A DNA stretch of 64,000 nt, taken from contig NC_091928.1 of NCBI RefSeq assembly GCF_041260155.1, positions 34,754,388-34,818,387 of the forward strand. Reading direction: 5' to 3'. The position numbers and the translations under genes were made by a program. Under the pieces are notes generated by a model. The model was given only the letters and a program-made list of their open reading frames with translations. It was not told the origin of the DNA and searched no databases. Of the stretch, positions 1 through 64,000 are shown in pieces. Position 1 is the first letter of the stretch. Each line of letters opens with the position of its first letter. The stretch comes from Ptychodera flava. Lineage: Eukaryota; Hemichordata; Enteropneusta; Ptychoderidae.

Positions 1-113
1 TGATTTCATTGGATAGCGATGACGCCACCGTACAGCGCACTGACATAGATACAAGTAAACCATTGTGGTTTGTAATTGTATGCAGTAAAAACACTAGAAC
101 AGAGATATTGTAG
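1..113 (+). CDS. 3' end of a TRIM-NHR gene (copy C1), cut by window edge
   Basis: The reading frame starting at base 3 encodes 36 residues and ends at a TAG at 111-113. It is almost identical to the last residues of the C2 gene ending at 10377: both contain DDATVQRTD, KPLWFVIVCSKN and the terminal RTEIL. This is the last strand of a Neuralized homology repeat (NHR), where the family has a 'PLW-hydrophobic' motif. The rest of the gene lies outside the window, so RING and B-boxes cannot be judged. The DNA downstream (114 to ~2500) is homologous to the DNA downstream of C2, so this is the same gene type in the previous duplication unit. Confidence 0.8.
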   Translation, partial: ISLDSDDATVQRTDIDTSKPLWFVIVCSKNTRTEIL

Positions 114-574
114 GTGTGTGATAAAAGCCGTAACTGTAACGGGGGCATGAAAGTATTTCGTAAACTTAAAACTTGTATTGATGGTTCATATACGATATTA
201 TTTATCCTTTCAAATATCAAACCTCACGATGGTCGATATACCAAGTATCGAAAAGTTCAACTATTCAATTCAGTTGAAGGCAAGGATCTCATCCATAAAC
301 TGGGTGCTATTTGTAATTTTTCTTTGCAGACCAAAACCTGCAATAACGTGAGCAAGAATGCAACTTCTTCATATGGTACATTCTTCATCTATTTGCTTGA
401 AAGTGGAGTGACTTTGGCGTGTTTGCATATTTAATCCAATTAAATAATTCAACAAAGTCGACTGCTTTTCGCATGTCTTGTTGGAGAGTTTTACTGAAAA
501 AAAATGACTGGACAAATTTGTGAATTGGAATAACATATCCTGTTCACATGAGTTTTTCATTGAGTGTACTCGTA

Positions 575-725
575 CGGTAAATCTTGAGTAGCTTGTTTCC
601 CTAGTTTCAAAATTTGCACGGTGACCCCTGATTTTTATTCTTGATTTTGAAAGAGAATGATCGAAATATTCTTTGAGGAATGTTTGAGCAAAAGTCTTTC
701 ATTTTCGAGGCGCATACTACCTCAA
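575..725 (+). mobile_element. MITE family copy, right half only
   Basis: This matches the right half of the ~350-bp MITE seen complete at 12511-12867: a 'tttgcacggtgaccc' core, then 'gagaatg', 'gtttgagcaaaag', and a right end of the form TTTCGAGGCGC..ACTACCT. The left half is missing. It is non-coding. Confidence 0.6.
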
Positions 726-1904
726 ATGTAGGACGGTCGTTCCCATCATGTACAATCAAAGATTATAGGGTTGTCGTGTGCTACAACAAATTATGGCATT
801 TTTTGCATGGTATGTTTGTTAACACCATTCACTGTGTCGACTGTCACGCAGCATGTGTCGATCTTATCAACCTGGTTTAGTCAATATTGCACTAGGCTAT
901 TTGCCTAACCTTAGTGGTGTCTGTATTTGCTTTAGATTTTTCAACACCATATTAAATTCCTCTATTGTCGACTACTTGCTATGATTTTAACTTTTGAATA
1001 ATTGTACAATTACGAACCCCTCTTCAAATAAATTTTTGCTTTATCTACCTCTTATCTGAATCTTTATTTTAAACAGGATGGAGAAACTGTACCTGTTAAA
1101 TTAACGTATACTAAACAAGAAAATATTTGTATGATGCAATGTCGCAACGATTTGAGATAACTTATCAACGAAAACAAACGAGAGCATGGGCAGCATCAGC
1201 AGAATGGTGATTTTGTTTCGGTGAGGAACGAAAAGATTTTATCAAGTCAGAGCAAATAACCTCTTGGAGATGTTTCTCAGCAAGAGATGGTCACCGCGTA
1301 TTTCTATACTGATGTCTTGAAAACGTGTATCCGTAATTTTTCTAAAAAACGTTGCTAAAGGATTGGGGTGTCTTGTTGAGTGTTTACATTTCAATACGTC
1401 TTCGTGCATGTCCGAAGTTTTTGAAGCCAACGACGAGATGTTTGGTCTAACCATCAATACACGTCGTACGATGTAATATCAGAACGCCATATTACATTAG
1501 ACTGAAACAAGAGGAAACATTACAAAAACAATTGAACTAAAATCCCATAACTTACTAATGACGAACAAGCTTTTATTATTTGTTTTTATCGTATTATTAA
1601 TATACACAAAAAAAGAACGACTCTCGTGTATTAAGAGAGTTCTTAAACGTTATTTATTATCGAAGCGACTGTTTGTATCACCCTTTATCAATGGATATAA
1701 TCTGATGATGTAAAAATTCTACAAATGAGATATCGACAAGTCATGTCTGGCTATGATTGATCTACTCGAATCAAGATGTCTAAATAATCTTTAAATAGCG
1801 ATAATATACTTCTTGAAATAAAAGATAGCTTACATATCGAGAAATAAAAAATCATTTCAATGGCATAGCATACTTCAAACAATTAGTTACATATATCACA
1901 TCCC

Positions 1905-2227
1905 TTAAGGTATAGCGCACTTCAGATAACGCTCAAACTTTTACAATTCTTTTATGATATACCACTTTTTGGGGTTCATTTTGAAGATCTTTCACAGGCT
2001 AAGTTGTTTCGAAATTCGAAAATGTTACTTTTTCCATATAATTAACACAGGGATGGCGACCATTTTGAATTCCAAATAACGGTAAATCTTTCGAAATGTG
2101 TTTCTCTAGTACTAAAATTTGCACAGTGACCCCCGATTATACTTTCAAAGAGAATGGTTGAACGACTTCTTGACGAAAGTTTTAGCAAGAGTTTAAGTCT
2201 TTTACTTTCGAGGCGAAACTACCTTAA
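1905..2227 (+). mobile_element. ~320-bp MITE copy with TTAA ends
   Basis: It starts TTAAGGTATAGCGCAC and ends GGCGAAACTACCTTAA, so the ends are imperfect terminal inverted repeats with TTAA at both tips. The interior matches the copy at 12511-12867, which occupies the same place in the next duplication unit. That means this insertion predates the split of units 1 and 2. TTAA tips suggest piggyBac-type mobilisation, but no transposase is present. Confidence 0.7.
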
Positions 2228-2523
2228 TGAGTGTAATACAATACAATTTGTCATGACTATCCTTTGACAAATGGTGTGATGTTACTTCCACGTTAATAAA
2301 AAATGCTAGTCTTCGAACTGCACAGCACGATGTAGACGAGTCAGTTTATCAAGGGTTATTTTCGAATGAACAATATAACCCAGCTGACTGTTGGTAATGG
2401 ATGTGTCAATCAAACAGAAATAGGTAATCTAATCCGCATCTAAGTCATAAAATATGGATTGCTATTACACTGGATTAGGGACAGAGTGCACATCAAGTTA
2501 CGGATGAACACGTTAAATTCACA

Positions 2524-2944
2524 ATGGCGAGTGCTGATAATAAGATGGGACCTGTGACACAGATCGACGAAAATGTCCTAGTTTGTGCAGTTTGCTTGGA
2601 AAGGTACGAGAATGCCAAGAGTCTATCGTGTCTGCACAGCTTCTGTGAGCTGTTTCTTAGTAGTCTGGTGAAGAAAACTGGCAGTCTGATTTGCCCACTA
2701 TTTCGATGTGTCTGCAAGCTTCCCTTGGATGGTGTGTCCGGGATACCGAACAACTTTTATGTGAATGAATTGGTTGAGATCTTCAAACTTTGAGACGAAG
2801 GGGGTCAGGAGGTGACGAAATATGGCGGTTGTGAAAAGGGTGGCATTGAAGTGAGATGCAATGGGCGTCATCGTCAATTCCAATGAACCAGTATGGGCCA
2901 TCGTTGATTTCTACTGACGGACTGAAAGTATCAAGTTTTTATAA
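2524..2944 (+). pseudogene. TRIM-NHR pseudogene B1 with collapsed middle
   Basis: The ATG context and first ~85 residues match the B2 gene (15608): an N-terminal RING followed by the PNNFYVNELVEIFK linker. Two RING zinc ligands are lost (Cys44 and Cys60 are both Phe) and a stop follows the linker at 2791-2793. After ~80 bp of B-box 1 homology (to about 2868) the sequence jumps to the last ~75 bp of the NHR (GTATGGGCCATCGTTGATTT), so about 1.4 kb covering both B-boxes, the coiled coil and most of the NHR is deleted. The 3' flank then continues colinear with that of B2. It is non-functional as a ligase; a short RING-only peptide is conceivable but unlikely. Confidence 0.9.
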
Positions 2945-5511
2945 AGTGGCCCTAAACACGCTCTTAGTAAAGAAATAATTACTTTCACGATGCTCCTGCC
3001 TATTCAATAACAAAGGTGATGTTCCTGCGCTTTCTTCGCAAAAAGTTTTGACATGTCGTATACAATTCGAGATACATGAATATTTTCCTGTTAATTAGGC
3101 GTTCTCACCAAATTAGAACAACCTGGCAATGTTCTTCCATAGATTTTGAATGTAATCAGTAATATTGTTGCGCTTCAAGCAGCAGATGCGTAACATCCTT
3201 GCTATTCCCGCTTGTTCATGAACTGAAAGCCAAACCATTGTAAATAAATACTTGTGTCGTCGGGTGTAGGACCCTCAGACGTTGAATGGAGAAACAAACA
3301 TCAAGTACTTTGCCAACACATGTATTTACTTGATAATCAATATACGATATAACGCGGCCAACCAGTAGGCACTACAAAGATTGCACTGTGAAAATACTTA
3401 GTAATTTGTACATTGTGCGCCTTCAAATAAGCGCAACTCAAAAAAGGAGGCATGCTACCAGGAATTTCTTTTACTTCTTCCCGTCTTACGTTCATACTTG
3501 GAATGTTGAGCTATGATTGGCTGCAATTTATGGATTTTTCGCCGTTGCTGCAGTGCTGTCTTCAAGAAGAGAAAAGTAAAGAAAAATTGACTATACGTTT
3601 AACGTAACAGACTGACTTATCATTGACTTCGTCGTTCAATATTCTATGACCTTTTTCTGTTGTTCAAACCATGTACACAGTATCACATGATTCTACTAAT
3701 AAGTAATGTAATATATATATAAATACATCTATTGTAACTATATCAATACCTCTATTGAGTAATATATCTCCTGGACTAAGCAGCTTTGAAGTCATTAAAA
3801 GTTTGACACGAGTACATTAAATGTATAAATTATATGCAAGTACAGTAGTGTAATATACCTTACAGTGAATGAGAGCCACAGTGAATGAGAGCCTCAGTAG
3901 AACGAATCTCACGCTAAATGGCCAGGTACCTGCCAAGTCGGTTTGCCTTCATCAAAGGTCCTTGAAGGTGACCCGAATTCTACACAATCTATGATCTGCG
4001 AATCTACCGGGGTCAGATTTGTTTCCACATCAGACGCTTTTATTTAAACATGTCACTACGACAGAGGTATGCGATAATGTAGGCATCGTATTAATTTGGT
4101 AGGCATACAATTAATGTTCGTTTTGTAAGATTCCATGTAGATGGGCGGAGGTTAGGTTCATGAAACTGCCTGTGATTGGTCAGGGAGCTTGACTGTTTTG
4201 TTTTGTTTGATTCGGAATACGATTGAAGTTATAAGTATGTTTTTCGTATCGCGGATTGAATGTCGCCCCTGCTGCAATATTACGGATTTTGCCGAGCGGT
4301 TCAGATCGCTCATGTCTTCCCTAGATGAATAGATATCATAGATTGTGGATTCAATGCGATCAAGAAAAAAGTGAGCTTATCAACGACTAGCACCTGACTT
4401 CTGATGTTTGACTTTCCAGCATTTCGCACTCATAGCAACTATACACCAAACAGTGTACTCTGTATACTAGTAGATGCAAATCTCTGGCGCAATTCATGCA
4501 GTTGCGATGGCGACGGTGGATGATTCTGTAAATGATCAAGTAACATTAATAAGAGCAGTTAAGACAATTTTGAAACGTGCCATTTCAACGGTGTCAGAAA
4601 GCAAACGTTAGCTTCTAATGGTGTATGGTTTTAATATCCTTTCCGGGATCTTCCTTCCTTCCGATGTAAAGCTAAAATAATTAGCTTTTCGAGAACAAAG
4701 ATAAAGTACACTTGCGATATTTTTCAGACGATAGGACGTGAGAATTCAGTACATTTCGTCCAGGATACGATGCCGTATCTCTTGAAAATACTTGAATCAT
4801 TGTTCTGAATGTCACCTTTTGAGTACTTTGTTACCGAGGCTAAATGAAATTGCATTTTCTGTAACCCGACTTAAGAGTGCATTTAAAACGCCTCCACCCA
4901 ATTCGTTTTCCGCAACATTAGTAGCGAAGAATGATCTTGACTGATTATGATGTTTATCTGACGGGTCGTACCCCATCAAAACTTAAAAAACATCGTTTTT
5001 GGAGACATATAAATGAAACACAATGTCTTTTGGCGTAAGTTACGACAAAGTTATCCTTACCGAAATCAATTTTAAATTACCACGGTAACTTGTACGCAGC
5101 TGTCTAGAACATCTGTTCACAGAACTAATCGTGTATCCTCCGTGTGAAATTTCAAAATATTTATATCATCTACCATCTGTTCTGTACCAATTGCGTTAGA
5201 AGTATGAGCTCAGCAATTTAGGGGATAGTCTTGCATTGACGCGGTAAATGTGTTGGCAATGATGTTGGCTACGCAACTGTGTTAATGGGGTGAAAGGTGT
5301 TATCCTACACAGAGGGTCCAAATTTACATTAAACCAAACGACATGACCTTCAAGTATACAATAATAAGCATAGTGATTGGCATTGTGAACGTACACGTTT
5401 ACACACATCAACATTCCATCGTTACGAATCGTTGCAGAATTTCAACTCGATTCTGATTCTAAATATGCTTTTGCTGCGGTCGACAACGAGGTCACACGTC
5501 AGCACAACAAA
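2945..5511. other. Spacer between B1 and A1, duplicated in units 2 and 3
   Basis: No gene is supported. Long stretches align with 17426-20015 (for example 3240-3350 with 17720-17830, 3930-4140 with 18370-18580, 5280-5420 with 19790-19920), and partly with 37020-37420 in unit 3. The last 80 bp are the A-type 5' leader, which is shared more closely with A3 than with A2. Confidence 0.6.
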
Positions 5512-7290
5512 ATGGATAAAACTCGCAAGGAATCAGATTTTCTTGCAAAGATAGACGAAAACTTTCTAGTCTGTGGCATCTGTTCGGAGAGGTACATAAA
5601 TGCTAAAAGTTTGCCGTGCCAACACTTCTTCTGCGAGTTATGTCTTGGTAAACTGGTCGAGAAAACCGGGCGACTCGATTGTCCAATATGCCGTCGTACT
5701 TGCGCAGTTCCAGAGGGAGGGATGGAGAAGCTACCAAACAACTTCTTCGTCAATCAGTTAGTGGAAGAATTCCAATTACGAGAAGGAAATATGGAATCGA
5801 CATTATGCGGTGGGTGCGAGTCAGAGCATGGTTGTGTCAGATGTATCGAGTGTAAAATGATTTTGTGCTCGTCCTGTGAAATTCCTCACACAAGGTTGCC
5901 GGCAACCAAGTCCCATCGCTTATTAAAGTTGGATGAGTACGTGGCGTCAAGGTTAAGTGACCCCTATGATGTGTCACCGCCTATGAGATGCTCAAAGCAC
6001 GAAGTTTACCCGTTGGTTTATTACTGTGATTCATGCGATGAGGCGATATGTTTAGAGTGTACGGTCATCGACCACAGAGCACCTCAACACCATCACCGGT
6101 ACTTGAAAGACGCAGCCAGAGAATATGTTGCCGAACTGGAAAAGCTGCTGGCGCAGATGGCCGAGAAAGAGGGCGAAGCGAAAGAGAGTATAGACAAATA
6201 ACGCTATGAAAAGGCAGGTGCATCTGGATAGAAAGTATGAATTCGAGGAGATAAAGTTGAATTCCCATATCGACGGCATCGTTCAACAGGTACGAGAAAT
6301 CGGAACACGATTATCAGAGGAGCTGAAATCTGAGTATATGTCGAGGAAGGCAGATTTGCAGGGACAAGTGAAGGAACTTCAGCGTGCAGTTAACAACTTT
6401 GCGAGTACACGCGACTACATCAAGAATCGTTCAGAATTCGGTGGCGCTGAGCAGGTGATTACTGCCAAAAAGGAAATAACGCTACGGACGATACAACTGA
6501 TGAAGACACAAACAAAAACGAGAGCAAATAAGCGAGATTTATTCGAATTCATACCGGCAAATGATCTGATTGACTTAGATGTCTCCAAAATCGGTGGATC
6601 GCAGGATTAGCCAACCAATCAGTTTTCTCTGAAGTGCCAAAGCAGGCAGGTAACATTACAAGGTCAGTACCTGCTATCTATCAGGTACATACATTCCCTG
6701 TCAAGACTACTGGATCAGATAGCGAATCAGACGACAGATGTGCCGATGACAATGATAATGCTGTCGCTGCTGATGATGACACATTTCCACCGACAGGGCA
6801 GGGCGCAACTGCCATCGAGCCTCTAGGGTTTCATGGTCTTCACGGAACCAATGTAACCCTATCATTGGACCGGAAATCTGCTAACAGCAGTCGCATAAGA
6901 AACAATATTGTGTTCAGCAACAGATCAGCTAACTATGGCGAGAAAGTGAAAGTACAATTCAGTCAAAAAATGTCGTTTCTAAGGCGATCCCACGCCGACA
7001 TAACATTCGGATTTACCTCAAACGATCCAAACTCACTGTTTTTGTCAAAGCTGCCACCACGCGCCATCCCTCTCCTGAAAGAAAACGACGGCTATTGGCT
7101 GCAGTGTCTCTCGAGCGCCAATAGAAAGACACGTAATATCCTTGTGTTCTGGGTGACGCAATTGGGAGAGATCAAGTACTCGATCAACGACGTCGACAAA
7201 GGAGTCGCACTGAATAACATACCAACTGTAGAACCATTGTGGGCTGTTATCGACTTTTACTCGGAAATCAAAAGTATTGAGTTAGTTTAG
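5512..7290 (+). pseudogene. TRIM-NHR gene A1, broken by two frameshifts
   Basis: This is a full-length A-type gene in three frames. Frame 1 (5512-6201) has an intact RING (Cys21 to Cys60, C3HC4 spacing), B-box 1 (from ~99) and B-box 2 (from ~160). Frame 2 (6206-6610) is the coiled coil. Frame 3 (up to 7290) is the acidic linker and a complete NHR with FHGLHGTNV, FGFTSNDP, GYWLQC and PLWAVIDFY. Against A2, the first break is a ~4-bp insertion near 6197 that creates a TAA, and the second is a 1-bp loss near 6600 (GGTGGATCGC against GGTGGAATTGC). All domain residues are otherwise well kept, so it is a young pseudogene or carries sequence errors. A product from the first frame alone would be a RING/B-box protein lacking coiled coil and NHR. 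Confidence 0.85.
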
Positions 7291-7452
7291 TGAACATCAA
7301 TGTAAGAGACACAAAAGTTCCTTTCAGCAGTGCACGAAAATGTTTGATCCACACGGCATATTTATTTTGACAAAAAAGTTTTAATAGTGTTCACTATGGT
7401 CCCTCTATCACATTTAAGGCTATGCTATTATAAAGCGGTTTAAATATACAGT

Positions 7453-7794
7453 TGACGTATCACGCACCTCAATTTAAAGCCTTAAACCTTTCTTGAAACA
7501 TTCCCTACCAAGAGAACTTTAAGCCGTTCCCTTTCGAAATAAATAAATCAAAATCAGGGGTCACCATGCAAAATGTGGCATAACGGAAAGAAATGATCCA
7601 GCTCTACGCAACTTGAAATTCATGCAATCTCTATATTAATTAAAGGGGGAGTTCTTGAAATTTTCTAGTTTAACTAAAACAAGTCGGTGAAAATTTTATT
7701 TATAAGCTTAAGAATAAGCCCCAATAAGTGGTAGACAAAAAAGGCCTCGCAAAGTTTGAGAGTCCAACCTATCTCCAAGGTGCATTCTACCTTT
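7453..7794 (-). mobile_element. ~340-bp MITE copy downstream of A1
   Basis: This is an inverted copy of the MITE family. It has left-end similarity (TATCACGCACCTCAA), the 'ggggtcaccatgcaaa' core and the right end AAGGTGCATTCTACCTTT. A copy sits at the same place downstream of A2 (21939-22286) but none follows A3, so the insertion happened before units 1 and 2 separated and after their split from unit 3. Confidence 0.7.
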
Positions 7795-8612
7795 GTTTTA
7801 AAATCGACAATGCCCAGATGCATGTTTCATTTTAACGATATCACTTTCAAATGTAATATATATATTTTCTACGCTGTGTAGTTTTAAAACTATTTTATCT
7901 AGTCATTTAAATAGTTCTCTTTTTGGTTTTTTTTTAATTTAATGGAACGTGTTACTTTTATGGTTGTCTTGTGAATTTGCCTTGTGATGTTGTGATTGTT
8001 TTGTTTCGCAGATCTGTTAGTGGATTTACCTGTTGATCTGTGTATCAAATAAAATAAAAATGAAATAAAATAAAACTTACTCCCGGTAATTGTGATATTG
8101 TTTTTGAAAGATATATTTAGGTAGAACTATATACAGGAGTTTTAAAACTGTCTATCGTAGAACAATGAAAGAAATACTTGTACCAGATATATGATTCATT
8201 TTCATCGATTTGGGTCCTTGCAAAACAATGATGATTTTCTTCACTACACACTTGCTGATATTTCTAGCGTAAAACTCATATGAAATGGAACTAATGATAA
8301 ACCAATTATTTAGATATTGATTGCGACCGTCCCCAGTCGGGCATATATGATATGATAGAATTTGTGTTTTCAGAGCTGAACCAAGCTTGCGCCCTCTCGA
8401 TATAGTCAATGCGTAAATGCTGTCAAACTTTCATTGTTCTTGACAACGCAAACATTGTGTCATGTGGGTCCTATAATTCTTTATAATCTTGCAAACACTG
8501 GTTTGTATGATTTGCTGTATAGGGAGTTGCAGAGCGACGCATTGGCATTACATAGTTTAGCATACGTGTCATGACATGAATGTTCCATCTACCCCCTTAA
8601 AGCGAAAACAAG
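7795..8612. other. Non-coding spacer upstream of C2
   Basis: AT-rich DNA with T-runs and a short ATAAAATAAA-type low-complexity stretch near 8045-8075. No gene, RNA or repeat beyond this is recognised. The last ~100 bp would contain the C2 promoter, but no TATA box or other element could be assigned. Confidence 0.4.
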
Positions 8613-10377
8613 ATGGCAGCAGGGAACGACGAGAAGTCATTTCTTGAGAAAATCGATGAAAATTTCCTCATATGCACCATCTGCTCGGAAAGGTATATCA
8701 AAGCCAAATGCCTTCCTTGTCTGCATACATTCTGTGAACCATGCCTGGGTCAAGTTTTGAAGAAAACCGGGAAGCTGGATTGCCCTATTTGTCGACGTAC
8801 GTGTGCTGTTCCACGTGGCGGTGTTGGCATGCTGCAAAACAATTTCTTCATCAATGATCTTGTGGAGCAGTTCAAGTTACGGGAAGGAGGTAAGAGTGAA
8901 TTGTCAACGAAATGTGGTGGCTGCCAGGAAAATGAAGGTGACGAGGTGAGATGCATTGAGTGTGATGTGAATTTGTGTTCAACTTGTGCACGTCCGCACA
9001 GACGAGTACCAGCAACCCGGTCACATCGACTGATGCCTCTCACTGCCTATAAAGAGGCAAAGTCCGTTCACCCCGCATCGGTGACAGTACCAATGCAGTG
9101 TGGAACGCATCAGGCTAACAAGTTGGATTATTTCTGTGTGACGTGTGATGAGGCGATTTGTCTAGAGTGTACAGTTATCGATCACAAAGCACCAGAACAT
9201 AAACACCAATACCTTAAAGAGTCCGCAAAAATCTACGCCAAGGAGTTGGACAAACTGTTAACGAATTTGAATGACAAAAAAACAGGAAGTTAATGAGAGC
9301 ATAAATAATGTAGATAAGACAATAACATCACTTGAGAAAAGATTCGACGAAGAGAAAAGAAAGTTGTCAATCCACATCGAAGATATCATTCACCACGTGC
9401 AAAGTATTGGAACGCAAATCACAGAGGAAATGAAATATGAGCTTGAATCTAGAAAGACAAACTTACACAGGCAAATGAAGGAACTGCAATGTATTGAGAA
9501 TGATTTGACCAGCACACGTGACTACGTTCAGAATATTTCGCACTTCGGTAGCCCTGCACAGTTAATGACCGCCAAGAAAGGAATATCGTCACAAGCACAA
9601 GAACTTACAAAGTTAGAAACAAAAGAACAACCAGTAGAGAGTGATTACATTGAATTTGAAAAGGCTGATGACCTTATTGAGATAGGAGCTGCTGGCATTG
9701 GCAATGTACATGGTCTGGCAGCCCTTCCGAATGTAAACAAAACTTCGGAGCTAACCCGAAGTCAACTTGATGTGTCTACAACACCAGAAGCCCATGATCA
9801 TCAAAGTACACCAGTATTTACTTCCGCGGAGGAGGTTTCTGGCGCCATTGCCAGATTGAGAGACGGTGAAGAGCAAATGCAAGGAAGATCCACAATAAGT
9901 GCTCAGTGGCAGATGAAGTTGCGATTTCATCAATGTAACCAAGGAAACGTTGTGTTTTCTTTTGATCGAAAATCGGCCATCACCTTTGGAAATCGCGCCG
10001 TAGTTTTCGGTCATAGGTCAGTTGTTCTTGGTGAGAAAATATCGTTAAGAGTCCGCGATGAGGACATTAGCGTGTGCTATCCTTCCTCCAGAATAACATC
10101 AGTAGGATTTACAAGTAAATACCCAGAAGATATTCCCACTTCATATCTAGAAGAGCTCGTGACGGGGCCGAGTCATATACAAACATTACAGGATTTTTGG
10201 CTTAAATGCATTTATGGTAATATCGATATCATCCGATTCTGGGTGCAGAAAGAAGGACATATGCTCATTGCATTGGATACCGATGACGCCACCGTACAGC
10301 GCACTGACATAAATACAAGTAAACCATTGTGGTTTGTAATTGTATGCAGTAAAAACACTAGAACAGAGATATTGTAG
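8613..10377 (+). pseudogene. TRIM-NHR gene C2, one frameshift in a poly-A run
   Basis: This is an intronless RING/B-box 1/B-box 2/coiled-coil/NHR gene of about 587 codons. Frame 1 (8613-9293) has the RING (Cys21, Cys24, Cys36, His38, Cys41, Cys44, Cys57, Cys60), B-box 1 (CGGC..CIEC..CSTC) and B-box 2 (CGTHQ..CVTCDEAICLECTVIDH). Frame 2 is open past 9270 and ends at 10377; it carries the coiled coil and a divergent NHR (LRFHQCNQGNV, VGFTSKYPED, FWLKC, KPLWFVIV). The switch falls at a run of seven A (9276-9282), where one base more or fewer restores the frame. This is typical of either a real slippage mutation or a sequencing/assembly error, so the gene may be functional. The C-type NHR lacks the GYW of the A and B types. 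Confidence 0.8.
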
Positions 10378-12996
10378 ATGTTTAATCCAAGCCGTAACTG
10401 TAACGGGGCATGAAAGGATTATGTAAACTTAAAACTTGTATTGATGGTTCATATACAACATTATTTATCCTTTCAATTTTCAAATCTCACGATGGTCTAC
10501 ATACCAAATATTAAAAGGTTCAAGTATTCAAGTTTAATTGATGGCAAGGACTCATCCGTAAACCAGATACTATTTGTAAGTTTTGTTGTAGACAAAACCT
10601 GCAATAATGTGAGCAGGAATGCAACTTCTTCACATGGAATATTCTTCACCTGTTTGATTTGAAGTGGAGTGACTTTGGCGTGTATGCATATAATCCATTT
10701 AATAGTCTTTCGACAAGTCGACTGCTGTTCACATGTCTTGTTTGAAAGCTATATCAAAAAAGTAGGTGAACAAAATTGAGAATTTATTGAAATAACATGT
10801 CCTGTTTATTCGAGTCTTTCATTGAATGTACTATGCTGTATGAGCGTGTGTAGAAAATTGGCTGTGTTCTATAGATATCTCGGAATAAATTATAAATAAA
10901 TTGTATACATTCACCTCTTTGATCCTGAGATATAATATATTTAATAACACAAATTAACCAGAAGCTATCTTGACTCCTAAAATGGGTGTAAATATGGTGT
11001 CAAAACATTCCTTACAGACAACCGCATAAATATTTTGTATTCGTGCGAGGAAAAAGAGGTATAATGTGTGAACAAGAATGCCGTTCCGTTGTTTTAAGGT
11101 GAAAAGGAAGCAGAGAAAACGATTGATACTTTTGACTGATATTTTCAACATTTTGATTGAACAAGATGAGATATAGTCAGGTACCACAAATTTGCATACA
11201 TTCATATATGGAATACACGGTAGTGACATTGTGTAAATATTTTAAAAATCAAGCCCCAAATCATTAAAGTCTAGCTGTCAAGGGTTTATTGCGATGATAT
11301 ATGTTTTCAATTCGAATATGCGAATGTAATTCTGTCTATCGGCCTAGCATACGATTGCAGCGTATACAGCCAAAAATTCATATACCAAAGGACACATATG
11401 AAGTAAAGTGTAGGCTGGTCGTTCCCATAGAATAAAATCAGAGGTTAAATGGTTATCGTGTACAATAAGAAATTATGACACTTTTGCAGGTGTTGTTTGC
11501 TGACATACTTCAGTGTGTCGACTGTCAACTTCAAGCAGTATGTATCGAGCTTATCAATCTGGTTCAGTCAATACTGCACCAGGCTATTTGCCTAACCCTA
11601 GTGTGACCTAATGTCTTTGTTTGCTTTAGAATGTTTAATGTCGTATTAAATCCCTCTGTTGTCAACCATTTACTATGATTATAACTTTTGTATAATTTTA
11701 AAATTACAAACCCTCTTCAAATAAACTGTTGTTTTATTTACCTCTTATTTTTAATTATCTTTATTTGTGGTAGGATGGAAAATTGTACCTATTAAGTTAT
11801 TTTATACTGAGCAAGAAAATAATTTACGATACGATGTCACAACGATGTGAGATAACTTATCAATGAAAAAACACGAGCACGTGCAGCATCAGCTGAATGG
11901 TTATTTTTGTTAGGAACGAAACAGATCTCATCAAGCCAGAGCAAATAACCTATTGGAGATGTTTCTGAGCATAATTTTATACTGATGTATTTAAAACTCG
12001 TATCCGTAATTTTTCTATAAAAACATTGATGAAGGATTGGGATGTATTGTGTAAGTGTTTTGTTTCCGCACATCTTCATGCATGTCAGTTTTTGAAGTGA
12101 CCGACGAGACGTTTGGTCACAAGAGCAATTACGTCGAACGATGTCATATCAGAACGCCGCATATAGACTGAGATAAGAGGAAAATTAACAAAAATAATTT
12201 AACTGAAATCTCATAACTTTATTATTAATATACACCAAAGAATGACTCTCGTGTATTACAATTTATTATCGAAGCAACTGTTTGTATCATCCTTTATCAA
12301 TGGATATAATCTGACGATGTTAATATTCTACAAATGAGATATCGACAAGTCATGGCTGGCTATGATTGATCTATTCAAATCGAGATGTCTAATCTTTAAA
12401 GACCGATAATATACTTCTTCAAATAAAAGACAGCTTACATCTTGAGAAATAAAAAATACATTTCAATGGTATAGCATACGTCAAGCAATTATCTACATAT
12501 ATCTCATCCCTTAAGGTAGAACGCACCTCGGATTCACAAATTTCGACGCTCAAACTTTTACAATTCTTTTCTGATATACCACTTGTGGGGGTTCATTTTA
12601 CAGCTCTTGGTACAAGTAAAACTTTCCACTGGCTTAGTTTTTCGAAATTTCAAAATTTTGTCCTTCTCCATAGAGTTCACACAGGGATGGCGGCCATTTT
12701 TCAATGTCAATTATCGGTAAATCTTTTTGTATTTGTTTCTCTAGTACCAAAATTTGCACGCTAACCCTGATTTTTATTTTTAATTTGAAGAGAATGGTTG
12801 AATGATTTCTTGACGAAAGTGAGAGCAAAAGTTCAAGTCTTTCACTTTCGAGGCGGAACTACCTTAAAGAGTGTAACACACTACAATTTGTCATGACTAT
12901 CCTTTGACAAAAGGTGTGATGTGACGTCCATTTTAATAAAAAAAATGCTAGTCCTTGAACTGCATAGAAAGATGTAGACGAGTCAGATTATCAACT
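10378..12996. other. Spacer downstream of C2, copy of 114-2340
   Basis: No gene is supported. It is colinear with the spacer after C1, including the MITE at 12511-12867. The homologous region is interrupted at 12997 by a LINE and resumes at 15444. Confidence 0.6.
12511..12867 (+). mobile_element. Complete 357-bp MITE copy with TTAA ends
   Basis: The left end is TTAAGGTAGAACGCACCTCG and the right end is TTTCGAGGCGGAACTACCTTAA shortened at the tip. Reverse-complementing one gives the other with few mismatches over ~20 bp. TTAA occurs at both tips. The interior contains GGATGGCGGCCATTTT, a motif found in most family members. It occupies the same spot as the copy at 1905-2227. Confidence 0.75.
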
Positions 12997-13006
12997 GTTG
13001 TTTTCG

Positions 13007-15443
13007 GACTTTTGATCCCGTTTGCTACGGCAACACGAGTTCTGGGCTCTCCGTTTTTTGTCATTTTCTGCACGTTTGCGTTGAAAATTTGGCTGCTCGA
13101 TTCGTCTCTTGAAAGTTTGTTCGAACGCCTCATCCCGCTGATTTTGTTTGTACACATCGGCGGAGACTTTTCACGATAGTTTTTAAGTGCCCACTCTTGA
13201 AAATGGCCGATAATGACGTGCGCACTGAATGGACTTCGGTTGGCCATCATCGTTAGCCTGAACGTCGTGAGTTCACGTTTTTCATCTTCGAACGCTCTTT
13301 TATTGAATTTTGGGAATCAAGAAAGTATCTTTTGACCTTTGAAGAATTATATAATTGCTTGATTCAAGAAATTCATTGCGACAATTTGATTTCTGTAAAC
13401 AGTGCAAAAAGTTCGTGCCTTGTGGCGCATTCATGTCAGAGACAGGCAATCCTGGTATCTATCACCCTGCGAGGAAGATCTGCCGACATTTTTGAACACA
13501 ACCCTTTTTCATTTGCAACCAGAATGCGTGCTTTTGGAGCAACCCGAATTCGAGTGAAGAATCTGTTGACGATATTGCCCTTCGCGACGAACTCGCAGAA
13601 CAAGGCTGTAACATTATGTCTGGCATTTCTCGATAAAGAATCAGATACAATGGCAAGTTAACAAACTGTGACCGAGTGGTTTTTGCAAGAGTTGCAAGCC
13701 GGTGAGTCTCTTCCTCGAACTGGAATGAGCGTCTGTTGTTTTCAAATTCGCGTCTTCCATCCTGGGCAGAACGTCTCCGCCAGGAGACCTGCCTACCCAG
13801 AAGATCCACGCTCTCCCTATTCAACACCGCATCAACAACCTTCGATGGTCAAGCGTAAATCTAATCATTGACAAGAAACCAGCGATGTCGATAATATTAC
13901 CTCTCATGATTCTGCTCTGCGACACAGCAAAAGCTCAGATTCATCGTCATCTCAATCTTATCGTCGACGTAGCAATAGACAACAGAGACAATCTCAGGAA
14001 TTTCACAACACAGAAGTAAGTCCTACTACTGAAAGTTTACAGGTTATCGATGACGCACGCCATTGCTCCGAATGAAAATGATTTAGCAGATACTTCAAAT
14101 GCAGATTTTATGGATGGCAAGGGCTCTTTATCAGATTCTTCCTGCAGTTCAGAAACTGCATGTCCAACTTCAGCAACTTCAATCTCTCCACCAGAAGTTA
14201 ACGAATTTAACAATGAGAGTGACTCTAGTTTTTCACGTCAAGGACGGCAGTCTAACACTGGTTTGTCAGGTAATAAGATTCCACACAAAATTTCAAGTTT
14301 CTTTAAATCAAGTCAGAGATCTAAAGTAAAGGTTAAACAAAAAGAAGCAAACATCGCACTAAGGAAGGAACGTATCTGGACTCGTTCGAAAACAAAGAAG
14401 TAAAATATGAATTTTGAGAATAAATAGATGAAGCTAAAGCTGTCTATTGCTGTGATTAACACAGCGAGGTATTTAATCTGTCATTATGGATTTCTTGAAT
14501 ATAATCTCCATTAATGTCAACGAATTTCTTTCATTGGATCAAACGTCAAAAAGTAGACTTATGTCTACTACAAGAAACACACATTACATCAGCACAAAAT
14601 TCTGCGGAACAAAGAAAAAGAAAGCGCAATCAGCTTGAAAATGATCCGAAGATTCTCGAGAATAAGTTAGATGAAATTCTTGATTCTAAATTTCTTGATC
14701 TATATAACATACTGAAACAAGAAATCCAACTACAATATAATGAACAGCTTGCGTTCTCAATGGCATTAAATATGGATTCATCAAACTATTGGGCTTACGA
14801 ACGAGAGGAAGTTTGCAGAGTTTAATTATAAAATTATGTACAATATTCTTCCGAATGGCCTAAATCTTTTACTGTAGAAAATTGAAACCGGTGGGAAATG
14901 TAAAATTTGCAATGCGACTGATTCATACGAACACATGTTTCTTGATTGCAAAAGGCTTGCTCTATTCTGGCAGCAGGTTAATTGTTTGCTGTTAAAACTT
15001 GATATTTAAATATCTGTAGATTTCTACATCATTGTATTAGGTTATAAACCTGCTCATGAATCTTTGTTGATTAGAGTTGTCAACTTAGTCATCACGCTTG
15101 CAAAGTATTGTATCTTTTCTTCATGAATCGTGGGGGCATTTTAGAAAAGACAACGAGTGCCAAAAATCGGTGCTATCGTACGATTTGTTTCAAAACTACT
15201 TGCATTTTAGTTCAGAAATTTAATAACTATCGAAAGATTTTTTGTCTTTTGGAAAAGAATACTTGTGAAATTTCAGATAAGATTGTACAGGAAAATAGAT
15301 ACAACATTATCAATGACTGTAAATATGAGTCCATTTTTTCTTCTTGAACAATTAATAATATATTACGGAGAAATAAAGTCTGTGTAGTATATACCAACGA
15401 AAATTAATTAAAACTATCACACTATCTCTCTTAATAAAATGGG
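13007..15443 (+). mobile_element. Internally deleted Tx1/L1-like LINE in the C2-B2 spacer
   Basis: The element is flanked by a 10-bp direct repeat GTTGTTTTCG (12997-13006 and 15444-15453) that is single in unit 1, so the insertion boundaries are clear. In order it has remains of an ORF1-like region (~13332-13860 and 14050-14403, Ser-rich then basic, ending KTKK), the start of an ORF2 apurinic endonuclease (~14486-14620, with ISINVNEF and LLQETHIT in neighbouring frames), then a jump to the ORF2 C-terminus (~14800-15345, with YNILPNGLN and a CKIC..DSYEHMFLDCKR zinc-knuckle-like motif). Reverse transcriptase is missing, so it cannot move on its own. Clade assignment rests on the 'FHWIKRQKVDLCLLQETH' style and is tentative. 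Confidence 0.75.
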
Positions 15444-15607
15444 GTTGTTTTCGAATGAAAAATAAAAGCTGTTGGTAATGGATGTGTCAATCAAACAGAA
15501 ACAGGTAAACTAATTTGCATCTACGTCATCGAATATGAATTGCTATCAGACTGACTTAGGGACAAAGTACACACTATCAAATTACAGATGAACACGTTAA
15601 ATTCACA

Positions 15608-17425
15608 ATGGCGACTGCTGAGCATAAGGTGGGACTTTTGACACAGATCAACGAAAATTTCCTAGTTTGTGCAGTTTGCTCGGAAAGATACGATAATGCT
15701 AAGAGTCTACCGTGTCTGCACAGCTTCTGTGAGTCGTGTCTGAGCAGTCTGGTGAAGAAAATTGGCAGCCTGATTTGCCCGCTGTGTCGGTGTGCCTGCG
15801 AGGTTCCCTCGGAGGGTGTTTCCGGGCTACCGAACAACTTTTATGTGAATGAATTGGTTGAGATCTTCAAACTACGAGAGGAAGGGGGTCAGCAAGTGAC
15901 GAAATGTGGCGGTTGTGAAAAGGTTGGCGTTGAAGTGAGATGCAATGAGTGTGATATATTTCTGTGCTCCGCCTGTGTACGTCCTCATCGAAGGCTTTCT
16001 GCAACCAGGTCTCATAATCTCACACCATTCGTCGAATACCACGCATCAAAGTCCAACAATTCTTCACCCACGGTGCCCCCAGGGCACGAAAACTGCCCCA
16101 AGCACAACAATCAGCCATTGAGTTACTACTGCGACAAGTGTGATGAGGCCATATGCCTCGAGTGCACCGTGGTCGACCACAGAGCAACCGAACACAAGTT
16201 CCGATACCTTAAAGACGCGGCCGCGACCTTCATTAAAGATTTGGAGCGGCTAGTCGGGAGGATCGAATTGAAGGTAAATGAAGCAAGAGAGAGCTTGGAG
16301 CGTATTAACGGGAGCGTAGAGGCCCTCAATGTTAGGTATGATCAAGAAAAGAGAATCCTTAACACCCATATTGGAGAAATAGTAAAACAATTGAAAGACA
16401 TAGGAACACTATTTGAAGGTCACATTACATCAGCATATGAATCACGTAAGAAAGACTTAGATAAAAGCGTTAAAGAACTTGAATTCGTAAAATCAAACTT
16501 GGAGGGCGTACGTGACTACATCACAAAATTATCGAACTCCAGTGGCGTTACACAGTTAATGAGTGCTAAGAAAGCGATAACACTGCAGAGTGAGGCACTT
16601 TTGCGGACAGAAACGATTGTAAATCCCAAAGACGTCGATTTTGTGGAGTTTGTAGCATCTGGAGACTTTGCTAACCTAGATAGCTCCAAAGTAGGACGCC
16701 TCTTCGGAACGGTTGATGGACAGAACGCCTTTGAAGTCGCAAATCCTGCGGGGAGAAGATTTTTCAAGCGCGGGTCATTACCAGTCGATTACCATGCACG
16801 TGTTCGCGGACATTTAAATGTAGAGAAAGTGAACGATGTGGACACTAGACGAAAGAGTCTGGCTAAAAGTCTGCAGAACGTATACCTGCGAAATGAAACC
16901 GAAGACATTTCGGCCGTGGTTAGTGATCTCACTCCTAGACGCAGAAACTCTTTCCAATTTCATGGTTGCCATGGTTCCAATGTAACATTGTCACCCGACC
17001 GCCAATCTGCACAGAGCAAAAACACTGGTAATAACATTGTTTTCAGTCACAGATCGGTCGGAGAAGGCGAGAAAATAGCGTTTAAATTCAAAGATAATAA
17101 GTCACTGTTCAGACGCTCGCGTGCGCAGATATTCTTCGGCTTCACAACAACTAATCCGGACTCAATCATTGCGTCAGAACTACCCGTGTGTGCCGTCCCC
17201 GAGTTACAGACCAAAGCTGGCTACTGGCTGGCGTGTTTGCCAAACGATCGCCGCAAAGTTGAGAATACTGTGGTGTTCTGGGTGAAGCGTACAGGAGAGA
17301 TGAAGTATTCCATCAATGGTGTCGAAAAAGAAGTCTCCTGTGATGACGTCATCGTTGATTCCAAGGAACCAGTATGGGCCATCGTTGATTTCTACTCACG
17401 GATTGAATGTATCAAGTTGTTATGA
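15608..17425 (+). CDS. TRIM-like E3 ubiquitin ligase with C-terminal NHR (B2), intact
   Basis: Single open frame of 605 aa. The start is chosen because the ATG context (TTCACAATGGCGA) is shared with B1 and the RING begins 20 residues later. Domains: RING 21-60 (C3HC4, all eight ligands present), PNNFYVNELVEIFKL linker, B-box 1 ~98-136 (CGGC..CNEC..CSAC), B-box 2 ~163-197 (CPKHNN..CDKCDEAICLECTVVDH), coiled coil ~200-330, a basic variable linker ~375-445, and NHR ~450-605 (FHGCHGSNV, FFGFTTTNPDS, GYWLAC, PVWAIVDFY). RING/B-box proteins are usually E3 ubiquitin ligases that dimerise through the coiled coil; NHR domains in Neuralized bind substrates such as Notch ligands. A role in target recognition by the NHR is inferred. 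The gene has no introns and lies between C2 and A2 in the same orientation. Confidence 0.93.
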   Translation: MATAEHKVGLLTQINENFLVCAVCSERYDNAKSLPCLHSFCESCLSSLVKKIGSLICPLCRCACEVPSEGVSGLPNNFYVNELVEIFKLREEGGQQVTKCGGCEKVGVEVRCNECDIFLCSACVRPHRRLSATRSHNLTPFVEYHASKSNNSSPTVPPGHENCPKHNNQPLSYYCDKCDEAICLECTVVDHRATEHKFRYLKDAAATFIKDLERLVGRIELKVNEARESLERINGSVEALNVRYDQEKRILNTHIGEIVKQLKDIGTLFEGHITSAYESRKKDLDKSVKELEFVKSNLEGVRDYITKLSNSSGVTQLMSAKKAITLQSEALLRTETIVNPKDVDFVEFVASGDFANLDSSKVGRLFGTVDGQNAFEVANPAGRRFFKRGSLPVDYHARVRGHLNVEKVNDVDTRRKSLAKSLQNVYLRNETEDISAVVSDLTPRRRNSFQFHGCHGSNVTLSPDRQSAQSKNTGNNIVFSHRSVGEGEKIAFKFKDNKSLFRRSRAQIFFGFTTTNPDSIIASELPVCAVPELQTKAGYWLACLPNDRRKVENTVVFWVKRTGEMKYSINGVEKEVSCDDVIVDSKEPVWAIVDFYSRIECIKLL

Positions 17426-20015
17426 AGTGGCCCTAAATACTCTCTTAATAAAGATATAATTATTTTCACAATACTCTTGCTTATAAACAACAAAACTGAT
17501 GTTCCTGCGATTTCTTGGCAAAAAGTTTTGATATGGCGTACACCATTCAATATACATGAATATTTTCTTGATAATGGGTCGTTCTCATCAAATTAGAACA
17601 CCCTGACAATGTTCCTCGGAGATTTTGAATGTAATGAGTAATATATAATTGTTGCGCTTCATGCAGGATATGCGTAACACCCTGGCTATTTCCACATGTT
17701 CATAAATTGAAAGCCAAACCATTGTAAATAAATACTTGTGTCGTCGGGAGTCGGATCATCGGACGTTAAATGGAGAAACAAACACCAAGTATTTTGCCAA
17801 CACATGTATTTTCTTGATAATCAATACTGGATATAACATGGCCACTCCATGGGCACTACACATGTTGCACTGTGAAAATATTTAGTTATTTTGCATATTT
17901 CGCTTTCAAAATAACCGCTACTCAAAAATTAGCAGGCATGTTACCATGAATGTTTTCACTTCTTGCCGTCTTACGCTCATATTTTAGACTTAGACTTATG
18001 TAATGCAAGAGCTGTGATTGACTGAAGTTTTGAATCTTTTTGCCGGTGCTAAAGTGCCGTCTTCAAGAAGAGACAAGTAGAAAATTGTCTATATGTTTAT
18101 GGTAACATACTGGCTTATATTTGACTGTGTTGCTCAATGTTCCCAGTCCTTTGCAGTTTGTTCTTATTGTGTACAGTATCCCATGATTCTCCTTTTTTAA
18201 AGTAATGTAACGATATCGATACATCGATTTGGTAATAAATATACTGGACTGAGCATGTTTGAAGTAATTGGAACTTTGACACAAGTACATTAAATGTATA
18301 TATTGTATGCAAGTATAATATATGTATATACCTCTGCAGTGAACGAGAGCTATAGTACGACGAATGTCAAGTCAGCTTGCCTTCATCAAAGGCGATTCAT
18401 TAAAGGTCCTTGAGGGTGACCAGAGAGCTACACAAAACATGATCTGCTTGTTTGCCGGGATCACACTTTTGACTCCATATCAGACGCTTGTATTTACACA
18501 TGTCACTGCGACAGAGGTATGCGATAATGAAGGCATCGTATTAATTTGGTAGGCGTACAATTTTCGTTTTGTTGGATTCTACAAAAAGCGGGCGGAGGCA
18601 GCTTCATGGAAGAGCCTGTGACTGGTCAAGGAGCTTGACTGTTTTGTTTGATTCGGAATACGATTGTAGTGCTAAGTATGTTCTTTGTATCGCAGAATAA
18701 AGATCGCCTCTGCTGCAATATTGCGGATTTTGATGAGCGGTTCAGATCGCTCATGTCTTCCCTAGATGACTAGATATCGTAGATTGTGGTTTCAAATGCG
18801 ATCAAGAATTACTGAATTTATCTACGGCTAGCACCTAACTTCTGATGTTCGACTTTCCAGTATTTCGCACTCATAGCAACTATACACCAAAAAGTGTTCT
18901 CTGTATAACTAGTAGATGCAAATCACTGGCGCCATTCATGCAATTGCTACGGTGACGGTTGATGATTCTGTAAACTATCAAGTAACATAAAGAAGAGCAG
19001 TTAAGACAGTTTTAAAATGTGGTAATTCAACGGTGTCAGACAACTTCTCACGGTGTCTTGATTCAATGTCTTTTCTCGGATCTTCCTTCTATGTGACACA
19101 CTGCAAAGGTAACATTAGTTGTGATATATTTAGCTTTTCAAGAAAAGTAACTGTTATAGATACATGGTATCACAAAGATAAAGTACATTTCCAATATTCA
19201 TAGAGACGATTGGACCAGACAATTTGGTACATTTTACCCAGGATACAAATGCCGCATCCCTTGAAACTAATTGAATCCTATACATAATTAATAGTTCCCG
19301 AATACCACCTTTTGTTACTAAGGCAAATGAAATGGTATTTCTGTAACCCGACTTGGTGTATTTAAAACGCCCCGACCCCATTTTGTTTTCCGCACCTTTG
19401 AAAGCAAAGAATGATTTTGACAGATACTGATGTTAAACTGACTGGTCAAAAATAAAATAAAGCAACCGTTACCGGCGGCCCTACCCAATTTTCTGGAGGC
19501 ATGTCAATGGAAACACGTTTTTTATCGTAAGATACGACAGTTATCCTTACTTAAGTCCCTGTTACATTTCAACGGTTACTATTATGCAGCTGTCTACAAC
19601 ATCTGTTCATAGAACTAATGGCGCATGGCAGTATCCTCCTTGTGAAATTTAACAATATTCAGTTTATGTGCTATCTGCTCTGTACCTATTTGGCTGAAGT
19701 ATGAGTGTGATAACTTTTGGGATAATCATCCGTTGAATTTGAAATTGTGACGACGGGGTGTGCTGAGCAACTGTGTTAATGAAGTGAAAAACGTTATCCC
19801 ACACAGAGGGTCCAAATTTACATTAAACAAAACGAGAGGACGGTAAAATATACAAAATTAACCATTGTGATTGGCATCGTGAACGCGCACGTTTACTACC
19901 ACCAAGATTCCATCGATAAGACTCTTTACAAAATTAAACAAGATTCTAATTCTAAATAAACACTCTACTTTGCTCCGGTCGAGAACGAGGTCCCACGTCA
20001 GCACAACAAAAAGAA
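17426..20015. other. Spacer between B2 and A2, copy of 2945-5511
   Basis: No gene is supported. It is colinear with the B1-A1 spacer over most of its length, with scattered substitutions and small indels. Apart from the AATAAA above, no distinct regulatory site can be assigned. Confidence 0.6.
17447..17452 (+). promoter_or_regulatory. Polyadenylation signal AATAAA after B2
   Basis: AATAAA begins 22 bp after the B2 stop codon. The corresponding position is AGTAAA in the B1 pseudogene and is lost in B3, so only B2 keeps the canonical signal. Such a close signal implies a very short 3' UTR. Confidence 0.5.
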
Positions 20016-21788
20016 ATGGATGAAGCTCGCAAAGAATCAGCTTTTCTTGCGAAGATAGGCGAAAACTTTCTAGTTTGTGGCATCTGCTCGGAGAGGTACG
20101 TAAATGCTAAGAATTTGCCGTGTCTACACTTCTTCTGCGAGTCATGCCTTGGCCATCTAGTCGAGAAAACCGGGCGACTCGATTGTCCGATATGCCGTCG
20201 TACTTGCGCAGTTCCAGATGGAGGGGTGGAGAAGCTGCCAAACAACTTTTTCGTCAATCAGTTAGTGGAAGAATTCCAATTGCGGGAAGATAATATGGAA
20301 TCGACTTTATGCGGTGGGTGCGGGTTAGAGCATTGTACTGTAAGGTGTGTTCAGTGTGAAATTTTTTTGTGCTCGTCCTGTGAAATTCCACACAGAAGGT
20401 TGTCGGCAACCAAGTCCCATTGCTTATTAAAGTTGGATGAGTACATGGCTCCAAAGTCCAGTAGCCCCGGTGTTGTGTCACTGCCTATGAAGTGTTCAAA
20501 GCACAAAGTTCACCCGTTGATTTATTACTGTGATTCATGCGACGAGGCGATATGTTTCGAGTGTACGGTCATCGACCACAGAGCACCGAAGCACCATCAC
20601 CGGTACTTGAAAGACGCCGCCACAGAATATGTCGCCCAACTGAAAAAGCTGCTGGCCGAGATGGCCGAGAAAGAGGGCGAAGCGAAAGAGAGTTTAGACA
20701 ACGCTACGGAAAGGCAGGAGCATCTGGATAGAAAGTATGAATTCGAGGAGATAAAGTTGAATTGCCATGTCGACGGAATCGTTCAACAGGTACGAGAAAT
20801 CGGAACACGATTATCAGAGGAGCTAAAATCTGAGTATATGTCGAGGAAGGCAGATTTGCAGGGACACGTGAAGGAACTTCAGCGTACAGTTAACAACTTT
20901 ACGAGTACACGCGACTACATCAAGAATCTTGCGGACTTTGGTGACGCTGAGCAGCTGATGACCGCTAAGAAAGGAATAACGCTACGGTCGCTACAACTGA
21001 TGAAGACACTAACAAAAACGAAAGCAAATAAGCGAGATTTATTCGAATTCATACCGGCAAATGATCTGATTGACTTAGACGTCTCAAAAATCGGTGGAAT
21101 TGCAGGATTAGCCAACCAATCAGTTTTAGCTGAAGTGCCTAAGCAGATAGGTAACAGAACAAAGTCATTACCCGCTGTCTATCGGGTACATGCATTCCAT
21201 ATGAAGAGTCTTGGATCAGATAGCGAATCAGATGACAGACCTGACGACGACGACGATGATGATGATGATGATGATGATACCTCTCCATCAAAAGAGAAGG
21301 GGGCCATTGCCATCGAACCTCTAGAGTTTCACAGACTTCACGGAACCAATGTAACATTATCATTGGAGAGGACATCTGCTCACAGCAGTTGCCTTGGAAA
21401 CAATATTGTTTTCGGCAACAGACCGGTTGACTGTTGCGAGAAAGTGAAGGTAAAATTCAATCAAAAAATCTCGTTTCTGAGGCGATCCCACGCCGACATA
21501 ACATTCGGATTTACCTCAAACGATCCAAATGCTCTGTTTTTGTCCAAGCTGCCACCACGCGCGATCCCTATCCTCAACGAAAACGACGGCTATTGGCTGC
21601 AGTGTCTCCCGAGCGCCAATAGAAAGACGTGTAATATCCTAGTGTTCTGGGTGACGCAAGAGGGAGAGTTGAGGTATACCATCAACGACGTCGACAAAGG
21701 AGTCGCAATTAAGAACATACCAACTGTAGAACCATTGTGGGCTGTTATCGACTTTTACTCAGAAATCAAAAGTATCGAGTTAGTGTAG
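20016..21788 (+). CDS. TRIM-like E3 ubiquitin ligase with C-terminal NHR (A2), intact
   Basis: Single open frame of 590 aa; the start matches A1 and A3 and lies 20 residues before the RING. Zinc ligands: RING Cys21, 24, 36, His38, Cys41, 44, 57, 60; B-box 1 from Cys99 to His135; B-box 2 from Cys160 to His193. A coiled coil spans ~200-320 (heptad-like VREIGTRLSEELKSEY), followed by an acidic linker holding 12 consecutive Asp encoded by GAC/GAT repeats (~21245-21280), then an NHR at ~436-590 (FHRLHGTNV, FGFTSNDP, GYWLQC, PLWAVIDFY). The NHR pattern follows that of Drosophila Neuralized (FH..HG.N, FGFTSNDP, GYW, PLWA.ID.Y). Expected role: cytoplasmic E3 ligase with NHR-mediated target binding; substrate unknown. 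No intron. Confidence 0.93.
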   Translation: MDEARKESAFLAKIGENFLVCGICSERYVNAKNLPCLHFFCESCLGHLVEKTGRLDCPICRRTCAVPDGGVEKLPNNFFVNQLVEEFQLREDNMESTLCGGCGLEHCTVRCVQCEIFLCSSCEIPHRRLSATKSHCLLKLDEYMAPKSSSPGVVSLPMKCSKHKVHPLIYYCDSCDEAICFECTVIDHRAPKHHHRYLKDAATEYVAQLKKLLAEMAEKEGEAKESLDNATERQEHLDRKYEFEEIKLNCHVDGIVQQVREIGTRLSEELKSEYMSRKADLQGHVKELQRTVNNFTSTRDYIKNLADFGDAEQLMTAKKGITLRSLQLMKTLTKTKANKRDLFEFIPANDLIDLDVSKIGGIAGLANQSVLAEVPKQIGNRTKSLPAVYRVHAFHMKSLGSDSESDDRPDDDDDDDDDDDDTSPSKEKGAIAIEPLEFHRLHGTNVTLSLERTSAHSSCLGNNIVFGNRPVDCCEKVKVKFNQKISFLRRSHADITFGFTSNDPNALFLSKLPPRAIPILNENDGYWLQCLPSANRKTCNILVFWVTQEGELRYTINDVDKGVAIKNIPTVEPLWAVIDFYSEIKSIELV

Positions 21789-21938
21789 TGAACATCAATC
21801 TCAGAGACACAAAACATTTCTTTCAGCAGTGCACTAATCTGTTTGGCAACTGGGCATATCTATTTTGAAAAAAAAATGAGGTTAAAATTCTATTCGCATT
21901 TCAGGCGAAGCAATCTTTAAGCGGTTGAAATGAATAGC

Positions 21939-22286
21939 TTAGGTATTACTCGCCTCGAAATTAAAGACCTTAAACTTTTATTGAAGCATTTTGTGAGAAA
22001 ACTTTAAGCCATTTCATTTCTGAGTAAAAATATATAAAAATCAAGTATCACAATGCAAACTTTGGCACTAGAGAAAGAAATGATCCAGTATTTCACGCAG
22101 CTTAAAATTTAAGTCATCCTTGTATTAACTCTATTGAGAGTTCTTGCAATATTGGATTTTAAAACAAAAACCAGTAGGTGAGTATTGTTTTAGCTTCAAA
22201 GCCTTGAAAGTCCCCGTAAGTGGCAGACCAAAAACGCCTCGCAAAGTTTGAGAGTCAAACCTGACCCGGAGTGCATTCTACCCTAA
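21939..22286 (-). mobile_element. ~350-bp MITE copy downstream of A2
   Basis: Same family, orientation and position relative to the gene as 7453-7794. Ends are GGTATTACTCGCCTCGAAAT and GGAGTGCATTCTACCCTAA. Confidence 0.7.
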
Positions 22287-23316
22287 TGTTTGCATTCGTT
22301 CCAGCGTTCCATTAGTTGTAACTTCATAGTGTATTTTCCACCACTTTTATTCTACTCTATATATCTAAATACGTTACGTAAAACTTTTAAACAAGCTTCT
22401 ATGTGTGTGATACAAAATTTTTTTGTCGGAATCTTCAGTTCGTATTAGATTTTAATCGTCAATCGTACCGCTGCATATTGTGCACAACACATTATGTTAG
22501 CAAGATGAATACTTGGATTTTAATATATCTCACTTAAAAGAAGAACAAATGTGATTGTCTACAAAAACGACGAAAGAGAATTATTATAAATTTCGACTAT
22601 TGTCTTTACAAGGTCTATATTTACCAGGATAATATATACAAATAGTACGTAATCCTATATTTCGACGTTAAGGACTTAGTATCTTCGTCTTCTGTGTACA
22701 CACTATGTGTACTCATATTATACACCCGTCTGAAACGAAGATTTCAGTTTCTTGTTTTATGTGACAAAAGAAAGTAATATATGGCTCACACAGTTAACAT
22801 ACTATAAAGAATGTCTATTTTGAACTTCAAAGTCGCTAAATATGTTGTTTTCAATTAATTTGTGTATACTATTGGTTTACTTCGTTTGTGCAGTTTAAGG
22901 TTTATGGTGTCAGAGGCTGTTCTGTGGCGTGTCTGAAAAAAGAAAAATCCTCTGACACGATTTGAACTAATTTGGAATAATTGAATATTCATTTTCCAAG
23001 TTTCTCAAAAATGTTTGGTGCCTTATAGCCGAGTGTTGCAATATTATAAATTAGTCATAAAACAAGTATATTACTTAAAAGAAAGAAGATGAGCTTAGAT
23101 TTGCAGATTAAACGCACATTACTTCACCATCCAATTATCCCAATTTAGTTCCAATCGTGTTTTGATTCATTTTAGCGGCTTGGTCTCAATAAAAATGTAT
23201 TCAAGCATTTTCTTATTTACTCAATCTTTTGTTTCCCACAGTTCTTCTTACTTTTATTCTGCTCCTAGAAGTCAACGAGATTAGGTGCATTACCTAGAGA
23301 CATCCACAGATACGTA
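22287..23316. other. Non-coding 3' flank of unit 2, shared with unit 3
   Basis: No gene seen. Segments around 22400-22500 and 22860-22960 align with 40510-40620 and 40930-41030 downstream of A3, so the duplicated block extends about 1.2 kb past each A gene. Confidence 0.5.
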
Positions 23317-23466
23317 CATAACATAACATAACATTACATTACATTACATACATTACATTACACATTACATTAAACATTACTTACATTCATACATACATAC
23401 ATACATACATACATACATAAATACATACATACATACATACATACATACATACATACATACATACAT

Positions 23467-23497
<31 letters not shown>

Positions 23498-23675
23498 TAC
23501 ACACATACACACACATACATACATACATACATACATACATACATACATACATACATACATACATACATACATACATACATACATACATACATACATACAT
23601 ACATACAATACATACATACATACATACATACATACATACATACATACATACATACATACATACATACATACATAC
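23317..23675. repeat. (ACAT)n microsatellite, ~360 bp
   Basis: A short ACATT-rich lead-in is followed by an almost perfect TACA tetranucleotide array with a CACACA-rich interruption at 23484-23516 and a small slip at 23605. Open frames read as Met-Tyr-Val-Cys repeats in all minus frames are artefacts of the array. Confidence 0.97.
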
Positions 23676-24949
23676 AACATTGCATGATCTACTCAAATGT
23701 GCAGTATTTTTACAGCAATCTTATTGAAAATCATGCAAGTACTTACCTCAACTAAAATGCATTACGACATTACTTAAATATATTTCTTGCCCCGTCAGTT
23801 TCCCAATACACAAAGCAAATATCCATTACACACAATAGTGTAAAAAACACAGAATCGGTTTTATGGTCATTCACATATGAAAAGTTCTTAACTACCTCAA
23901 AATTGAACTTCATTAATGCCATTTTCAGTAAATAAGAAGATATATAAACCCTTGTTATTAGCTTGCGTATTCACACACGTGAGCTAATGTTGTACCAAAG
24001 CCTGTCTGTCTATCTGTGTCTATTTGTGTGTCTGTCTATCGACAAGATATTCTAGAATGGCTTATCATCATCAGATGGGAATCAAATCTGGTACCTTGGT
24101 TCTGTTTGAGAATGGCGGGAAATGATTATTTCTTGATGGTGGTGGCTTTTATGATGAATACAAACTTTCGGATGAGATTAATGTCTTCCAGCATATTTTA
24201 TATCACCTACTTAGTAATTTGCATATTTAATGGCCTTTACAGAGTAGGGATGTAAGACTGGAACGACATTATGAAAGGATAAAATTTGCTGTGTTGATTA
24301 TATGTACAGTAGTGAACTTGAAGACATTTTATTACATTTATGTTAGAAAATCGCTAATTTGCATATTGAATTACCTTTATCAAGCTCTGAGATAATAAGT
24401 TGAATGACTTGGCCAAAGTTTAGGAAACTTGCATAGTTAGTATGTATATGAGACATTATCATACATGCTATGCCTGTATTGCCATTCTCCTATTGTCTGA
24501 ACGGTACTGATATGAGCCCGTATTTTAACATATTAAAATACGATTATATTTTCACTGTAACCGAACTACTTACAGCTACGCGTACGCATAACCTTCGTTG
24601 GTATATATATGTACATATAAAGCAGCTGAGCGAATAAGACAAATAACAATCCGAAACGTCATTATGATTATTGTCAAAGTTTCGTTGTTTGCAGTCCGTT
24701 CATGGGCATTGCACTTTACAGGAACAAGTACAGTTGTACCAAAAACATACATACAAATGGATTGAAAATTTGTACCATTTGCTGACACCTGTCATCGTTC
24801 ACGGCCGGTCCCATATTGTGCAGTGTTTTCATGTCGTCTACGCTGCTGAAGATTAAGATGCCGCTCTACAATGAATCAATGAATCATGATAGAACCGCTT
24901 TACGAGAAGTTTCCTGTCGATGAGCTTAAGTATCTAGGTGGTGAATTAC
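23676..24949. other. Non-coding stretch, nothing recognised
   Basis: AT-rich DNA with a short TGTCTGTCTATC low-complexity patch near 24002-24040. No gene, RNA or complete repeat element is recognised. Confidence 0.4.
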
Positions 24950-26270
24950 ATCGTTTGCAGCCATTAAAATGAGCCACAAATATCCAACCGCACTGAAAAT
25001 ACTCGCGACAGATAAGGTTGAAGGTGCACATAACCTTCTGAGAAGGTTGAGGCTTTTGCCAAATTCTTCTCGGATAAAATCAAGAAAATTCAGCTTGGAT
25101 TCCCGGCTATTGACACTAACGTTATTACTGTCTCCGAGAGCTATGGCTTTGATCTGGACATTAAATGGGCGACTTTGAACCTGCTACGGCTGATGAGGTG
25201 CGTCGCATTGTGATGAACTGCCCAAACAAGTCGAGTTTTTGGATCCATTGCAAACTAAATTGGTCAAAGCCTGTATTTCTTCACTGCTCCCTGTTTTTCT
25301 CAAAATTATCAATCTTTCGTTGTCGACAGGGAAATTTCCTGATCGTCTGAAACTGGCAATGGTCACTCCAATTCTGAAGAAAGCATCATTGGACCAGGAT
25401 GTTTTAAACAATTATCGACCGGTGTCAAATTATCATTTATATCAAAGATTACAGAGAAAGTCGTAGCGGCCCGATTACAGAGCCATCTTAATGTCAACAA
25501 TTACATGTACCTCGTCAATCTGCGTACAGAATATATCATAGTACTGAGACCGCTCTACTCCGCTTACATAATGATATCGCTTGTGCTATTGGTCAACAGA
25601 AAGTTGTTTTGCTTGTCATGCTTGATTTATCGGCAGCCTTCGATACTGTTAGTCATGATCTTTTGTTACACAAACTTCGTTCAATTGGCATTACTGGAAA
25701 TGTGCTATCATGGTTTTCTTCCTATCTCTCGGACCGTGATCAATGTGTAATTCTCAATGGTGCTGTGTCTGCCACCAAAAAATTGGAATGTGGGGTTCCC
25801 AGGGAAGTGTACTCGGTCCCATTTTATTTACATTATACACATCATCATTAGCTGAATTGCTCACTGATCGCGGTGTTTCACATCAATTGTATGCGGATGA
25901 TACGGGGATTTACATCTCGTTTGAGGTTGATGACTCTACACCCGCCATTGCTCAGGTTTCTGATTGTATCAGGGGTGTGCAGTATTGGATGTTGAGTCAC
26001 CGTTTGAAGATGAATGACAGTAAGACGGAGGTCATCTGCTTTGGCGAGGCATTCCCTCTCCCGTCTCGGACCTCTGGATGTTGCAATCGGCTGCTCCCTC
26101 GTGAACCCAGCGCCGGTAGACAAAAATTTTGGTGTTCTACTCGATAGACGATGGAGCGGCATGTGACATCCACATGAAAGAGTGTATACTTCCATTTACG
26201 GAATATAGCTCGCATCTGTAAATTTCTCCCACGTTTGTCACTTGAAAGGCTCATTAATGCTTTCATTTTT
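24950..26270 (+). mobile_element. CR1/L2-like LINE, reverse transcriptase part
   Basis: Degraded LINE ORF2 in several frames. Recognisable pieces are the pre-RT segment (AKFFSDKI-like, then MNCPNKSS..DPLQTKLVKACI), fingers (FPDRLKLAMVTPILKKASLD, NNYRPVSN), palm motif (VMLDLSAAFDTVSHDLLLHKL), the [15 protein letters not shown] motif and the catalytic YADDT at about 25892-25906. It ends in the thumb (ERLINAFIF), where a 2.7-kb element interrupts it; the C-terminus resumes at 29001. Frameshifts are numerous, so it is dead. The 5' endonuclease region is not seen. Confidence 0.88.
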
Positions 26271-28993
26271 AGCTCCCATAGCCATATGTATATATGGCAA
26301 TGGAAGCTATTCTTATAGGCTAGGGAAATGTCTGTATGTATGTATGTATGTCTGTATGTCTGTATGTCTGTGTGTCTGTATGTCTGTATGTCTGTATGTC
26401 TGTCCGTCAACATCAAAAACTCCAAAACCGCTGTACATTTCATCTTGATATTTGGTGTGTACATGGATGATGGGCTGTAGATGAGATTTTGTTCAAATGA
26501 AGTTGTCATTGCCAAAAAATATGCAAATTAAGTGAAAAAATGTAAAAACAGTCAATTTGAAAAAACTCAATAACCACTGAGCAGATTACATGAAAAATTA
26601 GCATGTAAGTACTTTGGGCTGACATGAAATGATTGTGCACATCTTGGGTCAGTATCTTGGACTTGCTATTTTTCATGAATTTTTTTGTAATTTTCTCCAT
26701 TTTTGGTCAAAAAATCTCCTGCTCTGAAACCACAAGTCCGATTGATTTGAAACTTGGTATGGAAGTGCATAGGAGTGACCTTTCCCAAATTTGGGCAAAT
26801 CGTGGTGAAATTTGCATATTTTTAATTAACACGTCCATAGACTCCCATGTATAAGGCAGATCTCCATAGACTCCCATGTATAAGGCCACGAAAAATAAAA
26901 ATTTAGTTTCTCATCGTATTCATATTGCAAAAAGGATGCAGTGACACAATTTTTAGTCCCAGCGGATGAAGTCCAGTGGGCTTATAGATTGGGTCATGTC
27001 CGTCTGTTCGTCCATCCGTGAGTCCATCCGTTCACGCAGATATCTCGGATATTTTGACAAAATGTCATGTGACCTCGGTGACCTTTGCTCTCAAATATAC
27101 ATATTTGTCCATAACTCAGTAACCACAAGTGCTACCACCCTTCATATATGGTATGATGGGACACCTTATGACGCCACATATTGTACCCAATTAATTATGC
27201 ACATATCTAATTTTGAGCGAGCCAATAGAGCTAGAGGTCTGATTTTTGGTATATAGGGATAACTTAGCAAACAATTTTTTTGACAAAATGTCACGTGACC
27301 TCGGTGACCTTTGACCTCAAATATACATATTTGTCCATAACTCAGTAACCACAAGTGCTACAGCCTTCATGTATGGTATGATGGGACACCTTATGACGCC
27401 ACATATTGTACCTCATTAATTATGCGCATATCTAATTTTGAGCGAGCCAATTGAGCTAGAGGTCTGATTTTTGGTATATAGGGATAACTTAGCAATACAA
27501 TTTTTTTGACAAAATGTCACGTGACCTCCGTGACCTTTGACCTCAAATATACATATTTGTCCATAACTCAGTAACCACAAGTGCTACAGCCTTCATGTAT
27601 GGTATGATGGGACACCTTATGACGCCACATATTGTACCTCATTAATTATGCGCATATCTAATTTTGAGCGAGCCAATTGAGCTAGAGGTCTGATTTTTGG
27701 TATATAGGGATAACTTAGCAATACAATTTTTTTGACAAAATGTCACGTGACCTTGGTGACCTTTGACCTCAAATATACATATTTGTCCATAACTCAGTAA
27801 CCACAAGTGCTACACCCTTCATGTATGGTATGATGGGACAGCTTATGACGCCACATATTGTACCTCATTAATTATGCGCATGTCTAATTTTGAGCGAGCC
27901 AATATGGCTAGTGGTCTGATTTTTGGTATATAGGGATAACTTAGCAAACAATTTTTTGGCAAAATGTCACGTGACCTCGGTGACCTTTGACCTCAAATAT
28001 ACATATTTTTCCATAACTCGGTAACCACAAGTGCTACACCCTTCATGTTGTATGATTGGACACCTTATGACGCCACATACTGTACCTCAATAATTATGCG
28101 CATATCTCATTCTGAGCGAGCCAATAGAGCTGGATGTCTGATTTTTGGTATATAGGGATAACATAGGAGAGAAATTTTTTGACCAAGTGCCATGTGACCT
28201 CGATGACCTTTTACCTAAAATATATGTTTATGTCAATAAATAAGTAACCACAAGTGCAGTAGGATGGGAGACCTTATGACAACACACGCTTTACCTCATT
28301 AATTGTGTACACATCTAATTCTGGGCAAGCGAATAGAGCTAGAGATCTGATTTTTTGGCATATAGGGATTAATTAGCAATATGGTTTTTTTTTTTCAAAA
28401 TGTCATGTGACCGCGATGACCTTTGACCTTGATTATACATATATATGCATATTTCAGTAACCACAAGTTCTATACCCTCCAATTTTGATAGGATCTTAGA
28501 CCTTAAGATTTCACATCTTGTACCTCATTTATAATGTGCATATGTATTTCTTGGCTGGCCAATACTTCTAGAGGTCTGATCTTTTTTCCCGATTTAGAAC
28601 CATAACTTAGACATGCCTCATGTGTTTCAAATTGGGAACAACGACATAGACCTATGTGCCCATAGATCTCAACATATACACTCCAGTGATACTTCTTAAT
28701 GACCACATTTTCCTGCCCCATCAAGACTAATACTCCTATTACAAGTGGGGACTATGTCATTGTAAATGACTTGTTGAGTTAATGGTTGTATCACAGTATT
28801 CGATATATCTAATTCTGTATTTTTTTCCATTTTATATTATGAATAATTACATGAAACATATTTCACTGTCTCCAGTACATTACATTTAAGTATTTTCACT
28901 TCATGCACTTTATCCCTTCACACATGTTCAAATATCTGACCAGAGAACAAACACTAAATAGTCCAGGATGGGAGCCACAGTGTCATTGACGCT
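26271..28993. mobile_element. 2.7-kb non-coding element with internal satellite, nested in the LINE
   Basis: It splits the LINE between ..LINAFIF and SKLDYCN.. and is flanked by ATTTTT (26265-26270 and 28994-28999), a possible 6-bp target duplication. It opens with a 17-bp stem-loop (AGCTCCCATAGCCATAT at 26271-26287 pairing with 26292-26308, 15 of 17 paired). Next come a TGTCTGTATG low-complexity run (26325-26403), a region with ACCACAAGTCCGATTGATTTG (one base trimmed), and a second start-like block at ~26957 with a TGTCCGTCTGTTCGTCC run. The satellite follows, and GATGGGAGCC near 28967, inverse to the opening GCTCCCAT, lies near the end. There is no coding capacity. It could be a non-autonomous Helitron-like or foldback-type element; the class is unresolved. 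Confidence 0.6.
27050..28620. repeat. Satellite array, seven ~226-bp units
   Basis: Using the conserved TGTCACGTGACC as anchor, units start at about 27063, 27289, 27515, 27741, 27965, 28188 and 28401, giving periods of 226, 226, 226, 224, 223 and 213 bp. The central units are ~95% alike; the last two are more diverged, and the array fades by ~28620. Each unit contains an E-box-like CACGTG (CATGTG in outer units) joined to three TGACCT half-sites separated by 3 and 1 bases, then a CCATAACTCAGTAACCACAA block and a TATAGGGATAACTTAGCAA block. Confidence 0.93.
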
Positions 28994-29000
28994 ATTTTTT

Positions 29001-29586
29001 TCTAAGTTGGACTATTGCAATGTATTGTTTCTTGGGCTTCCCTTATGTTTTCTACGGAAATTACAGCTAGTTCAAAATAGCGCGGCTCGCCTGCTATTGT
29101 CTGGCTGCCGCAAGTATGATCACATATCTCCAGTTTTAAGATCACTTCACTGGCTCCCAATCGAGCGTAGAATTGAATTCAAAGTCTTATTACTGGTTTT
29201 TAAGGCACTTCATGGTCTTGCGCCTATCTATGTTATCGACCTTTTAACACCCAAGAGTAATACGCGCCGTCTACGTTCTTCAGATTCGGGCTTGCTTGAG
29301 GTTCCGTTTACGAGGTCTTCATTCATATACAAACGGGCCTTCAGCCATGTCGCTCCGCGTTTATGGAACGATTTACCGGCTGATATTAGAATGTGCAATA
29401 CCATCGATTGTTTTAAGAAACGTCTAAAAACGCATCTTTTCCGCAAAGCTTTTAATTAATTGTCTTTTTAAGATTTTAAAACTTTTCCTGTGCCTGTTTA
29501 TAGTGTCAAGGGTTTGTTTATGTTTTGTTTTTACATTTGTGAACCGTTTAGAGCATTTTATGAATTTACGGTATAGCAAAATAAAA

Positions 29587-29631
<45 letters not shown>
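29001..29631 (+). mobile_element. CR1/L2-like LINE, C-terminus and 3' tail
   Basis: Continuation of the LINE interrupted at 26271. One open frame to 29459 encodes the conserved end of ORF2: SKLDYCNVLFLGLP, LQLVQNSAARLL, HISPVLRSLHWLP, RIEFKVLLLVFKALHGLAP, RAFSHVAPRLWNDLP, FKKRLKTHLF. A ~130-bp 3' UTR follows, then an (ATT)n tail at 29587-29631, the usual kind of short-repeat tail for this LINE group. This part is less damaged than the RT part. Confidence 0.9.
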
Positions 29632-29632
<1 letters not shown>

Positions 29633-29865
29633 TTCCTATTTGTACCTGTCAGTGAGATTCACAGATTATGATCGTGTCTGGTGGCAGCGGTAGGGTGCGT
29701 GTTTCAGATGAACTGTAAGATCTAGGGAAAGTCAAACTTTAGTCAAAGTTTACTTCTATTTCGGCAAGCCCGAGACGAAAGTATACGAGCAGACGACGGA
29801 AGTATCTTTGAAATGTTTTATTCGTACAGCAACTAAGTCACGAACGAGTTACGACGCTACAGCTT
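29632..29865. other. Short non-coding gap between LINE and foldback element
   Basis: No feature recognised. Confidence 0.3.
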
Positions 29866-29874
29866 ACAGTGTAC

Positions 29875-30739
29875 TAGCTCTGCATGGCAGGGCTGTGTGT
29901 TACCGGCGTTACACGGCCTCCCACCACAGCCCTGCAGACTGATATAGAAAGAACCGCTGGTCCACCTGCAGAAACACGGCGGGCAGTTTATCCGCCGAAA
30001 ACAGCCGATTTTGAATCCAAAACTTGCATTGATCTTCGTTTTCGAGCACACCCACCTCGCCTGGGTACACGATGTGCCCAGCCGCGCTTGTAAACTCACG
30101 CAAAGCCTAATTTTCACTCTCTATGCGAGGGAAGCATTCGTAACCGCCGTCATTGTTATTGTCATTCAACCCATGAGCACTCGGGCGAAAACCAGCCTTG
30201 CTAACAAAGAGCATCGCGATGTTGCACACTGTAATAAATATCATTTCTAACCACCACTCAGCTATGTACAATCTACGATGATTATTTTCTGTTGACAAAA
30301 TAATTTTCTTTTTTTCTCTTCAGCATTTTATATATTTCACAATTTTCTCTTGTTCCACTCCTCTCAGAACGTCGACTTTAGAAGCTCTATATCGCGCGAT
30401 GCTCTTTTGTTAGCAAGGCTGGTTTTCGCCCGAGTGCTCATGGGTTGAATGACAATAACAATGGCGGCGGTTACGAATGCTTCCCTCGCATAGAGAGTGA
30501 AAATTAGGCTTTGCGTGAGTTTACAAGCGCGGCTGGGCACATCGTGTACCCAGGCGAGGTGGGTGTGCTCGAAACGAAGATCAATGCAAGTTTTGGATTC
30601 AAAATCGGCTGTTTTCGGCGGATAAACTGCCCGCCGTGTTTTCTGCAGGTGGACCAGCGGTTCTTTCTATATCAGTCTGCAGGGCTGTGGTGGGAGGCCG
30701 TGTAACGCCGGTAACACACAGCCCTGCCATGCAGAGCTA
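29875..30739. mobile_element. 865-bp Mutator-like foldback element with 346-bp arms
   Basis: The left arm 29875-30220 and right arm 30394-30739 are inverted copies with very few differences (starting TAGCTCTGCATGGCAGG and ending with its complement), separated by a ~173-bp AT-rich loop. The nine bases ACAGTGTAC occur directly outside both ends (29866-29874 and 30740-30748), a 9-bp target-site duplication typical of Mutator-like elements. No transposase is present. Arms are GC-richer than the surroundings, and the near-identity of the arms suggests a recent insertion or arm homogenisation. Small open frames inside are not credible genes. Confidence 0.85.
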
Positions 30740-30748
30740 ACAGTGTAC

Positions 30749-31800
30749 TCACTTGATGTTTTCCCTAATCCGCTCACAAATTCCTTTCTAAGATGGTAAA
30801 TTCGGCATATTTGACCTCTTGGAACGTGTATAATTCTTCGAGATAAACTGACTGGTACGGGTATTATATCCACTGTGCATAAATGTTGCAGAGCTGCTTG
30901 CTCTATGCTCTCAGCTGTTCATACTCGATCGAGTTTGAAATCGAACACTGGCGTGGCGCGAGTATTTTGACCCGTTTTGGCGGCCTCATAATATTCACGC
31001 AGGGATGAGGTTATGTATCAAAACACGAAAACACACCCATTTTACACACTCCAGCCTATGTTTTACATCCACGTCATCTTAAACTGAACATAGATTTTCT
31101 TCAAATTGTGAAAACACATGTTCGCTTTAAAAGTATTCCATAAACCTCCTTTGAAGTGGAATGGGCCAATGGCGGAATAATATCAAGAAGTGATACGGTT
31201 GTCATCACTCCTTAGCAACCAACTTTTTATAAGTGCGGCCAGGAGCAAGCAAGGTCGATTTCAGTTGATTTCGTCACTAATTCGGAGCGTCCGTAGGAAA
31301 ACAGTCGTAACCAAAGCATGCATGTATACGGCTCGGGCATCATCAGTATTTCGATCATGACCACCATCCCTTGGGCAGGCAATAATCGTGATATTGCCCA
31401 AGCTCTCATGTGTTATTATTTTTATTACACCGAACAAGCAAACATGCAAAGAAACAAAAACACAAAGACTTCGTCGAGTACAGTTCGCCTTCTGAGTCCG
31501 GACCTCAGCGTAAAATGTCAGTGCCGAGTCTAGGTTTGCCGCTAAAGTTTGCCGATCTCCTCGGTGGCGTATCCAAATTTGTTGCTTGCATAGTCGCTGA
31601 ACACAGAAATTGCATTCCTTGTTTCCTTCGTTTGCTGTTTACTTGCATCAAAATATCGTCTAACTGTGCCGGTGACAGCTCTGCATGACGTTTCGCAGCC
31701 ATAAGTTGCCAACTGCAAAGTACAACAAGCGAACGACAATTTGTTTTGCGCAGAAAGGATGCGCAGTAAGTAAAATGACGTCATCCATGTAATATCAAAT
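30749..31800. other. Non-coding stretch, no gene supported
   Basis: Contains small open frames on both strands (longest ~98 codons at 31542-31838 minus) without recognisable domains or clear splice sites. Nothing can be assigned. Confidence 0.35.
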
Positions 31801-31860
31801 GCAGAGGGCATCATCAAGTTCGCAGAGGGCATCATCACATCGCAGAGGGCATCATCACGT
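31801..31860 (+). repeat. Three-copy 20-21-bp minisatellite
   Basis: GCAGAGGGCATCATCA occurs three times in tandem, followed by variable AGTTC, CATC and CGTTC ends. It is a short local duplication. Confidence 0.85.
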
Positions 31861-31930
31861 TCTTTTACATGTCACGTGAGTCGTGTTTAACCAATGGCAG
31901 TGCACACTGAATGAGTGAGGTGTAAAAAAA

Positions 31931-32071
31931 GGGGTTATTACACGAAGTTTGGGCGATACCGCGTCGTATTCGAGTGATGTGTCCGCACTTTGACGAGTTG
32001 CGCAACTTGTCAAAATGCGGACACATCATTCGAACACGACGTGGTATCGCCCAACTTCGTGTAATTACCCC
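31931..32071. mobile_element. 141-bp palindromic foldback MITE
   Basis: The two halves (GGGGTTATTACACGAAG.. and ..CTTCGTGTAATTACCCC) are inverted copies of ~68 bp with a few mismatches and almost no loop (GAGTTGCGCAACTT centre). It is likely a miniature inverted-repeat element. No convincing target duplication could be fixed. Confidence 0.8.
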
Positions 32072-32410
32072 TAATTATCACTGTATCAGTGGAGCGAATT
32101 TTACATCTTCAAGTCGGCTAGTTTGTAATTTGCATAATTTGCATATTTAAGAATTTTCACAATTTGGAGAGATATAAAACCTGCAGGAGTCAACCAAAGG
32201 TAATTAATCTTGCCTCATAAAGTAATAATTCAATAAAAAAGCATAAGTGACATAAAAACAGTGAAAGAAATTTAGCATTTTCATTACGGATGATTGCTCA
32301 CTGGTATATTTCACATTGTTTTTGAAATTTGAAGCTATACATGATGAATATTGCTCATGATGTATATTATAAAAATTGTAATTAGGATGCGAGTTCATAT
32401 CTGATGCCAG

Positions 32411-32545
32411 AGAATTCAATTCAATTCAATTCAATTACTTTATTATCCACAATTAATATAGAAATTTGCCTTCAGGCTCATCATATAAATTAAAATTGTA
32501 CAACTAGCAAAAGCATTCTATAAAAAGGGACGCTATTACACATTT
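32411..32545 (-). mobile_element. Short LINE-like 3' end with (AATTC)n tail
   Basis: An AATTC pentamer array at 32411-32437 is followed by CTTTATTATCC..GAAATTTGCCTTCAGGC. This is the arrangement expected for the 3' tail of a 5'-truncated LINE on the minus strand. No coding sequence is left, so the call is tentative. Confidence 0.45.
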
Positions 32546-32881
32546 AAATGCTTAAAAACACACAAGGTAGCGACATAGATACAAAATTGAAACACAGACG
32601 GAAACAACAAAGGACCAACTGGAGGTTTAAAACACTACATCGAGTTTGCGTTAAAATTGAAACTGCTGATGGAAGAAATGAAGAGCGTCAACTTACAGAC
32701 AATTGCAATATACCGAAACACGTTAGCATTTTTAGTTCATATTTGTTTTTGTAGATGGCTGTGTCAATCAGACAGAGCCAGGCATTCAAATCCGAATCCA
32801 GGTCAGAAATTATACGTCATGGGTAATACGTGAGGTCAAGGTACACACAACAGAGGTTCACATAAACACATTACATTCGTC

Positions 32882-35681
32882 ATGGCGACAGTGGACAACG
32901 AGCTGGGATTTTTGGCAAAAATCAACGAAGATTTCCTTATCTGTGCCAAAGTCAAAGTCAGTGCACGTTTTCAGTGCACGTTTATTTGCGTTTCTAGGCC
33001 TCCGGCCCATATGCAAAGGAGTTACAGAAAATATAATAGTCTGTAAGTAAATGACAGGTATAAAAGGTACAGGTAGCAATACACGAAATAAACTCAGAGT
33101 TACAATGTAAATACACATAATTGGATACAAACAATATAAAAGTATTATTATGTTTCTTGCTGCAACAGATTTGTTCTGAATTTGAAAGCTTTTTGTACAA
33201 AATAACAGAGATTAATAATCACATTAGAACGGCTGGAACTCATAAGCTGCACAAACTTGTTGAAATTTGGTTCTACAAATGAAAAGTTAGGCAAATATAG
33301 AATCCTCAAATTGTTGTATGCTGGACATTCCAAAAGAAATGACACTCATCTTCAATAACATTCATTTGGCAAACTTTACAAAGTCTGGCTGATGGGTCAA
33401 TACCACGATGTCTGCCTTCCTCCATTGCTAGAGGGAGAACCGAACATCGAAAACAGGTAAAAATCTGAATAGCTTTATAATTACAATTTGAAAGTAAATG
33501 TTTCTCTGGTTCAAGTAACCCTTGAATTGACTATATTCATGTAGTTTCGGTTTTGTTTGATAAGTTGCCCTTCCATTGTTGTTTTAAAATGTCTACAATT
33601 CTCAAGTCAAACATAGATAAAAATACTTGTTTATTTCCTATTTCCTGTGAGATCCACGCATATCCAAACCCATATGAAAACATGATATTTTTGATGGAAC
33701 TCGCCCATGTGTTTCTGCCTAAATTGTCAAGATTGTACAACATTTTATATGCCTGCCTTGGGATTCTATCAGGAGATAACTCAAGCAGGTTCACCCAAAA
33801 CGAATACAACATTTTAATGTATGGTAGTATATTGGAAGACGACCACATTCTCCCATAACAGCTTCATTTGTTGTTTGACGTGGTACACCCCAGAAACTGG
33901 CGACACCACTTTCTCTGGATTTTCTCTAAAACATCATAATACTGGTTATCTGTGCCATTTGCTCGGAAAGGTACGAGAATGCCAAGTGTCTGCCGTGTCT
34001 GCACAGCTTCTGTGAGTCGTGTCTGAGCAGTCTGGTGAAGAAAACTGGCAGCCTGATTTGCCCGCTGTGTCGGTGTGCCTGCGAGGTTCCCTCGGAGGGT
34101 GCGTCCGGGCTACCGAACAACTTTTATGTGAATGATTTAGTTGGGATTTTCAAACACAAAGCCGAAGGTTGTCAGGAGGAGACAAAATGTGGCGGTTGTG
34201 AAAAGACTGGCGTTGAAGTGAGATGCAATGAGTGCGATTTATTTTTGTGCTCTACCTGTGTTCGTCCTCACAGAAGCTTCCTGGCATCTCAATCTCATCA
34301 GCTGATACCATTTGATGAATACCAGGCTTCCAAGTCCGAAAAACCTTCACCGTCGGTACAGCCAGACACCATGTCCTGCACCAAGCACAACAATCGACCA
34401 TTGCATTACTACTGTGACAAGTGTGACGAGGCCATATGCCTCGAGTGCACCGTGATCTACCATAGAGCAACCGAGCACCATTTCCAGTACCTTAAAGACG
34501 CATCCGCAGCCTTTCTCGAAGATCTGGATGGGCTGGTCAAGAGAATCGAAGAGAAAGAAAACGAAACAAAAGCTAGTATAGAGCGTTTCTACGGGAGAAT
34601 AAAGTCTCTAAATGTCAGGTATGAGCAAGAAAGGGGAATCTTAAACACTCATGTTAAACACATAGTGAAACAGGTGCAAGACATAGGAACACATTTTGAG
34701 GATCAAATTACATCAACTTATGAACTATCAAAGAAAGCGTTGGAGGAAACTGTTCAAGAACTTGAAGTTATCGATGAACACTTGGTAACCGTACGTGACT
34801 ACATCACAACTTTATCAGGCACTGCTGGCGCTGCACAATTAATGGCCACAAAGAAGGCAATAACACTTCAGAGTCAGGAACTTCTGCGAACAGAAACTAT
34901 TTTAAACCCAAAAGACGTCGATTTCGTGGAATTTCTGCCATCTGAAGATTTTACTAGGGTAGAGCCTTCCAAACTTGGGCGCCTCTTGGGAGCGGTTCAT
35001 GGCGCAAACGCCACGGCTGTTGCAAAGCCTGTCGGAAGAAGACTCTTTGTGCGTGGATCGCAATACCGGGGATCATTGCCCGTTGATTACCGTGCACTTG
35101 TTGTGCAAGCAAACTTTAAGAAAGAGGAAGATAACGACGGGGACAATGAACGTATCGGCCAATGTAAAAATATGCACAAGTCGGTCGTTTCTAGCGACAG
35201 AAGACCTTTGCAATTTCATGGTTGCCATGGTTCCAATGTAACGTTGTCATCCGACCGCCAATCTGCACACAGCAAAAACACTGGTAATAACATTGTTTTC
35301 AGTCAAAGATCGGTCGGAGAAGGCGAGAAAATAGCGTTTAAATTCAAAGATAATAAGTCACTGTTCAAGCGCTCGCGTGCGGAGATATTCTTCGGCTTCA
35401 CCATAACTAATCCGGACTCAATCATTGCGTCCGAACTACCCGTGTGCGCCGTTCCTGGGTTACTGAACAGAGCAGGCTATTGGCTGACGTGTTTGCCAAA
35501 CGATTGCCGCAAAATTGAGATTACCGTGGTGTTCTGGGTGAACCGTAGAGGAGAGATGAAGTATACCATCAATGACGTCGAAAAAGAAGTCCCCCGTAAT
35601 GAGGTCTGCGTTGATTCAAATGAACCACTGTGGGCTGTCATCGATTTCAACTCACGGACTGAAAGTGTCACTTTGTTATAA
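32882..35681 (+). pseudogene. TRIM-NHR gene B3, split by a LINE inside the RING
   Basis: The B-type start is at 32882 (ATGGCGACAGTGGACAAC, encoding MATVDNELGFLAKINEDFLIC), interrupted after the first RING cysteine. The gene resumes at 33946 with the target duplication and runs open from there to 35681: rest of RING (CAICSERYENAKCLPCLH, CESC, CPLCRCAC), B-box 1 (CGGC..CNEC..CSTC), B-box 2 (CTKHNN..CDKCDEAICLECTVIYH), coiled coil, variable linker, and an NHR ending with LWAVIDFNSR. The NHR is very similar to that of B2, while coiled coil and linker differ clearly. The first in-frame ATG after the insert is at 34035 inside the RING, so the present locus cannot make an intact RING. Without the insert the gene would be of normal family length. 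Confidence 0.88.
32949..33945 (-). mobile_element. 5'-truncated LINE (997 bp) inserted in B3
   Basis: It is flanked by the 12-bp direct repeat TTATCTGTGCCA (32937-32948 and 33946-33957). On the minus strand it encodes the ORF2 C-terminus: SFWVNLLELSPDRIPRQAYK, NTWASSIKNIMFSYGFGYAW, then a CCHC-type knuckle region with LCKVCQM..DECHF and LLECPAYNNLR. The 3' end at 32949 carries a short AAAGTC repeat tail (as read on the plus strand). At least one frameshift lies within the coding remnant. The exact target duplication indicates a fairly recent insertion. Confidence 0.85.
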
Positions 35682-37794
35682 TACAGTGACCTCAAACACA
35701 CACTTAGAAGAGAAAATGACATCACAGTTCTCTCACTTAGGCCCAAAGACAAAAAAAATATTTTGTTTCTCACCATCGCGAGCATCAATCTTGGCTTGCC
35801 GCGTTAGCTTTTTTATCATGTTCACATGAAAAATTAACCCACCCCCCCAAAAAAAATATGTAAAAATGAAAGTGTTACGCATGCCCGAAAAATTAACATT
35901 TATTCTCTGTAGGGCCACATGCATATGACACACGATTTTTCACAGTGAGGAATCGCTGTTATTATGCTGCATATCAGAAATACCACATTGTTTGTTTGTT
36001 TGTTTTTAGGCGGGATCAGGTCCATACAAAAAGGGGAAAACGAAAATACGAAATCGCGTCGCTGCACCATTTTGTAAGACGAGAAACGTAGGCTGGGGTA
36101 ACAAACCTTTTCGGCTGTTGTCAAGAACAAAAAAAAAATGTTCCTGCTACTTTTTTTTGAAGTTGGCAAAACAGGCAACCTAAATGTTGACAAACAGAGC
36201 ATGATTGGTTGAACATGAATACTATCCATTGATACTGAGACGTTATCATCAGATTTGCATACCTAGATAATATTCCTTCGTAAACATTGCATACTATAAA
36301 TGAATGATAGGTTATTGACCACTTATTTCATAACATTCAGAGTCTAATGATTGTTAGAATATGCATGAGTCATTGGTTTAAAAACACTAAATATTGCTGT
36401 CAACAATCACAGTTAATTAATATTAATGTATGTATAATAAATATATAACATGGTGACTGTATAGGCACTACAAACATTGCAATGCTTAGTATTCAGCTGT
36501 ATTGTAATATTCTTGAAAACATCTTAAGCAGGACAAATAGTATGCAATGTTTCAAAGTATTTCTTATGCTTGTCCGCCCTCCTTCCCTGCATGGAATTAT
36601 ACTGGTTTTATTTGGTATTAGGAAATATATTTAGCAGCATTTTGTAACAAACTTGCATTTTTTCTCTGGATTAATATTACACAATTAAATAAATAAAGTC
36701 TCGGTCGGTGTAATTTAGAAGATGTATATTCGTCATGTTAAAATTTGACATCTTTCTGGCACGCCATGGAAACCTTACATCGGAAGTTGGAAAAGTTTAC
36801 GTGCGATGTATCTGTTATTGTGTGTTCTTGTTTTGGAACCTGACTAATTTTATTGATTTTTTATAATGTATTGGTGCAGTCAAATAGTGGTTTTAAGTCA
36901 TTACACACCCCTCGTACACGTCGGTTACCGTGTTTAAGGTTTTATCGATCTTTTGGCCAGTGTGTTTTTTCGCGCGTGTCGCTCAAAGTCTACATTGACT
37001 GATTATTTCAACATTTATGTACCTGTTTGATATGCAGGAGAACTTTGCTATCAAGTCAATCTAACATAAACTGGTAAAAGACGTGTCTGTTTGCGTTCAT
37101 CAAATGTCCTTGAACGCGACTTGAAAATTACAATAAAACATATTTTCTCGTTTTAGCAGGGTCAAATTTTGGACTTCTTATCAGTCTCTTTTATTTACAT
37201 TTGTCAATCCGACCGAGGTATGCGATAATGCAGACATTGTATAATTTGGCAGGGGCACAATTGTTGTATTGTTGCTGTGGGATTCTATGCAGGTGGACAT
37301 AGGCTATGTCCTGATAAGTACTGGCGATGGGGACATGTTGACGTTTGATTCGAAATACGATTGGCACGATCCGTATGTTTTCGTAACGCAAAATGCATCA
37401 TGATGTCACCTTTGCTGCAATTTTAGTACGACTTGGATTCGCATCATCGACTTTTTGTATCTAATGTTAACTGAAAAGGTGACTGGTAAATTTATCCCCC
37501 CGCATGGATAAGACTGTTCGAAGTGTTTTTGAAAAATAATTCTGACCAAGGAGAAATTAAGTATTGTTTGACAATACAAGCTACAATAAGCTTTGTGGTA
37601 CACTGGTTAATATGATAATGAATGTTTCAATCCGTCATACTCTTTAAATAAACTGCCAAGCATACCCTCATCATGACCCACTGTAAATGTTGACACTGTC
37701 AGGATTCTGTTTCCAGGCAGCTGGCAATGCAGAGATTAAAGCTTGACACGTAAGTAAATGCTGGTTCGTTTCAAGCTTCTGAACTGATTGGGAT
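35682..37794. other. Spacer between B3 and A3, partly homologous to other B-A spacers
   Basis: No gene is supported. The part at 37020-37420 aligns loosely with 3930-4270 and 18370-18690. Poly-C/poly-A runs occur at 35841-35858. The spacer is more diverged from units 1 and 2 than those are from each other. Confidence 0.5.
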
Positions 37795-38431
37795 TCATAA
37801 ATACCCCGGTAATGTTTAGGAGAACATTTTCCAACCTCTTTGCTAGGCATTTAGTGTCTATTTTATATTCTGAGTTTAATAGGAAGATTGGCCTCCCGTC
37901 TATCAGAAATTTTCTGTCTCAACCATTTTTCTCAAGAAGAACAATGACCCCTTGTTTCTGAGAGATGGAGAGGTTGCCCTCCTTGAAGCTGTATTGAGGG
38001 AATTCAGGATATGATTAGAAACAAATGGCCAAAATGCTTTATAGAAGTCAGCAGGGATCCCGTCGTTCCCGGGTGTTTTGTTACCAGGGAAACTCGAAAG
38101 ATTTGACCATTGTGATTGCTTCCTCCGCAGTGACGGGACCTTCGCATAAATTTCTCTGTTCATCAGTCAATTTTGGGATATCATCATTGCTCAGAAACCA
38201 TGTCTGTTAACATCAAACTCGGGATCATTAGAGTCTGAGTCTGAAGGAGTACAAATATTAGTAGAAGGAATAAATTTCAGACAGATTATATTTAGTTGTG
38301 GTACAATGGGAACAGTATTTTCTGCGCAAGGAGTCTTTCTGAGATTTATGTGCATTAAATTTGTCCAGCTTCGCATCACCAGCTTACAATTTCCAAACAT
38401 ACATGTAATAGCGTCGGGAAGAGGATTCAAA
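37795..38431 (-). mobile_element. LINE reverse-transcriptase fragment (minus) just upstream of A3
   Basis: The minus strand around 37903-38163 encodes FPGNKTPGNDGIPADFYKAF followed by WPFVSNHILNSLN, the conserved N-terminal RT segment of Tx1/L1-like LINEs. A degraded continuation lies towards 37800. The homology between A1 and A3 5' leaders resumes at ~38431, so the fragment was inserted only ~90 bp upstream of the A3 start codon. It is damaged and lacks both ends. Confidence 0.7.
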
Positions 38432-38521
38432 TGATAGGAATCGTTGCAGAATTCAAACTCGATTCTGATTCTGAATATACTTGACTGTCGTCGTAACGAG
38501 GTCGCACGACATCGTAACGAA

Positions 38522-40291
38522 ATGGATAAAGCTCAACGAGAATCGGACTTTTTGGCGAAGATAGACGATAACTTTCTAGTCTGTGGCATCTGTTCGGAGA
38601 GGTACATAAATGCTAAAAGTTTGCCGTGTCTACACTTCTTCTGCGAGTCATGTCTTGGTAAACTGGTCGAGAAAACCGGGCGACTCGATTGTCCAATATG
38701 CCGTCGCACTTGCGCAGTTCCAGATGGAGGGGTGGAGAAGCTACCAAACAACTTCTTCGTCAATCAGCTAGTGGAAGAGTTCCAATTACGGGAAGAAAAT
38801 ATGGCATCGACATTATGCGGTGGATGTGAGTCAGAGCATTGTACTGTAAGGTGCGTTGAGTGTGAAATGTTTTTGTGCTCGTCCTGTGAAATTCCTCACA
38901 AAAGATTGCCGGCAACCAAGTCCCATCGCTTATTAAAGTCGGATGAGTACACGGCGTCAAGGTTACGTGACCCCTGTGACGTGTCACTGCCTATGAGATG
39001 TTCAAAGCACGAAGTTCACCCGTTGGCTTATTACTGTGATTCATGCGAGGAGGCGATATGTTTCGAGTGTACGGTCATCGAACACAGAGCGCCTCAACAC
39101 CATCACCGGTACTTGAAAGACGCCGCCACAGAATATGTCGACGAACTGGAAAAGCTGCTGGCCGAGATGGCCGAGAAAGAGGGCGAAGCGAAAGAGAGTA
39201 GAGATAACGCTATGGCAAGACAGGAGTATCTAGACACATTGTATCAATTTGAAGGGAAAAAGTTGGATTCCCATATCGAAGGAATCGTTCAACAGGTACG
39301 AGAAATCGGAGCACGATTATCAGAGGAGCTGAAATCTGAGTATATGTCGAGGAAGGCAGATTTGCAGGGACAAGTGAAGGAACTTCAGCGTGCAATGAAC
39401 GACTTTGCAAGTACGCGCGACTACATCAAGTACCTCTCGGACTTTGGTGGCGCTGCGCAGCTGATGACCGCAAAGAAAGGCATAGCGCTGCAGACGATAC
39501 AACTGATGAAGTCAGAAACGAAAGTGAAGACTCGGGAACAAGATTGCTTCGGATTCATACCGGCGAATGATCTGGTAGTCTTAGATGTGTCAAGTATCGG
39601 AGAAATCACAGGCTTGGCCAATCAGTCTGTTTTAACCGAAGTGTCCAAACAGATGGGTAGCAGCAGATTTTGGTTGCCCTTGTCAATACCTGACAAAGAT
39701 GAAGTGTGTACACAGAACTTTTCATTTCCCGAAAAGACTGCTGGAACAGATTGTGAATCACAAGAAGTTGGACTAGGCGATGATGACGTCAGATCTTCAC
39801 TAAACGAGAAGGACGCCACCCTAATCAAACCATTGGGGTTCCACAGCCTTCACGGCACAAATGTCACCTTGTCGTTGGCCCGGAAATCTGCTCACAGCAG
39901 TTGCCTTGGGAACAACGCTTTGTTCAGCAACAGGTCAGTAGAGTGTGGCGAGAAAGTGAAAGTAACATTCAAACAAAAGAAATCGCTTCTGAGGAGAGCC
40001 AAGGCCAACATAACATTTGGATTTACCTCACACGATCCATACTGTACGTCATCGTTGCCAACGCGCGCGATCTCTGACGTGAATGAAAACGACGGCTATT
40101 GGCTGCAGTGTCTCCCGAGCGCCAATAGAAAGACGTGTAACATCCTAGTGTTCTGGGTGACGCAACAGGGAGAGCTGAAGTACTCGATCAACGACGTCGA
40201 CAAAGGAGTCGCACTGGATAACATACCAACTGTAGAACCATTGTGGGCTGTTATAGACGCGGAAAACAAAAGCATCGAGTTAGTGTTTTGA
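38522..40291 (+). CDS. TRIM-like E3 ubiquitin ligase with C-terminal NHR (A3), intact
   Basis: 589 aa from the ATG at 38522. An in-frame ATG at 38444 would add 26 residues, but these are encoded by the 5' leader shared with A1 and A2 and have no counterpart there, so 38522 is preferred. The RING (all eight C3HC4 ligands), B-box 1 (CGGC..CVEC..CSSC), B-box 2 (CSKHEV..CDSCEEAICFECTVIEH), coiled coil, linker and NHR (FHSLHGTNV, FGFTSHDP, GYWLQC, PLWAVID) are complete. The linker is quite unlike that of A1 and A2 (no Asp run), and the NHR is shorter by a few residues near FGFTSHDPYC and the C-terminus. Function as for A2: a probable E3 ligase with unknown NHR ligand. A LINE fragment lies just upstream and may affect its promoter. 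Confidence 0.92.
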   Translation: MDKAQRESDFLAKIDDNFLVCGICSERYINAKSLPCLHFFCESCLGKLVEKTGRLDCPICRRTCAVPDGGVEKLPNNFFVNQLVEEFQLREENMASTLCGGCESEHCTVRCVECEMFLCSSCEIPHKRLPATKSHRLLKSDEYTASRLRDPCDVSLPMRCSKHEVHPLAYYCDSCEEAICFECTVIEHRAPQHHHRYLKDAATEYVDELEKLLAEMAEKEGEAKESRDNAMARQEYLDTLYQFEGKKLDSHIEGIVQQVREIGARLSEELKSEYMSRKADLQGQVKELQRAMNDFASTRDYIKYLSDFGGAAQLMTAKKGIALQTIQLMKSETKVKTREQDCFGFIPANDLVVLDVSSIGEITGLANQSVLTEVSKQMGSSRFWLPLSIPDKDEVCTQNFSFPEKTAGTDCESQEVGLGDDDVRSSLNEKDATLIKPLGFHSLHGTNVTLSLARKSAHSSCLGNNALFSNRSVECGEKVKVTFKQKKSLLRRAKANITFGFTSHDPYCTSSLPTRAISDVNENDGYWLQCLPSANRKTCNILVFWVTQQGELKYSINDVDKGVALDNIPTVEPLWAVIDAENKSIELVF

Positions 40292-41217
40292 AAATCGAGC
40301 TCGGAGACTTAGAAAGTTCCTTTCAGCGGTGCACTAAAATGTTTGATTAACAACACATGTATATTTTGACAAAAAGTGGTCATCATATAATTCTTCATAC
40401 AGCACATCAGCTGCATTTCTTTGTGTATTTTCCGGCATTTTAATTCTGTTTGTAAAATACAATTACTTTATCTACTCAATAACCATGTCAAAATGCATCG
40501 TTTACAGCTTGTCGACACTGCTTTTATGTGTGTGATGCAAAATAATATCGTCGAGCTCTGTAATTCTAGTCTGGATTAAAATTTATTCGTCAACCGTGCC
40601 ATTACATATTTAGCACAACGAAGAACAAAATGTGTTTTTTCTTTCTTCTTTATGGAACATCAATAAGGATATTGTTATAACACTTACAAATATAACTACA
40701 AGGTAATCGTGTTTCGGAATATTATATTCAAGTAGCATGTGTGCTAAACGAAAATTCATAAATTTGCGTATTCCGTGTGCACATTGTATGGACTAATACT
40801 GATACAAGTGTCAATGATGAGGTTGTTATTTCGTTGTTTTGTGACAGCAGAAAGTTCAATATTGCTTACAGAGCTAACCAAGAGAATGGTAATCATGAAC
40901 TTCAAATACTGGCTATTTTCGGTAATTTGTTTTCCCAATCGATTTGTGTGTGTAACCCTGGTTTATTCTGTTTGTGAAATTTAAGGTTAGTGATTATGCC
41001 GCTGTGGCTTGTCTAATTCAGGTAAAAATAAAAGTGGTGATTAGTGCAAATCTTGCAATTGCTCCATCACAATGTTTTGTTGCTGTTATAATCTCAAGGT
41101 GGTATAACTTCTTAAACCATACCTTGATGTAGAACAGTCAAAGATATGCTATGAATTCAATCTGCATTCTTGAGAAAGTTTCCATTCTACTCCTGAAACG
41201 AAACTGCATTGCACTGA
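40292..41217. other. Non-coding 3' flank of A3
   Basis: No gene is seen. It aligns with the flank of A2 (22390-22500 and 22860-22960) but lacks the MITE present after A1 and A2. The duplicated block ends about 41030. Confidence 0.5.
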
Positions 41218-41242
41218 AAAGAAAGAAAGAAAGAATGAATGA

Positions 41243-41278
<36 letters not shown>

Positions 41279-41289
41279 AAGAAAGAAAG

Positions 41290-41356
<67 letters not shown>

Positions 41357-41438
41357 AGGGGTAGATAGATAGATAGATAGATAGATGGATAGATGGATAG
41401 ATATATAGATAGATAGATAGATAGATAGACAGATAGAC

Positions 41439-41527
<89 letters not shown>

Positions 41528-41700
41528 TGAGTAGGTAGATAGGTAGACAGATGTAGATAGAAAGATGGAAAGATGGATGGATGTATAGATAAATATGGAT
41601 AGATTGATGTCGATATGGGTAGATCGATAGATAGATAGGTAGTAGACGTCACGTAGAGAGATAGATAGAAAGTGGATGGAGAGATACACAGACAGACAGA
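41218..41700. repeat. (GAAA)n then (GATA)n microsatellite tract
   Basis: A GAAA array (~41218-41290) passes into GATA repeats (41291-41690) with scattered GGTA, GACA and GATG variants. Minus-strand open frames reading Leu-Ser-Ile-Tyr repeats are products of this tract. Confidence 0.95.
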
Positions 41701-41751
41701 CAAAATGATAAATTTTTCAGAAGGACAGCTGAAATACAATTAATATTAAAA

Positions 41752-42055
41752 CATACATACATACATACATACATACATACATACATACATACATACATAC
41801 ATACATACATACATACATACATACATACATACATACATACATACATACACACACACACATATACATACATACATACATACATACATACATACATACATAC
41901 ATACATACATACATACATACATACATACATACACACACACATACACACACACACACACACACACATACATACATACATACATACATACATACATACATAC
42001 ATACATACATACATACATACATACATACATACATACATACATACATACATACATA
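41752..42055. repeat. (ACAT)n microsatellite with CA interruptions
   Basis: About 300 bp of ACAT repeats, with CACACA-rich patches at 41848-41858 and 41932-41964. This layout resembles the array downstream of A2 at 23317-23675. Confidence 0.96.
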
Positions 42056-42994
42056 CCTATGCGATAATCTAGCAAATGAATGATAGAATATGAATGGTCT
42101 CTTAGTTCTAGTCATGCATTTATCATTCACGCAAGGGGCGTCAAAAAATGTCCGAAGTCCACGATTTCAAACCAAATTACTAACCCCGTACAAATGCAGC
42201 GTTATTTCATGAGTTGTGTATCACCTTTCAGCGCAGACGATAAAGGCAATCGCGTCCAGCTGTTACCGCCATAAAATGTATAAAATACAATCTTTTAGTT
42301 CCATAGCAACGTGCAAAGGCTATAGCGAGACCCTGCAACAGCTGGTGACCTGTCTGTAGCTTATTATTTGGTCGTTCAGAAATTGCATACGTTATTTACA
42401 TACGGAATATACGATACCTGCAGGACCTGCGTCGATGTAGATTAAGCTTCTTCCCGAAGACGTCACGGTCTGGACACGATCTAAATTATACGCTTGGAAA
42501 GGTAAACTCGTTATCAAGATTTGCGTGGTAATTCTACATAGAAATTTTAGCCGTAAGAACGGATTTACACAGAGTAAGTCGTTAAATTTGTAATTCATAT
42601 GTGACGTCTGCGCAGGCACATCACTGTTGCTGGCTGTAATTTGAGGGGAAAAAATCTGTATCTTTATATGTCACTAGTCTCATCGTTGCTGTTAGTTCTG
42701 TATATTCATAGGAAACATGAGTGTTTAATTCTTAAGAAAATGTTTTTAGAGTGAGCGTTAATAACATTACCATACATCATTCTTCTCTATGCAAAACAGG
42801 GATTCCAAAAGACAGGAACCGATTGCTCCAATTGCAGTCACGTGACCTAAAATCCGTCGACCAGGTGCTGCCGATCGACCCTATCTTGCAAAATCAAGTA
42901 GATACATAAAACACAATTCTCTTACACTGATAGACTAAAAACTGTCGACAATGCTTTGCATTTTTTCATGACTTTCCTCAAACTCCGCTGAATT
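42056..42994. other. 5' region of the fucosyltransferase-like gene
   Basis: No coding exon recognised. A CAGTCACGTGACC box (E-box core CACGTG) lies near 42837-42849, about 150 bp before the start codon; whether it acts as a promoter element is unknown. No clear TATA box. Confidence 0.35.
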
Positions 42995-43279
42995 ATGTTG
43001 AGTCGGCTGGTGTCGAATCCGCGTCTGTTATTCCGTCGACTGGTGGTAGTTATTTTCGTGTGGTTGCTTTACTTAGTCTGGATGGGTCCTATTAGTAGGA
43101 GTGTAGGAGTTCGGAAGGTGAGTTGCACGTTATGTTTTCCCTATATAACTACAAACGTATTCATTGAATAATGAACACACATCAATTCTTACCCGATGTC
43201 GGTTGGAAAAATTTAAATCAAGTCGCCCAAATAACGAACATGTCAAGTTTGCGAAATCCTAGGTAAACAAGGAGTGCGC

Positions 43280-43340
<61 letters not shown>

Positions 43341-43408
43341 ATATATATATATATATATATATACTTGTAACATTTAATATATTAAATATTACACACACAC
43401 ACACACAC

Positions 43409-43461
<53 letters not shown>

Positions 43462-46400
43462 TAGTATATACATTTGTACAATATTCAACATGCCGATATA
43501 TATTGTAATATTCGACATGCCGCTAGAGCGATACGCTTACAGCATAGAACACTTGACTTTCCTGCGAAAATACGATGATAATGATTTTTACACATTTTTC
43601 ATATATTTAATGATGTATTTCTGAAAGTAACCATACAATTTACAGATTGAGAAGATAACATAAGGTATCCTTCCATTACAAGACGACAGAACTGTAAAAA
43701 TGACTCATTTTTTGATGATTTCTGTAAACTAAATGGCTTGTTTCCTGTATAATTTGCAAAATTGCTGTCGGACAAACATCAACACATCCCGTGTGAAATT
43801 CGCAGAAATGTAATACCCAAGTAGAGTGCGTCGTTCGAATTCGTTTTATCGGCTTAAAGTGTTAAAGCGTCTGTATTGACAAAATAGTAGACAGATACCA
43901 CGCGCACATGTTCCATTTTCAGCGCTTATTTACTGAACTTTAATGTCTGAAAACTGTGTTTTTGGTAATGTACATTCATACAAATACATTAATTTATCAA
44001 AAAAAGACGAGTTTTGTCCATAAACGCAAAATTTTTCATGAAAACTGTACTGAACGTTTTCGAATGGAGGGTCTATGAATAATGATAATAATAAACGTAA
44101 TGCGAAAATCCCTGAGGTAGCATCTGTTGTAGTAGTGAAAAAAGTGATATGTTTTGATTGTGCTATGATATTTAACCATTGCTCTCTGAAAATATATGCA
44201 AAGAGAGCATCGGTCAAACACTTCATATTTTCCTCATTGCGAAGCAAAATTTTGAAATAAACAAGTGAACTAGTGCACGGCTGGCTCACTCCGAAATGCG
44301 TAACAGTTACATGATTGTGTATGTTTCCATGGCTACAGCATAAACTGCGAATGTAGCCTTGTTCTTCGGGTATGTTTTCAACATTCAGTTTAACGTAATT
44401 TGTTGCCTTGGAAATTAATCAAACTCAGTTCCATGAAACTGGTCACCGAATATGTTCCTTTCTTGTCTTCAAATTTACGCATTCTTGAGCGGTTTTGCCA
44501 ACAGGGACAAGCAAAGTCAGACCCCTCAGCAACCAGAAATTACACCAATATCGTCACGCCATCTCACACACAACAGACCCCCCAGGTACGTGGAATCGCA
44601 GTTTTTCGCCCTGACACAAACCACGCCACATTCTGGCAAAGTCACTCACGGTTGCTTCAATAGTTTGTTTGCCTTTTTAAGGTTTCTTTTTTTATTTCCT
44701 TTTTTGAAATTCTGTCACTTGGCTTCAAGCTTGTATACCAGAACCTTGAAAAACCGTCTATGCTTGTACCGGTCAGAATCCTTATTACTTTTATCTTTTT
44801 CCCTTTTTTTATACAGGTTGCAGCGGCGGCCTTGACGCCAACTCTCATAAAACAGATCATGACGTCAGAGGCGTTTCGTAACGTCACAACCTGGGCCGAA
44901 TTCGAAGAGGTAGCAAATCGCCTGCGAGAGAAGTCTTCGAAAACCCGGGACGAGGCATTGCCGTATCTCCTGCCAGTTTTCCCCGAGAACAAAACAATCT
45001 TTAAGCACAGGCAATATGGCGGATTCAAAGACGCCATTGCTTTTTCCGTAATTCACAACAGGACGATCGTGCAAGTTCCCTTCATGAGTGACGACGACGA
45101 CGGAGGCGGCAAACTTATGACGTCGTCAAATAAAATCTTCGATGAAGACTCAATCCGCCAACTTGTGCCCACGGCCACGCTAGACCAGTTTAAACGACAC
45201 TGCGAGAAGACAGACATTCAGGTAGTTTACCTGTCGAACAAAAAGTTAGACGCATATGGCGGTGCGAGTCAACTATACAGAGAGATTTTCGACATCGCGC
45301 TTCCTGGACGCGACGAACTGCCAAAAAATCCCAAGGAGAGTATCCGAAATGTGACACCAAATGCGACGTGCTTGGCCCTGTACGACCCGGAAGGTTACAT
45401 TGAGAACGATGACGATGGGAAAGAGGTGTCGGAAAAAGTAGAGTCCCAACTGTTGAGGGCGCCAGTCGTGTCCGAAATGCTTGACACAGTCACGAGTACT
45501 GTTAGTAAATTTTGTGAAAACGACAAATACTTGGCGATGCACTGGCGAAATAAGACGTCTGAATGGTATGCTTTTCACTATAAATTTCAATTTCTTTCAT
45601 TGAAACTTACTTTTATTCTTTAAGGAAGTACGCGCCTCGAAAGTGTTAGACTTAATCTTTTGCTTAAACTTTCCTAAATGGAACTTTCAACCATTCTCTC
45701 ACTAAATCAACGATGAAAATCGGGGTTACCGTGCAAAGTTTGGAACTAGCGAAACAAATTACCAAAAAGTTTGAGACATTTGATATTCAAAATGGCCGCC
45801 ACTCCTGTGTTAACTCTATGGGGAAAAATAAATTTTGAATTTTCGAAAAAGTAATACGATGAAATTGTTTCTTTTTCCAAGAGCTTCAAAATGAACCCCC
45901 ACAAGTGGTAGACCAGAAAAGTATTGTAGAAATTTGAAAGTCCGACTATCTGTCCCCGAGGCGCGTTCTACCTTAAATTCAAAAGTTATTTTTTTCAACA
46001 CAAATATATTGATACTCATACGTATACATTATTGAAAACAAACACTGACCTATGCAGGTGTAATTTTGAAATTGCTTTGGCGACTAAATGCCAGGATACA
46101 AAATCAATGGGTACATAATTACAGTAATCCCTCGCTCTAACGACCACCAGTAGTACGAATTATCGGTTATAACGTATGTACAATGTGTCCCCGGCAAGCT
46201 AGTCTGGATTCGAATTCCCTCATTTGAACGAACACCTCAGTTTAACGAACGTTTTCTCTGTCCCCAAGCATGGTCGTTAGAGCGAGGGTTTACTGTATAA
46301 CAAGCATGAATATAATGATTGTCAACGAACGATTCAAATGTGTCTTCCATAGGTGTGAACAAAATTCCCAGAATAGAGAGACATGCACATCGCTGAAGGA

Positions 46401-47853
46401 CAAAGTCGTCGAAGTCACAGAAATGATCGCCAGCACTGTGGCCAACATGATGAGAGACTCGAAGATCAAGTGCGTCTACGTGGCTTATCCCACGGGGTCA
46501 GAGGTCAGAAAAACGCGCACGATTATAGAGTGCTCGATTTTATTTCTCATTTTGGGTCAAACATGCAAAAGTGATTAATCTATGATAGCATCGTGCCGTC
46601 GCAATATGCTGCATGGCTCAAAGTGCTTTAACAATTATTTGTCATGAGCTAAACATGCCGAGCCATGACTGCCGCGCCGTTACGAGGTATTGCACTTGTG
46701 ATCCTGTTGTTGATCAAGCTTTTTACGGTCATTTTTATTTATCTAGATTCCTCTGTCATAAAAAGTAAATTTATCGGGTCTGATTATGGTAGTACCCGCT
46801 TCGAAATTAAAAAAAACTTTAAAGCTTTGTCCGAAGTCTTAGAAAGGGCACTTGTAATCATTCTCTTTCAAAATCAGGAATAAAGATCAAAGGTCAACTT
46901 GTTAATATGATTCCAGGAAATAACTGAACCAGGTCGACATTTACCGACACTTGAAATCCGAAAAGGCCACGATCTCTGTTTTAACTCCATGGGGAAAAAT
47001 TAAATTTTTGCGGAACAAGCTTTTAGTATTCTATGACCATGGAAACGAGCCCCCAGAAGTGGCAGGCCAAGAAGGATTTGTAACAAGTTTGAGAGTCGAG
47101 GCGTGTGCTACCTTAATGTTCAATTGATATTTTCACGTCTAGTGAAAGGCTTCTCCTTACGGATATGCAGTAGTGAAATGATAACATTCATGTAAGCGGG
47201 CGAGTGGTAATTTCTCATTTCCAGGAAGTTATTAAATTCATGAACGAGAAAATACTGGCGAGAAGACGTATAATGACGCAATCAGACTTATCCATAAGGT
47301 ATCCGGAAAACATGGAAGAAAAAGAAATGAAATTGCTTCTTGAAGAGGAAATCTGTCTTCGTAAGTAATAAAGTTCCGCTAGCTGTAAATTCTCTAGTTT
47401 TTCGATATTTGTCTGGCATTTCTGGGATAGATTTTCTTACAATATTCTTATAATATTTTCGAAATTCATATTCGCCGACATAGCTTGTCATATATGACGT
47501 TCTAATCCAGAATTCAATCCTTTGTCACGCAAAGCATCGAATAAAATTGTACTCAATGTAGTATGCTGTTTGCAATGCTAGTTCTTATACATGTATCTTT
47601 ATCAACAGGCTTACTTTTAGAGAGATGAACTGAATGTTTGTAAATCTACGCCCCAGTATTCGACAAAATTAACCAAATTCAACATTTTTCAGGTGCCGAA
47701 ACGTTCATAGGATGGCCGACATCAACATGGTCCCAATCCGTCGTTGACCAGAGACGCCAGGCCGGCAAGGAGAGTTTGTTCTTTAATGAACTTCCTTACT
47801 TATCCATCGTGAAAAATGACTACGGTCTTGTCTTTGACATCGTTTTTTCTTAA
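42995..47853 (+). CDS. Type II membrane O-fucosyltransferase-like protein, six exons
   Basis: Exons by splice signals with matching phase: 42995-43117, 44505-44585, 44817-45565, 46353-46503, 47225-47360, 47693-47853 (TAA), totalling 466 aa. All introns are GT-AG; the weakest donor is GAG/GTCAGA at 46504. Exon 1 gives a short basic tail (RR at 14-15) and one hydrophobic segment at ~16-31 ([13 protein letters not shown]), a Golgi/ER type II signal-anchor. A stem with NYT follows, then the catalytic part. [19 protein letters not shown] resembles the GG..N...A..LNRT start of O-FucT domains, [12 protein letters not shown] the basic nucleotide-sugar region, and [17 protein letters not shown] the usual C-terminal 'F.G...S.FS..V...R' motif. 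Function inferred: transfer of fucose from GDP-fucose to protein in the secretory pathway. Family membership is likely, specificity unknown. Confidence 0.75.
43281..43461. repeat. (AT)n/(CA)n microsatellite in intron 1
   Basis: Two AT dinucleotide runs (43281-43362 and ~43417-43461) flank a CA run at 43393-43415. It lies within intron 1 of the fucosyltransferase-like gene. Confidence 0.95.
45620..45976 (-). mobile_element. Complete 357-bp MITE in intron 3
   Basis: The ends TTAAGGAAGTACGCGCCTCG and CGAGGCGCGTTCTACCTTAA are inverted repeats with TTAA tips, and the interior matches the family (CGGGGTTACCGTGCAAAG, AAAATGGCCGCCAC, CCCCCACAAGTGGTAGACC). It starts about 55 bp after the exon 3 donor and lies antisense to the 12511 copy. 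Confidence 0.8.
46122..46295. mobile_element. 174-bp mariner/pogo-like MITE in intron 3
   Basis: Inverted ends CAGTAATCCCTCGCTCTAAC and GTTAGAGCGAGGGTTTACTG are flanked by TA on both sides (46120-46121 and 46296-46297), as expected for Tc1/mariner/pogo transposition. No transposase. It ends 57 bp before exon 4. Confidence 0.85.
46796..47116 (-). mobile_element. ~320-bp MITE copy in intron 4
   Basis: Family end GGTAGTACCCGCTTCGAAAT at left and GTCGAGGCGTGTGCTACCTTAA (less two bases) at right, with a diverged interior (AAATCCGAAAAGGCCACGAT, CCCCAGAAGTGGCAGGCC). It is older than the copy in intron 3. Confidence 0.7.
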
Positions 47854-48122
47854 ACATTTGCATTTCATTTCAGCGTGGTTGCACATTTTCACATTTTGCA
47901 GAGTGAGTTGGTTAACTTTATGTTTGTTTGCTTGGTTTGCCGTTCTTTCTCTTCTGCGATAGCAAACCTTATGAGCCTTCGAACAGATGAACATTTTGAG
48001 TCAAAGCTAATAGTTAACCTTTAAAGTGTTTTTTTTACCATTACAAAAGACAAAACTATAGGTAGTGTCGAAGTTTACGTTTTCTAGACGGGGCATTTGG
48101 TGCTTATTGAAATTATATTATG

Positions 48123-48295
48123 AATAAATGAAAAGGAATGGCTGGGGTCTGTGACATTTCAGGATAGCATAGAAGGACTGAGAAACTCAGGTTGCTGGGA
48201 TCACAAGCTCATATTTTCTCTGTTTTGTGTTCATCGATGTAATCAAGTGATAATTTCATTGTCGTTTGGAAAATGTCTGAACCGCATTCAATAAA
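48123..48295 (+). promoter_or_regulatory. Candidate polyadenylation signals after the fucosyltransferase-like gene
   Basis: AATAAA occurs at 48123-48128 and 48290-48295, 270 and 437 bp after the stop codon. Either could end the transcript. Confidence 0.4.
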
Positions 48296-49701
48296 TGTGA
48301 CAAATTGTTACAATTTGGTGGCCTTTGCTCGTGTATGCGACAGTTGTATTCTAAACTTTAAACTTTGATTAAGACAACAGGGCTACCAGGATTTTAACAC
48401 AGAGAAAATTCAACAAATTTTAACTTTGTTTAAAATACCTGAACAATGTTTATGTAAGTTTAAAAAAACCGCGACTGGCCTTATAAGCTGCTTTTAATTT
48501 CGTCAAGGAGCACAGCGCCGCACTGAGTCAGCAAGGGTGGGCCCGAAAACAAAACAAATCATCGGGTCACTACAATTCGAAAGGTAAAAGTCAGCAGCTC
48601 ACTTCAACAAATTCAGATAACTTTTTCGTAGTCGTCGTCTTTCCATGACACTTTGCTAGCCTACCATCGACGTATCACCACATCGACAAAATCCAAAAGT
48701 TCAGGGACGGGAATTGAAACCACACAAAAAACAATATGACGTCCAAGAAAGCAAGGCCTCGGGCATTGTGCCAGTTATTTTTTTTCTTAAAAAGGTGCGC
48801 AAGGTTGTCATTGTAAGATGGATGTAGCGTTTTTTTATCACTGACATCATTACAGGTTTAGCGTTTCATCGGTGCTCTTCATATACTTGAGTATTTTTTC
48901 GTCACTTTTCGAATATGGCTTACTTCCGTTTCGAAGACGAATTGCAGTCTGGGACTCTCACGTGATGCTGTCCGTATTCTATAAAAATCAATCGTGGAGA
49001 ACATTGTAGGGTTTGCTTATAAAATCATCAGTACTGACTTTGTTGATGTTCATTACATCTTATCAAGGTACTGTGTATTTCTCAACCGATAACACAAACC
49101 GGTTTCAACGATAAGCATGGCCATTTTATCACAGTTTTAGTTTTTTCCCGTCGAATGTCACATTTCAAGAACATGCATGGGATTAAACAGTGCCTTGTTG
49201 ATTTTACACAACGTCTATTAATACCTTGGAATTACAACGTTCTTTGGTGATATTATAAGAAAAATATTTCTGACGATAGAAATCATGCCACCTGCATTCA
49301 TTACAAACGTTCTCCTTCGATAAATTTTGCAACAATTTAACCCAATACGACGCGTACGTTCACTCTACCACAGTCAACATCGTCAATGTTGCCGCGCCCC
49401 AATGAAAAAACTCACCCGTACACTGACTGCTTGAACATTCGTATATTGCCTTTGTCACATTTCCCGCCGAAGATACCGCACAGAATGCTAACAACAGTTT
49501 CTTTTTCTCGGTGCAGTATGTACGGGTCGGTACAACGATTGGTATTTCCTATACATTGGACGTGTTCTGTAAGTGAGAACAGTGGACGTCGTATTGGGTT
49601 CAATTGTTGCAAAATCTATCAAAGGAGAACGTTTGCAACTGATAGAGTTGACGTGATTTTCTATCACCAGAAACGTTTTTCTCATCACCTATAGCACGTT
49701 G
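48296..49701. other. Non-coding stretch, nothing recognised
   Basis: Small open frames on both strands without domain features. No RNA gene or repeat could be identified. Confidence 0.35.
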
Positions 49702-49706
49702 TAATT

Positions 49707-51168
49707 AGGGGCCCAAGCCTACCGGCGTGGGCCCTATTGGTTTTACTGGAGTTCAATATTCTTCTTCTTCCTCATCTTCTTCTTCTACTGTCCCTTTTTT
49801 GCCCCTCTTGATCTCAGGAACCGCGTAATGTTAACTTCTCAAACTTACAGGGCTAATAGGTACTAATGGGTACTAGTGCATATTATCCTTAAAATTTTTA
49901 TTGGTCACGTGACCTGGTGGCCATATTGGATTTTCAAAAACCTAAAAATGCCTTTTACTGCTGACCTAGGTGTCTAGTCAGCTTCAAATTTTTTATATAG
50001 CAAGCATGACCTAAGGTCATAAGAATTGGCAAATAAAATTGCGTGCGGTTACGTGACCTTGGCCGCCATATTGGATTTTCGAAAATACCATTTAATCTTT
50101 AAAAATCTTCTTCTCCAGAACCAACACACCGATTGAGCTGAAATTTTGCTCATGTCCTCCTTAGAGGTATCTCTTTCAAGTTTGCGAAAGGCGTTTTGAT
50201 CGGTCACGTTGTTTGGCCGCCATATTGGATTTTGAGAAAATCGTGATTTAATCTTTAAAAATCTTCTTTTCCAGAACCAACACACCGATTCGACTGAAAT
50301 TTGACATGTAACATCTTAAGTGTGATCTCTTTCAAGTTTGTGAAAGGCGTTTTGATCGGTCTCGTGATTTGGCCGCCATATTGGATTTTCGAAAACTACC
50401 AATTTAATCTTCAAAAATCTTCTGCTCCAGAACTAACACACTGATTGAGCTGAAATTTTACTCATGTCATCCTTAGAGTGGTCTCTTTCAAGGTTGCAAA
50501 AAACATTTGGATCGGTCACGTGATTTGGCCACCATCTTGGATTTTGCGAAAATCGCAATTTAATCTTCAAACATCTTCTCCTCCAGAAAGAAAACACTGA
50601 TTAGGCTGAAATTTTACACATGTCTTCCTTAGAGTGATCTCTTTCAAGTTTGCACAAGACATTTGGATCGGTCACGTGATTTGGCCGCCATATTGGATTT
50701 TCAAAAAATAGCAATTTAATCTTTAAAATCTTCTTTTCCAGAACCAACACACCGATTGAGCTGAAATTTTGCTCATGTCCTCCTTAGAGGGATCTCTTTC
50801 AAGTTTGCGAAGGCGTCGTTCGATCGGTCACGTGGTTTGGCCGTCATATTGGATTTTGAGAAAATCGTGATTTAATCTTTAAAAATCTTCTTTCCAGAAC
50901 CAACACACCGATTCGACTAAATTTTTTACATGTAATATCTCAAGTGTAATCTCTTTCAAGTTTGCGAAAGGCGTTTCTATCGGTCACGTGGTTTGGCCGC
51001 CATATTGGATTTTCCGTAAAACATGCACTTCCAGGTGAAATGTACAGTAACTATGAGATGATGTTCAAATCCTACTTTTCCAAGCTCGAATTTTGCACCT
51101 AATATCATTAGTGCAAGAACTTCTAACCATGTTTACCGCTTGGGCCCCGCCAACGCTGCTTGCAGCTT
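49707..51168. mobile_element. 1.46-kb non-coding element with inverted GGGGCCCAAGC ends and internal satellite
   Basis: GGGGCCCAAGC at 49708-49718 is inverted as GCTTGGGCCCC at 51138-51148, and TAATT is present outside both ends (49702-49706 and 51169-51173), a possible 5-bp target duplication. The left end also forms a small stem-loop (GGGCCCA with TGGGCCC at 49728-49734). A CTTCTTCTT run follows, then the 156-bp satellite, then ~120 bp of unique sequence. No coding capacity. Class unresolved. Confidence 0.6.
49913..51015. repeat. Satellite array, eight ~156-bp units
   Basis: Anchored on GGTCACGTG, units begin at about 49913, 50047, 50202, 50358, 50514, 50670, 50826 and 50982; the first period is 134 bp and the others are 155-156 bp. 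Each anchor is followed by TTTGGCCGCCATATTGGATT and then, in complete units, a CTTCTCCAGAACCAACACAC and GATTGAGCTGAAATTTT block. The last anchor is followed only by the start of a unit. Confidence 0.92.
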
Positions 51169-51173
51169 TAATT

Positions 51174-52172
<999 letters not shown>

Positions 52173-52596
52173 CCTGAAATCTCGGTACACTGCTTCTTAG
52201 CGTTACTTTTGTTTGTGAATTGTTAGTGAGTAAAAGAGAGCGAGCCTTTCGGCAAAAAACACTGAGACCAGTGATTATCAAGGCCGAGGCAAACATCGTA
52301 TTCAGATGCCTCTCTACGTTCGTGACTTATAACCAACGTGCGCCACATTACCATTAAGAATTTACACTGTCAGCTTGTGAAAGAAGAGGAATTTGACATC
52401 TTCTTTGACATAAGATTATCTTCCTTGACATTAAAAAATCATGAAAGTTGCTGCATCATAATCCCATCATTCATATCGCTTTACAGATCAGTGTGCTAAC
52501 AAAGCACAAGCGTTTGGTGAACGCTTCCGGGAAGTGACCTCGTACTCGGACGAAATAATACTTTTTGATGGTATAAAAAAATCTATTTACATCAAA

Positions 52597-53584
52597 TTAA
52601 ACCAAACGAATACCGGAAATTACATCATCGCATAAATCTATGACACCCCACAACCCTTTACTGGTGTCAACGTCACCAACCAAAACACCCTTTGTGTAGT
52701 CGTTCACAGAGTACAAAACTCTGCCCTCAGCGTCCACCCAGAAGCTCAACTTATTATTGATCTCATGATGAACACGTGGAATTTTGGCTACCCAGTAGCC
52801 GGATTCGTCTTTTGCTTTCCGAGACAGAGTGGAAGGAAGTAACGATGGATCAACGTTATCTGGACTTTCATTGGCGAAGCCAACCGCCATACTAGATGAC
52901 CACCAGTTAGCCTGCTTCGTAAACCAAAGAGATACCTTTTCATTCGAGTTGACTTGCCTACTTGTGAACAACACTGCATTTTGAAAGCCGTTTAACCTGT
53001 TTGCTGATTTCCCATCTTCAGATATTTCAACATTGTCACCATGGCAATGATGAAAACGTAATTGTTGTTCGATATCACAGCTTACGTTATCCTGCTCCGG
53101 AAATGTGAAAGCATCATCTGGAGTAATTTCTTCTCGACCATCGCCAGTCACACTCACCGTGCCGACATGGGCGGATTGAAAATTTGCAAATGTAGTCGAA
53201 GGTTTAAATTGTAGGTAATATCGACCTTTCAGCTGCGAGCTTTTCTTACACTCTTGCATCTTGCCAGATGAGACTGAGGTCCTAATGTTCCCATTGCTTG
53301 CGACACCCTCACCATGACCTCCTGACTCCGGAAAGGTCGTTTGTCTGTTATTTAGCTCCTCGAGTTGCTTTTGTAGATTCCTTTGACTCGACTCGTACTC
53401 GGCTTTCAATAGTTTGGACAGTTGCTTGCCTTTCTCCTGTACTTTCCGGACCATATCTTCGACGTGGGTACGCAATTTCCTTTCCTCCTGCCGGTACATA
53501 GCGTCGAGCCTGCCCATCTCCTGTAAAATCTCACGCTTGGGATCTCGAATGTTACTATCCACCATATTGCGTGCTTGCAATTTT
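52597..53584 (-). CDS. RING-less coiled-coil/NHR protein (divergent TRIM-NHR relative)
   Basis: Minus-strand frame of ~328 codons ending with a TAA at 52597-52599. The N-terminal ~75 residues form a charged coiled coil (EEERKLRTHVEDMVRKV-like) matching the second half of the cluster coiled coils. A variable linker follows, then a complete NHR: LRFHHCHGDNV, AVGFANESPDN, GYWVAKIP, KLSFWVDAEGRV, KGLWGVIDLCDD. No RING or B-box is found upstream on this strand. The first ATG is a few codons in (53565); an acceptor CAG ends at 53585, and the frame may instead continue from an upstream exon (see 53690-53874). Orientation is opposite to the cluster. It is either a truncated paralogue or a real regulator competing for NHR ligands or dimerisation. 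Confidence 0.75.
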
Positions 53585-53689
53585 CTGAATCCTTACTGAA
53601 ATGCTCTACGGTTCCTGTAACCTTTGGCCGTATTCGCGGCTGTTTCCCCACTGTGTCATCGATATCGTTTTCCTACAGGGAAGGCTTAC

Positions 53690-53874
53690 CTGTAAGTCGC
53701 TACGTTAAATATTTGTACCACTCTGTCGTCTCGGGATTTCATGAGGTCGCCAAAGGATTCGACAGTGCCGCTCCGAGGTATCGCGTTTCCGATGCCGTGT
53801 CGCAGACTCTTATCAAGGATGTACCATTTGAAGAATAACCTTCCCAGTAACTTAATCGGCTCCCGTTTGTCCAC
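53690..53874 (-). other. Possible upstream coding exon of the RING-less NHR gene
   Basis: An open minus-strand stretch of 60 codons (KLLGRLFFKWYILDKSL, then GTVESFGDLMKS and VVQIFNVATY) ends at a good donor CAG/GTAAGC. The phase fits the acceptor at 53585, with a 105-bp intron. No start codon fits cleanly and no domain is recognised, so this is speculative. Confidence 0.25.
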
Positions 53875-53899
53875 TATTGCCGCAAACAGTGTCCTTTCC

Positions 53900-54963
53900 C
53901 ATCTGTTCGAGTTCTAATCAGTTCGCATGATACCTTCCACTCCCGACGATTGCTTAGTGTCTATGATAACCTTACCCACGTACGGGTTGCCTGCCACAGC
54001 GTTTGCGATAATTTTGTTGTCGCCAAGAGACATTAAAAATTAACCTCGTCAAAGGGCAGACTAGGGGATAAAGGGTATCTCGTTGATTAATTTGTTTTAT
54101 TTGTGTACAGTTTGAGTTCAGCGAGTGAAAGGTCGAACTGGAGCATCGTCAGGAATTCAAGTTATGGTTGCGCAAGGCAAAGACGTTTCAAAAGTAGCTC
54201 AGCCAAGTTCCTTATAGTCCGTTCCTAGTCACGTGACACCTGTTGATTCCGGTATTTTTGTAAATTCGCATCGATATGGTTTGGAAGTCGTCAATCACAC
54301 TAAATTAAATACATTACCTTAGAACACCGAGTTTTAACATTCAGGCTGAGTTTTCGATCTTGTCTTTACAGCGGGAACTACTTTCAAATCTTCTGCTATT
54401 ACACGAGGGAATACAACAGACCAGCAAAGTTTACAGTACAAAAGTTAGGCGGGATGTTTAAAGTTTCGCTGATTAAAGAATCGAAGTAAACCCTCCAACC
54501 ATCAGCGACAAGGTGTCCGCGAGGCCGCTGCTCTTCAAAGATGGGGAAATATGGCTTACACGGGAGAATAATAATATAGCGAAGCTGAATGAATGGTTTC
54601 CTACACTGCGGCAGTGTCATGTGATCGACTGGAAACCTTGTAAGGTCGGAAGCGTGGGCTAGAATGCCTTGCAGGCGAGAGCAAGCAGGCCAGAGGATGT
54701 GTTTCATATTCTTTCATTTAACATGAAGCCATATAGTTCCCGGTGAGGTTGATGGACGCATGCTCACAATGTCAATCATCTTTAACTTATTTCAATCAGT
54801 CTATTACTCATGTTTCATCGAAATAAAACGCTTAATTTACATTTCGATGCATTTTTTGGTTCATGTTATAAGAATTATTTTAGTTGGCGTAATCGAATTG
54901 TGTTTTTGATAAACACTTTGTCTTGTCCTAATTGTTTTTACTCTTGTTTAAGATATTGTCTGT

Positions 54964-54966
<3 letters not shown>
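53900..54966. other. Non-coding stretch, nothing recognised
   Basis: No gene or repeat recognised. RING and B-box sequences were specifically looked for on the minus strand and not seen. Confidence 0.35.
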
Positions 54967-55050
<84 letters not shown>

Positions 55051-55072
55051 TGTGTGTGTGTGTGTGTGTGTG
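54967..55072. repeat. (AG)n followed by (TG)n microsatellite
   Basis: AG repeats at 54967-55048 pass directly into TG repeats at 55049-55072. Confidence 0.97.
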
Positions 55073-55454
55073 TTCAGACATCTGCCTACTGTGCCTACTC
55101 CATAAGCATATTCACTTTGTAGTCATACCTCGATCTGAAAAAGGGCATTTATCATGCTTCTTCCATGTCGGCATTAAAAGGAAGAGCCTCGCCAAAGTGA
55201 TAGTCTGCGTGCGACGACTTGGAATCTGTGCGTTTCATTTTTCAGTCATTAAATTTGCAATACGATAACTGACACTGCAATCTACCGGTTTCATGAAAAG
55301 ATATGGCTGGGACTACAGGGTTCTCCGATACAATGGAAACATCGAATTGATTATAGGTTTCTTGTTTGAGATGGTCTACAGAAACCGAAAAAAGGCTGTA
55401 TCTTGGAATATCTTGGAGATAGCGTTGTTCAGGAGAGGTCAACTGAACAGATAC

Positions 55455-55792
55455 TCCAACCCGCCTTTGGGACAGATATACAGATTTTTTATATTGCTTT
55501 TCTGATCTATGTTGTAGCTCATTGTGAAGCTCTTGGAGTGACAAAAGTTTTCGACGCCATAGTGTTTCAAAAATTGTATTGTCCCCATATATTTAACACA
55601 TTGGTAGCGGTCATTTTGATTTTAAAAAACGCTTAATGTCAACTCGGGTAATTTGTTTTTCTAGTTCCAAACGTTGCATTGTTAATCCTGATTTCTATTT
55701 TCGATTCAATAAGAGAGAATATCCGAAGATTCATTGAGGAAAGTTTGAGCGACAATTGAAATCCTTTGCTTTCGAAATGCGTACAGCCTTAA
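55455..55792 (+). mobile_element. Diverged MITE family copy
   Basis: The right half is clear (TTTTCTAGTTCCAAACGTTG, GAGGAAAGTTTGAGC, TTTCGAAATGCGTACAGCCT then TAA). The left half is degraded, and its boundary is approximate. Confidence 0.5.
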
Positions 55793-58313
55793 CACAGAAA
55801 CAAGTTCAACCAAATGAGATGTGTCAAGTACTCAGAGGCAAAGTTTCCTGACGTGATTAACTTCGACGGATGATTTTCTAGATGTGGCGTAAACTGACAA
55901 TTATAACTAATATCACCCAAATTGACAAAACATAACCTGACACTTTTCATGTTCACTGTTTTGTCCATTGTGCCGTATTTGTAAGGTTTAAGAAAAATGT
56001 CAAATAAGGAACAGAACCTTTTTGGAAGATGTTGAAAAGGTGAAAGGGGTTTTGTTCACGTGGTTTTAATTTCCGAAACAGCTTTTCTTTATTCATTAGT
56101 TTTACATCCCTGAAGCTTTTGGGCCTAGCCACAAGCGTACCGTTTTAAACGTGTAACCTGATACTTACAGAAACTGCATGATAGTATCCGTTCAAATCGT
56201 GAAATGGAAAAATGAAAACGGGGCGTTCACTGTAATCTCTTAGCTGGATCCATGCAGCGCCGCAAGACATTGCAATAATAGTAATGGACTGTCGACGGAT
56301 TTCACTGCTCGACGAAGTATAACTGGTAGCGACATCCATGCTCCATACTGCCGGAAAACGCGCAAAAAGCCGTATGAAACATGTCTCAAACGAAGTTGTG
56401 TTACTTGACTTGCGTTTAAGTAACATGATAAATGTGACAAACAGCCGAAATGCGATTGAATGCGAGGGAAAAACACAGTTATGCAGTCATCGGAACTGCA
56501 CTCAAAGGTCACTTGGGACCCATACAACCAATGTAAACACTGTATCCGAGATACGATGTGATTGATGAAAGTTACAAACATGTCTGTCATAATCTACATT
56601 GTATAATTTAAATGTTGCAGCTATGATGATGAGGTGTATCTAGATATCCTGCACGGAATACATTGTTTGTCTACAACAAACTCGCACAGGCGCAGTTACG
56701 ACGACTGTTTCCCTTTAACATCCCATGATGTTAACAAAAGGTGTACCAATTTTTGATCGATACATTTGCACAGGCTTTGAAGCCTGTTGGTGAATTCTTG
56801 AAAATAAAACGGCGCAGACGACTGCCTTTGAGTCGTCGGAGTTTGCAGAGACTTGCAGCCTATGCCGAGAAGCCTCGGTAGTTTTTGACCGGGCAACTAC
56901 AAGTACATAAAATATATGTGATCGAAGGCTCATCAGCATGTTATAATGGAAACGGTATCAGAGAAACGGTCCCTATATCGCCTCGTCTGAAATACGCCGA
57001 GTATGCTTAGTGGTCGTAAGAGAAGATACAGCACTATTTTCTATTGATAAACAGTACATGTAAACCTAACGTTACGTTTGTAGAGTATACGTGTAAACGA
57101 ATCGCCATGCGTATAGGATAAAAAGTAAACATATTAAATTTTAATCACCAAGGTACTAGCATGGTGATAGGAGATCCCTGAATAATTAAAGGCCAGGGAC
57201 TTAATCCCAGGGATCAAGTTTGATCTAGTCTGTAAGAGGATTATAGAGGTCTTTAATTGTCATCTGGTAAGCAACTTTCCTGGCAAAACAACCTGACGCC
57301 TGACACAGGCCTTTAAGTGGTCCATTAAGTCCATTTTACAGCCCGACACTAACCAATGAATGAGTATTATATTTTTAGGAATTTGCCGATGAAAAACACA
57401 TCTTGGTTTTGTTCAATTCAGAGAGTATTTGATCACGGTTGGCCCATCCTGGGATACTGTCAGTTTGTTCAAACGGTGAGGTGGTTAAAGGCTCCGGTTA
57501 AGGAACGTGAAGAAGACAAATACTTATTGCTGTTACATCGAGATTTCGTCATGTTGCACTTATCAAAGAGATAGCTAGAACTTGCGAATTGACCTCAAGT
57601 GACTCTTTCATGAGAAAGAGAACTAAACCTTTATTTTAAAAGTTGGTCTTAGTGAAACTCAACGGTGTCTTGTAACTTGCTAAGAACTTTGAAGGGAGAG
57701 TTTTGTGTTATGTTCAGGGAGATACAGTATCTATATATTTGTCGAAATCATAAACCCGTCATTTTAGTTTTTTGACATGCATGTGTAAGTGAAAGTGTGT
57801 TGTCCTTGTCCTATGTTTAAAAGGAAATGGTCAAGGAATGTCTGAGATACGGCTGTGGACAAAATGGCAAAGGATCAGCCACATTGGATTAAATCGCAAA
57901 ATTATTTGACGTGCATGTGCCAAGTTTGAATGACATCAGTGGATGCGTGTCTGCATTATGGCTGTAGACATAAAAAAACTAGAAGCCAAATGGCCACCTG
58001 GCGGCGACTCGTATTATATAACCAATCGACGTGCACATGTATACCATAGTGTATTATCCTCGTACCAAGTTAAAAAAATCGACCAGGGCTTGTCTGAGAT
58101 ATCTGCATGGACGCTGGCACGCACGCACAGAACCAAATCAATAGTACTCCGAACTTCGTCCGCGCGGAAATTACAAAAGACGCATTCTTTGCTTGGTGTA
58201 TTTTGTGCGTTGTTAATTATTACTCCATCAGTTGGACGACTGGCGTACATAGAAAAAAATACACATCAAGCAAACTGCAAAGCTAATTTTTCTTTCGAAC
58301 TGAGTCGTTTCTA
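55793..58313. other. Non-coding stretch with a degenerate tandem repeat
   Basis: No gene supported. About 57775-58110 contains roughly three diverged copies of a ~160-170-bp unit recognised by GACATGCATGTG/GACGTGCATGTG/GACGTGCACATG and TGTCTGAGATA..GGCTGTGGAC-like blocks. The open frame at 57943-58314 falls within this and is not credible as a gene. Confidence 0.4.
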
Positions 58314-58333
58314 AATATATATATATATATATA

Positions 58334-58396
<63 letters not shown>

Positions 58397-58453
58397 CATA
58401 TATATATATATATATATATAATATACATACATATATATACATATACATATACA

Positions 58454-58513
<60 letters not shown>
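58314..58513. repeat. (AT)n microsatellite, ~200 bp
   Basis: AT dinucleotides with short ATAC and AATATT interruptions. Confidence 0.96.
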
Positions 58514-58516
<3 letters not shown>

Positions 58517-58670
58517 CATAATACCTTATAACATGTACAGTGTCAGAAGTGAAAAGCTCAAGCCTCTCTGTATTGTTGTAGTTTCATAAATATCATCATC
58601 GTGGTCATCAACATCACGATTGCACTCTTCGCCATCAGGAAAACAATCACTACAGGGCAACAAAATGTAT

Positions 58671-59028
58671 GAGGCTAGCACGTGCATCGAAATTGAAAGA
58701 CTTAAGCCTTGCTCAAACTTTCCGTGAAGAAACTTCAAAGCATACCCTTTCGAAATCAAAACCTAAGACAGGTGTCACAGTGAAAATGTTGGTACCAGAG
58801 AAACTAATTACCCAACATTCACTGGAACTTGCTTAAAATTTAAAATGGCTGCCGTCCATAAGGTACCTAGATGGGTTACTTAAATATTCGATTTTCGCCA
58901 AAAGAACCCGGTGGAAGCTTTATTTACTCAATGGGCTTCAAAAAGAGCCCCAACAAGTGATAGACCAAAAACTAACTGTAAAAGTTTGAGAGTCCGCATA
59001 TCTGTCTCCAAGGCGCATTCTACATTAA
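58671..59028 (-). mobile_element. ~358-bp MITE copy downstream of the GPCR
   Basis: Family ends (GAGGCTAGCACGTGCATCG and CCAAGGCGCATTCTACATTA) and interior (TGTCACAGTGAAAATGTTGG, AAAATGGCTGCCGTCC, CCCCAACAAGTGATAGACC). It ends 40 bp before the GPCR stop codon and probably lies in its 3' UTR; the only nearby AATAAA on that strand (58919-58924) is inside it. Confidence 0.7.
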
Positions 59029-59068
59029 AAGAAGGGTTTTTGCGATGAATATCAGTACTTTTAATCTA

Positions 59069-60090
59069 CTAGGCTATTGTTGAGCGAACGGAGCTGCTGA
59101 TGTTCGACACGTAGCTGTGATCGGTGTTCCATGTCTTGCGACGACGGCAAAAGACGGCCTTCACGCCTTGACGGAACGGTCGACTCCACACGGCGTAGAT
59201 GAACGGGTTCAGGCACGAATTCACGGCCGCGAGAACGCGCGTCGAGTTGTACAGGCCGCCGTTGTAGTTGATCCGGTAACCGAAGTTGGCGATGAGAAAG
59301 AGAAGTTGATTGGGTGCCCAGCACACGCAGAAAGCGAGGCAGACGATCAGGTACATTTTCACGACCTTGTGCTTGGCTTTGATGGCCACTCGACCAGATA
59401 GTAAGCCGGGGGAATCCCGAATCCGACATGACGCATCTTGGATCGGATGACGGAGATCATTCTGCCGTAGGCGAGGAGCAGGAGAACAAGCGGAATAAAG
59501 TACGTGGCGAAGAAAAGCCCGATGCCGACAAAAGTTTGGTACCACTCCCCTAGCGGCCACTCGTAGCGACATACCCCTCGCTGGTCGTCGTAAGAATTGT
59601 TGTAAACACAGAAAGTCTGGGTGGTGAAAGCTAACAGCCAAATCGCGGCAACCAATGGAGGCAATGAAATCTTCGATTTTCTCGTTTTGAACCAAAGAGG
59701 ATGAACCACGGCCAGATACCGCTCTACAGTTATGACTAGAAGACTGTAAGTAGAAGCCACGAAGCTCACCCACAGGACAGTCGCTTTGATTGTTCGGCAG
59801 TATATTTCGCCGGCGATGCCATGCGGTATCGCGAAAGACCCACGCAGCGTTCTCGGGACCAGGAAAACGCAGGACACGCAGTCGGCCACGGCCAGGCATA
59901 TGGTGAGTTGGTACGTCAACTGCTTACGGAGGGACGGCCTAGCCGCCATCACCACGATCACGACCAGGCTGCTGATCGTTCCGGTAGTGGCGATTATCGT
60001 CTCCGCTGTTTGCACGTAGCTCCATTGGAAGCCGGGCTCCGTCGTCAGTCGGTCTGCAGTTGAATTTGACTCGTTACTGGCGTTCACCAT
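59069..60090 (-). pseudogene. Class A (rhodopsin-type) GPCR with one frameshift in loop 3
   Basis: Intronless, about 340 codons from the ATG at 60088-60090 to TAG at 59069. Frame 1 encodes three N-glycosylation sequons at the N-terminus (NAS, NES, NST) and TM1-TM5, with LAVADCVSCVF (TM2), an extracellular Cys before TM3 (IYCRT), ERYLAVVHPLW in place of DRY, Cys in loop 2 (GVCRYEW) and the TM5 YFIPLVLLLLAYGRM. Near 59405 the frame shifts by one base at a CCCCC run. Frame 2 continues with AKHKVVKMYLIVCLAFCVCWAP (one residue pair trimmed) for TM6, NSCLNPFIYAVW for TM7 and a basic tail. Everything needed for a receptor is kept, so this may be a recent null or a homopolymer error. Ligand unknown; a peptide receptor is plausible. 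Confidence 0.85.
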
Positions 60091-60428
60091 GTCTCTGTGA
60101 ACGACTGCACTCCGTATATGTTCGTGAGGTAGTTCGACAGGAGACGTGGAGTCGATTCAGACGAGCTCCGAGAATGAGTCAGCATTGACAGGCCGGCCTT
60201 AATATTAATAGTCGAGAAACGGATATCATCTGAGGAGCGTACTATTAACTGCAAGGGAGAGTCGATCACGGGAAGAAAGCTCCATAGCTTGACTTTTCGA
60301 GTTGATACACCAAAGGCTGGTAACCAATTGCCAGTGTATAAGGCTTCGCTGAAACGTAACACGCGGATGGGCAGATGTCCTGAGAATGGGATGATAACAA
60401 AGTGCTACCTGACATTCACAATAATTAA

Positions 60429-60642
60429 CCCTTTGATCGCTGCAATTTTTCCCACCAAAATTATAGTGTGCAACATTTTACCATTTTTTTTAATTTTTCT
60501 TAATTTTTTGACAATTTTAGACCAAATGAACATCACATTTTATTGGCTTCAGATTTTTATCAAAATTTTAGCAAAAATTAGAAAAAAATTGACTGGTGTA
60601 TATTTTGATATCGGCAACAAGACTTGACTGGCGCTCAAAGGG
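60429..60642. mobile_element. 214-bp piggyBac-like MITE
   Basis: Ends CCCTTTGATCGCTG and TGGCGCTCAAAGGG are inverted repeats, flanked by TTAA on both sides (60425-60428 and 60643-60646), the piggyBac target. The interior is AT-rich and non-coding. It lies ~340 bp upstream of the GPCR start. Confidence 0.8.
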
Positions 60643-60661
60643 TTAATACCTATGATATACC

Positions 60662-60708
60662 CAGAAAGTCTGGGTGGTGAAAGCTAACAGCCAAAGCTAA
60701 CAGCCAAA
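60662..60708 (+). repeat. 34-bp copy of GPCR coding sequence plus a 13-bp tandem echo
   Basis: 60662-60695 is identical to 59609-59642 inside the GPCR (CAGAAAGTCTGGGTGGTG, then AAAGCTAACAGCCAAA), in the same orientation. The last 13 bases (GCTAACAGCCAAA) are then repeated once, and an AT run follows. It looks like a small templated duplication. Confidence 0.85.
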
Positions 60709-60730
60709 TATATATATATATATGCATAAT

Positions 60731-61975
60731 ATTTTGCAGATATGTAGCCAGTCTTTGTTTTTTCTCAGTCTTTCGCAAAAGCACGGCTCTTCTATCAGCG
60801 GGGACGTGGCAAAAGCTACAAAAGCAAGGAATCTGTTCAAGCAGTTGGTTGTAATCATAACGTTTTTGTCCCGACGTCAGTATCGTTAGTTCACTGAGAC
60901 AATAGCTGTAACGTTTGGTAATATTTTCTATCATTTGTGGTCACTGCATGCTGGAAAAGACCCACACTATTCCAGCTAAATGAGATTTATCGTAATGACA
61001 AAACCGTGTCCTTTCTGCCTTATCTTTGTCTGAGGACAAAATTCAGGTGAAAAATGCATATGTGTTAGAATGATGGCTGGGATTTCCCGCTGGCGCTTTG
61101 ATCCAAGACGTAACAGTCACTTAATGTTGAACATTTATCTGGTCAGTTAAATACGTCATTAACCAGTCGCTCTATGGTGGACGTAAACCGATGGCATCTC
61201 CGGGCTTTTCATGAAACCAAAAGGCAAAGGCTCTTCGTTGATTCGCAGTTAGCAAAGTACATTCTTTTTGTCAGAAAAGCAATCGTGCCATTCACAAAAT
61301 GTACCGCGAACCGTTTCCGAAGGTAGTTTTCATCCGAGAGCAACGAAACCTGCGGGCGCTCACTTAATCCCTCAGTTGCTTACGTGCCGTCTTCATAGCG
61401 TGACGCGAAGCTTTAGATTACGGCGTATGTTTCAAATACTTTTAAAATTGTGTTTCTTTTTCAGAGTTTTAACTAACGAACTGACAGAAAGTCACGTTTC
61501 GAACATACGCACATCTGGCTGCAGCACCATTTCTTCACGAAATTCCACGCAAATTAGGAATGCGCTTCGGGCATCGCTGTTCGGGCTCTAAGAAAATTAA
61601 CTTTGTGCCGACTTGTATTAGTGAAAATCGAAAATTGAGATCCCACACATAATATACGTTTTAGCGGTATCTTGAATTTAAACATAGCTGTATGTTTCTC
61701 GAATACCAAAATGTACATGATGCCTCCCTGATTTGTTTTTTTGTAATTCTTGATTAATATATTCAAGTGATAACACTTTAGACGAATGTTCAAAGCTATG
61801 TGGTTACTCGGAGCGTATTTTCCAAATGCCAGAAAAAGTCCCGAGATGCGTTTCTATGACTGAATAATAATCAGGGTCAATCGGTACAAGTACTTCCTTG
61901 TCAACTTAAAAATTTCAGAGGGATTCTGGTTGTGTAATATGAATTAATGTAGATCATATATGTGCATGTCGGTAC
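60731..61975. other. Non-coding stretch, nothing recognised
   Basis: No gene, RNA gene or repeat recognised. Confidence 0.35.
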
Positions 61976-61984
61976 GTAAGCAGG

Positions 61985-62158
61985 CATGTCTGTCTGTCTG
62001 TCTGCATGCATGCACGCAAGCATGCATGTATGTATGTATGTATGTATGTATGTATGTATGTATGTATGTATGTATGTATGTATGTATGTATGTATGTATG
62101 TATGTATGTATGTATGTATGTATGTATGTATGTATGTATGTATGCATGCATGCATACA
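61985..62158. repeat. (ATGT)n microsatellite with TCTG and ATGC edges
   Basis: A TCTG run (61988-62004), a GCATGCATGCA patch, then a pure TATG array 62026-62143 and ATGC at the end. Confidence 0.97.
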
Positions 62159-62580
62159 TGTGCACGATCTTAAAGATTTAGATATGAATTTTTAGGTGAG
62201 GTCAAACGCAAGTAGTCAGCCCAACGTCAGGCAGCCCATGCCTCGCGATTTCATTCAGTTGCCTCAAAAGGACTTCTTAAAACACCTATGAGTCTAAAGA
62301 TGTAATATGAAATCGATATCAGAGCCTTAAACAAATAACCACGAATTCGAACTGACGCACGTATTCTACTTTTATTTATTTATTGGGAGACGTTGCAGTC
62401 GTTTTGGATTGGCGCAATAAGCGCGGTGCAGGTCGGATCGAGGACAAGAATTTGATAAGAATATCATGTTCGTCGGAAAATTAATAGTTTTGATTCAAGC
62501 ATTGAGGAGCGATTAAGGTATTTAAATTGGTTTGATAGAAATTGAGAATAGTTACTAACAGGAGGTGACGTCTTCGTCAC

Positions 62581-62820
62581 TATCTGTGTGTCTTCGTCAC
62601 TATATGTGTGTCTTCGTCACTATATGTTTGTCTTCGTCACTATCTGTGTGTCTTCGTCACTATATGTGTGTCTTCGTCACTATCTGTGTGTCTTCGTCAC
62701 TATCTGTGTGTCTTCGTCACTATCTGTGTGTCTTCGTCACTATATGTGTGTCTTCGTCACTATATGTGTGTCTTCGTCACTATCTGTGTGTCTTCGTCAC
62801 TATCTGTGTGTCTTATTCGG
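62581..62820 (+). repeat. 20-bp minisatellite, 12 copies
   Basis: Unit TATCTGTGTGTCTTCGTCAC repeats 12 times without length change. Copies differ mainly at position 4 (TATC or TATA), and the last copy is diverged at its end (CTTATTCGG). An open frame runs through all three plus frames because 20 is not a multiple of 3. No sign that it is translated. Confidence 0.96.
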
Positions 62821-64000
62821 GTGAACATGTAACTATGGACACATTCATCATGCACTGAGTTACCGAACTTCCCACGTTTTCTTTCACCAATAATCGCGTT
62901 TGGAGGAGGTTCAAATCATTATCGAACTCCGCTCGTTGAGGCGTGGAACACGGCTTTAAGGTCTGACGCAACGGGCTTAGTTTGGTATGCGCATTTATTA
63001 TTCACTAGATTTATTCTAAGTCCCCGAGTAGCGTGGAATGGGGAGAGAGAGTACAAAATACTAACGCGCAATAAACCTTTGCTGGAGACAAAATTGCGAA
63101 CATGATGTACTTGGTCGTATGTAACATTGCTTTTCAAATCTCTCGAATAGAAAAATAGATAAAAAGACGAATGAAACATAACATTGTGCACAAATGAGGG
63201 CCTGTATGACATTAGGCAAAGAAAAATTCCAGTTTGGATTTGGTCTTAGGTCTCCAACAAAAATAATGCACAACGGTATTTTTTTTCTTTTCTTTAACTT
63301 TGAAATGGAGGATCAAAAGATCAAATAAGGCCAATGAATACAACGGAACATGACTGCTTGAATGCTGATTGTAATTCTGACAAGCGGCAAAATGATAACG
63401 GTAAGTCTATTGTTAGCCAACAGTCCCTGTGCGTGTGATCTGACCCGTCATTTTTTAAGACATCCAAAGCGAAAGAGACCAAAAGAACGACGCGGCTACT
63501 CTAAATCGATGCACATGAGAATATGGAACAATCCTTTTCATCAGGATGTTTTTGGGGGTCTACGACCCAAAACATCTAGAAAACTACTGCCACCAGTACC
63601 GGGTGCATAGTTTGGTTGTGTACTTACAAGCGTGCGTTACCAACCTGCAAATGGTACATTCTCGGATATTGGTATGCTCTGAATATTCGAACCACGGTAG
63701 CAAGGAGAGTGAAAGTGCCAAAACTAAGGCTGGAGATGTCCAGAGCGGAAGCGGCAGAGCTGCAGAAAGGTTGCGAAATAATGAAATGTGTGGCAGGTAT
63801 CCTAATGCAGACAAGTAAACGGGGCACTCTCTTCGTCCGTGAACAAATCGAAGTATGGCTCGTAATTTATTCAAACCAATACACAATCTACTCTCAAATG
63901 TTACTCAGTAGAAACAATATTTTAATAAAAGGTACTCTCATTTTACATTTCGTCCGACAAATAAGTAAAAACATATCTTCGTCTGACGTGCAAAGTTTGG
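62821..64000. other. Non-coding stretch to the window edge
   Basis: Small open frames (for example 63546-63818 plus) have no recognisable domain. No gene can be supported. Confidence 0.35.

Follow-up and report, generated by a model that had tools for sequence, protein, structure and literature searches.

A 64-kb stretch of Ptychodera flava DNA, hereafter the window, carried a tandem cluster of TRIM-type genes in which a RING, B-boxes and a coiled coil (RBCC) are joined to a C-terminal Neuralized repeat (NHR). The genes probably form an acorn-worm TRIM family that originated by domain replacement in a class VII TRIM and multiplied as C-A-B triplets. Its members are most likely E3 ubiquitin ligases. 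RING Cys/His positions were invariant across seven aligned members. Eight RBCC-NHR places were located by tblastn on the plus strand of the window between positions 3 and 40291, and a ninth relative lay on the minus strand:

C0, 3..113, plus strand: last 36 codons and stop of a type C NHR, cut by the left window edge
A1, 2524..2941, plus strand: RING with the beginning of B-box 1, followed in a different frame by the final 25 NHR codons (tblastn)
B1, 5512..7290, plus strand: RBCC-NHR copy whose frame is interrupted twice, near 6196 and near 6598; NHR piece E 2.3e-29
C1, 8613..10377, plus strand: RBCC-NHR copy with one frame break, at an A-run near 9280
A2, 15608..17425, plus strand: single-frame open RBCC-NHR gene, 605 aa; NHR at residues 451-605, E 1.2e-26
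B2, 20016..21788, plus strand: single-frame open RBCC-NHR gene, 590 aa; NHR E 5.8e-29
A3, 33942..35681, plus strand: RBCC-NHR open frame; NHR E 5.4e-24
B3, 38522..40291, plus strand: single-frame open RBCC-NHR gene, 589 aa counted from ATG; NHR E 1.9e-25
D, 52597..53592, minus strand: divergent relative with a coiled-coil part and an NHR, E 1.1e-32

The original prediction of eight tandem copies in 40 kb was correct in number. The DNA self-match within the window showed that the copies are arranged in C-A-B triplets and are not eight equivalent units, and D was an addition. No RING or B-box for D was found in 52500-60000, where the best match (E 0.41) was noise. A GPCR unrelated to the TRIM cluster was also present in the window, spread over two frames.

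Three of the eight tandem copies (A2, B2 and B3) were open from ATG to stop according to tblastn and open frames. The predicted intronless, one-exon layout held in the sense that a single open frame, read from genomic DNA, spans the protein. Four of the eight (A1, B1, C1 and A3) were damaged as read; C0, cut by the window edge, was left out of this judgement. A1 is a probable pseudogene that, compared with A2, lacks about 1.39 kb. In the DNA comparison, 2353-2871 of its region matched 15442-15955 and 2866-7791 matched 17347-22282. A3 showed neither a start codon upstream of the RING nor a counterpart of A2 residues 1-17 (tblastn and sequence) and is probably 5'-truncated. The two pieces of C1 were 98% and 96% identical to the P. 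flava protein P0008, and C0 was 97% identical to residues 552-587 of the same protein (tblastn). The DNA of the C0 region, 3-570, aligned with 10267-10832 at 84.5%. The prediction of damaged copies was supported. Some of the frame breaks may be assembly errors: the GPCR is likewise split over two frames, and a whole Ptychodera protein, P0008, exists for the broken C1. A cluster in decay, composed mostly of non-functional relics of a once useful ligase, would agree with the four damaged copies and with the lack of a RING in D. It is nevertheless improbable, given that A2, B2 and B3 are open across 589-605 codons, that an open RBCC-NHR protein, P0008, is annotated in P. flava, that some breaks, such as that of C1 in its A-run, are perhaps artefacts, and that dN/dS between B2 and B3 was 0.31-0.66 at a dS of 0.23-1.15, depending on the domain.

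Pfam searches of A2, B2, B3 and A3 identified a RING, the B-box family PF00643 with two matched stretches each, and the Neuralized family PF07177 at 85-101 bits (cut-off 23.3), in the order typical of RBCC proteins. The predicted fusion of RBCC and NHR was thereby confirmed, including the HMM matches to RING, B-box and C-terminal NHR in B2, A2 and A3. The coiled coil was taken from the structure model for B2 and from the alignment for the other copies. The domains of B2 were as follows:

RING, 20076..20198, plus strand: residues 21-61, closest solved relatives TRIM3 and TRIM2
B-box 1, 20307..20420, plus strand: residues 98-135, the weakest domain call of B2 (PF22586, E 0.0058, below cut-off)
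B-box 2, 20487..20600, plus strand: residues 158-195 (PF00643)
Coiled coil, 20607..21002, plus strand: residues 198-329, long helices in the structure model
Acidic linker, 21114..21311, plus strand: residues 367-432, low model confidence
NHR, 21327..21785, plus strand: residues 438-590, Neuralized beta-sandwich (Pfam and fold searches)

Unlike that of B2, B-box 1 of C1 and A3 scored above the PF22586 cut-off. The RING was N-terminal, and the NHR extended to the very C-terminus of A2, A3 and B2 and stopped nine residues short of it in B3. SPRY and PRY families were absent among Pfam matches up to E 1, and no NHL repeats were among the Pfam matches of A2, A3, B2 and B3. NCBIfam yielded nothing for A2 and B2 except a rad18 match below cut-off. 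The linker was the most variable part among the copies; a variable linker had been predicted.

The RBCC module was related to class VII TRIMs. The nearest solved RINGs were those of TRIM2, TRIM3 and TRIM56, and TRIM2 and TRIM3 ranked before TRIM28, TRIM21 and TRIM5 among the solved-structure matches. In the RBCC tree, which consisted of class VII-like matches only and held no other TRIMs, the family adjoined hemichordate RBCC-Filamin-NHL proteins. According to a passage in PMC9732051, all class VII TRIMs except TRIM32 contain a Filamin domain. No such domain was found in A2 or B2, where the best matches had E 0.19 and 3. At the position of the acidic linker of B2, the Glandiceps protein P0010 holds a Filamin-like domain, below the Pfam cut-off and with a fold search that used a model whose pLDDT averaged 60.5. 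Weak Filamin traces were detected in P0008 (E 3e-7), P0009 (E 3e-8) and P0011 (E 2e-5), each score deriving partly from residues that precede the Filamin domain. The NHR of P0010 belongs to a truncated gene model and covers 73 of 149 profile positions. P0009 had no NHR by Pfam and was counted as NHR-bearing from a short NHR-like end judged by eye. The nodes for a single origin were supported with 93/90 in the RBCC tree and 91/89 in the NHR tree, neither of them starred, which lends moderate support to a single origin of the RBCC-NHR combination. Two separate NHR captures were probed weakly, since the only outgroup of the NHR tree was four repeats of one protein. P0025, a 280-residue model that ends before any C-terminal domain, was left out of the eight-row NHR statement. 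It fell outside the RBCC-NHR clade, and counting it as NHR-bearing would lead to two changes.

The C-terminal domain belonged to the Neuralized family both by its fold and by PF07177 scores far over the cut-off. The closest solved NHR of B2 in fold searches was Neuralized NHR1, with 36-38% identity. A search for the NHR donor scored 190 candidates and gave P0026 as the single match; the database seemingly contains few reachable animal NHR proteins, and the search says little on other phyla. P0026 has four NHRs, no RING by Pfam, and is NEURL4-like by our reading. One of its repeats was 33% identical to the B2 NHR, about the distance between C-type and A/B-type NHRs (32-35% identity), which counts against a single NHR gain. 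The kinship to Neuralized NHR1, together with the constraint on all domains, would suit developmental or signalling ligases whose NHR retains a Neuralized-like ligand, the copies being dosage or tissue variants. Candidate ligands of this kind are a Brd/Tom-like motif, a membrane lipid or a Notch-pathway partner. This role is unlikely, as a fixed partner would predict neither the tandem multiplication nor the low NHR identity between types nor the frequent damage to copies.

Mean dN/dS was 0.31-0.66 across every domain in four recent copy pairs, never exceeding 1, and domain averages of the NHR were 0.33-0.61. The older pairs A2/B2, A2/C1 and B2/C1 showed dN/dS of 0.12-0.47, with dS saturated or not computable. 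The original prediction of a fast-evolving family resembling immune TRIMs has so far not been borne out by these mean values, and as a whole its interpretation was partly supported. The copy-variable tandem cluster, as read within this one sequence, does resemble immune TRIM expansions. It would fit an immune receptor family in which SPRY-fold NHRs recognise pathogen molecules and an arms race drives expansion and decay, parallel to TRIM5 or the fish fintrims. Such a function is a tentative option, against which stand the mean dN/dS values and the comparison of A2 with B2, in which NHR identity (47%) was below that of RING-B-box (60%) and above that of the coiled coil (39%). In PMC10210618, which deals with immune challenge in the acorn worm Saccoglossus, a term search of the main text did not return TRIMs. 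The NHR was clearly less conserved than the RBCC in the C-type lineage only. Slightly more speculative is an acorn-worm counterpart of vertebrate SPRY-TRIM defence, built independently, in which the NHR with its SPRY fold replaces NHL and the variable tethers provide a repertoire. If a member were induced by infection, the family would offer a hemichordate parallel to immune TRIMs.

Gene conversion is not claimed. The dS of A2/A3 was uneven (NHR 0.16, coiled coil 0.68), but fourfold-site contrasts were weak, with 10 of 16 tests not significant. Uncorrected p values were 0.027 (NHR), 0.046 (coiled coil) and 0.023 (linker) for A2/A3, 0.002 (linker) and 0.013 (RING-B-box) for B1/B3, and 0.037 (linker) for B2/B3.

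Under the preferred scenario of class VII domain replacement, the common ancestor of Ptychodera and Glandiceps would have possessed an RBCC-Filamin-NHL gene of the TRIM2/3/71 kind, in which the NHL propeller gave way to an NHR. The Glandiceps RBCC-Filamin-NHR form is a plausible intermediate. In A and B copies the Filamin domain would later have eroded, leaving a flexible linker that is often acidic, and the RBCC-NHR genes would have multiplied as C-A-B triplets. The coiled coil is expected to dimerise the protein. As in TRIM2, the helices beside the RINGs may hold these together as a dimer that activates E2~ubiquitin, and the tethered NHR may bind a substrate motif and thereby select the target of ubiquitination.

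The C-terminal domain of TRIMs decides recognition, and RBCC-NHR would add one more domain type. In Neuralized proteins, NHRs are followed by a C-terminal RING. Compared with Neuralized (NEURL1, Drosophila Neuralized) and NEURL4, the acorn-worm proteins differ in having one C-terminal NHR after an N-terminal RING, B-boxes and a coiled coil. A ligase with its NHR and RING at opposite ends could help to test whether substrate choice depends on the NHR alone. As anticipated, RBCC-NHR was not a described class among the matches listed in literature searches, mostly titles and abstract starts. The term 'neuralized' was absent from the main texts of PMC3503706, PMC2533329, PMC3137616 and PMC11175523 in a term search. 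According to the survey by Sardiello et al. (PMC2533329), TRIM C-terminal domains are of few types. The nearest statement was a passage in PMC8195603 that places the Neuralized repeat alongside SPRY and PRY in a set of SPRY-like domains linked to RING or HECT ligases. The family shares the RBCC order, RING matches and RBCC tree position with class VII or Marin subfamily C TRIMs (TRIM2, TRIM3, TRIM56 and TRIM71), but has an NHR instead of their C-terminal NHL repeats, with no Filamin domain found in A2 and B2. Unlike the SPRY TRIMs of classes I and IV (TRIM5, TRIM21, TRIM9 and TRIM67), it carries an NHR without PRY/SPRY by Pfam, an RBCC closest to class VII and two B-boxes. RBCC-NHR suggests that the RBCC scaffold received the SPRY fold on more than one occasion and from distinct domain families. 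New recognition domains on an RBCC are described, in a section of PMC3137616, for zebrafish ftr52 (cyclophilin A) and ftr06 (chromodomain) and for primate TRIM5-CypA. The acorn-worm family resembles these in its new recognition domain and differs in the donor domain and in a form that is common to two genera, multiplied and contained in one open frame.

Eight copies of a TRIM-type gene were mapped on the plus strand in the left 40 kb of the window, confirming the original prediction of eight tandem places within about 40 kb. A ninth, divergent relative, D, lies on the minus strand. Copies with the same letter are of one type.

C0, 3-113, plus strand: NHR tail, cut by the window's left edge
A1, 2524-2941, plus strand: about 1.39 kb missing relative to A2
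B1, 5512-7290, plus strand: two frame breaks
C1, 8613-10377, plus strand: one frame break
A2, 15608-17425, plus strand: open from ATG to stop, 605 aa
B2, 20016-21788, plus strand: open from ATG to stop, 590 aa
A3, 33942-35681, plus strand: start codon ahead of the RING absent
B3, 38522-40291, plus strand: open from ATG to stop, 589 aa
D, ninth relative, 52597-53592, minus strand: top Pfam NHR score among the scanned pieces, 113.5 bits

Nine query pieces were scanned against Pfam. RING, B-box and Neuralized (NHR, PF07177) were all present in A2, A3, B2 and B3, in agreement with the predicted joining of an RBCC module to a C-terminal NHR. B1 and C1 held RING and B-box in their N-terminal and Neuralized in their C-terminal pieces. 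D matched Neuralized, with no RING or B-box detected within 52500-60000, and is possibly a RING-less derivative.

In the window self-comparison, C0-A1-B1 and C1-A2-B2 emerged as duplicates of a single C-A-B unit: 3-570 paired with 10267-10832, 724-2364 with 11406-13006, and 2866-7791 with 17347-22282 (about 5 kb at 80%). A3-B3 formed a third unit without a recognisable C, and the cluster therefore consists of tandem triplets losing members. Three of the eight plus-strand copies were open from ATG to stop (A2, B2, B3); C0, truncated at the edge, is counted neither as open nor as damaged. Pseudogenes had been predicted, and A1, A3, B1 and C1 are damaged as read, but assembly errors may underlie some of the frame breaks. 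The break of C1 falls within a run of A nucleotides, and an unbroken relative is known. A rhodopsin-type GPCR (PF00001; 59069-60156, minus strand) is likewise split, over two overlapping frames, by a frame break or an assembly error. The A1 deletion and the missing start of A3 are harder to explain in this way.

The window also contained minisatellite arrays at 27046-28608 and 50090-51013 (repeat lengths near 226 bp and 156 bp, respectively). An inverted repeat at 30040-30208 / 30406-30574 had 169-nt arms, 99% complementary and 197 nt apart, within a longer match in the self-comparison (29865-30218 / 30395-30747, 98%); it is perhaps a young foldback or transposon. The self-comparison also revealed a dispersed repeat in both orientations (1933-2230, 12511-12870, 45617-45976, 55458-55792 and 58684-59028). 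By eye, a hydrophobic segment lies close to the first ATG of a plus-strand open frame of 319 codons (44664-45623), which had no Pfam match.

Named hemichordate proteins made up 13 of 17 and 14 of 18 matches in two protein database searches, the other four in each being unnamed. The two pieces of C1 shared 98% and 96% identity with the Ptychodera flava protein P0008, placing the host in this species or one closely related to it. Among the 18 matches, best identities were at most 49% for A2, 53% for B2 and 50% for B3; the lack of close matches could stem from absent gene models, a different haplotype or a different species. The database annotated PF07177 in three of the 17 matches: P0008 and P0011 (P. 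flava; the P0011 gene model lacks a RING) and P0010 (Glandiceps talaboti). The C-terminal end of P0009 (P. flava) resembles an NHR start by eye, without a Pfam NHR match. Source names of these relatives were TRIM56-like, TRIM71-like and TRIM2-like. No further RBCC-NHR protein appeared in the second search (18 matches). With the B2 NHR alone as query, 190 candidates were scored and one matched, the four-NHR protein P0026, NEURL4-like by reading; one match among 190 does not show that RBCC-NHR is absent beyond these acorn-worm matches.

By sequence, the closest solved relatives of both A2 and B2 were TRIM3, TRIM2 and TRIM56 at the N-terminus and Drosophila Neuralized at the C-terminus. An RBCC tree (22 rows; TRIMs restricted to class VII-like matches) united A2, A3, B2, B3 and P0008-P0011 in one clade of eight rows (93/90), adjoining, among these class VII-like rows, hemichordate RBCC-Filamin-NHL proteins. 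P0025, whose model lacks a C-terminal domain, fell outside. The NHR tree (12 rows) branched correspondingly, A with B, then C, and separated the TRIM NHRs and D from the four repeats of P0026 (91/89); because that one protein is the outgroup, the tree is only compatible with a single NHR capture. No NHR donor was found. P0010 aligned to P0012 across residues 1-471, through the Filamin domain, and then continued into its NHR. Its Filamin match (Pfam E 0.005) fell short of the curated cut-off, and its low-confidence model resembles Filamin structures. Weak Filamin traces occurred in P0008, P0009 and P0011 and none in A2 or B2; residues 367-432 of B2 are acid-rich, with pLDDT <50 in the B2 model. 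The simplest account is replacement of NHL by NHR and subsequent Filamin decay.

A fast-evolving, immune-like family had been proposed. Nei-Gojobori dN/dS over four domains of the recent pairs A2/A3, B1/B2, B1/B3 and B2/B3 (B1 in pieces) was 0.31-0.66, with no domain above 1; in each of these pairs dN peaked in the linker. Between C and A/B, identity was 32-35% in the NHR and 57-59% in the RING-B-box; between A2 and B2 the NHR was intermediate (47%; RING-B-box 60%, coiled coil 39%). The family is therefore constrained on average, with faster NHR change in one lineage. Immune-TRIM-like rapid evolution is so far unsupported; these figures neither show nor exclude an arms race.

No description of RBCC-NHR proteins was found in the literature searched, judged mostly from titles and abstract starts. 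One source already places the Neuralized repeat among SPRY-like domains of ligases (PMC8195603). A precedent for the process is offered by fish TRIMs with swapped C-termini (PMC3137616), resembling the NHL to NHR swap proposed here for acorn worms.
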